From: Bacteroidia bacterium
GTDB taxonomy: Bacteria > Bacteroidota > Bacteroidia > SpSt-205
DNA length: 52,176 bases
Direction: 5' to 3'
Assembly (NCBI GenBank): GCA_026413325.1
Contig: JANZYW010000008.1
Location: 1 to 52,176 of the forward strand
How positions within the stretch are numbered: position 1 is the first letter of the stretch; each line of letters starts with the position of its first letter. Shown here in pieces: positions 1 through 52,176 of this stretch. Under the pieces are notes generated by a model, which was not told where the DNA came from, did not search any database, and saw nothing but the letters and a program-made list of their open reading frames with translations. The translations under genes and the position numbers were made by a program.

Positions 1-22
1 CGGAGATGTGTATAAGAGACAG
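1..22. other. Residual Illumina Nextera (Tn5 mosaic end / read-2) adapter at contig end
   Basis: cggagatgtgtataagagacag matches the 3' end of the Nextera read 2 adapter (...GGGCTCGGAGATGTGTATAAGAGACAG); artificial, not genomic. Confidence 0.95.
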
Positions 23-466
23 CTTATGAGGGAACCCCCCCCATTCCCCATCGAAACCGAAAGCGATGATCTCACTGGTAGCCATCTCTATACTCTCTCC
101 ACTCCACTGACTTGCCAAGAAGCTCCAAAGAGGATTATGACCTACTAAGGCGATCGTTTCCAGTCCTTCTGGCAGAGCAGTGAGTGAAGCATATACGGCA
201 TCGCTTTCTTCCCGATAGAAGCCCATTTCTGGCTGTACCGCTTCATGGGGAAGGGAAGTCATCTGCGCTAAGAGATGGGCTGTTTGCCACGCTCTGATTG
301 CAGGACTCGTAAAAATTTTAGCAGGACGATACCCTTCCTTCAGAAGGGCTTGTCCTTGAGTAAGTACGTCCCGAATGCCTCTCTCACTCAGGGGGCGATT
401 AAAGTCCGATACGCCTGCAGGCTCCCAGTCTGATTTGCCATGCCGCATGAGAAAAATGACTTTCAT
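23..466 (-). CDS. SixA-like histidine phosphatase (phosphoglycerate mutase superfamily), 3' truncated by contig end
   Basis: Manual translation from ATG at 466: MKVIFLMRHGKSDWEPAGVSDFNRPLSERG...LVGHNPLWSFLASQW; RHG and GHNP motifs; not in ORF track because it runs off the edge. Confidence 0.9.
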
Positions 467-1605
467 GGTTCTAAAAAACGAAAAACGACTGAGCTTCTTT
501 CTCCCTCTACCTGGAGAAGATATAGACCTGCGGGCAAAGCCTCTACACCGATAACGGGCTCATTCCCTCGGCGTATGAGCCTCCCAAACCCATCGTAAAG
601 TGAGACACTCTTCACATTTCCGCCTTGTATCTTTATATAAGAGCCATCTCTCCTAAGTGAGAATTGCGACGAAGGGGAACTCTCAAGGAAAGCTACTGCA
701 GCACAATCGGGGGATAAATGCTCATACCACCCACGAGCCCATCGATTGGCCTCGCTGATCAAAATACCCCCTTGCTGCTGCAAAAAATCTCTCATCCGAC
801 CTATCTGTAAAGATGTAAAGCGATGCATACAGCTGTCGTCCACGTACCCCATGAAGTTATCCACTGGATCGGGAAGATCATCAGGGGTCTCCTGGCAGGT
901 GTTGGTAGTAGCAGGTGGACACCCATAATGAGGCTGCCGCTGGGGAGGAGTGTCACATATCTCATCCCCTTCTGTGGCACATGTCTGGGGTGTCATACCT
1001 ACACACCCCCCTTCGAAAGGATGGTACAGACTCAGAACATGCCCCATTTCGTGGACTGCAGTACGCCCATAATGAAAAGGCGGACGAACTCCCACTCGAT
1101 CACCCACGACATCTCGAACCAGTACTATACCGGCCATGCCAGCCGTATCCCCTAAGGATCGAGCATACCCGATCGTATTGAAAGGCATGTACTCTACTAC
1201 CCAGATGTTGATAAAGCTATCGACAGGCCAGGAAACAAGCCGCTTGAGAGTATCCTCTTCTGCAGTCCAGTCATGCCAGCCCAAGGGAGAAATCGTCCAT
1301 GTCACACCACAAGTTGGCTGCCCCCCAGGGCCATAGCGAGGTATATAAAACTGTATCCCAGCCAAACCAAAATCTCGATTCAGGGCGCGAAGCTGTGCAC
1401 CAATCCGGTCAGGCGGGAGCCACCCAGAAGAGTCACGCCCTACCACATGAAAAACAACAGGAATCCATATCGTATCTACGTAGCCCCCCCCTCTCCTTTC
1501 TGGTACAAGGGAGCTCGACAGCCGCAAAAACGCTCTATCTACAGGACAATAGCGCTGACTCAGTCCTACCCCCACAAAAAGAAATACACCTATTATCCAT
1601 CTCAT
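463..1605 (-). CDS. M43-like (cytophagalysin/pappalysin) zinc metalloprotease with C-terminal T9SS-like sorting segment
   Basis: HEMGHVLSLYHPF zinc motif, Met-turn-like NFMGYVDDSCMHRFTSLQ, C-terminal VSLYDGFGRLIR...LPAGLYLLQVEGERSSVVFRF; start trimmed to MRWIIGVFLFVGVGLSQ (signal peptide), ATGA overlap with corA stop. Confidence 0.85.
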   Translation of the reverse strand: MRWIIGVFLFVGVGLSQRYCPVDRAFLRLSSSLVPERRGGGYVDTIWIPVVFHVVGRDSSGWLPPDRIGAQLRALNRDFGLAGIQFYIPRYGPGGQPTCGVTWTISPLGWHDWTAEEDTLKRLVSWPVDSFINIWVVEYMPFNTIGYARSLGDTAGMAGIVLVRDVVGDRVGVRPPFHYGRTAVHEMGHVLSLYHPFEGGCVGMTPQTCATEGDEICDTPPQRQPHYGCPPATTNTCQETPDDLPDPVDNFMGYVDDSCMHRFTSLQIGRMRDFLQQQGGILISEANRWARGWYEHLSPDCAAVAFLESSPSSQFSLRRDGSYIKIQGGNVKSVSLYDGFGRLIRRGNEPVIGVEALPAGLYLLQVEGERSSVVFRFLEP

Positions 1606-2570
1606 AACCACCTCCGCCAGCGGAAGTACCATAAAGTTATGACCGAAGAACCGATAATCACAAGCCAAGCAAAAGCGTAGCCCCACTGCCACTCTAACTC
1701 GGGCATAAAACGAAAATTCATTCCATAAACACTCGCTATAAGAGTGGGGGGCATAAAAGCCACAGTGATAACTGTAAATATCTTTATAATCTTGTTTTGC
1801 TCCAAGTTTATCAGGCTTAGAATGGTGTTCTGTATAGATTCCAACCTTTGGAAGCTAAAATTAGTATGGTCAATAAGAGATGATATGTCCTTTAGTAAGA
1901 TACGAACCGTTTCTCGTGGGGTATCAGTTAGTTTCTCAGAGCGTATCATGAGAGAGAGTACCCGCTGGATGTCGAAGAGACCTTCTCGAAGACGGATGAT
2001 AAGTTCTTGAAGGGACTGAGTTTGTAAGATAAGTCTTTGTCGCTCTTCGAAGCCCATTTCGTGGAGGGAAGTAGCCATTCTATAGATCTGCTGAGAAATG
2101 AGTTCTATGTTATCTGCGTCCGTGTCCACTACTTGTCCAAGGACTGACAATAGCAACTTGAGCGAAGAGTCAGCCTGATCTGGATTCGATTTTAGCCGAC
2201 GAACCAGTTCCTGTATGGCTCGGCTATCCTCTCCTCGGTAGGTAAAGAGTCTGTCTGCTATCCAGATTAGGCTCAAATCTTGTTCATGGAATGAAATTCC
2301 CTCTTCAGTAGGCCTAACCTCGACCAGCCGGACGATAATACGCGTTTGTCCTTCTTCTTCGTGGTATCGAGAACTGGCCTCTATTTCTTCTCGCTCCTGC
2401 TTAGAGGGGAATCGAATACCAAAGTAATTTTCCAATAGTTGGAGCTTATCTCGCTCCGTTCCGCAGACATCTATCCACAGATAAGAAGAGAGCTCTTCTG
2501 CCGAGGGTTTCTTCTCTGGCTCCTCCCATCGAGCTTGGTGATAGGGTGAGAACCGATACGCGCGCAGCAC
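1602..2570 (-). CDS. corA: CorA family magnesium/cobalt transporter
   Basis: C-terminal ...MPPTLIASVYGMNFRFMPELEWQWGYAFAW with GMN motif and two TM segments. Confidence 0.93.
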   Translation of the reverse strand: MLRAYRFSPYHQARWEEPEKKPSAEELSSYLWIDVCGTERDKLQLLENYFGIRFPSKQEREEIEASSRYHEEEGQTRIIVRLVEVRPTEEGISFHEQDLSLIWIADRLFTYRGEDSRAIQELVRRLKSNPDQADSSLKLLLSVLGQVVDTDADNIELISQQIYRMATSLHEMGFEERQRLILQTQSLQELIIRLREGLFDIQRVLSLMIRSEKLTDTPRETVRILLKDISSLIDHTNFSFQRLESIQNTILSLINLEQNKIIKIFTVITVAFMPPTLIASVYGMNFRFMPELEWQWGYAFAWLVIIGSSVITLWYFRWRRWL

Positions 2571-2579
2571 TGAACAAAG

Positions 2580-3185
2580 TTAGCGGGGAAATGGGAGGTG
2601 CAAACGAGAAAAAAGCGCTTCAAGTTGGGGGAGTATGGGGAGGATACCGTCGTTAACTATAACAAAGTCTGCATAGGCGATTTTTTGCCACTCAGGCCAT
2701 TGGCTTCGAATACGACTCAGAGCGGCCCCTTCATCTGAATGGTCCCGCTCACATATTCGACGCATGCGCACTTTCAACGGAGCATACACCATGACAAGGT
2801 CGGTTACACCGGCTTGTGCACCTGCTTCCAATGTCAATGCCGCTTCTTTGAATACAGCAGGATGCCCTTCCCTCTCTCGTTCTTGGAGCCAACTCGCAAA
2901 GTCGGCGAAAGTACGAGGGTGTACCAAAGCATTAAGACGCTCTCGTTTTTTCGGTTCGGAGAAGATGGCAGCAGCGAGATAGGCTCGATTGAGTTCTCCC
3001 CCATCCGTATAAGCCGCTGGACCGAATTCGGCTTTGATGGCTTCTCTAAGAAAATCGTCCTTTTCCATGAGCTGCTTAGCTCGCACATCCGCAGAATACG
3101 TAGGATATCCCGCTTGTTCAATCTGACGCAAAATAAAGCTCTTGCCTACTCCGATCCCCCCTGTGATGCCCACGATGCGAAACAT
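2580..3185 (-). CDS. coaE: Dephospho-CoA kinase
   Basis: MFRIVGITGGIGVGKSFILRQIEQAGYPTYSADVRAKQLM; P-loop and CoaE pattern; next to yajC/ybbR. Confidence 0.95.
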   Translation of the reverse strand: MFRIVGITGGIGVGKSFILRQIEQAGYPTYSADVRAKQLMEKDDFLREAIKAEFGPAAYTDGGELNRAYLAAAIFSEPKKRERLNALVHPRTFADFASWLQEREREGHPAVFKEAALTLEAGAQAGVTDLVMVYAPLKVRMRRICERDHSDEGAALSRIRSQWPEWQKIAYADFVIVNDGILPILPQLEALFSRLHLPFPR

Positions 3186-3191
3186 CCTCTC

Positions 3192-3986
3192 CTAATAAAT
3201 TTGAATGAAATTCAAAGAAGAGGGGATCACACGAACCTGTCTTACAAATGGGGGGCGTTTTATCAGCTCTGGGTACACAGTGGTGTCACCTGGTAGAAGC
3301 TTGTGCATATACACTACAACTTCGAAATCAGCAGGTGACCATCGTTTCATGTGAGATTCGGGTACCCAAAAGCTCACCTCTACTTTTTCGGGATTAAGGC
3401 GGACTTTGTATCCTTTCGCTCCTTCGATACGGGGCCTCAATGCCACACTGGCAAAAACATAGCGGGAAACTTCAGCTTCGACCTTGAGAGTCTCGGGATA
3501 AACATCCCACCCAGACGGAAGGGGAATGGGATAGACATGACGACCTACTTGAGCTACTAACTCGTATTCAAAGGGAGGAAATTTCTCTTCACCAGGAGCC
3601 CATACGCTGTCTGTCAGCCATCGCGGAGATTCGACAAAGTCAGTCCCCTCAGGGAGAATCCATCGAAGGGTAGGCCGATAGGTCCGCAGTCGCAGCAGCT
3701 TACACAAGCCAGCGTGTTGAACTCCAGACATATCCCATCGCACTGTGACCCCAGAAGGAGCTGTCAGAGGCGCTAGGCATAATCGCGCCAAAGAAACTGT
3801 ATCCGGTGGCCGCCAGAAAAGCAGGGAGTAGCCTATACCCTCTGCTTCCAGGTTAATAGACGGAGAGGCCATCTCCCCTGTGCGAACTACTACTGAATGA
3901 GTAACCTTGTATCGCTGGTCCAGCTTAATAAGCAACCATAGAGTAACAGCAGCCAAAAAGGAGATAATCGGTAGAAGCCATCTCAT
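3192..3986 (-). CDS. YbbR-like domain protein
   Basis: N-terminal TM anchor, beta-rich body; position between yajC and coaE as in many Bacteroidota. Confidence 0.65.
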   Translation of the reverse strand: MRWLLPIISFLAAVTLWLLIKLDQRYKVTHSVVVRTGEMASPSINLEAEGIGYSLLFWRPPDTVSLARLCLAPLTAPSGVTVRWDMSGVQHAGLCKLLRLRTYRPTLRWILPEGTDFVESPRWLTDSVWAPGEEKFPPFEYELVAQVGRHVYPIPLPSGWDVYPETLKVEAEVSRYVFASVALRPRIEGAKGYKVRLNPEKVEVSFWVPESHMKRWSPADFEVVVYMHKLLPGDTTVYPELIKRPPFVRQVRVIPSSLNFIQIY

Positions 3987-4306
3987 GTCCCAGCTGTTGG
4001 CTGGGCATGGGCACGAATCGCAGCTTTTTCTATTCGGAGTTTTACATTTTTATCTACTTCTAAGAGCAGAGTGTCCCCTTCTATGGCTACTATTTCTCCA
4101 TGAATCCCGGAGCTGGTCACCACTTTATCTCCCTTTTTTAGAGAGTTTCGAAACTCTTGCTCCTTTTTTTGCTGTCTACGTTGAGGTAGGATTAGGAAAA
4201 AATAAAATACTACAAATATGCCGACAAGAAATACGAGTTGGATCAGCATAGGAGTAGTCGATGGAGCGGAGGCCGCCCCTCCATCTAACCAAATGAGGGC
4301 TTTCAT
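3983..4306 (-). CDS. yajC: Preprotein translocase subunit YajC
   Basis: FYFFLILPQRRQQKKEQEFRNSLKKGDKVVTSSGIHGEI. Confidence 0.95.
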   Translation of the reverse strand: MKALIWLDGGAASAPSTTPMLIQLVFLVGIFVVFYFFLILPQRRQQKKEQEFRNSLKKGDKVVTSSGIHGEIVAIEGDTLLLEVDKNVKLRIEKAAIRAHAQPTAGT

Positions 4307-4311
4307 AGGTT

Positions 4312-4779
4312 TTATTGCTTGGCTGGTATGACTTCGCCTCGGAATCGGAGTAGGTGCGAAGGAGGATCTGTGTTAGCAAAAACAGTGACTGTCTTCATTT
4401 GCTCCCCGGACCTTCCCTGTGAGTCAAAGACGACTTCCACAAACCCCTCTCCTCCCGGCGGAATAGGCTCTTTGGTCCATGCGGGAGCTGTGCATCCACA
4501 GGAAGGTTTCACATCAGTAATGCGAAGAGGTACAGTGCCAGGATTTGTGACCTTGAATCGGTAGGAAACCTTTTCCCCTTCTCGAATCTTACCAAAATCG
4601 TGCTCCAGCTTATCAAATTGAATCTTAGCCATAGGCTCTGCGGGAGCCTGAGCGACTTCAGAAGCACCTGAAGCAAGAGTAGTATCTGCTGAGGGAGCAG
4701 TCTGTCCTTTTTGCTCTTTGCTAACGGGAGTACAGGCTATCCAAATCCAGGTTAGACTTACTGCGAGTGCGTTCCGCAT
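4312..4779 (-). CDS. DUF1573 domain lipoprotein
   Basis: LTWIWIACTP lipobox; IQFDKLEHDFGKIREGEKVSYRFKVTNPGTVPLRITDVKPSCGCTAPAW. Confidence 0.92.
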   Translation of the reverse strand: MRNALAVSLTWIWIACTPVSKEQKGQTAPSADTTLASGASEVAQAPAEPMAKIQFDKLEHDFGKIREGEKVSYRFKVTNPGTVPLRITDVKPSCGCTAPAWTKEPIPPGGEGFVEVVFDSQGRSGEQMKTVTVFANTDPPSHLLRFRGEVIPAKQ

Positions 4780-4787
4780 AAGCAGGG

Positions 4788-4795
4788 CAAAAATA
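4788..4795 (-). promoter_or_regulatory. -7 element TATTTTTG, 8 nt before DUF1573 start
   Basis: Exact TAnnTTTG. Confidence 0.6.
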
Positions 4796-4806
4796 GCGAC
4801 TTCTTG

Positions 4807-5118
4807 TCAGGTAGTGGTGCTACGAACTTCTCCCAGTAATCCTTCTATTTCGAGCAGGAGCTGCTCTGCCTTCTTATACTCATCTGGACGCAGTCCACTT
4901 TCCATGAAGGCCTTTTGTCGGGCTTGCTCGTAACTGGAGGAGGAGTCCCCTCCAGAGACTCGGCTTCGAAGGGCGTCCCAGTACTCTCCCAGTTTCTGAC
5001 GAAGTCGCCGACGGGTATTCACCCCGCTATCAGGGGCTATAAGGATACCAACTACTGCCCCTACCGCTACTCCTGCCAAAAAGGCCCAGAAAGCGCCGCT
5101 CCCTCGAGATTCATTCAT
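4807..5118 (-). CDS. YtxH-like small membrane protein
   Basis: MNESRGSGAFWAFLAGVAVGAVVGILIAPDSGVNTRRRLRQKLGEYWD; start set by ATGA overlap with rlpA stop and by a -7 element 5 nt upstream. Confidence 0.85.
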   Translation of the reverse strand: MNESRGSGAFWAFLAGVAVGAVVGILIAPDSGVNTRRRLRQKLGEYWDALRSRVSGGDSSSSYEQARQKAFMESGLRPDEYKKAEQLLLEIEGLLGEVRSTTT

Positions 5119-5798
5119 GTCGGCAAATGTACGACAAAAGCCTGCCATCCCTCTCGCTTCAAGCGGTCGCGCAGACTTTCCGCTTCCTTACTCGAGGAGA
5201 ACCCTCCTACTACCACCCGATACAGTTTCTTGCTGCGTATTGCACTTTGCCAGAGAAACACGGGCTCTTGGACTTCCTTCTGCGCATTCCGAGCGAGCAT
5301 ATAAGCATTTGGAAGTTCAGAAAAAGCCCCAATCTGTACAGCATACGGCTTAGGTTGGATGGCTTTTCCATCCGGAGTGAAAAAAATCAAGGAAGCGGTC
5401 GGGGACTTCGGGGGTTCTTCAAACAGTTGCGTCACCTCCAGTCGGACGGCAGCGATCCCACGGGCGAGAATGCCCAACTCTGCAGCCGCCTTTTCTGAAA
5501 GGTCTATGATTCGTCCTGTTTTCAAGGGTCCCCTATCATTTATCCGCACGACTACCGATCGCCCCGAAACTTTATCTGTAACTCGAACGTACGTACCGAA
5601 AGGAAGCGTTCGATGCGCCCCTGTCAAGGCTTGCCTGTCATATCTCTCCCCCGAAGCTGTGCGCCTCCCATGAAAACTCGGTGCATAGTAAGAGGCCTCT
5701 CCCTCTTCGACATATCCCAGCTGAGCCCATCCTATTCCTATCCACCCGATGAGTCCCCCCCACTTTCTGAACAAGCTTATTCCTCTTTCACTTCGCAT
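5115..5798 (-). CDS. rlpA: Septal ring lytic transglycosylase RlpA family protein with SPOR domain
   Basis: GEASYYAPSFHGRRTASGERYDRQALTGAHRTLPFGTYVRVTD...VVVRINDRGP; C-terminal SPOR-like YAVQIGAFSELPNAYMLARN...YRVVVGGF. Confidence 0.92.
   Translation of the reverse strand: MRSERGISLFRKWGGLIGWIGIGWAQLGYVEEGEASYYAPSFHGRRTASGERYDRQALTGAHRTLPFGTYVRVTDKVSGRSVVVRINDRGPLKTGRIIDLSEKAAAELGILARGIAAVRLEVTQLFEEPPKSPTASLIFFTPDGKAIQPKPYAVQIGAFSELPNAYMLARNAQKEVQEPVFLWQSAIRSKKLYRVVVGGFSSSKEAESLRDRLKREGWQAFVVHLPT
5124..5131 (-). promoter_or_regulatory. -7 element TACATTTG, 5 nt before YtxH-like start
   Basis: Exact TAnnTTTG. Confidence 0.65.
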
Positions 5799-5967
5799 CT
5801 CTCAAATTTAAGAACTCGATGAGTGAAACTACCGCTTCGCTATCTTCTGTGAAATAGGGAACCGTTCTCCCTCTCTGACAAAGAGTATCTGAGTTCTCTA
5901 CTGGATAAAAAGGATAGTGAGATAAACATCTCTGGGAGAGATACACAGCCTTCGTAGCTGAGGGCAC
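5788..5967 (-). CDS. Possible short ORF (59 aa, GTG start), below the ORF-track cutoff, between the PaaN-type ALDH gene and rlpA
   Basis: Manual translation: MPSATKAVYLSQRCLSHYPFYPVENSDTLCQRGRTVPYFTEDSEAVVSLIEFLNLRDAK; open frame extends upstream to about 6040 without ATG; stop overlaps rlpA start region. Confidence 0.4.
   Translation of the reverse strand: MPSATKAVYLSQRCLSHYPFYPVENSDTLCQRGRTVPYFTEDSEAVVSLIEFLNLRDAK
5803..5810 (-). promoter_or_regulatory. -7 element TAAATTTG, 4 nt before rlpA start
   Basis: Exact TAnnTTTG. Confidence 0.7.
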
Positions 5968-6026
5968 AATCCGAGGCGAGTAAAACTGCTTACAAATAAA
6001 GCCTTCTTCAAAGAGACTCCCTTTTC

Positions 6027-7715
6027 CTATCCCGCTAAGCAGTCACGCACGCCTATCCAATGAAAGCGCTTGGCGATAAAGCTACTGTCCGTGAAAGAGG
6101 CATTGCTTGCAGGATTTCCTCCTGTGCCATGGAAATCGGAAAAGGCCACGCTCTGGTTGATGAAAACTTGGCCTCTAAAGTTGAAGCTTAGAGGTACTGC
6201 AGCTTCTACAAGCAGCCGAGCAGCTGATTCTTTGAAGCCAGCATCTGTGGTATAAACTGCACAGGAAAGCATACCCCTCTCCCGAGCGATTTGGTACAGA
6301 ATCTCAAGGGCTACGTGTGCACTTTCTACGGGTATCAATAAAAGACGAGGACCGAAATGCTCTTCCCTCGTGACATGTTCATACGCTGTTTGAACTTCTG
6401 CTACGATGGGGGTGAGTGTACGGGCTTGGGCAAACTGAGGGTGCGCATAGACGGTAGCGGCGCGACGTACCTGAACAAAAGTAGACAATCGATGTACCCG
6501 TTCTGCGACCCCGTCATTCTGAAGAGCACCTAAAATAGCGGGAGCTGCCTTGGGATGGGAAGCCAGCTCTTCTATAGCCTTTTGCAAGGCTTGAGCTACC
6601 TCTTCATAAGAAAGAACCCCTTGAGGAGTGCGTACGCCCGATCGAGGGATATATACATTCTGGGGTGCGGTACACATCTGTCCACTGTAGAGGCTGGCAG
6701 AAAAAGCGAGATTCTTTGCAACGGATTCTATATCGTCTACACTTTCTAAAAGAACGCAGTTTACTCCTGCTTTCTCAAGAAACGTGACTTTATTAGGTAG
6801 AGCTTCAAGATACTGACCAAATTCCGTACCTCCTGTATAATCAATAATCCGAATGAGCGGATGTTCTGCTAATGATCGGGTCACGGGTTTCTCTAAGGTG
6901 TCCACTGCGAGCTGAACGATCGATACAGGCAAGCCATATTCCTGGAAAATCTCTTGCAGGACAGCTACCACTATCGCGATAGGATAGATGGCCCGAGGAT
7001 GTGGTTTGACGATTACGGGACTACCTACGGCCAGGCTCGCGTACAGACCTGGCAGAACATTCCAAACGGGGAAGGTCGAAACGCCAATATGCAAAGAAAT
7101 ACCCTCTGGTTGAGGGATAAAGTACTTCTCTACTACGGCTTTAGCTCTACCCATCTCTCGCTCCCATCGAACGTGGGGCGGGATATGACTAAGCTCTTCA
7201 TAAGCGACAGCGAGTGCTTCTACTGCTCGATCTGCTGCATGGGGACCCGAAGCTTGGAAAGCCATCATCCATGCCTGGCCTGTCGTATGCAAGGTAGCAT
7301 GCCCTACTTCGAAAAACTTTCGAGAAAAGCGCTCTATCGACTCCATCAGGAGACCGAGTCGTTCGGACCAAGGTACCCATCGCCAGATGGATAGAGCTTC
7401 TTGAGCGGCTCCGATCCATTCACCTACGTCCGACTGGGGATAAGATATACCCAAGGGTTCCCTCGTGTAGGGGGAAATTTCATCGGATACCACCCAGCGC
7501 CTTCCTTTTTGAAGAAGGCGGTCAAAGGGACGATTGAGCTGCGCTTTGAATTCCGCTTCTCCTCGGGAAGCCTCCTCTTCTGAATAGGCCTTCACATCTT
7601 CGGGATAGGCGTACCAATACGTCCGGCGATGCCAGGCTTCCTTGGCTTCTTCTAATCGGGCTTTGTGTTTTTCCCACAGTGTGGCCCGCTGGGGGCTAAT
7701 GTGGTAAAGGTCCAT
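6027..7715 (-). CDS. Aldehyde dehydrogenase family protein, PaaN-type (phenylacetic acid degradation protein PaaN-like)
   Basis: YRRTYWYAYPEDVKAYSEEEA..., ALDH core VIVKPHPRAIYPIAIVVAVLQEI, QMCTAPQNVYIP, C-terminal FHGTGGNPASNASFTDSSFIAKRFHWIGVRDCL; start trimmed to MDLYHISPQRATLWEKH 5 nt from TACTTTTG. Confidence 0.85.
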   Translation of the reverse strand: MDLYHISPQRATLWEKHKARLEEAKEAWHRRTYWYAYPEDVKAYSEEEASRGEAEFKAQLNRPFDRLLQKGRRWVVSDEISPYTREPLGISYPQSDVGEWIGAAQEALSIWRWVPWSERLGLLMESIERFSRKFFEVGHATLHTTGQAWMMAFQASGPHAADRAVEALAVAYEELSHIPPHVRWEREMGRAKAVVEKYFIPQPEGISLHIGVSTFPVWNVLPGLYASLAVGSPVIVKPHPRAIYPIAIVVAVLQEIFQEYGLPVSIVQLAVDTLEKPVTRSLAEHPLIRIIDYTGGTEFGQYLEALPNKVTFLEKAGVNCVLLESVDDIESVAKNLAFSASLYSGQMCTAPQNVYIPRSGVRTPQGVLSYEEVAQALQKAIEELASHPKAAPAILGALQNDGVAERVHRLSTFVQVRRAATVYAHPQFAQARTLTPIVAEVQTAYEHVTREEHFGPRLLLIPVESAHVALEILYQIARERGMLSCAVYTTDAGFKESAARLLVEAAVPLSFNFRGQVFINQSVAFSDFHGTGGNPASNASFTDSSFIAKRFHWIGVRDCLAG

Positions 7716-7720
7716 CCACG

Positions 7721-7728
7721 CAAAAGTA
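7721..7728 (-). promoter_or_regulatory. -7 element TACTTTTG, 5 nt before PaaN-type ALDH start
   Basis: Exact TAnnTTTG. Confidence 0.75.
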
Positions 7729-7801
7729 ACCAGAAAAACCTTTCGTCCAGCCACTGTCACTCCTGTGAGATAGCCTCTTTCTTAGCTCTAACTTCGTTGC
7801 G

Positions 7802-9121
7802 ATGGAGCAAAGTCGAGATATTGCTGCATGGCAGGATTGGCTCTACACACGTTTGCAGGCCTATGAAAGGATCGGCAGGAAAGCTCTCCATCCCACCTTG
7901 ACGTACATGGAGAGGTGGGATGCTCTCTTGGGCCATCCGCATCGAGCTTATCCTATTATACACGTCGCTGGAACAAATGGAAAAGGGTCAACCTCAGCTT
8001 TTTTGGCCTCTATCTTACAGGCAGCAGGATACAAGGTGGGTTTACACATGTCTCCCCATCTCCATTTCTTTACTGAACGCATGCGAGTGAATGGGAAGGA
8101 GCCCCCTTCCCAGTGGGTGGATGATTTCCTTTCGTACTGGGAAAAGAAAATCGAGGAGCTCGACCTATCTTTTTTCGAAGCTACCGTGGGGATGAGCTTT
8201 GCTTTTTTTCGGGAGGCCCAGGTGGATGTCGCCGTGGTAGAGGTAGGTTTAGGGGGAAAGTGGGATGCCACCAATATCGTTATTCCTGAGCTCGCCCTTA
8301 TCACTCCGATTGGATGGGACCACGTCGAGATTTTAGGCCCTACGCTGACAGATATCGCTTATCAAAAAGCGGGTATCATCAAGGAACAGCGTCCTGTCAT
8401 CATCGCCCCTTCGCAGCCTGAGGAAGCGGTACACGTTTTCTCAGAAGTAGCCCTCGCCCGGCAAGCCCCTCTCTATGATGCCCAATCACACTATCCTATC
8501 GCCGTCCAAGGATGGCATTTTCTGCCAGGAGCTCTGAGACGGGAGTTTCTTTCCTCCCGAGAAAATCAGATTTGGCTCTCTCCTCTTACGGGAGATTATC
8601 AAGCTTCTAACCTTTCCACTGTACGCACTGCCGTAGAAGTACTCCGAGAGAAGGGATGGACTATCTCTGATAGAGCCATACAGACCGGCATAGCGCAGGT
8701 CCAGCTCCATACGGGCCTGCGAGGTAGAGCAGAGTGGCTCCGAGTGAAAGAAAAGTGGATCCTACTCGATGTAGCTCACAATCCACCAGCTTTCGCCGCT
8801 TTGAGAGAACTGCTCCGAGCCGCTCCTCTGTCCCTTCAAGGACTCCTATTGGGATTCTCTCAAGAGAAGGACATTCTCAGCTCTCTGAAAGCCTTAGGAG
8901 GATGGGAGGGCCCTGTGTTCTTCACCCAAGCAAACCTCCGTCGAGCCCTTCCCGCTGAAAAACTACGAGACATAGCTCTCGACCTGGGGTACAAGGGCGA
9001 AGCTTTTTCGACTGTAAGTGCAGCTCTTGAGGCTGCACTTGACCGCTGCGAGTCACTCTTGATAACGGGTAGTGTCTTTATCGTGAGCGAGGCTCTAAGC
9101 ACACTGAGAGCATCTCCCTAA
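7802..9121 (+). CDS. folC: Bifunctional folylpolyglutamate synthase/dihydrofolate synthase
   Basis: IIHVAGTNGKGSTSAFLASILQAAGYKVGLHMSPHLHFFTERMRVNG; Mur ligase fold. Confidence 0.95.
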   Translation: MEQSRDIAAWQDWLYTRLQAYERIGRKALHPTLTYMERWDALLGHPHRAYPIIHVAGTNGKGSTSAFLASILQAAGYKVGLHMSPHLHFFTERMRVNGKEPPSQWVDDFLSYWEKKIEELDLSFFEATVGMSFAFFREAQVDVAVVEVGLGGKWDATNIVIPELALITPIGWDHVEILGPTLTDIAYQKAGIIKEQRPVIIAPSQPEEAVHVFSEVALARQAPLYDAQSHYPIAVQGWHFLPGALRREFLSSRENQIWLSPLTGDYQASNLSTVRTAVEVLREKGWTISDRAIQTGIAQVQLHTGLRGRAEWLRVKEKWILLDVAHNPPAFAALRELLRAAPLSLQGLLLGFSQEKDILSSLKALGGWEGPVFFTQANLRRALPAEKLRDIALDLGYKGEAFSTVSAALEAALDRCESLLITGSVFIVSEALSTLRASP

Positions 9122-9472
9122 AAGAAGCACCTTTTCTACTTGGCCTGTCCATGGCTCAGCAATCTGCACAGCATGAGCAGGAAGGCAAGTCGCTTTGTGA
9201 CACTTTTGACAAAAAAAGTGTGCGTGCGTAGGCCCATCTCCATCGCAGAGGACATAGAGCGGGTCTTGCCCAGGAAGATATACCCGATAAATAAGGCCGC
9301 TCCGCTGGAGAGCGATAAGATTGCGATACACAGTAACACGGTCCAGTTCTGTGAGTCTTAGGAGCTCAGCATGCGTCTTGGGCCCTTCTGCCAAAGCTTG
9401 AAGGATACATCGACGAGGCTCTGTGCACCGCAGTCCTTTTCCGTGTAATGTATCTCGTAAAGAGGATTTCAT
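9095..9472 (-). CDS. Fur family metal-dependent transcriptional repressor
   Basis: RCTEPRRCILQALAEGPKTHAELLRLTELDRVTVYRNLIALQRSGLIYRV; CQKC...CSQC zinc site; HAHFFC. Confidence 0.92.
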   Translation of the reverse strand: MKSSLRDTLHGKGLRCTEPRRCILQALAEGPKTHAELLRLTELDRVTVYRNLIALQRSGLIYRVYLPGQDPLYVLCDGDGPTHAHFFCQKCHKATCLPAHAVQIAEPWTGQVEKVLLLGRCSQCA

Positions 9473-10023
9473 AGAGAGCGCACAGGTAAAAATACGTCTA
9501 TGTCTGAGCTACCTCGCTCTAACCCAAAGTTTTTATCCGTGGGATTGAGATAATGTCGAAGAAGGATGCGTACAGTCCCCGAAGAGAACGCCACGGGACC
9601 CTGCATCCATCTACCTCGGCCCCCTACTGGCCGTCCTAAATCATCAGCATCGGTAGGTTCTATAAGAGCTAATGAATCCGGTACAGGAAGAAGGAAAAGG
9701 CGATGCGTGTTTTTCTGCTGCTCAAATATCACGGCCGTGAGGTCTTCTACCGGATTCCCGCTTTCATTTAGCACACGTACGACGTATGAATAGACCGACC
9801 CCGCAGCGGGACGAAGGGTATCTACAGTCGGCAAACGGCCTCCAGGGCCATCTGGATCCTTATATCGTCCTTTCACGGTATCCTGGCCCTGTACAAGGTA
9901 AATCTCAACTGTGGTGACCCTGCCGTGACCTATGTCTGATGCCCCATCTTTTTTCTCTTTCTTACACCCCCAAAGAAGAGAAGCAAGCAACAAAGCCTTC
10001 CCTGCGGTTTGTACCGATTTCAT
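9469..10023 (-). CDS. Hypothetical lipoprotein
   Basis: LLASLLWGCKKEKKDG lipobox; ATGA overlap with the fur-family gene downstream. Confidence 0.8.
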   Translation of the reverse strand: MKSVQTAGKALLLASLLWGCKKEKKDGASDIGHGRVTTVEIYLVQGQDTVKGRYKDPDGPGGRLPTVDTLRPAAGSVYSYVVRVLNESGNPVEDLTAVIFEQQKNTHRLFLLPVPDSLALIEPTDADDLGRPVGGRGRWMQGPVAFSSGTVRILLRHYLNPTDKNFGLERGSSDIDVFLPVRSL

Positions 10024-10109
10024 GTTACGAAGTTACAACTATGCAGCGAAAAAGAGAGCGTCTAATAGCTCTATCCGAGCTTCAAAGGTTATGGAGGTGG
10101 AGGAGAGAG

Positions 10110-10910
10110 CTACTCTCCTAAGATAATTGGCAGTCCCTCCTTGGCGCTCCCAATAACTACTATCTTGGTATTTTGAGAAGCCGCTAAAGCTTGGGTCGCC
10201 TCAATTCCTTTCCATCTCAAAAGGTACGGATTGAGACCTGAGCTCACGATGTCCTGAAACTGTTTGATACCCAGTGCTTCGATGCGCTTTCTCTCCGCTT
10301 CTTTCTGCTCTTTTTGAATGCGAAACTCATACTCCATCGCTTCTTGCTCCTGCCTTAGTTTCCTTTCAATCGCCTCAGCGATACTTTGAGGGAGCTTTAC
10401 GGAGCGGATGAGTACGGCATCCAGGTGAATATGTTTTGTACGAAGTAAAGAGTCGGTCTCGTGATAAATTTCTTCTTGTATTTGCTCCCGCTTCGTTGAG
10501 TAAAGCTCTTCAGGAAAGTACTTACCGATAACTTTTCGAGTAGAGGCCCGTATCTGAGGGAGTACGATCTTTTCCACAAAATCAGCTCCTATCTCTCGAT
10601 GCAAAACGGGGAGCTCTCCTGGAACGGGGGCATATCGAACGGAAATATCAATATGTATGCTTAGCCCATTGCGGGCCAGTACATCCATGCTTTCCTCTTT
10701 CTCTTGCAGCCGAACGTCGTACTCTACAAGTGTATTCCAGGGGGCTATCAGGTGAAAACCTTCTTCATAAGTGCGACGGGTATCCACTCCTCCTCCAAAA
10801 GGCCGAAATAAAACCCCCAAATGACCCGCAGGGATAGTCTGGCAAGAAGAAAAGAAAAGAGGAACAAGCAGCACAAGGGCACCGAGGAAAAAAAATAGTT
10901 TAGCTTTCAT
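10110..10910 (-). CDS. SPFH/prohibitin family protein with lipobox
   Basis: LVPLFFSSCQTIPAGHLGVLFRPFGGGV...EGFHLIAPWNTLVEYDVRLQEKEESMDVLARNGLSIHIDISVRYAP...QEAMEYEFRIQKEQKEAERKRIEALGI. Confidence 0.92.
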   Translation of the reverse strand: MKAKLFFFLGALVLLVPLFFSSCQTIPAGHLGVLFRPFGGGVDTRRTYEEGFHLIAPWNTLVEYDVRLQEKEESMDVLARNGLSIHIDISVRYAPVPGELPVLHREIGADFVEKIVLPQIRASTRKVIGKYFPEELYSTKREQIQEEIYHETDSLLRTKHIHLDAVLIRSVKLPQSIAEAIERKLRQEQEAMEYEFRIQKEQKEAERKRIEALGIKQFQDIVSSGLNPYLLRWKGIEATQALAASQNTKIVVIGSAKEGLPIILGE

Positions 10911-10912
10911 TG

Positions 10913-11410
10913 TTATTTTCTTTTATAGACAGGGACGCTGGAGCAGGCTTCTCCATAAAAAACCAAGTGGGCGACAGGCATCACCCGACGAAAAAATTCG
11001 GTCATGACCATAGGAGAGATGGATGTGCAGCCTTTTAGGAGTATCTTTTTGTCTCGGTAAGAATCCCAATCCACGTGCTCTAACAAGTGGAGCCGATAGA
11101 GATCCCGTATCTCCTCAGGAGAAACCACAGCATAATAGGTGGCATGCGGGGAGAGATACATGCCTACCAGTAAAAAAGCCCATGGCGGGATAATCGCGTC
11201 TGTACTCAGATAGATGGGTACCAGAGCTCCAGCATAGGCTTCCCAGGTGTGGGACTTTAGAGCCTTACGGAATGGCTGCTCACGGAGTATGAGCCCCTCC
11301 TCAAGAAACTGCGCCAGGTCCAGAGGACGAACAGGGGGTACTGAGAGAAGCTTCTCTAAATCGATAGTAAGCAACTCCGCCGCCTCGACCCGGTTGACGG
11401 GAGTGGCCAT
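10913..11410 (-). CDS. DUF2480 family protein
   Basis: MATPVNRVEAAELLTIDLEKLL...FLEEGLILREQPFRKALKSHTWEAYAGALVPIYLSTDAIIPPWAFLLV...KKILLKGCTSISPMVMTEFFRRVMPVAHLVFYGEACSSVPVYKRK; the track N-terminus MAQKVVGSNPTVRP is translated tRNA. Confidence 0.9.
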   Translation of the reverse strand: MATPVNRVEAAELLTIDLEKLLSVPPVRPLDLAQFLEEGLILREQPFRKALKSHTWEAYAGALVPIYLSTDAIIPPWAFLLVGMYLSPHATYYAVVSPEEIRDLYRLHLLEHVDWDSYRDKKILLKGCTSISPMVMTEFFRRVMPVAHLVFYGEACSSVPVYKRK

Positions 11411-11486
11411 GGGGCGGACAGTCGGATTCGAACCGACGACCTTCTGAGCCACAGTCAGACGCTCTAACCAACTGAGCTATGCCCGC
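11410..11486 (-). tRNA. tRNA-His (GTG) with encoded CCA; G-1 encoded at 11487
   Basis: (G)GCGGGCATAGCTCAGTTGGTTAGAGCGTCTGACTGTGGCTCAGAAGGTCGTCGGTTCGAATCCGACTGTCCGCCCCA; anticodon loop CTGTGGC; C73 opposite G-1; CCA encoded at 11412-11410. Confidence 0.97.
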
Positions 11487-11495
11487 CGTGAGCAG

Positions 11496-11503
11496 CAAAG
11501 GTA
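11496..11503 (-). promoter_or_regulatory. -7 element TACCTTTG, 8 nt before tRNA-His G-1
   Basis: Exact TAnnTTTG. Confidence 0.75.
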
Positions 11504-11527
11504 CAGATTTTCTGTGTACATGCCACC

Positions 11528-12202
11528 CTATACAGGAGGTAAGAGGTGGACAGCCCGTACCCAAGGAAGGTGGCGTATATAGGCAAGGCTGGCTTCTCGT
11601 AGCGGTTCATCCAATTCATAAACTTGGAGAGCCATATCGTCTTTAGCTCTCCGACTTACGGTGAGGGTCGCTATGTTGACGCCATCATAGGTGAGTATAG
11701 CTGCTAAGAAAGCGACGGCTCCTCGTACGTCTTGCGCCCGTACAATGAGAGTCGGAAGCTGTCCCGTAAAGTTGGTATGCAGCTCATCTATGCTACTGAT
11801 AAGGATAAGTCCTCCTCCTCTTGAGATACCTTCTATAGTAAGCTCTTGATCCCCTCTTTTTACGTAAATAACCAATGTATTGGGATGATTTTTAGCAGAA
11901 CTGATTACGGGTTCAAATGCATAATGAAGACCTGTGCTTTCTGCGATGGATATCGCATCCCGGATGCGCTCATCGTCCACTGCGAAACCCATCAGTCCTG
12001 CGATAACGGCTTTATCGCTTCCATGGCCTTTGTATGTCATCGCAAAGGAGTTGTAGAATAAGATACGGGCCTCTTCCGGAGGTCCTCCCAACAGAAAGTG
12101 AGCAACACGACCGATGCGGACGACTCCGGCCGTATGAGAGCTACTGGGGCCGATCATAATAGGCCCCAGCATATCGAATATACCACTGGGTTCCTGGCTC
12201 AT
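11528..12202 (-). CDS. sdaAB: L-serine ammonia-lyase (dehydratase), beta subunit
   Basis: SGIFDMLGPIMIGPSSSHTAGVVRIGRVA...GHGSDKAVIAGLMGF, C-terminal ACT-like region. Confidence 0.93.
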   Translation of the reverse strand: MSQEPSGIFDMLGPIMIGPSSSHTAGVVRIGRVAHFLLGGPPEEARILFYNSFAMTYKGHGSDKAVIAGLMGFAVDDERIRDAISIAESTGLHYAFEPVISSAKNHPNTLVIYVKRGDQELTIEGISRGGGLILISSIDELHTNFTGQLPTLIVRAQDVRGAVAFLAAILTYDGVNIATLTVSRRAKDDMALQVYELDEPLREASLAYIRHLPWVRAVHLLPPV

Positions 12203-12783
12203 CGAAAGCGAGAGGAGTTCGAGGTTTCAGAAAGCCAGATGAGACTCAGCTGTCCCATTATGCCTTCGATTCGGTCTCGAGCGGGACCTTGTATTCCTTC
12301 TAACTGAGCGGTCTGAGGGCGCCGCCGTAGATACAAGAAGCTCAATTCTCCCCATGGACGAAAGCGCCAACTAACCCCCCCTCCCCACCCCACTCCTATA
12401 GCCGCAATAGAAGCAGAACTGCCGGGAATGACTCGCCCTTCTAAGGTACGAGACGTAGCATTAAGCTGGAAAAAGGAAACTTCCGCCAGCGGTGATACAG
12501 CCCGCCGTAAAGGGCGAACTCGGAGCCCCACTGAGATGGCGGTCCATTTTGTTTGGCTGGATTTTCGTATGCGTCGATCTTGACTGATAAAACGGCCCCC
12601 TTCCCAGTAAATCCCAGGCTGAACACGCTTCTCGGTCAGGAATCGGACCCCTACCCCCCCAAACCCGTAAAAACGATTCCACCGCTCAGAGGCCGCCACC
12701 AAATCATTGTAACTGGTATGCCCTCCCCACCCTCCCCATATACCCACCTGATTCCATATCCCCATACACAGGACCTGTATCAT
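12199..12783 (-). CDS. Hypothetical protein, probable outer-membrane beta-barrel-like
   Basis: Glycine/aromatic alternating strands (GVGWGGGVSWRFRPWGELSFLYLRRRP); ATGA overlap with sdaAB; TACCTTTG 4 nt upstream. Confidence 0.65.
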   Translation of the reverse strand: MIQVLCMGIWNQVGIWGGWGGHTSYNDLVAASERWNRFYGFGGVGVRFLTEKRVQPGIYWEGGRFISQDRRIRKSSQTKWTAISVGLRVRPLRRAVSPLAEVSFFQLNATSRTLEGRVIPGSSASIAAIGVGWGGGVSWRFRPWGELSFLYLRRRPQTAQLEGIQGPARDRIEGIMGQLSLIWLSETSNSSRFR

Positions 12784-12787
12784 ACAA

Positions 12788-12795
12788 CAAAGGTA
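12788..12795 (-). promoter_or_regulatory. -7 element TACCTTTG, 4 nt before 12783 start
   Basis: Exact TAnnTTTG. Confidence 0.75.
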
Positions 12796-12811
12796 AAAGA
12801 GAACAGATATC

Positions 12812-13015
12812 TTAGCTTTTCATCAAGAGAGACGTGATCTTGCTTGCGGCGAAACGAATGCGATGTAGCCGTTTTTGTTCCTTTCGCAGAGCTAAAAGGC
12901 GAGAAAGGTCTCCCTCCTGCGCAGCTTCCTGCTGTTCTCCCTGGAGATGTTCTTCATAGCGAATGAGACAATCCAAAAAGCCTTTCCAAGCTTCCTCTAC
13001 TTCGACCCAACGCAT
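12812..13015 (-). CDS. Small charged helical hypothetical protein (67 aa)
   Basis: ATG preceded by TATATTTG at 5 nt; sequence coiled-coil-like (EEHLQGEQQEAAQEGDLSRLLALRKEQKRLHRIR). Confidence 0.6.
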   Translation of the reverse strand: MRWVEVEEAWKGFLDCLIRYEEHLQGEQQEAAQEGDLSRLLALRKEQKRLHRIRFAASKITSLLMKS

Positions 13016-13020
13016 TTCCT

Positions 13021-13028
13021 CAAATATA
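13021..13028 (-). promoter_or_regulatory. -7 element TATATTTG, 5 nt before 13015 start
   Basis: Exact TAnnTTTG. Confidence 0.7.
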
Positions 13029-13130
13029 CGCTTTCTACAGTGCCTTTTTCTCTGGTAGTCTGGCTATCGCCTTCCCTTATTCAACTTAGATTGAATACAA
13101 TCAGTGGTCGTTTTTTCCTTGCGCATCTTC

Positions 13131-13138
13131 TACCTTTG
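13131..13138 (+). promoter_or_regulatory. -7 element TACCTTTG, 4 nt before M1 peptidase start
   Basis: Exact TAnnTTTG. Confidence 0.75.
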
Positions 13139-13142
13139 CGCC

Positions 13143-15536
13143 ATGCGTTGGCTTTCAGCCCTCTCCCTTGTGTGGGTTTTTGGACAAGGATATACCCCTC
13201 GAGAACGGCTTGTGGACATGCTACATCTCCGTCTCCAGGTACGCTTTGCACCGGAGAAAGGCACCGTGTATGGATGGGTGGTCCATACTTTCGAGCCTCT
13301 GAGGGAAGGAGTCGATAGCTTGGTATTAGATGCGGTACGGTTAGAGGTGGAGGAGGTTCGATTTCATGACCAGCCTATCCCTTTTCGGAATACGGGAGAA
13401 CAGCTTATTATACGCTTTCCCGCTCCTTTACCCGTTGGGAAGAAAGATTCTCTCTCGATCCGCTACATGGCCACACCTCGGAAAGGGCTTTACTTCATCG
13501 GATGGAAGGATCGAACGGGTCGAGCCCGCAAGCAAATATGGACACAAGGCCAAGCTACAGACCATCGGTATTGGATTCCAGCCTATGATGATCCGAATGA
13601 TAAGCTTATAACCGAAACCCTTATTACATTCGATAGCCGATACCAGGTCCTTTCTAACGGCACGCTATTAGATACCCTTCGAAATCCAGATGGTACGCTA
13701 ACCTGGCATTATCGCATGCAGAAACCTCACAGCCTATACCTACTTATGCTGGCTATCGGCGAGTACGGTATAGAGCGCAGAACAACCAGTCGAGGTCTAC
13801 CGCTCCTCCTTTACTATTATCCAGACAGCCGAGATTGCTGTTTAGAGCCTACCTACCGCTATTCAGTCGAGATGGTGGAAAAGCTGGAGGCTGAACTGGA
13901 AGTCCCCTTTCCCTGGGAGAAATACGCTCAAGTTCCTGTAGCTGACTACATCTATGGTGCGATGGAGAATACAACTGCGACTGTCTTTGGTGACTTTTTC
14001 CACGTAGATGAAAGAGCCTACTTAGACCGAAGCTACGTAGAAGTTAATGCCCATGAACTTACCCACCAGTGGTTCGGAGACTATGTCACGGCCCGGTCCT
14101 TTGCCCATCTCTGGCTGCAGGAAAGCTTCGCTACCCATTATGCGCGCTTCATCGTAGGCCAGCTGCAAGGAGAAGATGCATACGCCTGGGGACGTCGCAC
14201 GGAACATACGCTTGCCCTCTCTGCCAGCCAAAAAGACCTCCTTCCCATCGTCCATCCCAACCCCGGATACAGCCGCATCTATCAGAAAGGTTCCGCAGTG
14301 CTCGATATGATGCGCTACACTTTCGGCAACGAAACTTATCGTAAGGTCATCACCCACTATCTCAAGACCCATCCTTACGGAACTGTGGAAACAAACGATC
14401 TCTATCAAGCATTTCAGGATGCAGCGGGCCTCAGCCCAGACTGGTTCTTCCAGCAGTGGCTCTATCGAGGAGGAGAACCCCATTACAAAGTCCAGTACCA
14501 CTCTATTGAGAAAGCAGGGAAAAACTATACCCAGCTTATCGTGGAGCAGATACAAGATTCTTCTATCGGTCTCTTCAAGATGCCCATTTCCGTCGCCGTC
14601 CATTATGTAGACGGAACCAGAGATACCTTACGGGCTTGGGTAGATGAGCAAAAAGAAGTTATAGAAATACCCAACATAGGGAAGAAAAACATTTCATTTG
14701 TCTTATTTGATCCAGGAGGATGGATCCTTAAGCAGCTCACTTTTGAAAAGAAAGTGGAGGAGCTATTCGCTCAGTTGGAGAAAGCGCCCGCTCTTTTAGA
14801 CCGTTATGATGCATTAGTGGCTCTTCGGAAGGTTCCCGTAGGGGTCAAACGAGAAGCGCTTCTCGCTGCATATCGCCGGGAACAATTTGGGGCCCTTCGG
14901 GCAGAAGTAGTCTCTCAGTTGGCAAATGATCCCAATAGCCTCAGTTTCCTGAGAGAAGCGCTTCGCGATCCCCATCCTCAGGTGCGCTTTGCGGTTATTG
15001 CCCACCTCAACCCCTTGCCTACCACCCTAAGGGCAGAGTTAGAATCTCTTTTGCGAGACTCTTCTTATGTGATACAGGCTTTGGCTTTAGAAAGGCTGAG
15101 CGAGGCTTTTCCTCGCAGGGTACCTGACTATCTGCGCCAGACGGCTGCTACCCTCGGCCGAGTTGGACATAATGTTCGCATCAAGCATTTAGAGATAGCT
15201 GCTCTGTACGGTGACAAAGCTGCTTTAGAGAAGTTGGTGGACTATGCCAGTCCCTCATTTGAGTTTCGGACTCGGCAAAATGCCCTTCGGAGTCTAAAAG
15301 CACTGAATCAGCTTCCCCCTTCTCTGCTGCCACATCTTTTTGAGGCACTAACCAGCCCCAACACTCGTCTGGCTGCAGTGGCGAGGGAAGGAGTAGAGTA
15401 CTGGATGCAACAGATTCGGTATCGGCAAGCCCTATTAGACTATTATCAAAAGCAGGTTTGGAGTCCAGCGGAGAAAGCCATCCTTGCCCCCATTTTTGAG
15501 TACAAAGCCCCCACTTTTTATCAGCGGAGCTCATGA
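13143..15536 (+). CDS. M1 family metallopeptidase (aminopeptidase N-like) with C-terminal HEAT-like repeats
   Basis: YGAMENTTATVF, HELTHQWFGDYVTARSFAHLWLQESFATH; start trimmed to MRWLSALSLVWVFGQG, 4 nt after TACCTTTG. Confidence 0.95.
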   Translation: MRWLSALSLVWVFGQGYTPRERLVDMLHLRLQVRFAPEKGTVYGWVVHTFEPLREGVDSLVLDAVRLEVEEVRFHDQPIPFRNTGEQLIIRFPAPLPVGKKDSLSIRYMATPRKGLYFIGWKDRTGRARKQIWTQGQATDHRYWIPAYDDPNDKLITETLITFDSRYQVLSNGTLLDTLRNPDGTLTWHYRMQKPHSLYLLMLAIGEYGIERRTTSRGLPLLLYYYPDSRDCCLEPTYRYSVEMVEKLEAELEVPFPWEKYAQVPVADYIYGAMENTTATVFGDFFHVDERAYLDRSYVEVNAHELTHQWFGDYVTARSFAHLWLQESFATHYARFIVGQLQGEDAYAWGRRTEHTLALSASQKDLLPIVHPNPGYSRIYQKGSAVLDMMRYTFGNETYRKVITHYLKTHPYGTVETNDLYQAFQDAAGLSPDWFFQQWLYRGGEPHYKVQYHSIEKAGKNYTQLIVEQIQDSSIGLFKMPISVAVHYVDGTRDTLRAWVDEQKEVIEIPNIGKKNISFVLFDPGGWILKQLTFEKKVEELFAQLEKAPALLDRYDALVALRKVPVGVKREALLAAYRREQFGALRAEVVSQLANDPNSLSFLREALRDPHPQVRFAVIAHLNPLPTTLRAELESLLRDSSYVIQALALERLSEAFPRRVPDYLRQTAATLGRVGHNVRIKHLEIAALYGDKAALEKLVDYASPSFEFRTRQNALRSLKALNQLPPSLLPHLFEALTSPNTRLAAVAREGVEYWMQQIRYRQALLDYYQKQVWSPAEKAILAPIFEYKAPTFYQRSS

Positions 15537-16012
15537 GCCGCTGGATAGTGCGCGTATATGCACTCTGTCCAGGCCCTTGTAATACTTGGCTAACTGTAGA
15601 AGAGTACTTTCAAGGTGGGTGGATACATAAGTTTCCTGGAGGAGGGGTGGAAGCGTCAGAGGGATTGTTAGAAGCACTCCAGCGGGAGCTATGGGAAGAG
15701 CTGCGGGTCGAAATACAAGAGGCAAAACACTTTTACACCACCCATTTTTATCAACGCTCTTACTATCACACAGATGCACGCCTCTTAGCCGTTTACTATC
15801 AGGTACAGGTATCGGGGACTTTGACTCCCATGAATCCTCGACTTCGACTAAAGTGGCTCCCGCCTGACTTTATGCAGCTTACCTTCCCGATCGATCGCTT
15901 CGTTTCTGGTCTTCTTTTGAGGGGGGAGAGCTCAGTAGACGGCGAGCCCTTACGTACCTATTTCGCCAATGCGGGTCGTCCAGGCTATCCTCTCGCACCC
16001 CTCCCCGAGTAG
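15533..16012 (+). CDS. NUDIX hydrolase
   Basis: Nudix box GGVEASEGLLEALQRELWEELRVE; ATGA overlap with the M1 gene. Confidence 0.9.
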   Translation: MSRWIVRVYALCPGPCNTWLTVEEYFQGGWIHKFPGGGVEASEGLLEALQRELWEELRVEIQEAKHFYTTHFYQRSYYHTDARLLAVYYQVQVSGTLTPMNPRLRLKWLPPDFMQLTFPIDRFVSGLLLRGESSVDGEPLRTYFANAGRPGYPLAPLPE

Positions 16013-16391
16013 AGGCATGGATGAAGCGAACTTCTCCAGCGGATATTTCTGTAACGATTCCTACATGGGTAATCTTGCGTGATTTAGGCTCTCGAAAAAA
16101 TACCAGATCGCCCGGATGCAGCTGGCTTTTTGGAACTGCTTTTCCCATCTCAGCCAAGGCATCCGCAGTCCGGGGGAGTCGCATCTGGGCTACTTCCCAG
16201 TAGACTCGGCAGACTAAACCAGAACAGTCCATCCCCTGCTGATCCATGCCGCCCCATCGGTAAGGAACCCCCGTGTACCTTTTTGCCACTTGAACGATAC
16301 GGGCACTGGGGGAAAGTTTGGCAGAACGGGATGAAGCTTGAGGGGCACACCCCACAACAAAGACTACCACGCTCCCTATTAGCCAGCGCAT
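15879..16391 (-). CDS. NlpC/P60 family peptidoglycan endopeptidase lipoprotein
   Basis: VVVFVVGCAPQ lipobox; GVPYRWGGMDQQGMDCSGLV..., HPGDLVFF, HVGIV. Confidence 0.93.
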   Translation of the reverse strand: MRWLIGSVVVFVVGCAPQASSRSAKLSPSARIVQVAKRYTGVPYRWGGMDQQGMDCSGLVCRVYWEVAQMRLPRTADALAEMGKAVPKSQLHPGDLVFFREPKSRKITHVGIVTEISAGEVRFIHASTRGGVREDSLDDPHWRNRYVRARRLLSSPPSKEDQKRSDRSGR

Positions 16392-16436
16392 AAGCAAAGC
16401 TCTCTCTTTTCCGAGAAGAAATGGGTGTGTGGAAAA

Positions 16437-17054
16437 CTACTGTTCTTTTTTAGAGGGGGTGGGGAAACCCGAAATGCCAAAGCGATTCGCTTGATTGCAG
16501 TGATTCATGGCCCGCTCGATATCATTCCTACCCCAAATCAATATGCAGTCTACCGCACGCGGGAGAAGTTCGAGAAAAAGACGCTCCTGCTCAGGGGTAA
16601 AAGGAGATAAAACGTACTCTACCTGTTTCCCTCGGGGAAAGTCCTTCCCGATCCCGATACGCAGCCGGGGAAAAGAAGGAGTTTCTAAGCAATCTATAAT
16701 ATGAGATAAGCCATTGTGCCCCCCGGCGGATCCTTTAGGGGTAAGCCGCATACTCCCCACGGGCAGCTGGATCTCATCCAATACCACTAAAATCTCCTCT
16801 GTAGAGAGAGAGAGACGTTGCTTCCAATAAGCCACCGCCTCCCCGGAAAGATTCATATAGGTAGTTGGCTGAAAGAGATACCATTGAACCCCCGCCCAGG
16901 ATACATGAGTAGTCAAAACGTACTTCTGGGCAGAAAAAGAAGGAGCTTGTAAACGAGACGCCAATGCCTCTACGACTCGAAATCCTACATTGTGTCGAGT
17001 ATGACGATAGAGCTCTCCGGGATTTCCAAGTCCAAAGATGGCCCGCTTTTTCAT
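16437..17054 (-). CDS. pth: Peptidyl-tRNA hydrolase
   Basis: AIFGLGNPGELYRHTRHNVGF, FQPTTYMNLSG, GSAGGHNGLSHI. Confidence 0.96.
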   Translation of the reverse strand: MKKRAIFGLGNPGELYRHTRHNVGFRVVEALASRLQAPSFSAQKYVLTTHVSWAGVQWYLFQPTTYMNLSGEAVAYWKQRLSLSTEEILVVLDEIQLPVGSMRLTPKGSAGGHNGLSHIIDCLETPSFPRLRIGIGKDFPRGKQVEYVLSPFTPEQERLFLELLPRAVDCILIWGRNDIERAMNHCNQANRFGISGFPTPSKKEQ

Positions 17055-17876
17055 TCATTTGACCCGAAGTCTCTGGCCTGGACGGAGAATGCTACGGGTA
17101 GATAAGCCGTTGAGCGCACATAAATAGCGAACTGTGAGTCCATATTTGAGCGCGATGGAATACAAAGATTCTCCCCTTCGAACGATATGATACACTGCAG
17201 CACTAAGGGTACTAAGATGGGAGAAGGTCTCTGGAGTGATATACAGTTCTCTCTCGATCAGCTGTCCATTTGGGAAATCGATCAACGCGCTCACGTCGAT
17301 AGGCTCTCCCATGAAGCGGATCTCAAAGTGAAGATGAGGACCTGTGCTTCGACCCGTACTCCCTCCTAGACCGATGGGGTCCCCTGCTTTTACTACTTGC
17401 TCGGGGGAAACTAAGACCCGAGAAAAGTGACCATATACCGTCTCGAGACCATTTGGATGAGCTATTACACAAAAATAGCCATATCCTCCAGGATCATACC
17501 CAGCTAATCGTACTTCTCCATCCATCGCCGCTACGACCGTATCCCCCACACGCAAGTCGACATCTAACCCGAAATGGAACTGCCACCCTCTCCGAAAACC
17601 AAATCCAGAGTTGAGAGCGCCTTTGATAGGAACGATAAAATAAAATCCTTCTTCTGGCTTTTCTAAAAAGATACGTACAGGGGCTACCAGTGGCCGAATA
17701 TCTTTTGGGCGACATGCTCCTACCCACTGACGATCCCACCACACCTTGGGAAGCTGCTCAGAAAGCCGTTCCAACCCTGCATAAGCTGCTCGATAAGAGG
17801 TAAGAGCCGCCTTCGTGGTATCTGTAGCCCATAGTCCGCTCACCAGCACAGAGAGTAGCCAGAAACTGCTCTGCAT
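17055..17876 (-). CDS. M23 family metallopeptidase with C-terminal LysM domain
   Basis: HFGLDVDLRVGDTVVAAMDGEVRLAG...TGRSTGPHLHFEIRF; LysM YHIVRRGESLYSIALKYGLTVRYLCALNGL; start trimmed to MQSSFWLLSVLVSGLWA 4 nt after TACATTTG. Confidence 0.93.
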   Translation of the reverse strand: MQSSFWLLSVLVSGLWATDTTKAALTSYRAAYAGLERLSEQLPKVWWDRQWVGACRPKDIRPLVAPVRIFLEKPEEGFYFIVPIKGALNSGFGFRRGWQFHFGLDVDLRVGDTVVAAMDGEVRLAGYDPGGYGYFCVIAHPNGLETVYGHFSRVLVSPEQVVKAGDPIGLGGSTGRSTGPHLHFEIRFMGEPIDVSALIDFPNGQLIERELYITPETFSHLSTLSAAVYHIVRRGESLYSIALKYGLTVRYLCALNGLSTRSILRPGQRLRVK

Positions 17877-17880
17877 AGAA

Positions 17881-17888
17881 CAAATGTA
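17881..17888 (-). promoter_or_regulatory. -7 element TACATTTG, 4 nt before M23 peptidase start
   Basis: Exact TAnnTTTG. Confidence 0.75.
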
Positions 17889-17981
17889 CAAAACTTTCAA
17901 GAATCGGGGACGAGATGTGGAAAACTCCTCTATGTACCCGCTGGAGATATACCATTTGGGAATCGCTAATCCCTTCATGTA

Positions 17982-18953
17982 TCAGGGAGACAGGGTTTGG
18001 GGAGAGAAGCTATAGAGAAAAGCAATGAGGGTTTCTCCAACAGCCTGAAGGGTAGCGCGATCGATCACAGAGATGTCGTCTCGCGTAGTGTGCCATTCCG
18101 GAAAAAACCCTTTCCCCATCGGGTCTCGCTGGATGATATTCACCATGGGGATACCCCCTTTACTGGATAGGTAATAGGGGTCATCTGTGATGGGTTCTCC
18201 AGATAAAGGGATGAATATCCTTTCATAGCCCAGGAGCCGAGCTACCTGCCAGATATGATTTAGTAGGTTGGGAGCGTATTCTCGGCTATAGGCTTCTTGT
18301 GGAAATACAGCCTGTCGCCCGCCCACCATGTCCAGGTGTATCCCCCAAGCATAAGAGGAGGGGGGAAAGGGCTCAGGATGTGCCAACCAGTACTGAGAGC
18401 CGAGACAATAGGAATCCTCCACTCCTTCCCGGCCTAAATCTTCCGCGTCCCAAAAAATAATATCGACTGCGTATGGGAGAGCATTCTGAGAGAGATGTCT
18501 TGCCACCTCCAACAAAACGGCCACTCCACTCGCTCCATCATTTGCGCCTGGCACAGGGGCGTTCCCCTGGGTAGGGTCTCGATCGGCCCAAGGGCGAGAG
18601 TCCCAGTGCGCCGAGAGGAGAACGCGAGGTCTCATGCTATCTGCCCCAAATGCCGCGATGATATTTCGAATCGGTGTCCCTCGAAAAGTGCCTCTCTGCT
18701 GAGTAACGCGTGCCCCTCTTCTTTGCAACTCAGCCACCAACCATTCTGCACAAGCTGCATGAGCAGAAGTCCCCGGGATACGAGGGCCGAAGTGAAGCTG
18801 AGTTTCTATCCACTTATACGCACTATCGGCAGAAAAGGCAGGACGTTCTGTTCGGAGGAGAATGGGAGGAGGTGAAGACGAAGAGGGCGGAGGAGGTGGA
18901 CTTTGGCAGCTCCACCCCATCCAAAGAATAGGAATCCAAGCCCACCACCTCAT
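17982..18953 (-). CDS. M28 family peptidase / glutaminyl-peptide cyclotransferase-like lipoprotein
   Basis: PILWMGWSCQSPPPPPSSSSPPP lipobox plus Pro/Ser linker; LLSAHWDSRPWAD, GANDGASGVAVLLEVAR, IIFWDAEDLG; ATGA overlap with cysS. Confidence 0.9.
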   Translation of the reverse strand: MRWWAWIPILWMGWSCQSPPPPPSSSSPPPILLRTERPAFSADSAYKWIETQLHFGPRIPGTSAHAACAEWLVAELQRRGARVTQQRGTFRGTPIRNIIAAFGADSMRPRVLLSAHWDSRPWADRDPTQGNAPVPGANDGASGVAVLLEVARHLSQNALPYAVDIIFWDAEDLGREGVEDSYCLGSQYWLAHPEPFPPSSYAWGIHLDMVGGRQAVFPQEAYSREYAPNLLNHIWQVARLLGYERIFIPLSGEPITDDPYYLSSKGGIPMVNIIQRDPMGKGFFPEWHTTRDDISVIDRATLQAVGETLIAFLYSFSPQTLSP

Positions 18954-20419
18954 GGGTGCATTTCCCATAGGGTTTCATCTGGAAAGTCCAGTACCTTCAC
19001 TCCGATCCGATCGAGCTCGTCTCGTAGGAGATCTGCTAATGCGTAGTTCTTGTTGGAACGGGCTTCCCGCCGGAGATTGAGCAAAAGCTGGATCGCTCGC
19101 TCCCACTGTTGCCACTTTACATGGGCATCTGGTTGCAACCCTAATATGTCAAGCAAAACTTCTTTCCACGTCTTCTGCAGGCTATCGAGGTCTTCTTGAG
19201 TCAGAAAGAGCTCCTGGCGCCGTAGCTTGAGAATATCTTCGGTTTGCTCGAAAAACAATGCCAATGCGGCCGCCGTATTGAGGTCATCGTCTAACGCCGC
19301 GAAGACCTTTTCTCGCCATGCTTTTACGGGAAAGGAAGAATACACATGGGGGCGGACTTCCATAAGACGACGATACGCCGTCATCAAGCGAAGGTAGCCT
19401 CTGTAAGCCGCGAGAAGGGCGCTCTCTGAGAAATCAAGCGTACTGCGGTAATGCGCCTGAAGGATAAGGAAACGAAGGGCCATGGGGGGATAGCCTCGCG
19501 AGAGTTGCGGATGAGTTCCTGTGAATATCTCCTCCACTGTAATAAAGTTTCCCAACGATTTACTCATTTTTTGCCCTTCTATCGTAACTAAGTTATTGTG
19601 GACCCAGTATCGAGCTTGGTGGCATGCTTCTTCTCCATAGCAGGCCTGTGCCTGGGTAATCTCAGCTTCGTGATGGGGAAAAATAAGGTCGAGCCCCCCT
19701 CCATGGATATCAAAGGGCACACCTAAGTAATGGATACTCATCGCAGAACATTCAATGTGCCAGCCAGGGTATCCTCTCCCCCATGGAGAGTCCCACTGCA
19801 TAAGATGAGAAGGCTCTGCCCGTTTCCACAAGGCAAAGTCCCAGGGATTTCGTTTTTCAGATTGCCCTTCTAAGTCTCGAGAACCTGCGATGAGCTCTTC
19901 GACGCTGCGTCCAGACAAAATACCATAGGGATAAGCCTTTCGGTAGGCTTCGACGTCCAAATACACAGAGCCGTTGACTTCATACGCATACCCCCGTTCC
20001 AGGATCCGCTGTATCATCGCGATCTGTTGGGCGATATGTCCTGTTGCGGTGGGCTCTATTGAGGGGCGCAAAACACCTAATGCATCCATCGCCTTATGAT
20101 AGAGAGCCGTATACCGTTGGGCTATCTCTATGGGTTCTACTTTCTCCAACCGAGCCTTTTTGAGGATTTTGTCTTCCCCTTCATCGGCATCCCCCTCCAA
20201 ATGCCCTACGTCGGTGATATTACGCACGTATCGAACTCGATACCCCAGGTACTGGAGGTACCGGAACAATACATCAAATGTTACAGCTGCGCGCGCATGG
20301 CCCAGATGGGGATCCCCATATACAGTAGGTCCGCACACATACATCCCTACATATGGAGGATGAAGGGGCTTAAAATGTTCCTTCTGTCGGGTCAGGGTGT
20401 TGTAGAGCTGGAGTCCCAC
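18950..20419 (-). CDS. cysS: Cysteinyl-tRNA synthetase
   Basis: YVCGPTVYGDPHLGHARAAVTFDVL, WHIECSAM, KMSKSLGNFIT; GTG start 4 nt after TATCTTTG. Confidence 0.97.
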   Translation of the reverse strand: MGLQLYNTLTRQKEHFKPLHPPYVGMYVCGPTVYGDPHLGHARAAVTFDVLFRYLQYLGYRVRYVRNITDVGHLEGDADEGEDKILKKARLEKVEPIEIAQRYTALYHKAMDALGVLRPSIEPTATGHIAQQIAMIQRILERGYAYEVNGSVYLDVEAYRKAYPYGILSGRSVEELIAGSRDLEGQSEKRNPWDFALWKRAEPSHLMQWDSPWGRGYPGWHIECSAMSIHYLGVPFDIHGGGLDLIFPHHEAEITQAQACYGEEACHQARYWVHNNLVTIEGQKMSKSLGNFITVEEIFTGTHPQLSRGYPPMALRFLILQAHYRSTLDFSESALLAAYRGYLRLMTAYRRLMEVRPHVYSSFPVKAWREKVFAALDDDLNTAAALALFFEQTEDILKLRRQELFLTQEDLDSLQKTWKEVLLDILGLQPDAHVKWQQWERAIQLLLNLRREARSNKNYALADLLRDELDRIGVKVLDFPDETLWEMHP

Positions 20420-20423
20420 GCCA

Positions 20424-20431
20424 CAAAGATA
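20424..20431 (-). promoter_or_regulatory. -7 element TATCTTTG, 4 nt before cysS GTG
   Basis: Exact TAnnTTTG. Confidence 0.75.
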
Positions 20432-20458
20432 GCGGGGAGTCTTCTTGACGGGGAGCTT

Positions 20459-20466
20459 TACCTTTG
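20459..20466 (+). promoter_or_regulatory. -7 element TACCTTTG, 7 nt before dusB start
   Basis: Exact TAnnTTTG. Confidence 0.75.
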
Positions 20467-20473
20467 TAAAAAA

Positions 20474-21478
20474 ATGCGGATTGGAAGCACCTACTGGCCA
20501 CAGGCTCCCGTTCCTCCCCTTTTCTTAGCTCCGATGGAAGAGGTCAGTGATGCTGCTTTTCGCCGTCTTTGTAGAGAAATGGGGGCGGATGCGGTAGTGA
20601 CCGAGTTTATCTCAAGCGAAGCTCTCATCCGTCAGATAGAAAAAAGCTGGCAGAAAGCCCAGATTTGGGACGAGGAGAAACCTATCGGTATCCAGATTTT
20701 TGGGGGTGAGTTAGAAAGCATGACGAAGGCAGCTCGACTTATCGAAAAGGTCCAACCTGACTGGTTAGATATCAACTACGGCTGCCCTGTAAGCAAAATC
20801 GTATGCAAAGGAGCGGGAGCCGGTATCCTCCGAGACATAGACAAGATGGAGGTTCTAACCCGTGCCATCGTGCAAAGTACCTCCTTACCAGTAACCGTCA
20901 AGACTCGATTAGGGTGGGACTCGCAAAGCATCCGCATCATAGAAGTAGCTCATCGACTCCAGGAATCGGGAATACAGGTATTGGCTGTCCATGCCCGCAC
21001 CAAAGCCGACGGATATACCGGCTCTGCTCGATGGGAATGGATAGGTCGCCTCAAGGCAATTCCCACTCTCCACATCCCCATCATAGGAAACGGTGACATA
21101 GACACACCCGAGAAAGCCTGGCAACTGTACCATGCCTACAAACCCGATGCACTCATGATCGGCAGAGCTGCAATCGGCTATCCTTGGATTTTTCGACAGA
21201 TTAAAGAGTATTTCCAGACGGGACAAGTGCCGCCCCCTCCTTCTTTAGAAGAACGAGTGGAAACTCTCCGAAAACATCTTCAATATGCCCTTCGTCTCCT
21301 CCCATACCCCCCCCAAAAGATCGTGCTCGAACTGAGAAAACACTACAGCGGATACTTCAAGGGTCTACCCCATGCCAAAAACCTGCGACTTAATCTCATG
21401 CAAGCTCAGGAGCCCACAGAGCTCTTAAGAGCGTTAGATACCCTCTTGCGACGATCTACAGCTTATTCTCTCTCCTAA
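20474..21478 (+). CDS. dusB: tRNA-dihydrouridine synthase (DusB-like)
   Basis: PLFLAPMEEVSDAAFRRLCREMGADAVVTEFISSEAL, DINYGCPVSKIVCKGAGAGIL, VTVKTRLGW, ALMIGRAAIGYPWIF; track extension to 20096 is antisense to cysS. Confidence 0.94.
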   Translation: MRIGSTYWPQAPVPPLFLAPMEEVSDAAFRRLCREMGADAVVTEFISSEALIRQIEKSWQKAQIWDEEKPIGIQIFGGELESMTKAARLIEKVQPDWLDINYGCPVSKIVCKGAGAGILRDIDKMEVLTRAIVQSTSLPVTVKTRLGWDSQSIRIIEVAHRLQESGIQVLAVHARTKADGYTGSARWEWIGRLKAIPTLHIPIIGNGDIDTPEKAWQLYHAYKPDALMIGRAAIGYPWIFRQIKEYFQTGQVPPPPSLEERVETLRKHLQYALRLLPYPPQKIVLELRKHYSGYFKGLPHAKNLRLNLMQAQEPTELLRALDTLLRRSTAYSLS

Positions 21479-21479
21479 C

Positions 21480-22703
21480 TTGGACTCTGTGAAAAAGTGG
21501 TATATCCCAGTCGTCCTCGCCCTTACCACCTTTGTACATTACTTGGACAGGAATACACTTGCTTTAGCGCTACCTCAGATCGCCCATGAACAGAACTGGA
21601 CAAATGCAGAGCTTGGCTTGTACGGAGAGTATCTCTTGGGTTCTTTTTACGTTTCATTTGGTTTATTTCAGATATTCCTTAGTAAATATGCAGAAAGATG
21701 GAGCATAAAATCAAGCTTACTATTGTCCATAATCTTTTTCTCACTCACAACTTTCTTATTTTATCCATATGGATACTCATTGGCGGCGTTGGTGGGTCTT
21801 CGCTTTTTGCTGGGAGCTGGAGAGAGTCTTCATATGCCTATGAATAGTGCCATTATAGCCCACACTTTTCCTCCTCACGCCAGAGGAAGGGCAAACTCTA
21901 TATATGTGGCTGGGATTCTCCTGGCTCTAATGCTAAGTCCTGTTTTACTGATACCTTTGATAGAGAAAATCGGATGGCGACTTACGTTTGCGGTCCTCGG
22001 GGCAGGCGGTCTTTTTCTCTGTATGCCGCTGGTAATCCGATATATTCCTTCTATCCCTTCTCCTAAGAAGAGGGGGCCCTCTACGCTATCCCCTCTGCGC
22101 GAAGGACGCCTCAGGTGGTATCTCTTAGCGGGCAGTGCGAACGCTTTTTGTATATTTGGCATGCTAAATTGGCTTCCCAGTTACCTACACCGCTCGCGAG
22201 GTATCCCTTTCGATGAGCTTTCCCTGCCCCTACTGTGCATATTTGGAGCAGGCATCGTGGGCTTGATGCTCTGGGCATGGATAGGCGACCGAAGAAAAAA
22301 TCGTTTGGCTCTGGCACGGGGTGGCCTTTTGCTTTCGGGAGTATGTGTGTTGCTGACCGAAATGCCTGTGTCCGATATCTTGATTATGGGTCTCTTAACA
22401 GCTGGAGTTTTCTTTCAGAGTACTTATAATGCTCAAGAGTTTGCCACCCTGCAGAGCTTTTATCCATCTTCCCAAGTAGGAGCCGTAACTGGGCTTTACA
22501 ATGGCCTGACTGTTTTGGTCGGAGGGGTTGGAGGCTCGTTTATACCTGGTGCATTCGTAGCAGCAACAGGCAGCTTTCAAGCAGGCTTAATGAGTATCGC
22601 TTTTGGTGCCTTTCTGGTTGCATTGGCTCTCCATGTTCTGCTGCGACGATTGAGTCGTGAGCCGAAAGAGCAGTTCTCACGCAAGGCACCCTTACAGGGC
22701 TGA
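21480..22703 (+). CDS. MFS transporter
   Basis: 12-TM pattern; VHYLDRNTLALALPQIAHEQNWTNAELGLYGEYLLGSFYVSFGLFQIFLSKYAERW; start TTG 21480 or GTG 21489. Confidence 0.88.
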   Translation: MDSVKKWYIPVVLALTTFVHYLDRNTLALALPQIAHEQNWTNAELGLYGEYLLGSFYVSFGLFQIFLSKYAERWSIKSSLLLSIIFFSLTTFLFYPYGYSLAALVGLRFLLGAGESLHMPMNSAIIAHTFPPHARGRANSIYVAGILLALMLSPVLLIPLIEKIGWRLTFAVLGAGGLFLCMPLVIRYIPSIPSPKKRGPSTLSPLREGRLRWYLLAGSANAFCIFGMLNWLPSYLHRSRGIPFDELSLPLLCIFGAGIVGLMLWAWIGDRRKNRLALARGGLLLSGVCVLLTEMPVSDILIMGLLTAGVFFQSTYNAQEFATLQSFYPSSQVGAVTGLYNGLTVLVGGVGGSFIPGAFVAATGSFQAGLMSIAFGAFLVALALHVLLRRLSREPKEQFSRKAPLQG

Positions 22704-22765
22704 ATCCTCCTCCCATCTGAAGCTTGGTCCTCTACTTGCGATTCTTTCTTTTAGACAGAGAAAGT

Positions 22766-22773
22766 TATTTTTG
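22766..22773 (+). promoter_or_regulatory. -7 element TATTTTTG, 5 nt before Omp85-like GTG
   Basis: Exact TAnnTTTG. Confidence 0.7.
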
Positions 22774-22778
22774 AAAAG

Positions 22779-24398
22779 GTGTTAGCACTGATTTTCTGGG
22801 GACAGGCGATAGTGGCAGGCCTTACGAGGAAGGAACAGGCTCTGTGGAAAAAGCTCGCCTCAGATTGCCATAAGGGGGATAGCCTCTTGCTGTCCTGGGG
22901 GTACTGGGGAGCGAGTCAAATGCAAACAGGACCTCGTTTCCGCCTTCAAGCCCTTCGATGGGAGGGGGACAGTGGGGCGCAAAAGGCAATGAAGGGGGTT
23001 CCTCTCCATAAATGGCATGGGAAAATCCTCACCCCTTCTTTGTTGGTGGACTTACCCAGGAACATCCAACGCACTCTCGCTCAGAAAGGGTATCTCTCTT
23101 GCACGGTAGGTTGGGCTCGACTCTACTGCACAGAATCGGGTTTGTGTGAGGGGAGTCTTTGGATTCGAGCTGGACCTCAAGTGTACCTAGACACCCTCTT
23201 GCTAAGAGGGAAATGGCCCGCTCCCCGTAGTGCTTTTTATCATTTTTCTGGCTTATACCCACACCAGCCCCTCAACTTCGAGAAGTGGGAGGCCCTTCCT
23301 AAGCGTCTAAGGAGTAATCCCTATGCTACGCTTGTCGATACGCCTCGTCTTTGGCTCTTCCCAGGGTTAGCCTGGATTGAGCTCACTTTGAAACCCAAAA
23401 ATACCAACCGCCTGGATGGGGCTCTTTCTTTGCTCCCCAGTGGAAGTGGCCCTTCACCCCGACCCCAGCTAATAGGCAACATAGATGTCAACCTGGTAAG
23501 TCCCCTCCGCTTAGGAGAGCACTTAGAGATACACTTTGCCCAGCTTCCCAACAATTCCCAGCGGCTTCTTCTCACTGCTGCCCTTCCCTATCTCTTCAAA
23601 GGGACAATAGAGGCAAAAGGTAAATTTCTTTTGTGGAGGCAAGATACCAGCTTTCTCACGCGAGAGAGCAGTATAGAGCTTCGGTACCGACTCTCTCCAG
23701 TTTGGACCCTGCGAGGAGGACTGTTATCAATGGCCTCCCGATTGTTGAGCACAGCGTCTTATCGAGATCGGGTATGGCCTCCCCCCCCCGTCGTAGATTT
23801 CCAGCGGCAAGGCCTCCTCTTAGGGTGGCAGTATGAAACGACTCATAATCGCATCGCTCCGCAAACAGGATGGATAGTAAGTCTTACAGGCATACAAGGA
23901 CGAAGAGGATACCTCAGAAATCCCAATCTCCCCAATTTGGCATATGACCGACTTCCCTCTGTGGGTCGCTATCAAGAAATACACCTACTCGCAGAAAAAT
24001 ACACGCCTATCGGAAACTTGCTCATCCTGCGTGTCGGAGCTCGAGGGTATCGCTATTGGAGCAAAGGGTTCTTTGAAAATGAACTGTACCGCTTAGGAGG
24101 GGAAAATTCACTACGGGGCTTTCCGGAAAATACTTTTCCCGTGACGGGATATCTCCAGGGACTGGCGGAACTTCGCTTGCGTACGGAAGAAGATGGTTTC
24201 CTGAGTGCTTTCGGAGAGCACACGCAAGCCTTGATTTTTGGTCAAGGAGTCAAGCCTATTTACGGCACGGGGATAGCATTACAGACCCGGCTCGCTCCGG
24301 GCGTATTTCGAGTGAGCTTTTCTATTGGACAGCTGGCTGGTACTCCCTGGGATCTTCGAAAAGTGCTGGTCAGCTTATCCTGGATATCCGAATTTTAA
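22779..24398 (+). CDS. Omp85/BamA-TamA-like outer membrane protein (short N-terminal POTRA-like region)
   Basis: NELYRLGGENSLRGFPENTFPVTGYLQGLAELRLR (LRGF motif), C-terminal beta-barrel strands ending in F; GTG start 5 nt after TATTTTTG. Confidence 0.8.
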   Translation: MLALIFWGQAIVAGLTRKEQALWKKLASDCHKGDSLLLSWGYWGASQMQTGPRFRLQALRWEGDSGAQKAMKGVPLHKWHGKILTPSLLVDLPRNIQRTLAQKGYLSCTVGWARLYCTESGLCEGSLWIRAGPQVYLDTLLLRGKWPAPRSAFYHFSGLYPHQPLNFEKWEALPKRLRSNPYATLVDTPRLWLFPGLAWIELTLKPKNTNRLDGALSLLPSGSGPSPRPQLIGNIDVNLVSPLRLGEHLEIHFAQLPNNSQRLLLTAALPYLFKGTIEAKGKFLLWRQDTSFLTRESSIELRYRLSPVWTLRGGLLSMASRLLSTASYRDRVWPPPPVVDFQRQGLLLGWQYETTHNRIAPQTGWIVSLTGIQGRRGYLRNPNLPNLAYDRLPSVGRYQEIHLLAEKYTPIGNLLILRVGARGYRYWSKGFFENELYRLGGENSLRGFPENTFPVTGYLQGLAELRLRTEEDGFLSAFGEHTQALIFGQGVKPIYGTGIALQTRLAPGVFRVSFSIGQLAGTPWDLRKVLVSLSWISEF

Positions 24399-24418
24399 TT
24401 TCTTCTTACCTTAGGGGG

Positions 24419-25963
24419 GTGCTCAGTTTATACAGCCTGAAGTTTGCCTATCAGCTGATTAGCCGGATGGACCCCTCAGAGGTTCGCTACTTCAAGCGTT
24501 TTTCAGGCTTCCATGGGGGAGAAAAGTTTTATATGGAGCTCTTTGATCGTTTACAGCAGCTGCGCCGCCGCCGTATCTCGCCTAAGCAGGTGCGACCGAT
24601 CCTTCAGCAGGAGGAGCCCAAACTAGAGCAGCTGGTCAAGCACTTGAACGAACGCTTGCTGGAAGCCCTCACTTTTTACTATGAAACTAACTCTCCTGAG
24701 CATCGTCTCGCCAAAAGCCTGCGTAGAGCAGAGCTCCTCCAATACAAAGGGCTGCTCCCCCTCCTTCCCAAAATCCTCCTCCAACTCTACCAGCAGGCTC
24801 TCCAAGAGGAGAAACTCTCTCTCGCTCTCCAGGCGATAGATATGCTGAAACAGCTCTGGGGAATGAATCTCATCCGGGGGCGAGGCCTAAAAGCAGAAGA
24901 TTTATTTCGATACACCGAGAGGGTCCTCAGCTACCTCAACTATGCGCATAAAGCCTGGTATGCTGCTGCTCTGTACGCTGAAATAATTTTAGAAGAAGGA
25001 GAAAGCCAACCCAAGGAAAAGCTCCTGGTCATCGACCAGTTTGTTTCTCGGTTAGGCCTTCAGCCTCCAGAGCCTTCAGATCCCCTCACCCTCCACTTTT
25101 ACTACGACACTGGCCAAGCCCTTCGAGCTCGACTGTATGGGGATAACGAAAAGTACTTAGAGCTTACCCACCTCCTGGTTTATAAAATGGAACAGAAGCC
25201 TAAAAAGTTAAAGTTTCTACAAGCAAAATATCTATTAGCATTGAATAATCTTTTAGCAGGGCTTACAGAGAAAAGGGCTTATCAAGAGGCTTGGTCTATC
25301 ATAGAAAAAGTAAAAAAGATAAATCCAGCCAGTCGATACCTCGCCCTTCAAAAGGAACGCCTGCTCATCTTTAACGAACTCAATTTATCCTTTATGGAAG
25401 GAAAAAGCGATGCCATCGCTGCTCGATATCCTGAATACCTTGATCGATTAGAAAAGACTTACCTACGCTCTTCTCCAACGTATGCAATGAACAGCTATTA
25501 TCTCTTAGCATTTAATCTCTATGCAGCTCAGAAGACTGAGGAAACGTTACATGTTCTCGGAAAAGTCGAACAAGGTGCCATAGAGATCAAGCGCAAAGAC
25601 CTTCTTCTCGCTGCTCTCATCATCCGCCTTCTCACAGCTGTTCAGAGCCAACGCCCCGCCCTCATTCGCCAGACTCTTTGGTATAGCTATCGGAAGGTCT
25701 TGCGGCTCCGCCCTACTACGCCCATGGAAAAAGCATTTGTGGAGTATCTCCGTCGTGCCTTGCGAGGTGAATTTCCCACCGTGGAGACCGCGTTAGATGC
25801 CTTTGCAAACTATATCCAACGGGCTCGGCAGGAAGGCGATCTCGCTGTAAAACGGTTTTGGGAAGTATTCTTCCCCACGGAATGGTTAGAGAAAAAACTC
25901 CAGGCCTATCGAGTGCATGGCTCCCATCTTGAAACTCCAAAAAGTTACCGACCTCGCAAGTGA
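24419..25963 (+). CDS. Conserved hypothetical helical-repeat protein
   Basis: Long helical ORF (FAYQLISRMDPSEVRYFKRFSG...YMELFDRLQQL); GTG start 4 nt after near-match TACCTTAG. Confidence 0.75.
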   Translation: MLSLYSLKFAYQLISRMDPSEVRYFKRFSGFHGGEKFYMELFDRLQQLRRRRISPKQVRPILQQEEPKLEQLVKHLNERLLEALTFYYETNSPEHRLAKSLRRAELLQYKGLLPLLPKILLQLYQQALQEEKLSLALQAIDMLKQLWGMNLIRGRGLKAEDLFRYTERVLSYLNYAHKAWYAAALYAEIILEEGESQPKEKLLVIDQFVSRLGLQPPEPSDPLTLHFYYDTGQALRARLYGDNEKYLELTHLLVYKMEQKPKKLKFLQAKYLLALNNLLAGLTEKRAYQEAWSIIEKVKKINPASRYLALQKERLLIFNELNLSFMEGKSDAIAARYPEYLDRLEKTYLRSSPTYAMNSYYLLAFNLYAAQKTEETLHVLGKVEQGAIEIKRKDLLLAALIIRLLTAVQSQRPALIRQTLWYSYRKVLRLRPTTPMEKAFVEYLRRALRGEFPTVETALDAFANYIQRARQEGDLAVKRFWEVFFPTEWLEKKLQAYRVHGSHLETPKSYRPRK

Positions 25964-27272
25964 AGGTTTTGGTGTCATTCGCGCAGAAGGTCATCCTGCC
26001 ATTCTTGTTCCCTTTACGGTAGAAGACGAGATCGTAGATATCGCGCTCATCCGTCGCAAGCGGCAGGTATGGTATGCAGAGGCCCTGAAGTGGCACCAGG
26101 AATCTCCCCATCGAGTGTCCCCTTCGTGCGGAGACTTTGGTATGTGTGGAGGATGTCGCTGGCAGATGATGGACTATTTCCACCAGCTCTACCATAAAAG
26201 ACGCTTTGTCGAGCAGAACTTGCACCACATTGCGAAGCTCTCTGTCCCTGTCCCTGCTGTCAAACCCTCTCCCCATATATGGCACTACCGCAACAAAGCA
26301 GAATATACTTTCGGTAGCGATCCCGAGAAAGGAATCCAGCTGGGCTTTCATCCCCGAGGTGACTTTGCCACCGTAATCGGTATAACTCAGTGTCAGTTAG
26401 TTCCCCCCGTTTTTGAGCAGATACGAAAAGCCGTGATGGACCAGGCACGCGCCTTATCCCTTCCTCCTTATGACCCCAAAAGACATACAGGCCTTCTCCG
26501 ACAGCTTATCGTAAGAGGAACGTCTGAGCAGCTTGTCGTTCTTCTAAGTTTGGCTGAAGACCGACCCGAAATCGCTGAGAGCCTTCTCGCCCCTCTCTGG
26601 GAAACAATCCCTTCCCTGAAGGGTACGGGCTATTTTTTCAACCCCAAGCGCAATGAGAGCATGCACGATCTCTTCCCTGTCCTCCTTCAGGGCGATCTCC
26701 ATCTCACCTTTTCTTTGGCAGGTCGTACCTATCTCGTAGGACCAAAAGACTTTTTTCAGGTCAATCTCGCTCAAGCAGAAAATATGATAAGCTGGATACG
26801 GAGTAGACTCCCAGAAACCGTTCCCGTGATGTATGATCTCTATGGGGGAGTAGGTCTCTTTGGCGTGGCACTGGCGGACATAGCCGAAGAAGTAGTTTTA
26901 GTGGAAAAACTTCCAGAAGCGGTGAGAAGTGCTCAGAAAAATTTCGAAAATAATCAGATTTTTTTCCCAAAAACAAAATGGTCTATGTTTGAGGGAGCTC
27001 TGGAAAAGCTGTGGAAAGCCCCTTTAGGTCTCTCTCAAAAGAGTACGGCTATCATTGATCCCCCTCGTGAGGGGCTTCATCCTCGGGTGCGTCGGACTTT
27101 GCTTCAGCTTCCCGTAGAAAATCTCTTTTATGTGAGTTGTCATCCTGCTACACAAGCGCGCGACCTAATCGAGCTACAGGAGCGATATACTATTATAGAA
27201 GTTCAGCCTTTTGATCTTTTTCCCCATACCACCGCTGTGGAAAATATCGCCTGGCTGCAAAGGAAGAACTAA
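25917..27272 (+). CDS. rlmD: 23S rRNA (uracil-5-)-methyltransferase, RlmD/RumA-like (TrmA family)
   Basis: CGDFGMCGGCRWQ Fe-S cysteines, YDLYGGVGLFGVALADIAEEVVLVEK, IDPPREGLHPRV, FYVSCHPATQARDL. Confidence 0.92.
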   Translation: MAPILKLQKVTDLASEGFGVIRAEGHPAILVPFTVEDEIVDIALIRRKRQVWYAEALKWHQESPHRVSPSCGDFGMCGGCRWQMMDYFHQLYHKRRFVEQNLHHIAKLSVPVPAVKPSPHIWHYRNKAEYTFGSDPEKGIQLGFHPRGDFATVIGITQCQLVPPVFEQIRKAVMDQARALSLPPYDPKRHTGLLRQLIVRGTSEQLVVLLSLAEDRPEIAESLLAPLWETIPSLKGTGYFFNPKRNESMHDLFPVLLQGDLHLTFSLAGRTYLVGPKDFFQVNLAQAENMISWIRSRLPETVPVMYDLYGGVGLFGVALADIAEEVVLVEKLPEAVRSAQKNFENNQIFFPKTKWSMFEGALEKLWKAPLGLSQKSTAIIDPPREGLHPRVRRTLLQLPVENLFYVSCHPATQARDLIELQERYTIIEVQPFDLFPHTTAVENIAWLQRKN

Positions 27273-27279
27273 GCAATAA

Positions 27280-27313
27280 AAGCTTTTTCCCTTTTACAAG
27301 GGAAGCGAAGCTT
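27280..27313. terminator. Candidate bidirectional terminator hairpin between convergent rlmD and thrS
   Basis: AAGCTT-TT-TTCCCTT-TTAC-AAGGGAA-GCG-AAGCTT: nested inverted repeats (approximate internal loop); overlaps the thrS stop codon. Confidence 0.55.
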
Positions 27314-29213
27314 CTTTCTGGATAGATTCCACTGCCTCCTGTAGAGGAACGTCGGTTTTTTGGGTTCGTGTCTGCCGATCTCGTATGGAAACCGTCCGCA
27401 GCTCTGCCTCTTTAGCCCCGACGACCCATATGAAAGGCACCTTTTCTTGCTCCGCTAAGCGAATCTTTTTGCCCAGCTTTTCATCTGAATGGTCTATCTC
27501 GCAGCGAATACCTGCCCCCAAAAGAAGCTGTGCCACCTCATCCGCATATGAGTAGAACTTCTCACTCACAGGCAGAACCTTTACCTGGACAGGAGCAAGC
27601 CAGAGAGGGAGCTCGCCAGCGGTATGCTCCAATAGCACACCGATGAAGCGCTCAAAAGAACCCAAAATCGCTCGATGTATCATGACGGGAACATGCGGCT
27701 GACCGTCTACCCCGATATACTCCAGCCCAAACCGCTGCGGCATAGAGAAATCTAACTGGATAGTACCTAACTGCCATCGGCGCCGCAAACTGTCTCGAAC
27801 CACAAAATCTATCTTAGGCCCATAAAAAGCTCCATCTCCTGGATTAATTTGGTAAGCTACCCCCGCCATCTGAAGGGCAGTTTCCAGAGCCCTTTCCGCT
27901 TGCCCCCATAACTCTATCGATCCAATGTACTTCTCTGGTCGCGTAGAGAGATACACCTCCCTTTCACCGAACCCAAATGTCGAGTAGACCTCATCTATAA
28001 GCCGCAAGAGAGCTCCGATTTCGGACTGGATCTGGTCAGCGGTGCAGTAAATATGGGCATCATCTTGGGTAAAAGCACGAACTCGGAAAAGACCTGTCAG
28101 CACGCCTGAGAGCTCATGCCGATGTACCAAACCAAACTCAAAAAGACGCAAAGGAAGATCTCGGTAAGAGCGAAGGTGGGTACGATAGATAATCGTACTG
28201 CCGGGACAGTTCATGGGTTTCACAGCGAAAGGCTGCTCGTCTATCTGGGTGAAGTACATATTTTCCCGATAGTTCTCATAGTGGCCAGACTGCTCCCATA
28301 ACCGCTGGGTCAGGATGAGGGGTGTTTTGATCTCTTCGTAGCCATACCGCAGGAGCTTTTTTCTGAGCCATTCCTGAAGCGTATTGAGGAGACGCATGCC
28401 CTTCGGATGCCAAAAAGGGAAGCCTGGGCCCTCCTCATGAAAAGAAAAAAGATCCAACTGCCTGCCGATAAGTCGATGATCCCGTCTTGCAGCCTCCTCT
28501 AAAGCGTGGAGATACTCTTGTAACAAAGATTCCTCCGGAAAACTAATCGCATAAACGCGAGTAAGCTGCGGATTTCGACTGTCCCCCCTCCAGTACGCAC
28601 CAGCCAGTGAGAGAACCTTCACTGCCTTGATCGGTCCTGAATGCCACAAATGAGGACCTTTACATAGGTCCGAAAAACCCCCGGAGTCATAAAAAGTAAT
28701 GTCCTCTGGAGGTAGCTCTCGAATAAGCTCCACTTTATAGGGATTGTTACGAGACTGGTAATACAGAATCGCTTCTTCTTGAGATACTCTACGTCGAATA
28801 AAAAATTCAGGTTGAGAAGCGAGTTCTAAGAATTTTTTTTCTATACGGGGGAAATCATCTGGCGTCGGACCCCGAGAGCCGAAGTCTACATCATAATAGA
28901 AACCATTTTCCACAGGAGGACCGATAGTGAGTTTCGCATCAGGCCAAAGACTCAGGAGCGCCTCTGCCAGTAGATGGGCGCTTGAGTGCCAGAAAACATA
29001 GCGAGCTTCTGACGCTTCCCAGCCCAGAAGCTCAAAATCCGATGCATCACCTACGGGAGCACTGAGCTCATGCAAAGCACCCCCTGTTTTTGCAGTCAGT
29101 ATTTCGGTTCCCGCAGGTAAATCTAATCGTTCTAATACAGCATAAAGGGGTTCGTGAGGGTTCGCCTCTGCTTCCCAGTTTCTTCCCTTCCAGTGAAGGG
29201 TAACCAGCGCCAT
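27294..29213 (-). CDS. thrS: Threonyl-tRNA synthetase
   Basis: TGS domain, FWHSSAHLLAEAL, PMNCPGSTIIYRT, RHELSGVLTGLFRVRAFTQDDAHIYC; start trimmed to MALVTLHWKGRNWE, 6 nt after TAGCTTTG. Confidence 0.96.
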   Translation of the reverse strand: MALVTLHWKGRNWEAEANPHEPLYAVLERLDLPAGTEILTAKTGGALHELSAPVGDASDFELLGWEASEARYVFWHSSAHLLAEALLSLWPDAKLTIGPPVENGFYYDVDFGSRGPTPDDFPRIEKKFLELASQPEFFIRRRVSQEEAILYYQSRNNPYKVELIRELPPEDITFYDSGGFSDLCKGPHLWHSGPIKAVKVLSLAGAYWRGDSRNPQLTRVYAISFPEESLLQEYLHALEEAARRDHRLIGRQLDLFSFHEEGPGFPFWHPKGMRLLNTLQEWLRKKLLRYGYEEIKTPLILTQRLWEQSGHYENYRENMYFTQIDEQPFAVKPMNCPGSTIIYRTHLRSYRDLPLRLFEFGLVHRHELSGVLTGLFRVRAFTQDDAHIYCTADQIQSEIGALLRLIDEVYSTFGFGEREVYLSTRPEKYIGSIELWGQAERALETALQMAGVAYQINPGDGAFYGPKIDFVVRDSLRRRWQLGTIQLDFSMPQRFGLEYIGVDGQPHVPVMIHRAILGSFERFIGVLLEHTAGELPLWLAPVQVKVLPVSEKFYSYADEVAQLLLGAGIRCEIDHSDEKLGKKIRLAEQEKVPFIWVVGAKEAELRTVSIRDRQTRTQKTDVPLQEAVESIQKEASLPL

Positions 29214-29219
29214 AGTCGG

Positions 29220-29227
29220 CAAAGCTA
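29220..29227 (-). promoter_or_regulatory. -7 element TAGCTTTG, 6 nt before thrS start
   Basis: Exact TAnnTTTG. Confidence 0.7.
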
Positions 29228-30412
29228 CGAAAGCAAAGGTGCCCGTGAAAGCCGACGGATCTGCCATCCCGATAAAAGAGCGCTTGTGAGAGCCGCTGCA
29301 GCCAGTCCTCCCAGGTATATCCATAGATTTTCCTTAGCTACTGCGTAGAAAAGGATAGCCACGGCTAAACCTCCTGCATAAGCCAAGCTGTAAGCGTGGA
29401 TATGCCCCCTTGCAGAGAGTAAGTTAGGTAAAAGCAGCGCTTCCGTACTCCAGAGGAAGCCCACTCCTATGGCCACCCAATAGTACGGTCGAGCCGAGAG
29501 GTAGCTTTCCCCCGGAAAAATGGTCCATCCCATGCCTAAGAGGACCAGTCCAATGCCGATCAGAGCTGCAAGCCCCCAGAGACGTAATCGCTGCTTCTGA
29601 TAAAGCACGTGCGGAGCCTGCACACTTCGCACCCAAGCCGGGTAAAAATAGATAACCCCCTGGGCAAAAAGAGCACGGAGATTCAAAGGAAGAAGGGTGG
29701 CCCACCTCCAGAGTGCCATCAAAGTAGGAGAGGCACTGTGCCAGCCGAGGAACCAGGAGGGTAAAAAGAAAATAGCCTCCAGTGCCCAGTTTCCCCACAG
29801 AGAGCGCCATCCAAACTGAAGAAAACCCGGATATTCTCGAGAGGCTGCCTTTCCCGCCCGTATAAAGTACCTCGAAACAGGGAAGAGAAGCCATAAAGGC
29901 TGTAACACACGTACCATAGCTGCTCCTCCTATCCCCCACTGCCAAGTCAGCCCGACCAGCAGAAGCATCCAGCTTCCCGTAGACCACAGCTGCCAGTGAA
30001 TGAGTCGTTCGTTCTCATATCGACCCCTTAGATAGGTCCTCAGCACTTCCGCCATTAAGAAAGCCGGTAAAGCGGGGATATAGGCCCAGACCAGCACACA
30101 TACCTGGGTAGGCACTGTCATACTTATGGCTCCCAATAGAAATACACCGAAGGCCGCCCAGAGGCCCATCCACATAAAAGCCTTCCGCAATAAGCTCTCA
30201 CCTTCACTCACGTAAAGAGCGCTGTAGCGCAGCAAGGCCGCAGGTATGCCCCCATGACTCAAAGTAGCTACTCCCGTGTAGAGAGCGGTCGCCCAGCTCC
30301 ACCGCCCAAACTCTTCTACGGAAAGAAACACGGTTAGGATAAGAGCCTCTAAAAGAGGCTGCCCTCGATGGATCAAAATAGCAGCCAAATACGACAGTGC
30401 ATCTCGCTTCAC
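29225..30412 (-). CDS. Polysaccharide flippase-like (MOP superfamily) membrane protein
   Basis: Multi-TM; LSVEEFGRWSWATALYTGVATLSHGGIPAALLRYSA; GTG start 4 nt after TACTTTTG. Confidence 0.75.
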   Translation of the reverse strand: MKRDALSYLAAILIHRGQPLLEALILTVFLSVEEFGRWSWATALYTGVATLSHGGIPAALLRYSALYVSEGESLLRKAFMWMGLWAAFGVFLLGAISMTVPTQVCVLVWAYIPALPAFLMAEVLRTYLRGRYENERLIHWQLWSTGSWMLLLVGLTWQWGIGGAAMVRVLQPLWLLFPVSRYFIRAGKAASREYPGFLQFGWRSLWGNWALEAIFFLPSWFLGWHSASPTLMALWRWATLLPLNLRALFAQGVIYFYPAWVRSVQAPHVLYQKQRLRLWGLAALIGIGLVLLGMGWTIFPGESYLSARPYYWVAIGVGFLWSTEALLLPNLLSARGHIHAYSLAYAGGLAVAILFYAVAKENLWIYLGGLAAAALTSALLSGWQIRRLSRAPLLS

Positions 30413-30416
30413 CTAC

Positions 30417-30424
30417 CAAAAGTA
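30417..30424 (-). promoter_or_regulatory. -7 element TACTTTTG, 4 nt before flippase GTG
   Basis: Exact TAnnTTTG. Confidence 0.75.
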
Positions 30425-30464
30425 GGATACCTTTTCCCACCTTTAAACCAGAAAGCCTCTCAAG

Positions 30465-30472
30465 TACCTTTG
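30465..30472 (+). promoter_or_regulatory. -7 element TACCTTTG, 3 nt before methyltransferase GTG
   Basis: Exact TAnnTTTG. Confidence 0.7.
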
Positions 30473-30475
30473 CGT

Positions 30476-31330
30476 GTGGAGTACCAAGCTATCACTCCTT
30501 CCTGGGAGGAAGAATATACACTCGTGGACTTTGGAGAGGGGTGGAGGTGGGAAATATGGGGAAAAATCAGTGTACAGCGCCCGGATACGTGGGCTATCGG
30601 GAAACCTTCTTTTCCTCGAAGCCGCTGGGAAGCAGCTCACACCTACCATCCCAGTGGAAGCTACGAAGGTCAGTGGGATCCCCCCCTCCCCGAAAAGTGG
30701 CCCTTAAAGTATCCAAAAGTCGCTCATATGCAGCTGTGGGCAAGAAGGGGACGCTTCAAGCATCTCGGCTTTTTCCCCGAACAGGGAGCCCATTGGGAGT
30801 GGTTGTACGACTGGCTGAAAGACCGTCCGGGAGCTCGCGTGCTCAACCTATTCGCATACACCGGCGGAGCATCCATCGCTGCTGCCCTGGCGGGAGCCCG
30901 AGTCACTCACGTGGACTCCAGCAAAAGCGCACTCACCTGGGCTGCCGAAAACGCACAGCTCAATCGTATACAAACCATCCGATGGATCCCTGAGGATGCC
31001 CGCAAGTTTGTCAGACGAGCCGTCCAGCGCAGAGAAACTTACCACGCTATCCTCATCGACCCTCCAGCATATGGGATCGGCGCAGAAGGTCAAAGATGGA
31101 TACTCGAAAAAGACTTACCCCTCCTCTTATCCCTACTGTCTTCTCTGCTCTCCCCACAAGAAGGACTCCTCCTTATCAACGTGTACAGTGCTGGGCTCTC
31201 ACCCCTTACCTTGTGGCGACTGGTCTCTGAGACCCTCTCTCTCCCCACCCCCCAGCTTGGAGAGCTGGCACTGCGTTCCAGCACAGGAAGGTTGCTTAGC
31301 ACAGGTATCTACCTCCGAACTACCTGGTAG
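30476..31330 (+). CDS. Class I SAM-dependent methyltransferase (RlmI/RlmK-like core)
   Basis: RVLNLFAYTGGASIAAALAGARVTHVDSSKSALTWAAENAQLN...IDPPAYGIGAEG; start placed at GTG 30476, 3 nt after TACCTTTG, rather than ATG 30368. Confidence 0.88.
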   Translation: MEYQAITPSWEEEYTLVDFGEGWRWEIWGKISVQRPDTWAIGKPSFPRSRWEAAHTYHPSGSYEGQWDPPLPEKWPLKYPKVAHMQLWARRGRFKHLGFFPEQGAHWEWLYDWLKDRPGARVLNLFAYTGGASIAAALAGARVTHVDSSKSALTWAAENAQLNRIQTIRWIPEDARKFVRRAVQRRETYHAILIDPPAYGIGAEGQRWILEKDLPLLLSLLSSLLSPQEGLLLINVYSAGLSPLTLWRLVSETLSLPTPQLGELALRSSTGRLLSTGIYLRTTW

Positions 31331-31378
31331 GCTGAGAAAGACGAACCCCACATACGCTAAAAGCGTTATATTTACATT

Positions 31379-32479
31379 ATGAACTATCTCCTTTTTCATG
31401 CGCCGCTACCTCGCAATACCCAAGAAGAGAAGTTCCAGCGGCTCCTTTCCCTCTTCTTAGACCTTCTCATGAAAACGGGCGGGAATGTATCTGAAGCCCT
31501 ACGATGGCTTGCCTATTTCGATAAAAGGCATAATTTAACTGACTCGACCTATACGATGGGTGACTTTCTTAAAGATCTCAAGAAAAGAGGATATATCGAT
31601 GAAGGGAACTCCAACCAGGCCGTGTACGTACCTTCCGCCAAGGCACAAATAGAGATTCGACAGCGAAGTTTAGAGGAAATTTTTACCTCTCTCCGTTCTG
31701 GAGGTCTAGGAGATCACCCCCTTCCCAAGTCGGGACCAGGTGATGACCTGAGCTACGAGAGTAGGCCCTATGAGTTCGGGGACAAACTGGAGCACCTGCA
31801 CCTCACTGAGACACTTAACAATGCTTACCTTCATCATGGATTGGATGATTTTCAGCTCACTTCGCAAGATCTTACCGTTTACCAGACAGAAGAAAAGACC
31901 CTTACCGCCACATATGTACTCATAGATGCCTCACATTCGATGGTGCTCTATGGCGAAGATCGCATTACTCCCGCCAAAAAGGTCGCTCTCGCTCTCGCAG
32001 AGCTGATTCGCCGTCGATATCCCAAAGACCTCCTTTTCATCGGGGCTTTTGGAGACTATGCATGGCAAGTCGAGTTAAACCAGGTACCCTTTCTCCAAGC
32101 CGGACCTTATCATACCAACACTCGTGATGCCATCGCCATGGCCCTCGGCACACTTGTGCGAACAAAAGCAACCAACAAGCAGATTTTTCTGATAACAGAT
32201 GGGAAACCCACTTGTATACGAGAAGGAGGCAGATACTATAGAAATAGCTTCGGGTTAGATCCCAAAATCGTAAATAAAACGCTGGAAATGGCCGACAAAG
32301 CTCGAAGAGAACGAATCACCATCACCACATTCATGATTGCAAAAGATACCTACCTTCAGCGATTTGTCCAGCGTTTCACCCAAGTGAATCGAGGACGAGC
32401 TTACTACGCCCATCCACAAAAAGTAGGGCTCTTCGTTTTTGAGGATTTTATTCGGAACCGTTGGAAGGAGCTTCGTTAG
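31379..32479 (+). CDS. VWA domain-containing protein
   Basis: MIDAS-like YVLIDASHSMVLYGEDRITPAKKVALALAELIRRRY...QIFLITDGKPTCI. Confidence 0.88.
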   Translation: MNYLLFHAPLPRNTQEEKFQRLLSLFLDLLMKTGGNVSEALRWLAYFDKRHNLTDSTYTMGDFLKDLKKRGYIDEGNSNQAVYVPSAKAQIEIRQRSLEEIFTSLRSGGLGDHPLPKSGPGDDLSYESRPYEFGDKLEHLHLTETLNNAYLHHGLDDFQLTSQDLTVYQTEEKTLTATYVLIDASHSMVLYGEDRITPAKKVALALAELIRRRYPKDLLFIGAFGDYAWQVELNQVPFLQAGPYHTNTRDAIAMALGTLVRTKATNKQIFLITDGKPTCIREGGRYYRNSFGLDPKIVNKTLEMADKARRERITITTFMIAKDTYLQRFVQRFTQVNRGRAYYAHPQKVGLFVFEDFIRNRWKELR

Positions 32480-33809
32480 AAATAGGTAAAACCGTATCTC
32501 TCTTTTCCTGTGGAGGAGAAGGGGCGCTCGCCGTATCAGAGGGTGGAACAGGGGCTGGTAAGGGAGGTAAAGGCGATAAGGGACGCTTGGAGGGAGACGC
32601 TTCTTCGGGCAAGGGAGGAAGAGCGGCCTGAGGATCCCGTCGAACGGCCCACAACAAGTTGCTTTGGCCTGGTACAGTATGATAGCCGATAGTAAAAGGT
32701 AGACGACGAACGGGATAAGTACGATACGCTTGCCATAAATCATTTTGGTACTTGCTGCGGAAAAGAGCGATAGGCTGATGATATACGCCATATAGCTGCA
32801 CCCTCCAAGCAGCGGTATCAAAATACCGATAAGGTATGCCTGTATCTTCCTGCAGAAGAGCTACGCTTTGCGAAAGGATGAGTCTTCGCATTTCAGAGAA
32901 ATCGGGGCCAAAAAGAAGATAAGAAGCGGATTTAATGAGAGTAACGCAGGGTCTTAGGCTACTCAGAAAGTCCTTGCTCCCTGTCTGACGTTCTATACCA
33001 CTATTTGCCGCATTGAGACTCAAGTAGATGACTTCTTGGACGGGTTCATTAGGGAGGCCTATCTCAAAGCGCAGACCCGTTATAGGATCATCCCATGCAG
33101 ATTGGGGAGGCTTGCGTGTCCCTCCTTTGAGGGTGTCTATGGTTCCTCCATTCTTGAGATAGATATGCTGGACGGAATAAATAGAGTGGCCTGTACGAGC
33201 AAAGAGAGCCAAAAAAACAGGCAAAAGCCCCCTAACCTTGCCGTGGGCCAACTGCACTTGCATATCCTTTGTCTTGAAGAAGGAGAGACGAAGAAGGTCT
33301 CCTAAGGTAGCCAAGGTACCCTGCAGGTTTCGAGCTATGTCTTGGGGAGAGAGAAGGCTCAGTTCATGAGGGTCCCCTTCCTGCTCTAAACCGAAAAAGA
33401 CATAGCGATTCCCTTTTGGATAGACATAGTAGAGGGTGGGCCAGTCCGCCCCGCTAAATGGATAAAAAACAGTACCTTTCCATTCGTGATAGGGCTCTAA
33501 CTCTCGAGCTGCCCAAGGAGAGAGCGAGTCATACAAAGCCTTCTTGCGAACCTCCCATAGATGGGACAGCCGTTGTGCATATACCTTCCATGCACTATCT
33601 CGAAGAGCATTTCTCCAATAGAGGGTATCTTTGGGAGGTATCCCACCGAGGAGACGAGATAAATCGGTCCAGTAGGGATGGACAGCAAGGCGGGTTGGAG
33701 GAGAATCAGAACGTTTTTGAGAGGAAACAGCATTGCGAGATTCAGACTTCTGTGAAGTGGACTGGCATCCTACTAAAAAAGCCAGAAATAGGAAAACTTT
33801 CGGGCTCAT
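32448..33809 (-). CDS. Hypothetical lipoprotein with proline-rich C-terminus
   Basis: MSPKVFLFLAFLVGCQSTS lipobox; ATGA overlap with the APC permease stop; C-terminal PLSPLPPLPAPVPPSDTASAPSPPQ. Confidence 0.8.
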   Translation of the reverse strand: MSPKVFLFLAFLVGCQSTSQKSESRNAVSSQKRSDSPPTRLAVHPYWTDLSRLLGGIPPKDTLYWRNALRDSAWKVYAQRLSHLWEVRKKALYDSLSPWAARELEPYHEWKGTVFYPFSGADWPTLYYVYPKGNRYVFFGLEQEGDPHELSLLSPQDIARNLQGTLATLGDLLRLSFFKTKDMQVQLAHGKVRGLLPVFLALFARTGHSIYSVQHIYLKNGGTIDTLKGGTRKPPQSAWDDPITGLRFEIGLPNEPVQEVIYLSLNAANSGIERQTGSKDFLSSLRPCVTLIKSASYLLFGPDFSEMRRLILSQSVALLQEDTGIPYRYFDTAAWRVQLYGVYHQPIALFRSKYQNDLWQAYRTYPVRRLPFTIGYHTVPGQSNLLWAVRRDPQAALPPLPEEASPSKRPLSPLPPLPAPVPPSDTASAPSPPQEKRDTVLPISNEAPSNGSE

Positions 33810-35059
33810 CGGCGCAGCCAAAGGTAAGAACTCCCAACCGCTGCTACGGTAAGTAAACCCGCTACACTTTCCCAAGGACGTTCCCATAGATTGTTGCCCA
33901 CCATCCAGGCCGTGAGGGCTACATAAAAGATACCTAGTGTCCAAGGCAACGATTTCTCTCTTTTATGCTTGAGAAAAAGTCCAGCAACGGTCAGGCCAGC
34001 GGAGAGGGAAAGAGTAAATCCAATATAGTTCATCACTGCATCAAACGCCGCTGAGAAAAGAAATAAGCCTGCTAAGAAAGCCACTAATATCAGAGAACGC
34101 ACAGGAGCCCCAGCTGGATTGCGCGCAGCGAGAAATCGCAGCTTAGGATAATCTTCTCCCATTACCCCCAGAACACGAGGAGCTATCATCGTCATCGCAC
34201 TGACCGAAGATACCAATGCCAAACTCACTCCCCATCCGAAAAGACGCTCCCCTACCTCGCCCCATAACTTGTATGCAAGCAGCCTTCCCACCGCCACTTG
34301 CCCAGCGAGTTCGGCTATCGGTACATTCCGCAGCAAAGCATAATTAAAGAGAACATACAACCCCATGACCAGCAAAGTACCCGTCAGAATCGCACGAGGT
34401 ACCACTCGGGTCGCATGGGGAACCTCACTCATGATATAAGCGGCAGCATTCCACCCCGAGTAGGCAAAAGAAATAAATATCAAAGAAACCGCCGAAACTC
34501 GAAGCACATCCCATGATAAACGAGGACAACTTAGCGGTTCTTTCGGTCCTGAACTGTAGAACAAAGCCCCTCCAATAAGCCCCAAAAGAAGTGCCATCTT
34601 AACGAGTACGAATGCATTTTGAATACGAGCCCCCCGGGTCAGCCCCAAAGAATGTACACCCACCAACACAGCGATGAGACCCGTAGCAGCCATTTTTCTC
34701 TGTATATCAGTAAGTGGTAAAGGCAGATAAGCCCCGAAAGCATACGCTGAAGCAGCTATGGGAGCGGCAAAGCCAGCTATGAGTGATATGAGCCCTGCGA
34801 GATAGCCTACGACAGGATGGTAAAGTATCCCCAAGAAATGATACTCCCCCCCAGAACGGGGATATCGCTTGGCCAACTCTGCATACGCTAATCCCCCTCC
34901 CAGCGCAGCTATACCGCCCAGAAGCCAAAGGAAAAGCACAGCCATGCCCGCAGGAAGTTCTGCCACAATAAAACCAGTAGTCGTGTAAATTCCCGTACCA
35001 ATCATGTTGGCTACCACCAAAAAGGTGGCAGACCCCCATCCGAACTTCTCAGAAGCCAC
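33806..35059 (-). CDS. APC family amino acid permease
   Basis: GWGSATFLVVANMIGTGIYTTTGFIVAELPAG...AKRYPRSGGEYHFL; GTG start 4 nt after TACTTTTG. Confidence 0.92.
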   Translation of the reverse strand: MASEKFGWGSATFLVVANMIGTGIYTTTGFIVAELPAGMAVLFLWLLGGIAALGGGLAYAELAKRYPRSGGEYHFLGILYHPVVGYLAGLISLIAGFAAPIAASAYAFGAYLPLPLTDIQRKMAATGLIAVLVGVHSLGLTRGARIQNAFVLVKMALLLGLIGGALFYSSGPKEPLSCPRLSWDVLRVSAVSLIFISFAYSGWNAAAYIMSEVPHATRVVPRAILTGTLLVMGLYVLFNYALLRNVPIAELAGQVAVGRLLAYKLWGEVGERLFGWGVSLALVSSVSAMTMIAPRVLGVMGEDYPKLRFLAARNPAGAPVRSLILVAFLAGLFLFSAAFDAVMNYIGFTLSLSAGLTVAGLFLKHKREKSLPWTLGIFYVALTAWMVGNNLWERPWESVAGLLTVAAVGSSYLWLRR

Positions 35060-35063
35060 CCCA

Positions 35064-35071
35064 CAAAAGTA
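35064..35071 (-). promoter_or_regulatory. -7 element TACTTTTG, 4 nt before APC permease GTG
   Basis: Exact TAnnTTTG. Confidence 0.75.
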
Positions 35072-35109
35072 GATGTGACAGAGAGAAAAAAGCCTCTATA
35101 CAGAGTTCC

Positions 35110-35117
35110 TACCTTTG
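35110..35117 (+). promoter_or_regulatory. -7 element TACCTTTG, 5 nt before gmk GTG
   Basis: Exact TAnnTTTG. Confidence 0.75.
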
Positions 35118-35122
35118 CCAGG

Positions 35123-35680
35123 GTGAAAGCCCTTCTTCTCACGGGCCCCAGCGGCTCTGGAAAAACCACATTGGCCCAAGCTCTCCTTCTTCGCTATCCG
35201 CAGCTTGCCTTTTCGATATCTGCGACGACGAGGCCTCCTCGTCCTGGAGAGGTGCCCGGCAAAGACTACTACTTCTTGGAGGAGACAGAGTTCGAAGCGG
35301 AAATACAAAAGGGAGGATTCGTAGAGTGGGAAAAGCTGTTTTCAGGTCATCGCTATGGAACGCTCAGGCGGGAGTTAGAACGCATTCATTCCACGGGTAA
35401 AATACCTCTCTTCGTAAAAGATGTGAAAGGAACTCTCTCCCTCAAAAACACCTTGGGAAAAGAGGCTATCTCCGTCTTTGTACTTCCGCCTTCCATAGAG
35501 GCTTTGCGAGAACGCCTTCTCAAAAGAGGATATACTACGGATACTGACCTAAGAGAAAGGCTTACTCGAGCAGAAGAAGAGATGCAAATGCTTCCTCGAT
35601 TTGATTATGTGCTCTATAATGAAGACCTTCCCAAAGCTCTGGCCCGACTGGACATTCTCCTAAAGCGTTACCTTTCATGA
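35123..35680 (+). CDS. gmk: Guanylate kinase
   Basis: LLLTGPSGSGKTTLAQALLLRYPQLAFSISATTRPPRPGEVPGKDYYFLEE; start re-placed to GTG 35123, 5 nt after TACCTTTG. Confidence 0.95.
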   Translation: MKALLLTGPSGSGKTTLAQALLLRYPQLAFSISATTRPPRPGEVPGKDYYFLEETEFEAEIQKGGFVEWEKLFSGHRYGTLRRELERIHSTGKIPLFVKDVKGTLSLKNTLGKEAISVFVLPPSIEALRERLLKRGYTTDTDLRERLTRAEEEMQMLPRFDYVLYNEDLPKALARLDILLKRYLS

Positions 35681-36255
35681 AAGTGGGGCTATTTTTCGGT
35701 TCTTTTAATCCAATACACATCGGCCATCTCATCGTAGCTCGATACTGGCTTAATGAGACCGATCTGGACCAACTGTGGCTCATCGTTTCCCCACACAATC
35801 CCCATAAAGCCGCCCAGGAACTCGCCCCTGCTCCTCATCGTTTAGCGATGGCTCGTTTGGCTATCCAAGAAGATGAGCAAATCCACGTTTCAGATATAGA
35901 ATTTCATCTCCCTACCCCATCTTACACTATCCATACCCTGGATCGCCTGCAAGAGCAGTACCCGACCCACACCTGGGTCCTCCTTTTCGGATCTGACACT
36001 GCTAATACCCTCCCCACTTGGAGAGATGGAACTACTCTCCTTCAGAAATGGCCGATCTGGGTGTATCCCAGGGGAGAAGGCATACTGCATATAAATCCCC
36101 TTCCTTCTCACCTGCAGTATTTTCACGAGGCACCTCGAGTCGATCTCTCAGCTACCCAGGTCCGAAAATATATCCACCAAAGGCGTTCCATTCGATTTCT
36201 GGTTCCTATCCCCGTAGAACTCTACATTCGGGAACATGGGCTCTACCATTCGTAG
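35677..36255 (+). CDS. nadD: Nicotinate-nucleotide adenylyltransferase
   Basis: KVGLFFGSFNPIHIGHLIVARYWLNET, VSPHNPHK, SATQVRKYIHQRRSIRFLVP; ATGA overlap with gmk. Confidence 0.95.
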   Translation: MKVGLFFGSFNPIHIGHLIVARYWLNETDLDQLWLIVSPHNPHKAAQELAPAPHRLAMARLAIQEDEQIHVSDIEFHLPTPSYTIHTLDRLQEQYPTHTWVLLFGSDTANTLPTWRDGTTLLQKWPIWVYPRGEGILHINPLPSHLQYFHEAPRVDLSATQVRKYIHQRRSIRFLVPIPVELYIREHGLYHS

Positions 36256-36973
36256 TTTTCTCCCTAACCTTTTCACATTGGGAAATCTCGCTTTGGGAAG
36301 TTGGGCTATCGTGCTGAGTTACGATCGAGACTGGCAAGGTTTCGCTCTCACCCTCATCGCGGCGATGGGGTGTGACTGGTTAGACGGAGGGCTGGCACGC
36401 CTATTGAAAGCCGAATCTTCCATCGGAAAGGAGTTAGATGCACTGGCTGACCTGGTAAGTTTCGGGATCGCACCTGCTTTTGCGCTGTACAATTACCTAC
36501 GAGAACCCCTTCCTTATCTCCTCTATGGTCGCGAGGTGCGTTTCTGGATGGTAGTCGCACCATTTGCTCTTCCTCTTCTGGCCGCCTGGCGTCTGGCTCG
36601 ATTTAACGCAGCTCCCCCTACAAATAATCGCTTCTTCGAGGGATTGCCCACCCCTGCCCACGGCGCTTTCTGGGCGGGCTGGCTGCTCACTCAGCCCTCT
36701 GGACTCTGGCTTCACCCCGTTTCTTGGTTCGGACTCATTATTCTCCTTGGCGCTGCCATGGTCAGCCGATGGCCCTTTCTTTCTCTAAAGAGTAGAGAAA
36801 ATCTATCCGCCCTTTCTCTCTTAGTCCCCCTCGCATTCCTCATAGGGGGGTTTTGTTTTTCCCTCGACCCTTCTATCATCCCCCCTGCACTCTTATGCTT
36901 GTACGGAGGAGGGAGTGTCCTCGTAGCTCTTCTATCCAAAGGCAAAGATACCCAATCTGTGTCAGGACACTAA
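36236..36973 (+). CDS. pssA: CDP-diacylglycerol--serine O-phosphatidyltransferase
   Basis: CDP-alcohol motif DWLDGGLARLLKAESSIGKELDALADLVSFGIAPAF. Confidence 0.93.
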   Translation: MGSTIRSFLPNLFTLGNLALGSWAIVLSYDRDWQGFALTLIAAMGCDWLDGGLARLLKAESSIGKELDALADLVSFGIAPAFALYNYLREPLPYLLYGREVRFWMVVAPFALPLLAAWRLARFNAAPPTNNRFFEGLPTPAHGAFWAGWLLTQPSGLWLHPVSWFGLIILLGAAMVSRWPFLSLKSRENLSALSLLVPLAFLIGGFCFSLDPSIIPPALLCLYGGGSVLVALLSKGKDTQSVSGH

Positions 36974-36977
36974 GCAG

Positions 36978-36997
36978 GCCTTCCTCTATCGGGAGGC
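36978..36997. terminator. Hairpin just downstream of pssA (7-bp stem), possible terminator
   Basis: GCCTTCC-TCTATC-GGGAGGC; no clear U-tract. Confidence 0.35.
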
Positions 36998-37191
36998 GAT
37001 GGACATTATATTCCTCTCTGAGGCATTGACGCAAGCTGCGCAAATGAGAAGTCAGCGGGATAGCAATCCGACCTTTTCATCTGTATAAAGAGGGGTCAAA
37101 AAAAGCAGGCGTAGTGTACAGACAGCGTCAGGGAGTAGATTCTATATCTGGCTAGTCTATCTACTATGCTGGCACCGGCAACTCGTAGCCG

Positions 37192-37236
37192 CCTGTATGG
37201 TGGGATACCTCGTGATACAGGTTTCGGCTTCGAGCC
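37192..37236. repeat. Tandem inverted repeats between convergent pssA and T9SS cargo gene
   Basis: CCTGTAT-N16-ATACAGG (37192-37198/37215-37221) followed by GGCT-TCG-AGCC (37226-37236). Confidence 0.5.
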
Positions 37237-37256
37237 TCAAACGAAAAAGCACTCTT

Positions 37257-38339
37257 TCACTCCTTGACCACCAGCTTATACCAGAAATGATGGGATGAGA
37301 TACCCTTTGCTTCTACTCGGTACATGCCAGGAGTGGAGGGAAGAGTTGTGATATACCTTTTGCCAGTAACCATTTGCTCTTCTACGATCTGGCCTGTGAC
37401 TAGGTGGCGTATCCGTATCGTGTAGGTGCCTTCGACAGGGAGTAGAATAGTCACCTGTCCCTGAGTGGGATTAGGATAGACAGACATGCCATGAGGGGAG
37501 GGCGAAGGGTTTCGGCTCCTCTCGGGATGACGGGCGAATGTGATTCGGTGCTGCATTTGCTCCTTGAGTGGAAACCGCAAGCATTCTTCATACCCTGTGC
37601 AAGAAGGAAAAAGCGGTGCCTCTTCTGAATGAGCAACGGGAGCGGCTTTCGGAGCCTCTTTACAAGGGAAGCGTTGCCGCTCAGAAGACACTGGTACCAT
37701 ACTCATGATCCAGCTCCCTCCTGCGGACAAATCAGAGCCATTTCGTACACGATGGCTGGGGGTGCTTGCGTATTTGATAGAGTCGAGGGAGAGAGAGCCA
37801 TCTCCGTTTAGGGTGTGGTAGACCCATATTCGCTCAAAGTTCTGTAAGGGAAGCCCCTGTATATGGTGATGTAGCTTCGTAAAAAAGGACTCCCACGAGA
37901 GGGTGGCGGGATCAAAAGCCGTCAAGTGCCATAGAAACCTCGCCATAATCCCCTCTACACAAAACCTGGCCCCTCCATCCTCCCAACAATCATCCTCATG
38001 TACGGAGCAGTCGCTGGGAAAATCCCTACAGCAATTTCGCTCCCATATTAATTTTCCTTTGCAATCGTAACAGTATGCCTTCCCGGGATTTGTACAGCCG
38101 TTTGGGCGGAGCGGCTCTTGGGGGGAGATCACAAACTGGGTCAGTTCACCCTCGCTATTTCGGTAATAGGTGATGAGGAGGGATTTGTCAGGGGGCCACG
38201 GAAGGTCCTCTGCCCAGGCAAGTAGATTTACCCCCCGCCAGTTCTCCACCGAAAGTCGCCCCGTCTGTGCGAGGAGAGGGGCTATCAGCAGACTCGCTCC
38301 CACGAGGAAGCGCAGTCCAAGTCGTACGCTCGTTTTCAT
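37257..38339 (-). CDS. Secreted Cys-rich protein with T9SS type A sorting domain
   Basis: Signal peptide FLVGASLLIAPLLAQ; C-terminal MSVYPNPTQGQVTILLPVEGTYTIRIRHLVTGQIVEEQMVTGKRYITTLPSTPGMYRVEAKG; Cys-rich middle NGCTNPGKAYCYDCKGKLIWERNCCRDFPSDCSVHEDDCW. Confidence 0.88.
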   Translation of the reverse strand: MKTSVRLGLRFLVGASLLIAPLLAQTGRLSVENWRGVNLLAWAEDLPWPPDKSLLITYYRNSEGELTQFVISPQEPLRPNGCTNPGKAYCYDCKGKLIWERNCCRDFPSDCSVHEDDCWEDGGARFCVEGIMARFLWHLTAFDPATLSWESFFTKLHHHIQGLPLQNFERIWVYHTLNGDGSLSLDSIKYASTPSHRVRNGSDLSAGGSWIMSMVPVSSERQRFPCKEAPKAAPVAHSEEAPLFPSCTGYEECLRFPLKEQMQHRITFARHPERSRNPSPSPHGMSVYPNPTQGQVTILLPVEGTYTIRIRHLVTGQIVEEQMVTGKRYITTLPSTPGMYRVEAKGISSHHFWYKLVVKE

Positions 38340-38485
38340 AGGCGTGGGCGTTTGGGGTGGGTGAAGGAGAAGAGTTTCGCTAATCTGTCAGTCCTCTTTC
38401 TCTCCGCCTTTAGATGGCCATAGGAAAATAGTTGATTGCTGCTAATGAGGGAGCTGTGCTCAACCTCGGTCCTTATCGTTATCAT
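38336..38485 (-). CDS. Possible 49-aa upstream ORF/leader peptide ending in ATGA overlap with the T9SS cargo gene
   Basis: MITIRTEVEHSSLISSNQLFSYGHLKAERKRTDRLAKLFSFTHPKRPRL; ATG 4 nt after TATTTTTA (near -7 match); TGA overlaps ATG at 38339. Confidence 0.4.
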   Translation of the reverse strand: MITIRTEVEHSSLISSNQLFSYGHLKAERKRTDRLAKLFSFTHPKRPRL

Positions 38486-38743
38486 AATGTAAAAATACAA
38501 CTTTTTTCATAGGTGCAAGAGCTATCCACTAAGTAGATGTACCCAGAGCCTTTGCGCATAGTTTTTTTCGCTTTTGAAATGCACTGTTATCGCCGAGAGG
38601 ACGTTTGGAGCCAAACCTAAATCCGTCGCGACCTCGACTCATCCCCACAGGCATCCTTAGACAACGCTCGCTCCCCGAAATCGCTGGGAGGCTTTGCCCA
38701 CCCGAAAGTTCGTTATCCCCCCTTATTGAACGCCACCTCAAGC

Positions 38744-38751
38744 TATATTTG
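38744..38751 (+). promoter_or_regulatory. -7 element TATATTTG, 3 nt before secreted protein GTG
   Basis: Exact TAnnTTTG. Confidence 0.7.
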
Positions 38752-38754
38752 CTC

Positions 38755-39912
38755 GTGCGTCTGCCCAGCCTGTTTTTCTTGCTTTTTTACTCTTCGGCCC
38801 AGCCGCTCCCAGATAGCCTGTGGTTCGTAGACTTGGGAGGAGATACGACCCACATCGTTACTTTTCAAACGGCCTCCACAGGATGGACAGCCGCTGTCTA
38901 TCAGGCAGAAGGGACAAGCTGGCGCCTTTTCGAAACAGACACACTGGGTGTCGATACGACTGGTCGCCTCCTATATTTCCTTCGTTATCGGGACACGACT
39001 GGTTCTTCCAGCCCGAAGCCCTATAAAAAACTGGAGCTTGCATACTCTTACGATGGCTATCAGACTTTGACGATTTCGAGCTACGATGAAAGCAACGAAA
39101 TATTCTCCCCTCAGGAACGGATTCATATGTGGGGCGGCGCTGAGCGGTGGGACTCGCTCTTAGAGGGGTGGCTGGGGCTCCTCTCTGGAGAAGACCACTT
39201 TCAAGAAGGAGAAAAAATATGGCCGTTCCCCTTTTTGTATCATCGCAGGCACTGGGGAGATAGCCTACTGGTAGAAGCATTTGACTCCTCTGTAAATCTC
39301 TTCGTAGAAGTAAATGGCTACAGAATCCAGCCCAGCAGTGGGGGCTGTGATAGCTTCCTACTGTATGAAGCTCCGCAAGCTGCCTCTCTCATACGAGGGT
39401 ATTACCGTCTCTGCGCGAATGGAGCAGGACATACCCTTTCTCAAACAGATTCATTTTGCACCTCATCAGTCTGTAGCACACAGGAGCGACTCTGGGCTCA
39501 TAACGGACAGGGGCGGCCAACCCGCGACAGTTTGGTTATTCGGTTGTACAACTCACAAGGACAGTTTATCGGCACCACAACCTCTGTACGAGCGTATCAA
39601 TGGGACATAGCTGGAAGACTCCTTCAAGCTTCCTATCCTGCAGGAACATATATCCTACGGTACGGTAACCAAGTCGTATCTCTGGCTAGCGGCCGACTTC
39701 TCCCTCTTTACCTTCAAGGGAGAGGGAAAACGCTTTATATCCAAGGGGCACTGCCCGGGGAAAGGGTGTACCTGTATGATTTGAGTGCCCGGCTCCTCTG
39801 GAGCGATGCCATCCCACCTGAAGGAATACTTTTTTTACCTGAATTTCTCCCGACAGGCGTTTATATTGTATATCTACGAGGAAGGTACTGGCGACTGGCC
39901 GTCTCCTCGTGA
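38755..39912 (+). CDS. Secreted protein with T9SS-like C-terminal sorting segment
   Basis: Signal peptide MRLPSLFFLLFYSSAQ from GTG 38755, 3 nt after TATATTTG; C-terminus VYLYDLSARLLWSDAIPPEGILFLPEFLPTGVYIVYLRGRYWRLAVSS. Confidence 0.8.
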   Translation: MRLPSLFFLLFYSSAQPLPDSLWFVDLGGDTTHIVTFQTASTGWTAAVYQAEGTSWRLFETDTLGVDTTGRLLYFLRYRDTTGSSSPKPYKKLELAYSYDGYQTLTISSYDESNEIFSPQERIHMWGGAERWDSLLEGWLGLLSGEDHFQEGEKIWPFPFLYHRRHWGDSLLVEAFDSSVNLFVEVNGYRIQPSSGGCDSFLLYEAPQAASLIRGYYRLCANGAGHTLSQTDSFCTSSVCSTQERLWAHNGQGRPTRDSLVIRLYNSQGQFIGTTTSVRAYQWDIAGRLLQASYPAGTYILRYGNQVVSLASGRLLPLYLQGRGKTLYIQGALPGERVYLYDLSARLLWSDAIPPEGILFLPEFLPTGVYIVYLRGRYWRLAVSS

Positions 39913-40037
39913 AGTGCAAAGAGTGCGGGAGTTTGCATAAGCCAATAGAAGAAGCCCTCCATCTCGGGGTTGGCGATCGGAGACTCTCTGGATAAGCGCT
40001 AAAAGAAAGTGAACAAAGAAATGTCTACCTTGGGGGC

Positions 40038-41027
40038 ATGTGGCAGTGGGTGCGCTCCCTCCCGAATGATTGGCAGGAGGGGATGGAATCCCCTCCTCTT
40101 ATGCTGCGTGGAGGGCCCTGGCAAGCAATCCTAACCGTAGGAATGGGAGGCTCCGCTTTCGGAGCGGAAGTAGTACGAAGCTGGGCTGAACCTTACCTTT
40201 CTATACCTTGGCTTATTTGCAGAGACTATCGTCTCCCTTCCTGGGTAGGAAAGAATACCCTTGTTCTGGCAGCTTCCTACTCTGGGACGACCGAGGAAAG
40301 CCTGGAAGCCTGCGAAGAAGCACTTAGAAGGGGAGCAACAGTCGTCGGCTTGGCAAGCGGAGGAACCCTGCGGCAATGGGGTGAGGAGGGAAGGTTGGCT
40401 GCTTTCTTTCCCCTTCCCGAAGGACGTCCCCCTCGGGCTGCCGTACCTTTCTCCATCACGACTCAGCTGCGCCTCCTGGAGGGGCTAAAACTCATACCCG
40501 CTACTTGGAGGGAAGAAAGCCAAGTTCTGCTTAAGCTCCTCTTGAGTGCGCATCATCCGGATGCGATTCAGTTGAAAGCGCTCTCCCATGAATGGGAAGG
40601 AAAACTAATCGCGATCTATGCTCCCAGAGAATATGAAGCTATCGCCCTGCGAGCCCGCCAGCAAATCCAAGAAAATGCTAAACACCTGGCTTGGCATCAC
40701 AGCCTACCTGAGATGAATCACAACGAGATAGTAGGATGGGAGTATCCTGCCCCCCTCTCTGAAAAGGTAGCTTTTTGGCTTCTTTCTGGCTCTCACACCC
40801 ATCCCCGTAACCACAAGCGACTGGCTTTTATGGAGAGGATTCTACGAGAAAAGGCGCTCCCTTTCTCTCATTGGAAGGCCCCCCAAGCCCCCTACTTGGC
40901 GGAGCTGATGTGGCTGTTTCATGCAGTAGATATTTTTTCAGTGTATTTAGCCGAGCGGCATACAGTGGACCCCATTTCTGTTTCGATTATTGACCAACTC
41001 AAGGCATATCTGGCCCAATACCCCTGA
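40038..41027 (+). CDS. Bifunctional phosphoglucose/phosphomannose isomerase-like SIS domain protein
   Basis: LTVGMGGSAFGAEVVRSWAEPYLSIPWLICRDYRLPSWVGKNTLVLAASYSGTTEESLEACEEALRRGATVVGLASGG; LPEMNHNEIVGWEYP. Confidence 0.92.
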   Translation: MWQWVRSLPNDWQEGMESPPLMLRGGPWQAILTVGMGGSAFGAEVVRSWAEPYLSIPWLICRDYRLPSWVGKNTLVLAASYSGTTEESLEACEEALRRGATVVGLASGGTLRQWGEEGRLAAFFPLPEGRPPRAAVPFSITTQLRLLEGLKLIPATWREESQVLLKLLLSAHHPDAIQLKALSHEWEGKLIAIYAPREYEAIALRARQQIQENAKHLAWHHSLPEMNHNEIVGWEYPAPLSEKVAFWLLSGSHTHPRNHKRLAFMERILREKALPFSHWKAPQAPYLAELMWLFHAVDIFSVYLAERHTVDPISVSIIDQLKAYLAQYP

Positions 41028-41988
41028 GGGATACCTGCGGATCGCCATAGGGGGGGCTTTTGTGGTATTTTTCTTCAAGGTCTACGCTTACTTTACAGGG
41101 GGCGGGGCTGGACTGCTCTCAGACTCCACCGAAAGCCTTCTCAATATCCTAACGGCTCTAATGGGGTTGTATGGTGTCTTGTGGGCTCAGCGTCCCAGAG
41201 ATGTCGATCATCCCTACGGCCATGGAAAGGTAGACTCGCTCATTTCTGGCATACAAGCTCTTTTGGTAGCCAGTGCCGCTGGCGCCTTGGCATATGTGAT
41301 TTTCCAGGGTAAGTATCGCCCTGTGATACCCGAGGCGTTCATAGAGACACTCGGGTATGAAGGGAGTGCAATCGCTCTGAATGGGGCCATTGCTCTCCTC
41401 CTCAGAAAAGGCTCTAAGCGATTCCATTCTCAGATATTACGGGCAGAAAGCTGGCACTTGCTCAGTGACGTAGCTACCTCCCTAATCGTACTGGTAGGGC
41501 TCACAGCCGTATGGGCAGGGCTTCCTTCTATAGTCGATAAAGGGATAGGACTACTCATGGTGGTATTTATTGGATATGGAGCCTTTCAAATCTTGCGAGA
41601 GACAGGAGCCGCGCTCATTGATACACAAGACCCTCGACTCCTACACCGTCTGGCAGAAGCAATTGAAAAAAATCATCGACCAGAATGGATAGATATCCAC
41701 AATGTGCGCATCCAGCGGTACGGCCATGCCCTTCATATAGACGGACACATTACCTTTCCCTGGTACTGGAGCTTGAGAGAAGCACATGAGGCCTTGAAGG
41801 AGTTAGAAACTTTCCTGAGACAGGAGCTGCATCGGCCCGTTGAGTTTTTTTGGCATATGGACCCTTGTGAACCTGTCTGCTGCTCCTATTGTGAGCTACA
41901 AGGGTGCATGCATCGGCAGCAGCCTTTCAGAGAAAAGCTTCACTTCACACCCGGGAGTCTTTTCGTGAATACGAAAGGAATGCGATAA
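40990..41988 (+). CDS. Cation diffusion facilitator family transporter with Cys-rich C-terminal tail
   Basis: GGGAGLLSDSTESLLNILTALMGL, DHPYGHGKVDSLISGIQ, ESWHLLSDVATSLIVLVGL; tail DPCEPVCCSYCELQGCMHR; apparent TTG start, uncertain. Confidence 0.9.
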   Translation: MTNSRHIWPNTPEGYLRIAIGGAFVVFFFKVYAYFTGGGAGLLSDSTESLLNILTALMGLYGVLWAQRPRDVDHPYGHGKVDSLISGIQALLVASAAGALAYVIFQGKYRPVIPEAFIETLGYEGSAIALNGAIALLLRKGSKRFHSQILRAESWHLLSDVATSLIVLVGLTAVWAGLPSIVDKGIGLLMVVFIGYGAFQILRETGAALIDTQDPRLLHRLAEAIEKNHRPEWIDIHNVRIQRYGHALHIDGHITFPWYWSLREAHEALKELETFLRQELHRPVEFFWHMDPCEPVCCSYCELQGCMHRQQPFREKLHFTPGSLFVNTKGMR

Positions 41989-42007
41989 CTCTGAGAAGAG
42001 GACCGCT

Positions 42008-43033
42008 CTATACAGCCGCTCTAAGGCTTTCGATGTAGCGTACCCATCCTTCGGGTACAGGAAGCCCCGGCTTACGAGCTCCAAAGATCCACAATACCTC
42101 CTCACCCCTCGGACCGAAAACTTCCACTGAATAAATAGAACCTTCTCGGGTAGGTTTTTCTACGAGATACACCTCTGCAATTCCTGCGGGATTGAGGTGC
42201 AGGGTGAAGACTTCATCTAAGATATTAACCCAGCCGCGAGCGGGAGAAAGTTCTTTTACAGTTCCAGTAAAGATGTGATGTATACCTGGATTGCCAACAA
42301 AAAACATGATAGGTGTCTGGCTGTCTTTTGCCCATTTGAGTAAATCTTCTACTGAAGTAGAAGCAAGTTTCCAACTAAAATGTCCTTCCGCTAAGCGGAC
42401 AGCCTGGATGCGGCTCAATCGGTGGCGTCGTAAAAGCTGATGAAAATCATGGGTATCTTGCAGAGCAGCCCATTCCTCCACGAAAGCAGAAGGAACAGGA
42501 ACCGCCCCCGAAGAAGGTACCACCTCAGAAGAGACAGGCTCGGGATGCTCCGAGACTCGAAACCGATCTACCATTTTTCCCCACCTATCCAGATGGGAAG
42601 GATCTCGTAGGTAGACCTTATGGATAGCCTCCCCTGCATGCGTGAAGAATTGCAAGCTGTAGAGCGGTTTGCCATCCTTTCCGAAGGAACGTACCGCATA
42701 AGCGTGTGCCCAATGCATGAGATACAGGCGTAGGTCGATGATGGGACTATGCAGTACGCCGATCGGTCCTTCAAATGTGGGCTCGGGATACGTACCTGTG
42801 GTTTCTATGACTACCCATTCATTTCGGCTGAGGGCCATCAGCGGTCCCATTTCGACCAAACTCCGAAGCAGCTCAACAAAAGCTGGACGCAGCGGTACAG
42901 CATCTTCGCCATAGGCTACAGGGAGCAAGGCCATCTCACTCACCTCTAGAATAGAGGCAGCATCTCGCAGGTACAAATGAGGCTTCTCCGCCTTCAATCG
43001 TTCATAGGCGGCTTTGAGAGGTGTTTGACTCAT
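42008..43033 (-). CDS. HemS/HmuS-like hemin-degrading factor
   Basis: Two-lobed HemS pattern: LRDAASILEVSEMALL...VVIETTGTYPEPTFEGPIGVLHSPIIDLRLYLMHWAHAYAV, RGWVNILDEVFTLHLNPAGIAEVYLVEKPTREGSIYSVEVFG. Confidence 0.87.
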   Translation of the reverse strand: MSQTPLKAAYERLKAEKPHLYLRDAASILEVSEMALLPVAYGEDAVPLRPAFVELLRSLVEMGPLMALSRNEWVVIETTGTYPEPTFEGPIGVLHSPIIDLRLYLMHWAHAYAVRSFGKDGKPLYSLQFFTHAGEAIHKVYLRDPSHLDRWGKMVDRFRVSEHPEPVSSEVVPSSGAVPVPSAFVEEWAALQDTHDFHQLLRRHRLSRIQAVRLAEGHFSWKLASTSVEDLLKWAKDSQTPIMFFVGNPGIHHIFTGTVKELSPARGWVNILDEVFTLHLNPAGIAEVYLVEKPTREGSIYSVEVFGPRGEEVLWIFGARKPGLPVPEGWVRYIESLRAAV

Positions 43034-43039
43034 GCTTTA

Positions 43040-43047
43040 CAAAAGTA
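43040..43047 (-). promoter_or_regulatory. -7 element TACTTTTG, 6 nt before HemS-like start
   Basis: Exact TAnnTTTG. Confidence 0.75.
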
Positions 43048-43154
43048 CCAATTTAGATTGGATACAAACAAGCAACCTTTCCTTCCTCTCAACAGGCCTG
43101 ATGGAGCCGATTCGAAGAAAAGGTTCCCCTTTCTTCTGCAATCAACTCTCATGC

Positions 43155-43162
43155 TACCTTTG
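43155..43162 (+). promoter_or_regulatory. -7 element TACCTTTG, 5 nt before gap start
   Basis: Exact TAnnTTTG. Confidence 0.75.
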
Positions 43163-43167
43163 CGCCC

Positions 43168-44175
43168 ATGGCTATCCGTGTAGGCATCAACGGCTTTGGC
43201 CGTATAGGCCGACTCGTTCTGCGTGCCCTCTTAGAAAAACCCCACGTGGAGATTGTCCAAATCAACGATATCACTGATCCCCATACCCTGGCACATCTCC
43301 TCAAGTATGACTCGGTACATGGTCGGTTTCCTTATCCAATTTCGGTCGAGGGTGATTTCATCCAGGTAAAGGGCCAGAAAATTCGCATCACCGCAGAAAA
43401 GGACCCCACAAACATAGGCTGGCATCAGACAGGGGCACATATCGTGGTAGAATCGACGGGTAAATTCACTGATGGAGCTGAGGCTCGAAAACACCTCGCA
43501 GCTGGCGCAGCGAAAGTGATTATTTCTGCTCCTGCCTCCGGAGATATCGATGCTACCGTAGTATTGGGCGTAAATGACTCCATTCTCACCCCCTCGATGC
43601 AAGTTATCTCAAACGCCTCCTGCACAACGAACTGTTTGGCTCCTATGGTGAAAGTCTTGGACAGTGCATTTGGGGTGGAACAAGGGTTCATGAATACTAT
43701 ACATGCTTATACAGCCGACCAACGCTTACAAGATGCTCCTCATAAGGACCTAAGACGGGCAAGAGCAGCTGCCGTGAACATCGTCCCTACATCTACAGGT
43801 GCAGCAAAAGCGGTAGGGCTTGTTCTCCCACATTTGAAGGGGAAACTGGACGGGATCGCCCTTCGGGTACCGGTGCCCGATGGCTCCGTCACAGACTTTG
43901 TAGCTATCCTCAAACAACCCACGGACAAGGCCTCAATCAACGCCGCTTTCAAAGCAGCTTCAGAAACTACCCTCAAAGGCATCTTGGAATACAGCGAAGA
44001 ACCCTTGGTATCTACCGATATAATCGGCAATCCCCATTCCTGTATCTTCGACGCGCAATCCACCATGGTAATGGGTTCGTTCGTTCGAGTCTTGGGTTGG
44101 TATGACAATGAATACGGTTACTCTTGTAGGACAGCTGATTTGGTCGTCAAAATAGCAGAACTATCTGGTCTATAA
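43168..44175 (+). CDS. gap: Type I glyceraldehyde-3-phosphate dehydrogenase
   Basis: RVGINGFGRIGRLVLRAL, SNASCTTNCLAP, WYDNEYGYSCR. Confidence 0.98.
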   Translation: MAIRVGINGFGRIGRLVLRALLEKPHVEIVQINDITDPHTLAHLLKYDSVHGRFPYPISVEGDFIQVKGQKIRITAEKDPTNIGWHQTGAHIVVESTGKFTDGAEARKHLAAGAAKVIISAPASGDIDATVVLGVNDSILTPSMQVISNASCTTNCLAPMVKVLDSAFGVEQGFMNTIHAYTADQRLQDAPHKDLRRARAAAVNIVPTSTGAAKAVGLVLPHLKGKLDGIALRVPVPDGSVTDFVAILKQPTDKASINAAFKAASETTLKGILEYSEEPLVSTDIIGNPHSCIFDAQSTMVMGSFVRVLGWYDNEYGYSCRTADLVVKIAELSGL

Positions 44176-44177
44176 GA

Positions 44178-45362
44178 ATGCAAAAACTTCCCTCTCTTAG
44201 AGAAGCTTCCGTTCAAGGAAAACGAGCCTTCCTGCGGGTCGACTTTAATGTACCTCTGCAGGATGGCCACATCACGGATGACCGCCGTATTCGCGCTGCA
44301 CTCCCTACGATCAAATACCTTCTCGAACGAGGAGCGACTCTTCTGCTTTGCTCACATTTAGGTCGACCCAAAGAAGGTAAAGTGGACCCTACTTACTCCC
44401 TTCAGCCTGTGAGAACCCATTTGGCTACTCTCTTAGGTCGTCCTGTAAACTGGATTGCAGACCCTTTTCATCTCCAACCTTTAGAACCTGGCAGCGTATC
44501 TCTTCTGGAAAACATCCGTTTTTTCCATGGAGAGGTTCAGAATGATCTCGAGTTTGCCCAAATCTTGGCAAAGTGGGCAGATATCTATGTCGGAGAAGCT
44601 TTTGGCTCAGTCCATCGAGCCCATGCTTCTGTAGAGGCCCTTCCCCGCCTCATGAAAGAAAAATACGCTGGTTTCCTTGTAGAGGCAGAATGGGAAAATG
44701 CTCAGAAAGTCCTCACCGCTATCGAACACCCGTACACAGTCATAGTTGGAGGTGCAAAAGTGAGCGACAAACTTCCTCTCCTCCTTCATCTCCTCCCTAA
44801 GTTAGATAGACTCCTAATAGGAGGGGGCATGAGTTATACTTTTTTACATGCCACTGGCCTCCCAATAGGTAAATCTCTCTGCGAAAAGGAACAAATAACT
44901 GCTGCGAAGGAGATACTCAATCAAGCTACTGCTCTTAATAAAAAAGTACTGCTCCCACAAGACTCCGTAGCAACCACGGAGTTCCGATCTGACGCCCCTG
45001 CTCGTACCTTTCCCCATGAAATAGGAGCTTTCCCAGAAGACTATATGGGCTTAGACATAGGCCCTGCTACTATACAAGCGGCACGTCCATTTCTTTTGGG
45101 GAGTCGTACCATCCTCTGGAATGGTCCCATGGGCGTCTTTGAATGGGAGCCCTTCCGAAATGGTACAGCAAAGATCGCAGAGTTTATCGCAGAGGAGACT
45201 CAAAGGGGAGCTTACAGCTTGGTGGGAGGGGGCGACACCGCAAGTGCCGCCGAACTCGTCGGTGTGGCAGATCGAATGAGCTTCATTTCGACCGGAGGAG
45301 GAGCTTTACTGGAGCTTTTGGCTGGTCATACTTTACCTGGAATCGCTGCCTTATTGTCATGA
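44178..45362 (+). CDS. pgk: Phosphoglycerate kinase
   Basis: RAFLRVDFNVPLQDGHITDDRRIRAALPTIKYLLERGATLLLCSHLGRPKEGK, WNGPMGVFEW, VGGGDTASAAE. Confidence 0.98.
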   Translation: MQKLPSLREASVQGKRAFLRVDFNVPLQDGHITDDRRIRAALPTIKYLLERGATLLLCSHLGRPKEGKVDPTYSLQPVRTHLATLLGRPVNWIADPFHLQPLEPGSVSLLENIRFFHGEVQNDLEFAQILAKWADIYVGEAFGSVHRAHASVEALPRLMKEKYAGFLVEAEWENAQKVLTAIEHPYTVIVGGAKVSDKLPLLLHLLPKLDRLLIGGGMSYTFLHATGLPIGKSLCEKEQITAAKEILNQATALNKKVLLPQDSVATTEFRSDAPARTFPHEIGAFPEDYMGLDIGPATIQAARPFLLGSRTILWNGPMGVFEWEPFRNGTAKIAEFIAEETQRGAYSLVGGGDTASAAELVGVADRMSFISTGGGALLELLAGHTLPGIAALLS

Positions 45363-45853
45363 AAATATGGCACTCGCCTTTCTTCGGCGCTTTTCTATGG
45401 AGTCAGATTTACTGGCAACCCATAGATGAGGCCTTCCAACGAGCCCGCTTCCAGGATAGAATCCTACTCATTTATCTGCAGACCCCTTGGTGCAGCCCTT
45501 GTGTTATGATGGAGCAGAATACATGGGCCCACCCTGTTATAGCGACCTATGCTACCGCCAACTTTCACTGTGTAAAACTAAATGCTGAAGATAGAGATTC
45601 TCTGAGTTTCAATGGTACTAAATTTCCCTACCTCCCCGAGCTCCACGCCAACCAGCTGGCATACCTTTTGTTAGAGGGGAAAATGGAGTATCCAGCGATA
45701 GTCTTGATGGAATCATCGGGTAGCACACTCCTCACCCTGAGGGGGTACATCGCCCCACGGCTGATGGATGAAATCCTCCGCTACTTCGGTGGGGGATTCT
45801 ACCGGTATCTACGATGGGAAGATTTTCAGAAGAATTACCCTTCACAACTCTGA
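45359..45853 (+). CDS. Thioredoxin-like (DUF255/thioredoxin fold) protein with CSPC motif
   Basis: FQDRILLIYLQTPWCSPCVMMEQNTWAHPVIATYATANFHCVKLNAED; ATGA overlap with pgk; start trimmed from the track ORF. Confidence 0.85.
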   Translation: MKIWHSPFFGAFLWSQIYWQPIDEAFQRARFQDRILLIYLQTPWCSPCVMMEQNTWAHPVIATYATANFHCVKLNAEDRDSLSFNGTKFPYLPELHANQLAYLLLEGKMEYPAIVLMESSGSTLLTLRGYIAPRLMDEILRYFGGGFYRYLRWEDFQKNYPSQL

Positions 45854-45858
45854 AAACT

Positions 45859-46446
45859 ATGGAACCCGACAAAGAATCCTTGTCCATAGAAGTTTCCACT
45901 TCTCCCTCCGATGTATCCTTGGAGGGAGAAGCAAGCCCATCTGCTCAACAAGAAAGCTCTTCAGCAGATGGACCCGCAACTTCTCCTTGGGAAGAAGAGC
46001 TAAAAAGATTACAAAAGGAAGTGGAACTCTGGAAAGACAGAGCCCTTCGCGCCGCCGCAGATTTGGAAAATTACCGAAGGCGAGTCCAAAGAGATCTTTC
46101 TCAACAGATTCTCCAAACCCAGGCTGACATCCTCAAGAGCTTGCTTCCCCTCTTAGACAACTTAGAGCGAGGTCTGCAAGTATCTCGAGAAGCTCCTGAC
46201 ATTGAGAAGCTTCGCGAAGGGTTGGAACTTATGCGGAGGCAGTTCTTCCACACCCTTCAACGACTGGAGGTAGAGCGCATCGAGCCAGCGGTAGGAGGGC
46301 TTCCCAATCCCGAAGATCACGAAATCTTGTCGACGGTGCCTGCTTCACCCGAGGCCCAACCTCACACCATAGTCGAAGTAGTAGAAGCGGGCTATCGATT
46401 CCGAGGCCATCTTCTCCGACCAGCTCGAGTCATCGTCACTGAATGA
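45859..46446 (+). CDS. grpE: Nucleotide exchange factor GrpE
   Basis: [24 protein letters not shown]...[12 protein letters not shown]...[27 protein letters not shown]. Confidence 0.96.
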
Positions 46447-47567
46447 GAAAAAAAGATTACTATGCCGTCCTCGGCGTCAGCCGGGATGCAGACACGGAGA
46501 CGATAAAGAGAAGCTATCGCCGGCTGGCTCTACAATACCACCCCGATAAAAATCCTGGCAATAAGGAAGCAGAAGAACGCTTCAAAGAAATATCTGAGGC
46601 ATACGAAGTACTCAGTGACCCCGACAAAAGAAGACAATATGACCTGTTCGGCAACGTCGGTGGGGCACAAAGTACGGGGAGAGATCCGTTTTCTCAAATG
46701 GTGGAGGAAGTTTTCGAGAGTTTCTTCGGAGGGGGGCGCCAAACTCGACGTCCGACTGCCATCGCAGGGGAGGATATACGGATTACCATAGAACTCAACT
46801 TAGAGGAAATCGCCAGAGGGACTTCGCGAGAAGTAGAATATCTACGTCAGGAGACTTGTGAAAGATGTGAAGGAACAGGAAGTGCAGATGGAATGCGCCC
46901 TCGAACCTGTTCAAAATGCGGAGGAAGTGGCCAGGTAGCGTATCGAGTGGGTGGAGGATTCTTTCAGCAGATTGTCTATCAAGAATGCCCGGAATGTCGT
47001 GGAATGGGCTTTGAGATACTTCATCCTTGCGTAGCTTGTCGGGGCACGGGTGTCCTTCCCAAAAAACACATCCGCACCGTGGAAATCCCCCCAGGTTCGA
47101 TGGGAGGAATGACCCTTTCGCTTCGTGGGGCAGGACATCAGGGCCCCTGGGGCGGCCCCCCTGGTGATCTTCTCTTGGAGATTATCGAAAAAAGCCATCC
47201 TGTGTTCCTTCGGGAAGGAGAAAACCTTATTTACGAAGCATGGGTCTCTTATCCCGATTTAGTGTTGGGAAGTACCTTAGAGGTACCTACCCTCACGGGC
47301 GAAAGCCTATCTATCCGTATTGAACCTGGTACTCCTTCTGGAGAAGTCTATCGCATCCCAGGAAAAGGCCTTCCCCGATATGGGAGTCGGAAGAAGGGGG
47401 ACTTGCTGATACAGGTCCATGTATGGGTTCCTCGCAAACTGGACAAATCTGAAAAAGAACTCCTCGAAGAGATACGAAAACACAAGGCTTTCTCCCCCAC
47501 TGCCAAACGGCCAGAAAAAGGATTCTTTCATCGACTCAAAGAATTCTTTCTCGGTCAGACTCGTTGA
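46443..47567 (+). CDS. dnaJ: Molecular chaperone DnaJ
   Basis: J domain [37 protein letters not shown]; four CxxCxGxG repeats; ATGA overlap with grpE. Confidence 0.98.
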
Positions 47568-47609
47568 TGGATTTAGGAAAAGTCTCTGAAATAGCATTAC
47601 TTTGTTATT

Positions 47610-48284
47610 GTGCGCTGGGTTGTTTTCAGCTGGGGCCTATTAGAGCTCCTAAGCTGTAGAAGAGAAATACCCCTGCCTCGTCCTGAGGAGGGCAGCTCTT
47701 TATTTCCGCTCCAAACAGGTTACACATGGGTCTATGAGGTAAGAGAAACCACCTACACAACCTCTGGACCCGTTCCTGCGAGGTATTTTCTCCGCATGCG
47801 CATCGATACTCCTACCACAGATGCATATAGACGTCCGTGCTTCTATGTCCTCTGGGACACATGTAGCTTGAGTGACAGTGGGAACTGGGGGTTTTACCGA
47901 GCGGGCCTGGCCTATCGAGATACTTCTCAAGCCGAACTGTGGGAAAACAATAAGCGACTGCTTATGCTTCGCTTCCCTATCTCTCCCGCCCTGCAGTGGA
48001 ACCGATACGAATACACCAATCTCCCCCCAGAAAATTGCCGGTATTTAGTCTTAGATACAACCTATACGATAGAAGCGAAAACATTCCCTCACAGTGCGTT
48101 TGTTTTGAGAAGGTGTGACACGCTGAGTCTGCTACGTAGAGCTTTCTTTTATGAAGTATACTGTCGGGGGGTTGGTTTAGTCCATTTGAAAGAAAGACTG
48201 GATGCTTTCGATCTCGGAGCCGATGGTTCGATTACTCGCAATACGGACACTTACTATCGGGAGTATCTTCTGCGCTCTCCTTAG
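47610..48284 (+). CDS. Hypothetical lipoprotein
   Basis: MRWVVFSWGLLELLSCRRE lipobox; GTG start. Confidence 0.75.
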   Translation: MRWVVFSWGLLELLSCRREIPLPRPEEGSSLFPLQTGYTWVYEVRETTYTTSGPVPARYFLRMRIDTPTTDAYRRPCFYVLWDTCSLSDSGNWGFYRAGLAYRDTSQAELWENNKRLLMLRFPISPALQWNRYEYTNLPPENCRYLVLDTTYTIEAKTFPHSAFVLRRCDTLSLLRRAFFYEVYCRGVGLVHLKERLDAFDLGADGSITRNTDTYYREYLLRSP

Positions 48285-48747
48285 GGCCCAGGATACAGTT
48301 GGGGTGTATTTTTCGAGCAGAGGGTTCACATTTGAACCCATCTACCGAAAAACGGTTCTTAGCTCTCCCCCTGAAAATCTGGCAGGAAAAGCTGCTTACC
48401 TTCTCCAGCTTAGCGATAGCTTAGTTTCTCTCCTGGAGACTCGAGGCATAAAAGGAGTGAACCTTCACCGCCATCCTGAGTGGGCTGAATACCTGGAAGA
48501 TCCGCAGAGGCTACCGTCTACTTGGAAAGGTATTTTGTATATCCAAACGCTTCATCTGGGGGCGACAGAAGACAAAGCAGTGTATGCAGAAAGCAACAAA
48601 ATACGTACTGAGCGTACCTACAGTCTGTACTTTGAAGCAGAGGGAAGGTTCCGCAACCAGACCCTACGATGGAGAAAGCTCCTTCCCCCTGACGGCTGGA
48701 AGCAAGTACTTCTCACCTCGGTTCTCGAGACGATGCTTTCTCAATAA
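48223..48747 (+). CDS. Hypothetical secreted protein
   Basis: MVRLLAIRTLTIGSIFCALLRAQ signal peptide; overlaps the upstream gene by about 60 nt. Confidence 0.7.
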   Translation: MVRLLAIRTLTIGSIFCALLRAQDTVGVYFSSRGFTFEPIYRKTVLSSPPENLAGKAAYLLQLSDSLVSLLETRGIKGVNLHRHPEWAEYLEDPQRLPSTWKGILYIQTLHLGATEDKAVYAESNKIRTERTYSLYFEAEGRFRNQTLRWRKLLPPDGWKQVLLTSVLETMLSQ

Positions 48748-48793
48748 AACAAAGCGCACCCCCGCTGTGAACTATTTCGGCTATCTTCGCAAA

Positions 48794-49084
48794 ATGCGAA
48801 AAAGCGTCGCTCTTCCCTTTCTTCTTCTTCTCTGCTTTCTCCATGCTTGTAGTTGGGGTCGTCACCCTCGAAAGCGCAAAAAAGTACGAATGCCCTGCCC
48901 CTGCAGTATATATTCTCCTCACATCGTATATTTGCCTCATGCGAAATCGCCGATGGATGGCTGCAGCACTCCTGGGATTGTTTCTATTCGTTTTTCTCCT
49001 CGAAGCTTGTGCCCCTACCCGCACTTCGAGAGGAGCGAGTTTCTGGCAGCGAAGTGGCTCTTGTCCCGCTACACGCACAGATAA
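48794..49084 (+). CDS. Small putative lipoprotein (96 aa) upstream of sprA
   Basis: MRKSVALPFLLLLCFLHACSWGRHPRKRKKVRMPCPCSIY; lipobox; ATG 4 nt after near -7 TATCTTCG; C-terminal half overlaps the next ORF. Confidence 0.5.
   Translation: MRKSVALPFLLLLCFLHACSWGRHPRKRKKVRMPCPCSIYSPHIVYLPHAKSPMDGCSTPGIVSIRFSPRSLCPYPHFERSEFLAAKWLLSRYTHR
48927..48934 (+). promoter_or_regulatory. -7 element TATATTTG, 4 nt before small lipoprotein start
   Basis: Exact TAnnTTTG. Confidence 0.7.
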
Positions 49085-49100
49085 CCACGTATATTACTAA
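48939..49100 (+). CDS. Very small putative lipoprotein (53 aa) upstream of sprA
   Basis: MRNRRWMAAALLGLFLFVFLLEACAPTRTSRGASFWQRSGSCPATRTDNHVYY; lipobox LLEAC; ATG exactly 4 nt after TATATTTG. Confidence 0.65.
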   Translation: MRNRRWMAAALLGLFLFVFLLEACAPTRTSRGASFWQRSGSCPATRTDNHVYY

Positions 49101-49136
49101 GCATAGCTCCTAACTTAGCGGCAGCTTTTTTATTCC

Positions 49137-52100
49137 GTGCCGCTTATTAGATCGAGGTTACTTTTGGGACAGGTTACGTTGGGGGTCTGTATCCTGTCCA
49201 TCTTACGTGCTCAACCGAGAGACACCACGCGGTATCGGTTTCGAGATTCTCCGGCAGATGCCTCTGCCCGTTCTCCCTTACAGCCACCATGGGTCTTACC
49301 CGAACCAAGTACATATGAGATAATATACGAACTCACTCCCGACGGAAAAGGATATTGGGTCTATGAACGAATAGGAGGGAGAAACGTTCGACCTCCCTCG
49401 TATATCACCCGAGAGGAATACGAAAGGCTCCAGAGAGACCGCTTCCGCCGACAGTACTTAGACCGGAGAAGTCGAGAAGCCCAGCTCAGCGGTGCCGCTG
49501 GTCAGAATAGGCCTTCTTCTGCACCGAGTCAAGGCCTCTCGGGCTTGGTACCCCCTATCAATGTGAATAGTGAGCTCTTCCGAGATATCTTCGGCAGTGG
49601 GAAAGTAGATATCCGCCCTAACATCAACGTCCTCTTAGATTTATCTCTGCGGAGCAACCGAATGCGCAACCCCGCTCTCACGATCCGCCAACAGCGCAAC
49701 ACCAACCTTGCCTTCAACCAGCAAATCCAGATGAATGTCGTGGGCAATATCGGGGAAAAGCTGAAGTTGCGACTCAACTGGGATACCCAGACCAGTTTTA
49801 GCTTCGAGAATCAGTTCAAAATAGAATACCAAGGCTATGAAGACGACATCATCAAAAGCATAGAAGCAGGAAACGTCGGCTTGCCTTTGGGAGGAACCCT
49901 CATCACTGGAGGACAGAACTTATGGGGGATAAAAACACGCATGCAGTTTGGGTCTATATTCGTAACAGCGATCGCATCTCAGCAGCGCAGCAAAAGTCAG
50001 GAAGTCGTAGTCAAATCCGGTGGACAAAGACAAGAAAAAGTAAAAAAAGTTAGCGAATATGATTACAACCGGCATTTTTTTCTTAATCATTACTTCCGCT
50101 CCCTTTATGAGCAGTCTCTTTCTACCCTACCTGTAGTCTCCTCTCCCATCAATATCACTCGGATAGAAGTATGGGTGACAAATCGATCCAATGCTGTCGC
50201 CCAGAACACCCGCAATGCGGTCGGTTTTGTAGACTTGGCGGAGAACGTACCTGCCCGAGGAGGGAGACTATTCAACTCCGGTATCGCTGTGACAGGAGCT
50301 GTGCCAGATAATGGAGCCAATGAAGTATACGCCCGAGCCCTGCGGAACCCTGGGGCCCGCTCCAGAGATTCTGCGGTGTTTTACCTCACCCAAGAAGGGC
50401 TAACTAATGGGCAAGATTTCGAACTGGTAGAAAACATGCGGCGACTCAACGAAAACGAGTACTTCCTACATCGCCAGTTAGGATACATTAGCCTTAATCT
50501 AAGCCTCCAGCCCAACGATGCCGTCTTCGTCGCCTATGAATACACCCTGGCCGGAGACAATACTGTATATCGAGTCGGAGAATTCAGCGTGGACCAACCT
50601 GCAGACCCGCAAAACAGCAACGTCCTTTTCCTCAAAATGCTCAAACCGCAAGCTATCCGTCCTACCCTCAACAACCAACCCTACCCCACATGGGACCTCA
50701 TGATGAAAAACGTGTACCGGCTGGATGCTTTCAATATCCGGCAGGAAGGGTTCGATCTTCAAGTGGTGTATGAAGCTACGGATGGCAGCGGGGATATTTC
50801 CTACTTGCCCTCTGCTGATACACGTGACCGACCGATTATCCAGATCGTGGGCTTAGACCGACTGCGCAACAACATGGAGGCAGGGGCCGATAATACATTT
50901 GACTTCATCCCCCAAGTGACTATCTTCCCCGATAGAGGGGTCCTGGTGTTTCCTGTGTTAGAGCCATTTGGTCGGCACTTAGTTCGACAGTTTGTGACCG
51001 ACCCCGTGAACGACTCCATCAAATATGCCTATGACCCTTTGTACCGTCTCACGCAGGTGGATGCGGTTCAGTACTTCCCTCAGCTCAATCGGTTCAAGCT
51101 CAAGTACAGTTTCGTTTCCTCGACAGGTGCCGAGATAAATCTCAATACCCCTCAGATCCAGCCAGGTAGCATTCGTGTAACGGCAGGAGGAGCCCCCCTC
51201 ACAGAAGGTGTCGACTACCAAGTCGACTACACGATCGGGAAAGTGACGATCCTCAACCAAGGCATCCTCCAATCAGGACAAGAGATTCGGGTCCGGTTCG
51301 AGAGCAACCAGCTTTTTGGCATAGATCAAAAGACTCTTGTGGGAAGCCGGGTAGAATGGCGTCCTTCTCAGCGTTTCCAGCTGGGCCTGACGGGGCTCAG
51401 CTTCTATGAAAGGCCTCTTATCAACAAGGTGATTATTTCCGAAGAACCTGCGGCTAATCTGATGTGGGGCGCTGATGTGAGCCTGCAGGAGCGTTCACGC
51501 TTTCTGAGCGCACTCCTCAACACCCTCCCCTTCTATAGCACAAAGGAGGAGAGCGAAATAACTTTCAAGGGAGAATTTGCTCAGCTCAGGCCCGGTATTC
51601 CCCGACAAGTCATAACGGGAGAAGAAAGGGGTATTGCTTACATAGACGATTTTGAAGGGCTGCGGAATGTATTGGACCTTACCCAGTGGACCTATTGGAA
51701 GCTGGCGTCGGTACCACCTTCGCTCCGTCCGACGGGTGCCGACCCCCGAGTCGCAAACTTTACCCGAGCTGCTCTCTCCTGGTACTTCATAGACCCTGAA
51801 TTTTTCAATCGTCCTTCCAGCTTCGGATTAGATGACCAGAGCCCTACGCTAAACGCCCATTATACCCGCCGGGTAGAGCCAGCCGAGATCTTCCCAAATC
51901 GAACCATTGCGGCTGGCAGCAACATTCTCACCACTTTTGATTTGTATTATCGGCCTCAAGAGAGAGGCCCCTATAACTATAATGCTAATCCCGCTGACCT
52001 CAATCCCGACGGTTCCTTCGCAAACCCTACCCGAAACTGGGCAGGTATGATGCGGAGGGTTATTGGAAATACGGATTTTGAAGCCGCCAACTATGAGTTT

Positions 52101-52176
52101 ATTGAGTTCTGGCTCATGGATCCCTTCTTAGATGATCCGACCGCACCTGGAGGCGACCTCTACTTCAACCTGGGAC
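49137..52176 (+). CDS. sprA: Cell surface / T9SS translocon protein SprA (Sov homologue), 5' part, continues beyond window
   Basis: Manual translation from GTG 49137: MPLIRSRLLLGQVTLGVCILSILRAQ...VPPINVNSELFRDIFGSGKVDIRPNINVLLDLSLRSNRMRNPALTIRQQRNTNLAFNQQIQMNVVGNIGEKLKLRLNWDTQTSFSFENQFKIEYQGYEDDIIKSIEAGNVGLPLGGTLITGGQNLWGIKTRMQFG; no stop to 52176. Confidence 0.95.
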   Translation, partial: MPLIRSRLLLGQVTLGVCILSILRAQPRDTTRYRFRDSPADASARSPLQPPWVLPEPSTYEIIYELTPDGKGYWVYERIGGRNVRPPSYITREEYERLQRDRFRRQYLDRRSREAQLSGAAGQNRPSSAPSQGLSGLVPPINVNSELFRDIFGSGKVDIRPNINVLLDLSLRSNRMRNPALTIRQQRNTNLAFNQQIQMNVVGNIGEKLKLRLNWDTQTSFSFENQFKIEYQGYEDDIIKSIEAGNVGLPLGGTLITGGQNLWGIKTRMQFGSIFVTAIASQQRSKSQEVVVKSGGQRQEKVKKVSEYDYNRHFFLNHYFRSLYEQSLSTLPVVSSPINITRIEVWVTNRSNAVAQNTRNAVGFVDLAENVPARGGRLFNSGIAVTGAVPDNGANEVYARALRNPGARSRDSAVFYLTQEGLTNGQDFELVENMRRLNENEYFLHRQLGYISLNLSLQPNDAVFVAYEYTLAGDNTVYRVGEFSVDQPADPQNSNVLFLKMLKPQAIRPTLNNQPYPTWDLMMKNVYRLDAFNIRQEGFDLQVVYEATDGSGDISYLPSADTRDRPIIQIVGLDRLRNNMEAGADNTFDFIPQVTIFPDRGVLVFPVLEPFGRHLVRQFVTDPVNDSIKYAYDPLYRLTQVDAVQYFPQLNRFKLKYSFVSSTGAEINLNTPQIQPGSIRVTAGGAPLTEGVDYQVDYTIGKVTILNQGILQSGQEIRVRFESNQLFGIDQKTLVGSRVEWRPSQRFQLGLTGLSFYERPLINKVIISEEPAANLMWGADVSLQERSRFLSALLNTLPFYSTKEESEITFKGEFAQLRPGIPRQVITGEERGIAYIDDFEGLRNVLDLTQWTYWKLASVPPSLRPTGADPRVANFTRAALSWYFIDPEFFNRPSSFGLDDQSPTLNAHYTRRVEPAEIFPNRTIAAGSNILTTFDLYYRPQERGPYNYNANPADLNPDGSFANPTRNWAGMMRRVIGNTDFEAANYEFIEFWLMDPFLDDPTAPGGDLYFNLG

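Follow-up and report, generated by a model that had tools for sequence, protein, structure and literature searches.

A start-adjacent TAnnTTTG promoter element points to leaderless initiation as the usual mode in a family of Bacteroidia

In an uncultured bacterial family of the class Bacteroidia, we found the motif TAnnTTTG a few nucleotides ahead of the start codon in about half of the operon-leading genes. It is very probable that this motif is a sigma-ABfr-type -7 element and that (near-)leaderless initiation is the usual mode at genes that open a transcript in this family. This conclusion draws on direct observations: the presence and spacing of the motif, its role as a promoter at tRNA genes, its conservation, and its phylogenetic range.

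The window, i.e., the whole stretch of 52,176 nt that was analyzed, is one contig of a 2.19-Mb draft genome (135 contigs, 99% complete, about 51% GC). Exact TAnnTTTG occurred 38 times on both strands of the window, compared to 23 ± 4.7 times in dinucleotide shuffles. Twenty-two of the 38 boxes ended 3 to 9 nt upstream of an ORF that starts with ATG or GTG, and another ended 9 nt upstream of tRNA-His. These boxes and the one-mismatch forms are given below, where the gap is the number of nucleotides between the box and the start codon.

2575..2582, minus strand: -7 box TAACTTTG, gap 4 to GTG 2570, CorA Mg2+ transporter
4788..4795, minus strand: -7 box TATTTTTG, gap 8 to ATG 4779, DUF1573 protein; the best hit in G400 has the motif at gap 5
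5124..5131, minus strand: -7 box TACATTTG, gap 5 to ATG 5118, 103-aa ORF
5803..5810, minus strand: -7 box TAAATTTG, gap 4 to ATG 5798, RlpA-like (DPBB + SPOR)
7721..7728, minus strand: -7 box TACTTTTG, gap 5 to ATG 7715, aldehyde dehydrogenase family
7789..7796, plus strand: one-mismatch box TAACTTCG, gap 5 to ATG 7802
10028..10035, minus strand: one-mismatch box TAACTTCG, gap 4 to ATG 10023
11496..11503, minus strand: -7 box TACCTTTG, 9 nt to mature tRNA-His (11486); G400 tRNA-His has an identical box, also at 9 nt
12788..12795, minus strand: -7 box TACCTTTG, gap 4 to ATG 12783, 194-aa protein
13021..13028, minus strand: -7 box TATATTTG, gap 5 to ATG 13015, 67-aa ORF (doubtful gene)
13131..13138, plus strand: -7 box TACCTTTG, gap 4 to ATG 13143, M1 aminopeptidase
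17881..17888, minus strand: -7 box TACATTTG, gap 4 to ATG 17876, M23 peptidase + LysM; alternative start 17978
20424..20431, minus strand: -7 box TATCTTTG, gap 4 to GTG 20419, CysS; divergent from the Dus gene
20459..20466, plus strand: -7 box TACCTTTG, gap 7 to ATG 20474, Dus; alternative start 20375
22766..22773, plus strand: -7 box TATTTTTG, gap 5 to GTG 22779, Omp85-like; G400 orthologue at gap 6
24407..24414, plus strand: one-mismatch box TACCTTAG, gap 4 to GTG 24419
29220..29227, minus strand: -7 box TAGCTTTG, gap 6 to ATG 29213, class II aminoacyl-tRNA synthetase with tRNA_SAD domain, ThrRS-like
30417..30424, minus strand: -7 box TACTTTTG, gap 4 to GTG 30412, polysaccharide biosynthesis protein; G400 orthologue exact, gap 4, GTG
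30465..30472, plus strand: -7 box TACCTTTG, gap 3 to GTG 30476, methyltransferase; alternative start 30368
31367..31374, plus strand: one-mismatch box TATATTTA, gap 4 to ATG 31379
33819..33826, minus strand: -7 box TACCTTTG, gap 9 to ATG 33809, 453-aa protein
35064..35071, minus strand: -7 box TACTTTTG, gap 4 to GTG 35059, amino acid permease; divergent from guanylate kinase; G400 orthologue exact, gap 4
35110..35117, plus strand: -7 box TACCTTTG, gap 5 to GTG 35123, guanylate kinase; G400 orthologue exact, gap 4
38744..38751, plus strand: -7 box TATATTTG, gap 3 to GTG 38755, 385-aa protein; alternative start 38605
40026..40033, plus strand: one-mismatch box TACCTTGG, gap 4 to ATG 40038
43040..43047, minus strand: -7 box TACTTTTG, gap 6 to ATG 43033, HemS/ChuX
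43155..43162, plus strand: -7 box TACCTTTG, gap 5 to ATG 43168, GAPDH; kept in congeners
48782..48789, plus strand: one-mismatch box TATCTTCG, gap 4 to ATG 48794
48927..48934, plus strand: -7 box TATATTTG, gap 4 to ATG 48939, 53-aa ORF (doubtful gene)

The initial annotation had counted 20 protein starts with an exact box at 3 to 8 nt. The count was correct inside its own coordinate range, although the ORFs of 53 and 67 aa are short and of doubtful status and one of the gaps is 9 nt; a further case, the CorA start at 2570, lies outside that range. The one-mismatch boxes that it had located by position were all at gap 4, and an extra one was found at gap 5 before 7802. At six loci of the window (13104, 17978, 20375, 29267, 30368, and 38605), the longest-ORF or coding-model start lies upstream of the start implied by the motif. 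The starts at these six loci are not independent of the motif, because they were chosen by it. Standard annotation probably mis-sets many gene starts in this clade. Putative back-to-back leaderless promoters were seen in divergent pairs (e.g., window 35064 to 35117), with boxes often just 2 to 60 bp apart and overlapping in one pair. No single preferred box-to-box spacing was seen in these pairs.

A genome-wide spacing peak at 3 to 8 nt had been proposed together with the initial claim, as one of two observations on which it should stand or fall. The peak was present: TAnnTTTG-N3-6-ATG occurred 344 times in the genome, compared to 69 times for the reversed pattern. In a histogram of 565 kb (ORFs of ≥80 aa), box-to-ATG gaps of 3 to 8 nt were counted 6, 47, 26, 6, 17, and 8 times, and box-to-GTG gaps of 3 to 6 nt 2, 16, 10, and 5 times. 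TTG, CTG, and ATT as start codons were flat in the same 565 kb, with no spacing response to the box. The first histogram, with its dip at gap 6, hinted at a 3-nt periodicity, which was gone once the G400 data were added. The peak was absent or minor in a GC-matched named relative, Hufsiella (50% GC), which had 6 boxes at 3 to 8 nt and 16 at 12 to 59 nt; Belliella had 4 and 9 boxes, respectively.

We called gene starts with a home-made dicodon-model gene finder that was blind to the motif. An exact box at gap 3 to 8 preceded 102 of the 441 called genes, whereas shuffled upstream regions gave 1.4 such genes on average and never more than 6 (500 shuffles). Genes were classed as operon leading when they had a divergent neighbor or lay ≥20 nt from a codirectional gene. 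With at most one mismatch allowed, a box at gap 3 to 8 was present at 130 of 238 operon-leading genes of this genome versus 29 of 188 tightly internal ones; the reversed-motif control gave 13 and 6, respectively. Boxes thus preceded about half of the operon-leading genes and roughly one gene in three overall. In the complete congener, G400, 133 of 260 operon-leading genes had a box. Of the divergent genes whose upstream 72 nt contained a strong -7 box, 52 of 67 in this genome and 65 of 79 in G400 had it at gap 3 to 8. These numbers support the earlier prediction that leaderless initiation is the default for operon-leading genes. The word is fair for that class but does not mean universal, as about 40 to 45% of operon-leading genes had no recognizable box at gap 3 to 8. 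Shine-Dalgarno 4-mers were at or below the control level.

Genes for stable RNAs revealed the nature of the box. An exact box was found 4 to 15 nt upstream of the mature end of 21 of 28 tRNA/tmRNA genes from three family genomes, and at least three more of the 28 carried the one-mismatch form TAnnTTCG. In G400, the box of tRNA-Ser(tga) lies exactly 4 nt before the mature end; therefore, the transcription start site (TSS) of this gene is at most 4 nt after the box. RNase P RNA was rejected as a TSS calibrator, as it directly abuts the upstream gene and is without its own box in nearly all genomes. In several genomes, a gene with a leaderless-type start begins within about 25 nt of the 3′ end of this RNA (L220 to L230). 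TAnnTTTG is a promoter here: it stands before most stand-alone tRNAs, is rare at operon-internal genes, and is kept between orthologues despite diverged flanks.

Leaderless initiation favors AUG and GUG, and the absence of TTG and CTG among the responding start codons fits both this preference and a purine at +1. In Flavobacterium johnsoniae, the TSS lies 4 to 5 nt downstream of the -7 box (PMC6847099); because of this distance, a start codon at gap 4 to 5 coincides with the expected +1. At 259 sites, the region from 36 to 16 nt before the box showed no enrichment of a -33 TTTG element. The lack of this element is not decisive, because F. johnsoniae is also without a clear one. A motif scan, confined to sampled stretches, revealed no gene for the cognate primary sigma factor.

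The box is conserved within the family. Twelve leading genes that have an exact box here were paired with a G400 orthologue; all 12 orthologues also had an exact box, and the flanks around these boxes had diverged. The pairs were reciprocal best hits with alignable N termini and a median protein identity of 70%. At the GAPDH gene, the DNA similarity to nearly all congeners sets in at the first base of the box or a few bases from it. Likewise, an alignment of rpsU from ten genomes showed conservation of the box and the ATG and of nothing further upstream.

To place the trait in the phylum, we used the excess of start-adjacent sites over the reversed control, which was computed for selected rows, the remaining genomes being judged by eye from tables. 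The order was represented by 13 genomes, 12 of them in the family; the comparison genomes identify its phylum as Bacteroidota and its class as, probably, Bacteroidia. The excess was 100 to 147 sites per Mb in all 12 family genomes and 31 per Mb in G392, an order-mate from another family, while most of the several hundred other class genomes scanned had ≤40. Gene-level fractions for G392 and G393 are biased upward, because their stretches were picked from contigs known to carry hits; this genome and G400 are unaffected. GAPDH relatives were at most 66% identical, and the trait was absent from all 38 genomes tested as comparators.

Elevated values were also seen elsewhere in the class. Family f91 (34% GC) reached 110 to 146 excess sites per Mb, and its gene-level sample displayed a peak of 17 at gap 4 to 5 plus many leadered boxes, i.e., a mixed form. 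In the f91 genomes G473, G504, and G528 (genus g213; L235 to L244), the density of start-adjacent TAnnTTTG per Mb matches that of the window's family. Families f98, f7, f106, and f115 had 55 to 65 excess sites per Mb. Two candidates for a leaderless default were rejected: f98 (65 per Mb) had a broad leadered mode at 12 to 24 nt with merely a minor peak at 4, and G041 (f7), which ranked second in the phylum scan, displayed no leaderless dominance among 81 genes in 120 kb.

The tight spacing between box and start codon could also be read as the mark of a translation signal, such as a ribosome-binding element in the mRNA. We consider this highly improbable, as the box is also found upstream of tRNA genes, is rare at operon-internal genes, and is the known sigma-ABfr -7 consensus with its known TSS spacing. 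There is next to no chance that the peak stems from mis-called starts or base composition. Although the gene finder was home-made and some of its starts differ from the motif start, it was blind to the motif, the reversed and shuffled controls were flat, the N termini of orthologues agree, and the GC-matched Hufsiella is without the peak; the controls refute this reading.

It is unlikely that the start-adjacent box is a secondary promoter and that most transcripts come from upstream promoters with ordinary leaders. Mapped Bacteroidota are indeed mostly leadered, and the best strong box of 13 of the 67 divergent genes in this genome lies at 12 to 71 nt. However, strong boxes are far rarer at 12 to 71 nt than at 3 to 8 nt, and the median start-to-start spacing of divergent genes, 54 to 68 nt in this genome and G400 versus 225 to 285 nt in two leadered relatives, leaves little room for promoters of this kind. 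Single genes may have a second, leadered promoter further upstream.

According to our model of leaderless initiation, transcription would begin with the initial A or G of the start codon at gap 4 to 5 and 1 to 4 nt upstream of it at gap 6 to 8, and the 5′-terminal AUG or GUG would be recognized by the ribosome. We infer both the exact TSS and the recognition of the mRNA 5′ end from the arrangement of box and start codon. Downstream genes of an operon would be reached by coupling, which we infer because neither a Shine-Dalgarno sequence nor the adenine context of other Bacteroidia is present.

Three new correlates accompany the trait: the Kozak-like adenines are absent, the TPP riboswitch was not found, and rpsU is near-leaderless. 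Adenine enrichment at -3, -6, and -15 to -11 was at background level in this genome and G400, internal genes included, and was present in Hufsiella and Belliella. A genome search for the TPP riboswitch gave no hit in the 12 family genomes and hits in 22 of 27 others (Fisher P = 1.6e-6, relatedness ignored). The riboswitch was also missing from the order-mate G392, and its absence could be partly due to small genome size. The one thiC gene examined, that of G400 (NCBIfam confirmed; L143:5647-7470), starts with TATATTTG-acac-ATG and has no TPP riboswitch. An Rfam search for riboswitches in general covered about 686 kb of the family and gave no hit; this survey is without power, because 140 kb of Hufsiella was also empty, and only the genome search for TPP is informative.

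In much of the phylum, rpsU carries an extended Shine-Dalgarno sequence, which autoregulates it (PMC9976891). In all 11 family genomes where rpsU was found, a box lies 4 to 7 nt before the ATG (10 exact, 1 with one mismatch), and no Shine-Dalgarno sequence precedes the gene. With transcription starting as predicted, the rpsU Shine-Dalgarno circuit would therefore be impossible in this family. bS21 is present in 11 of the 12 family genomes, and wherever the reading reaches that far, the protein retains Tyr54, which in F. johnsoniae redirects the 16S tail. The bS21 gene was not found in this genome, probably as the result of an assembly gap, and bS1 is present. The 16S model gave no match in the 13 order genomes, the single-contig G400 included; rRNA is perhaps absent from the sequences searched. 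The adjacent tRNA-Ile and tRNA-Ala genes of G400 (L170:8032-8188) form a pair that has its own promoter, and the 20-kb stretch around them gave no rRNA match.

The promoters described here share with the sigma-ABfr promoters of Bacteroides fragilis, F. johnsoniae, Flavobacterium psychrophilum, and Bacteroides thetaiotaomicron the TAnnTTTG -7 box with G disfavored at nn, the A-rich stretch just upstream of it, and the lack of a clear -33 element. The 4 to 5 nt to the initiating purine in those species is predicted here likewise. In the mapped species, however, the box lies tens of nucleotides from the start, whereas in this family it abuts the start codon in about half of the leading genes. Leaders have a mean of 33 nt in F. 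johnsoniae and medians of 32 nt in B. thetaiotaomicron and 24 nt in F. psychrophilum. Short or leaderless transcripts make up 3.7 to 13% in mapped species. With at most 5.5% in two species and 13% short leaders in a third, the authors of these maps discounted leaderless initiation as the way in which starts are chosen.

TA-led genes of Actinobacteria and Deinococcus-Thermus (Zheng et al. 2011, PMC3160421) resemble ours in having a -10-type box about 10 to 12 nt upstream of the start and no Shine-Dalgarno sequence, but their sigma consensus differs. In this family as well, a short, fixed distance separates box and start codon, and no Shine-Dalgarno sequence is present. The survey of Zheng et al. 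listed Bacteroidetes with many "atypical" signals, and its Pribnow-based reference may miss TAnnTTTG (PMC3160421). Compared to the Kozak-like leadered initiation of Bacteroidia (PMC6847099, PMC9976891), the unused Shine-Dalgarno and bS21 with Tyr54 are shared, whereas the adenine context is absent here. Leaderless mRNAs and the -7 box are thus already known; we found no report of their default use by a lineage of Bacteroidota in the open-access literature. Given its predicted leaderless state, the family should differ from every member of the phylum with mapped transcripts in that literature.

Tentatively, and with somewhat less than even confidence, we propose that the leaderless default led to the loss of regulation through leaders (with the TPP riboswitch and the adenine context missing and rpsU released from its Shine-Dalgarno circuit), that the ribosomes, with their sequestered anti-Shine-Dalgarno, have adapted chiefly to 5′-terminal starts, and that the AT-rich f91 is independently moving the same way. 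For annotators, scanning for the promoter offers a simple means of settling gene starts in such genomes. Bacteroidota ribosomes ignore the Shine-Dalgarno sequence, and how they choose their starts is an open question. A clade in which leaderless initiation is the rule, beside leadered relatives of the same class, would make the switch traceable gene by gene.
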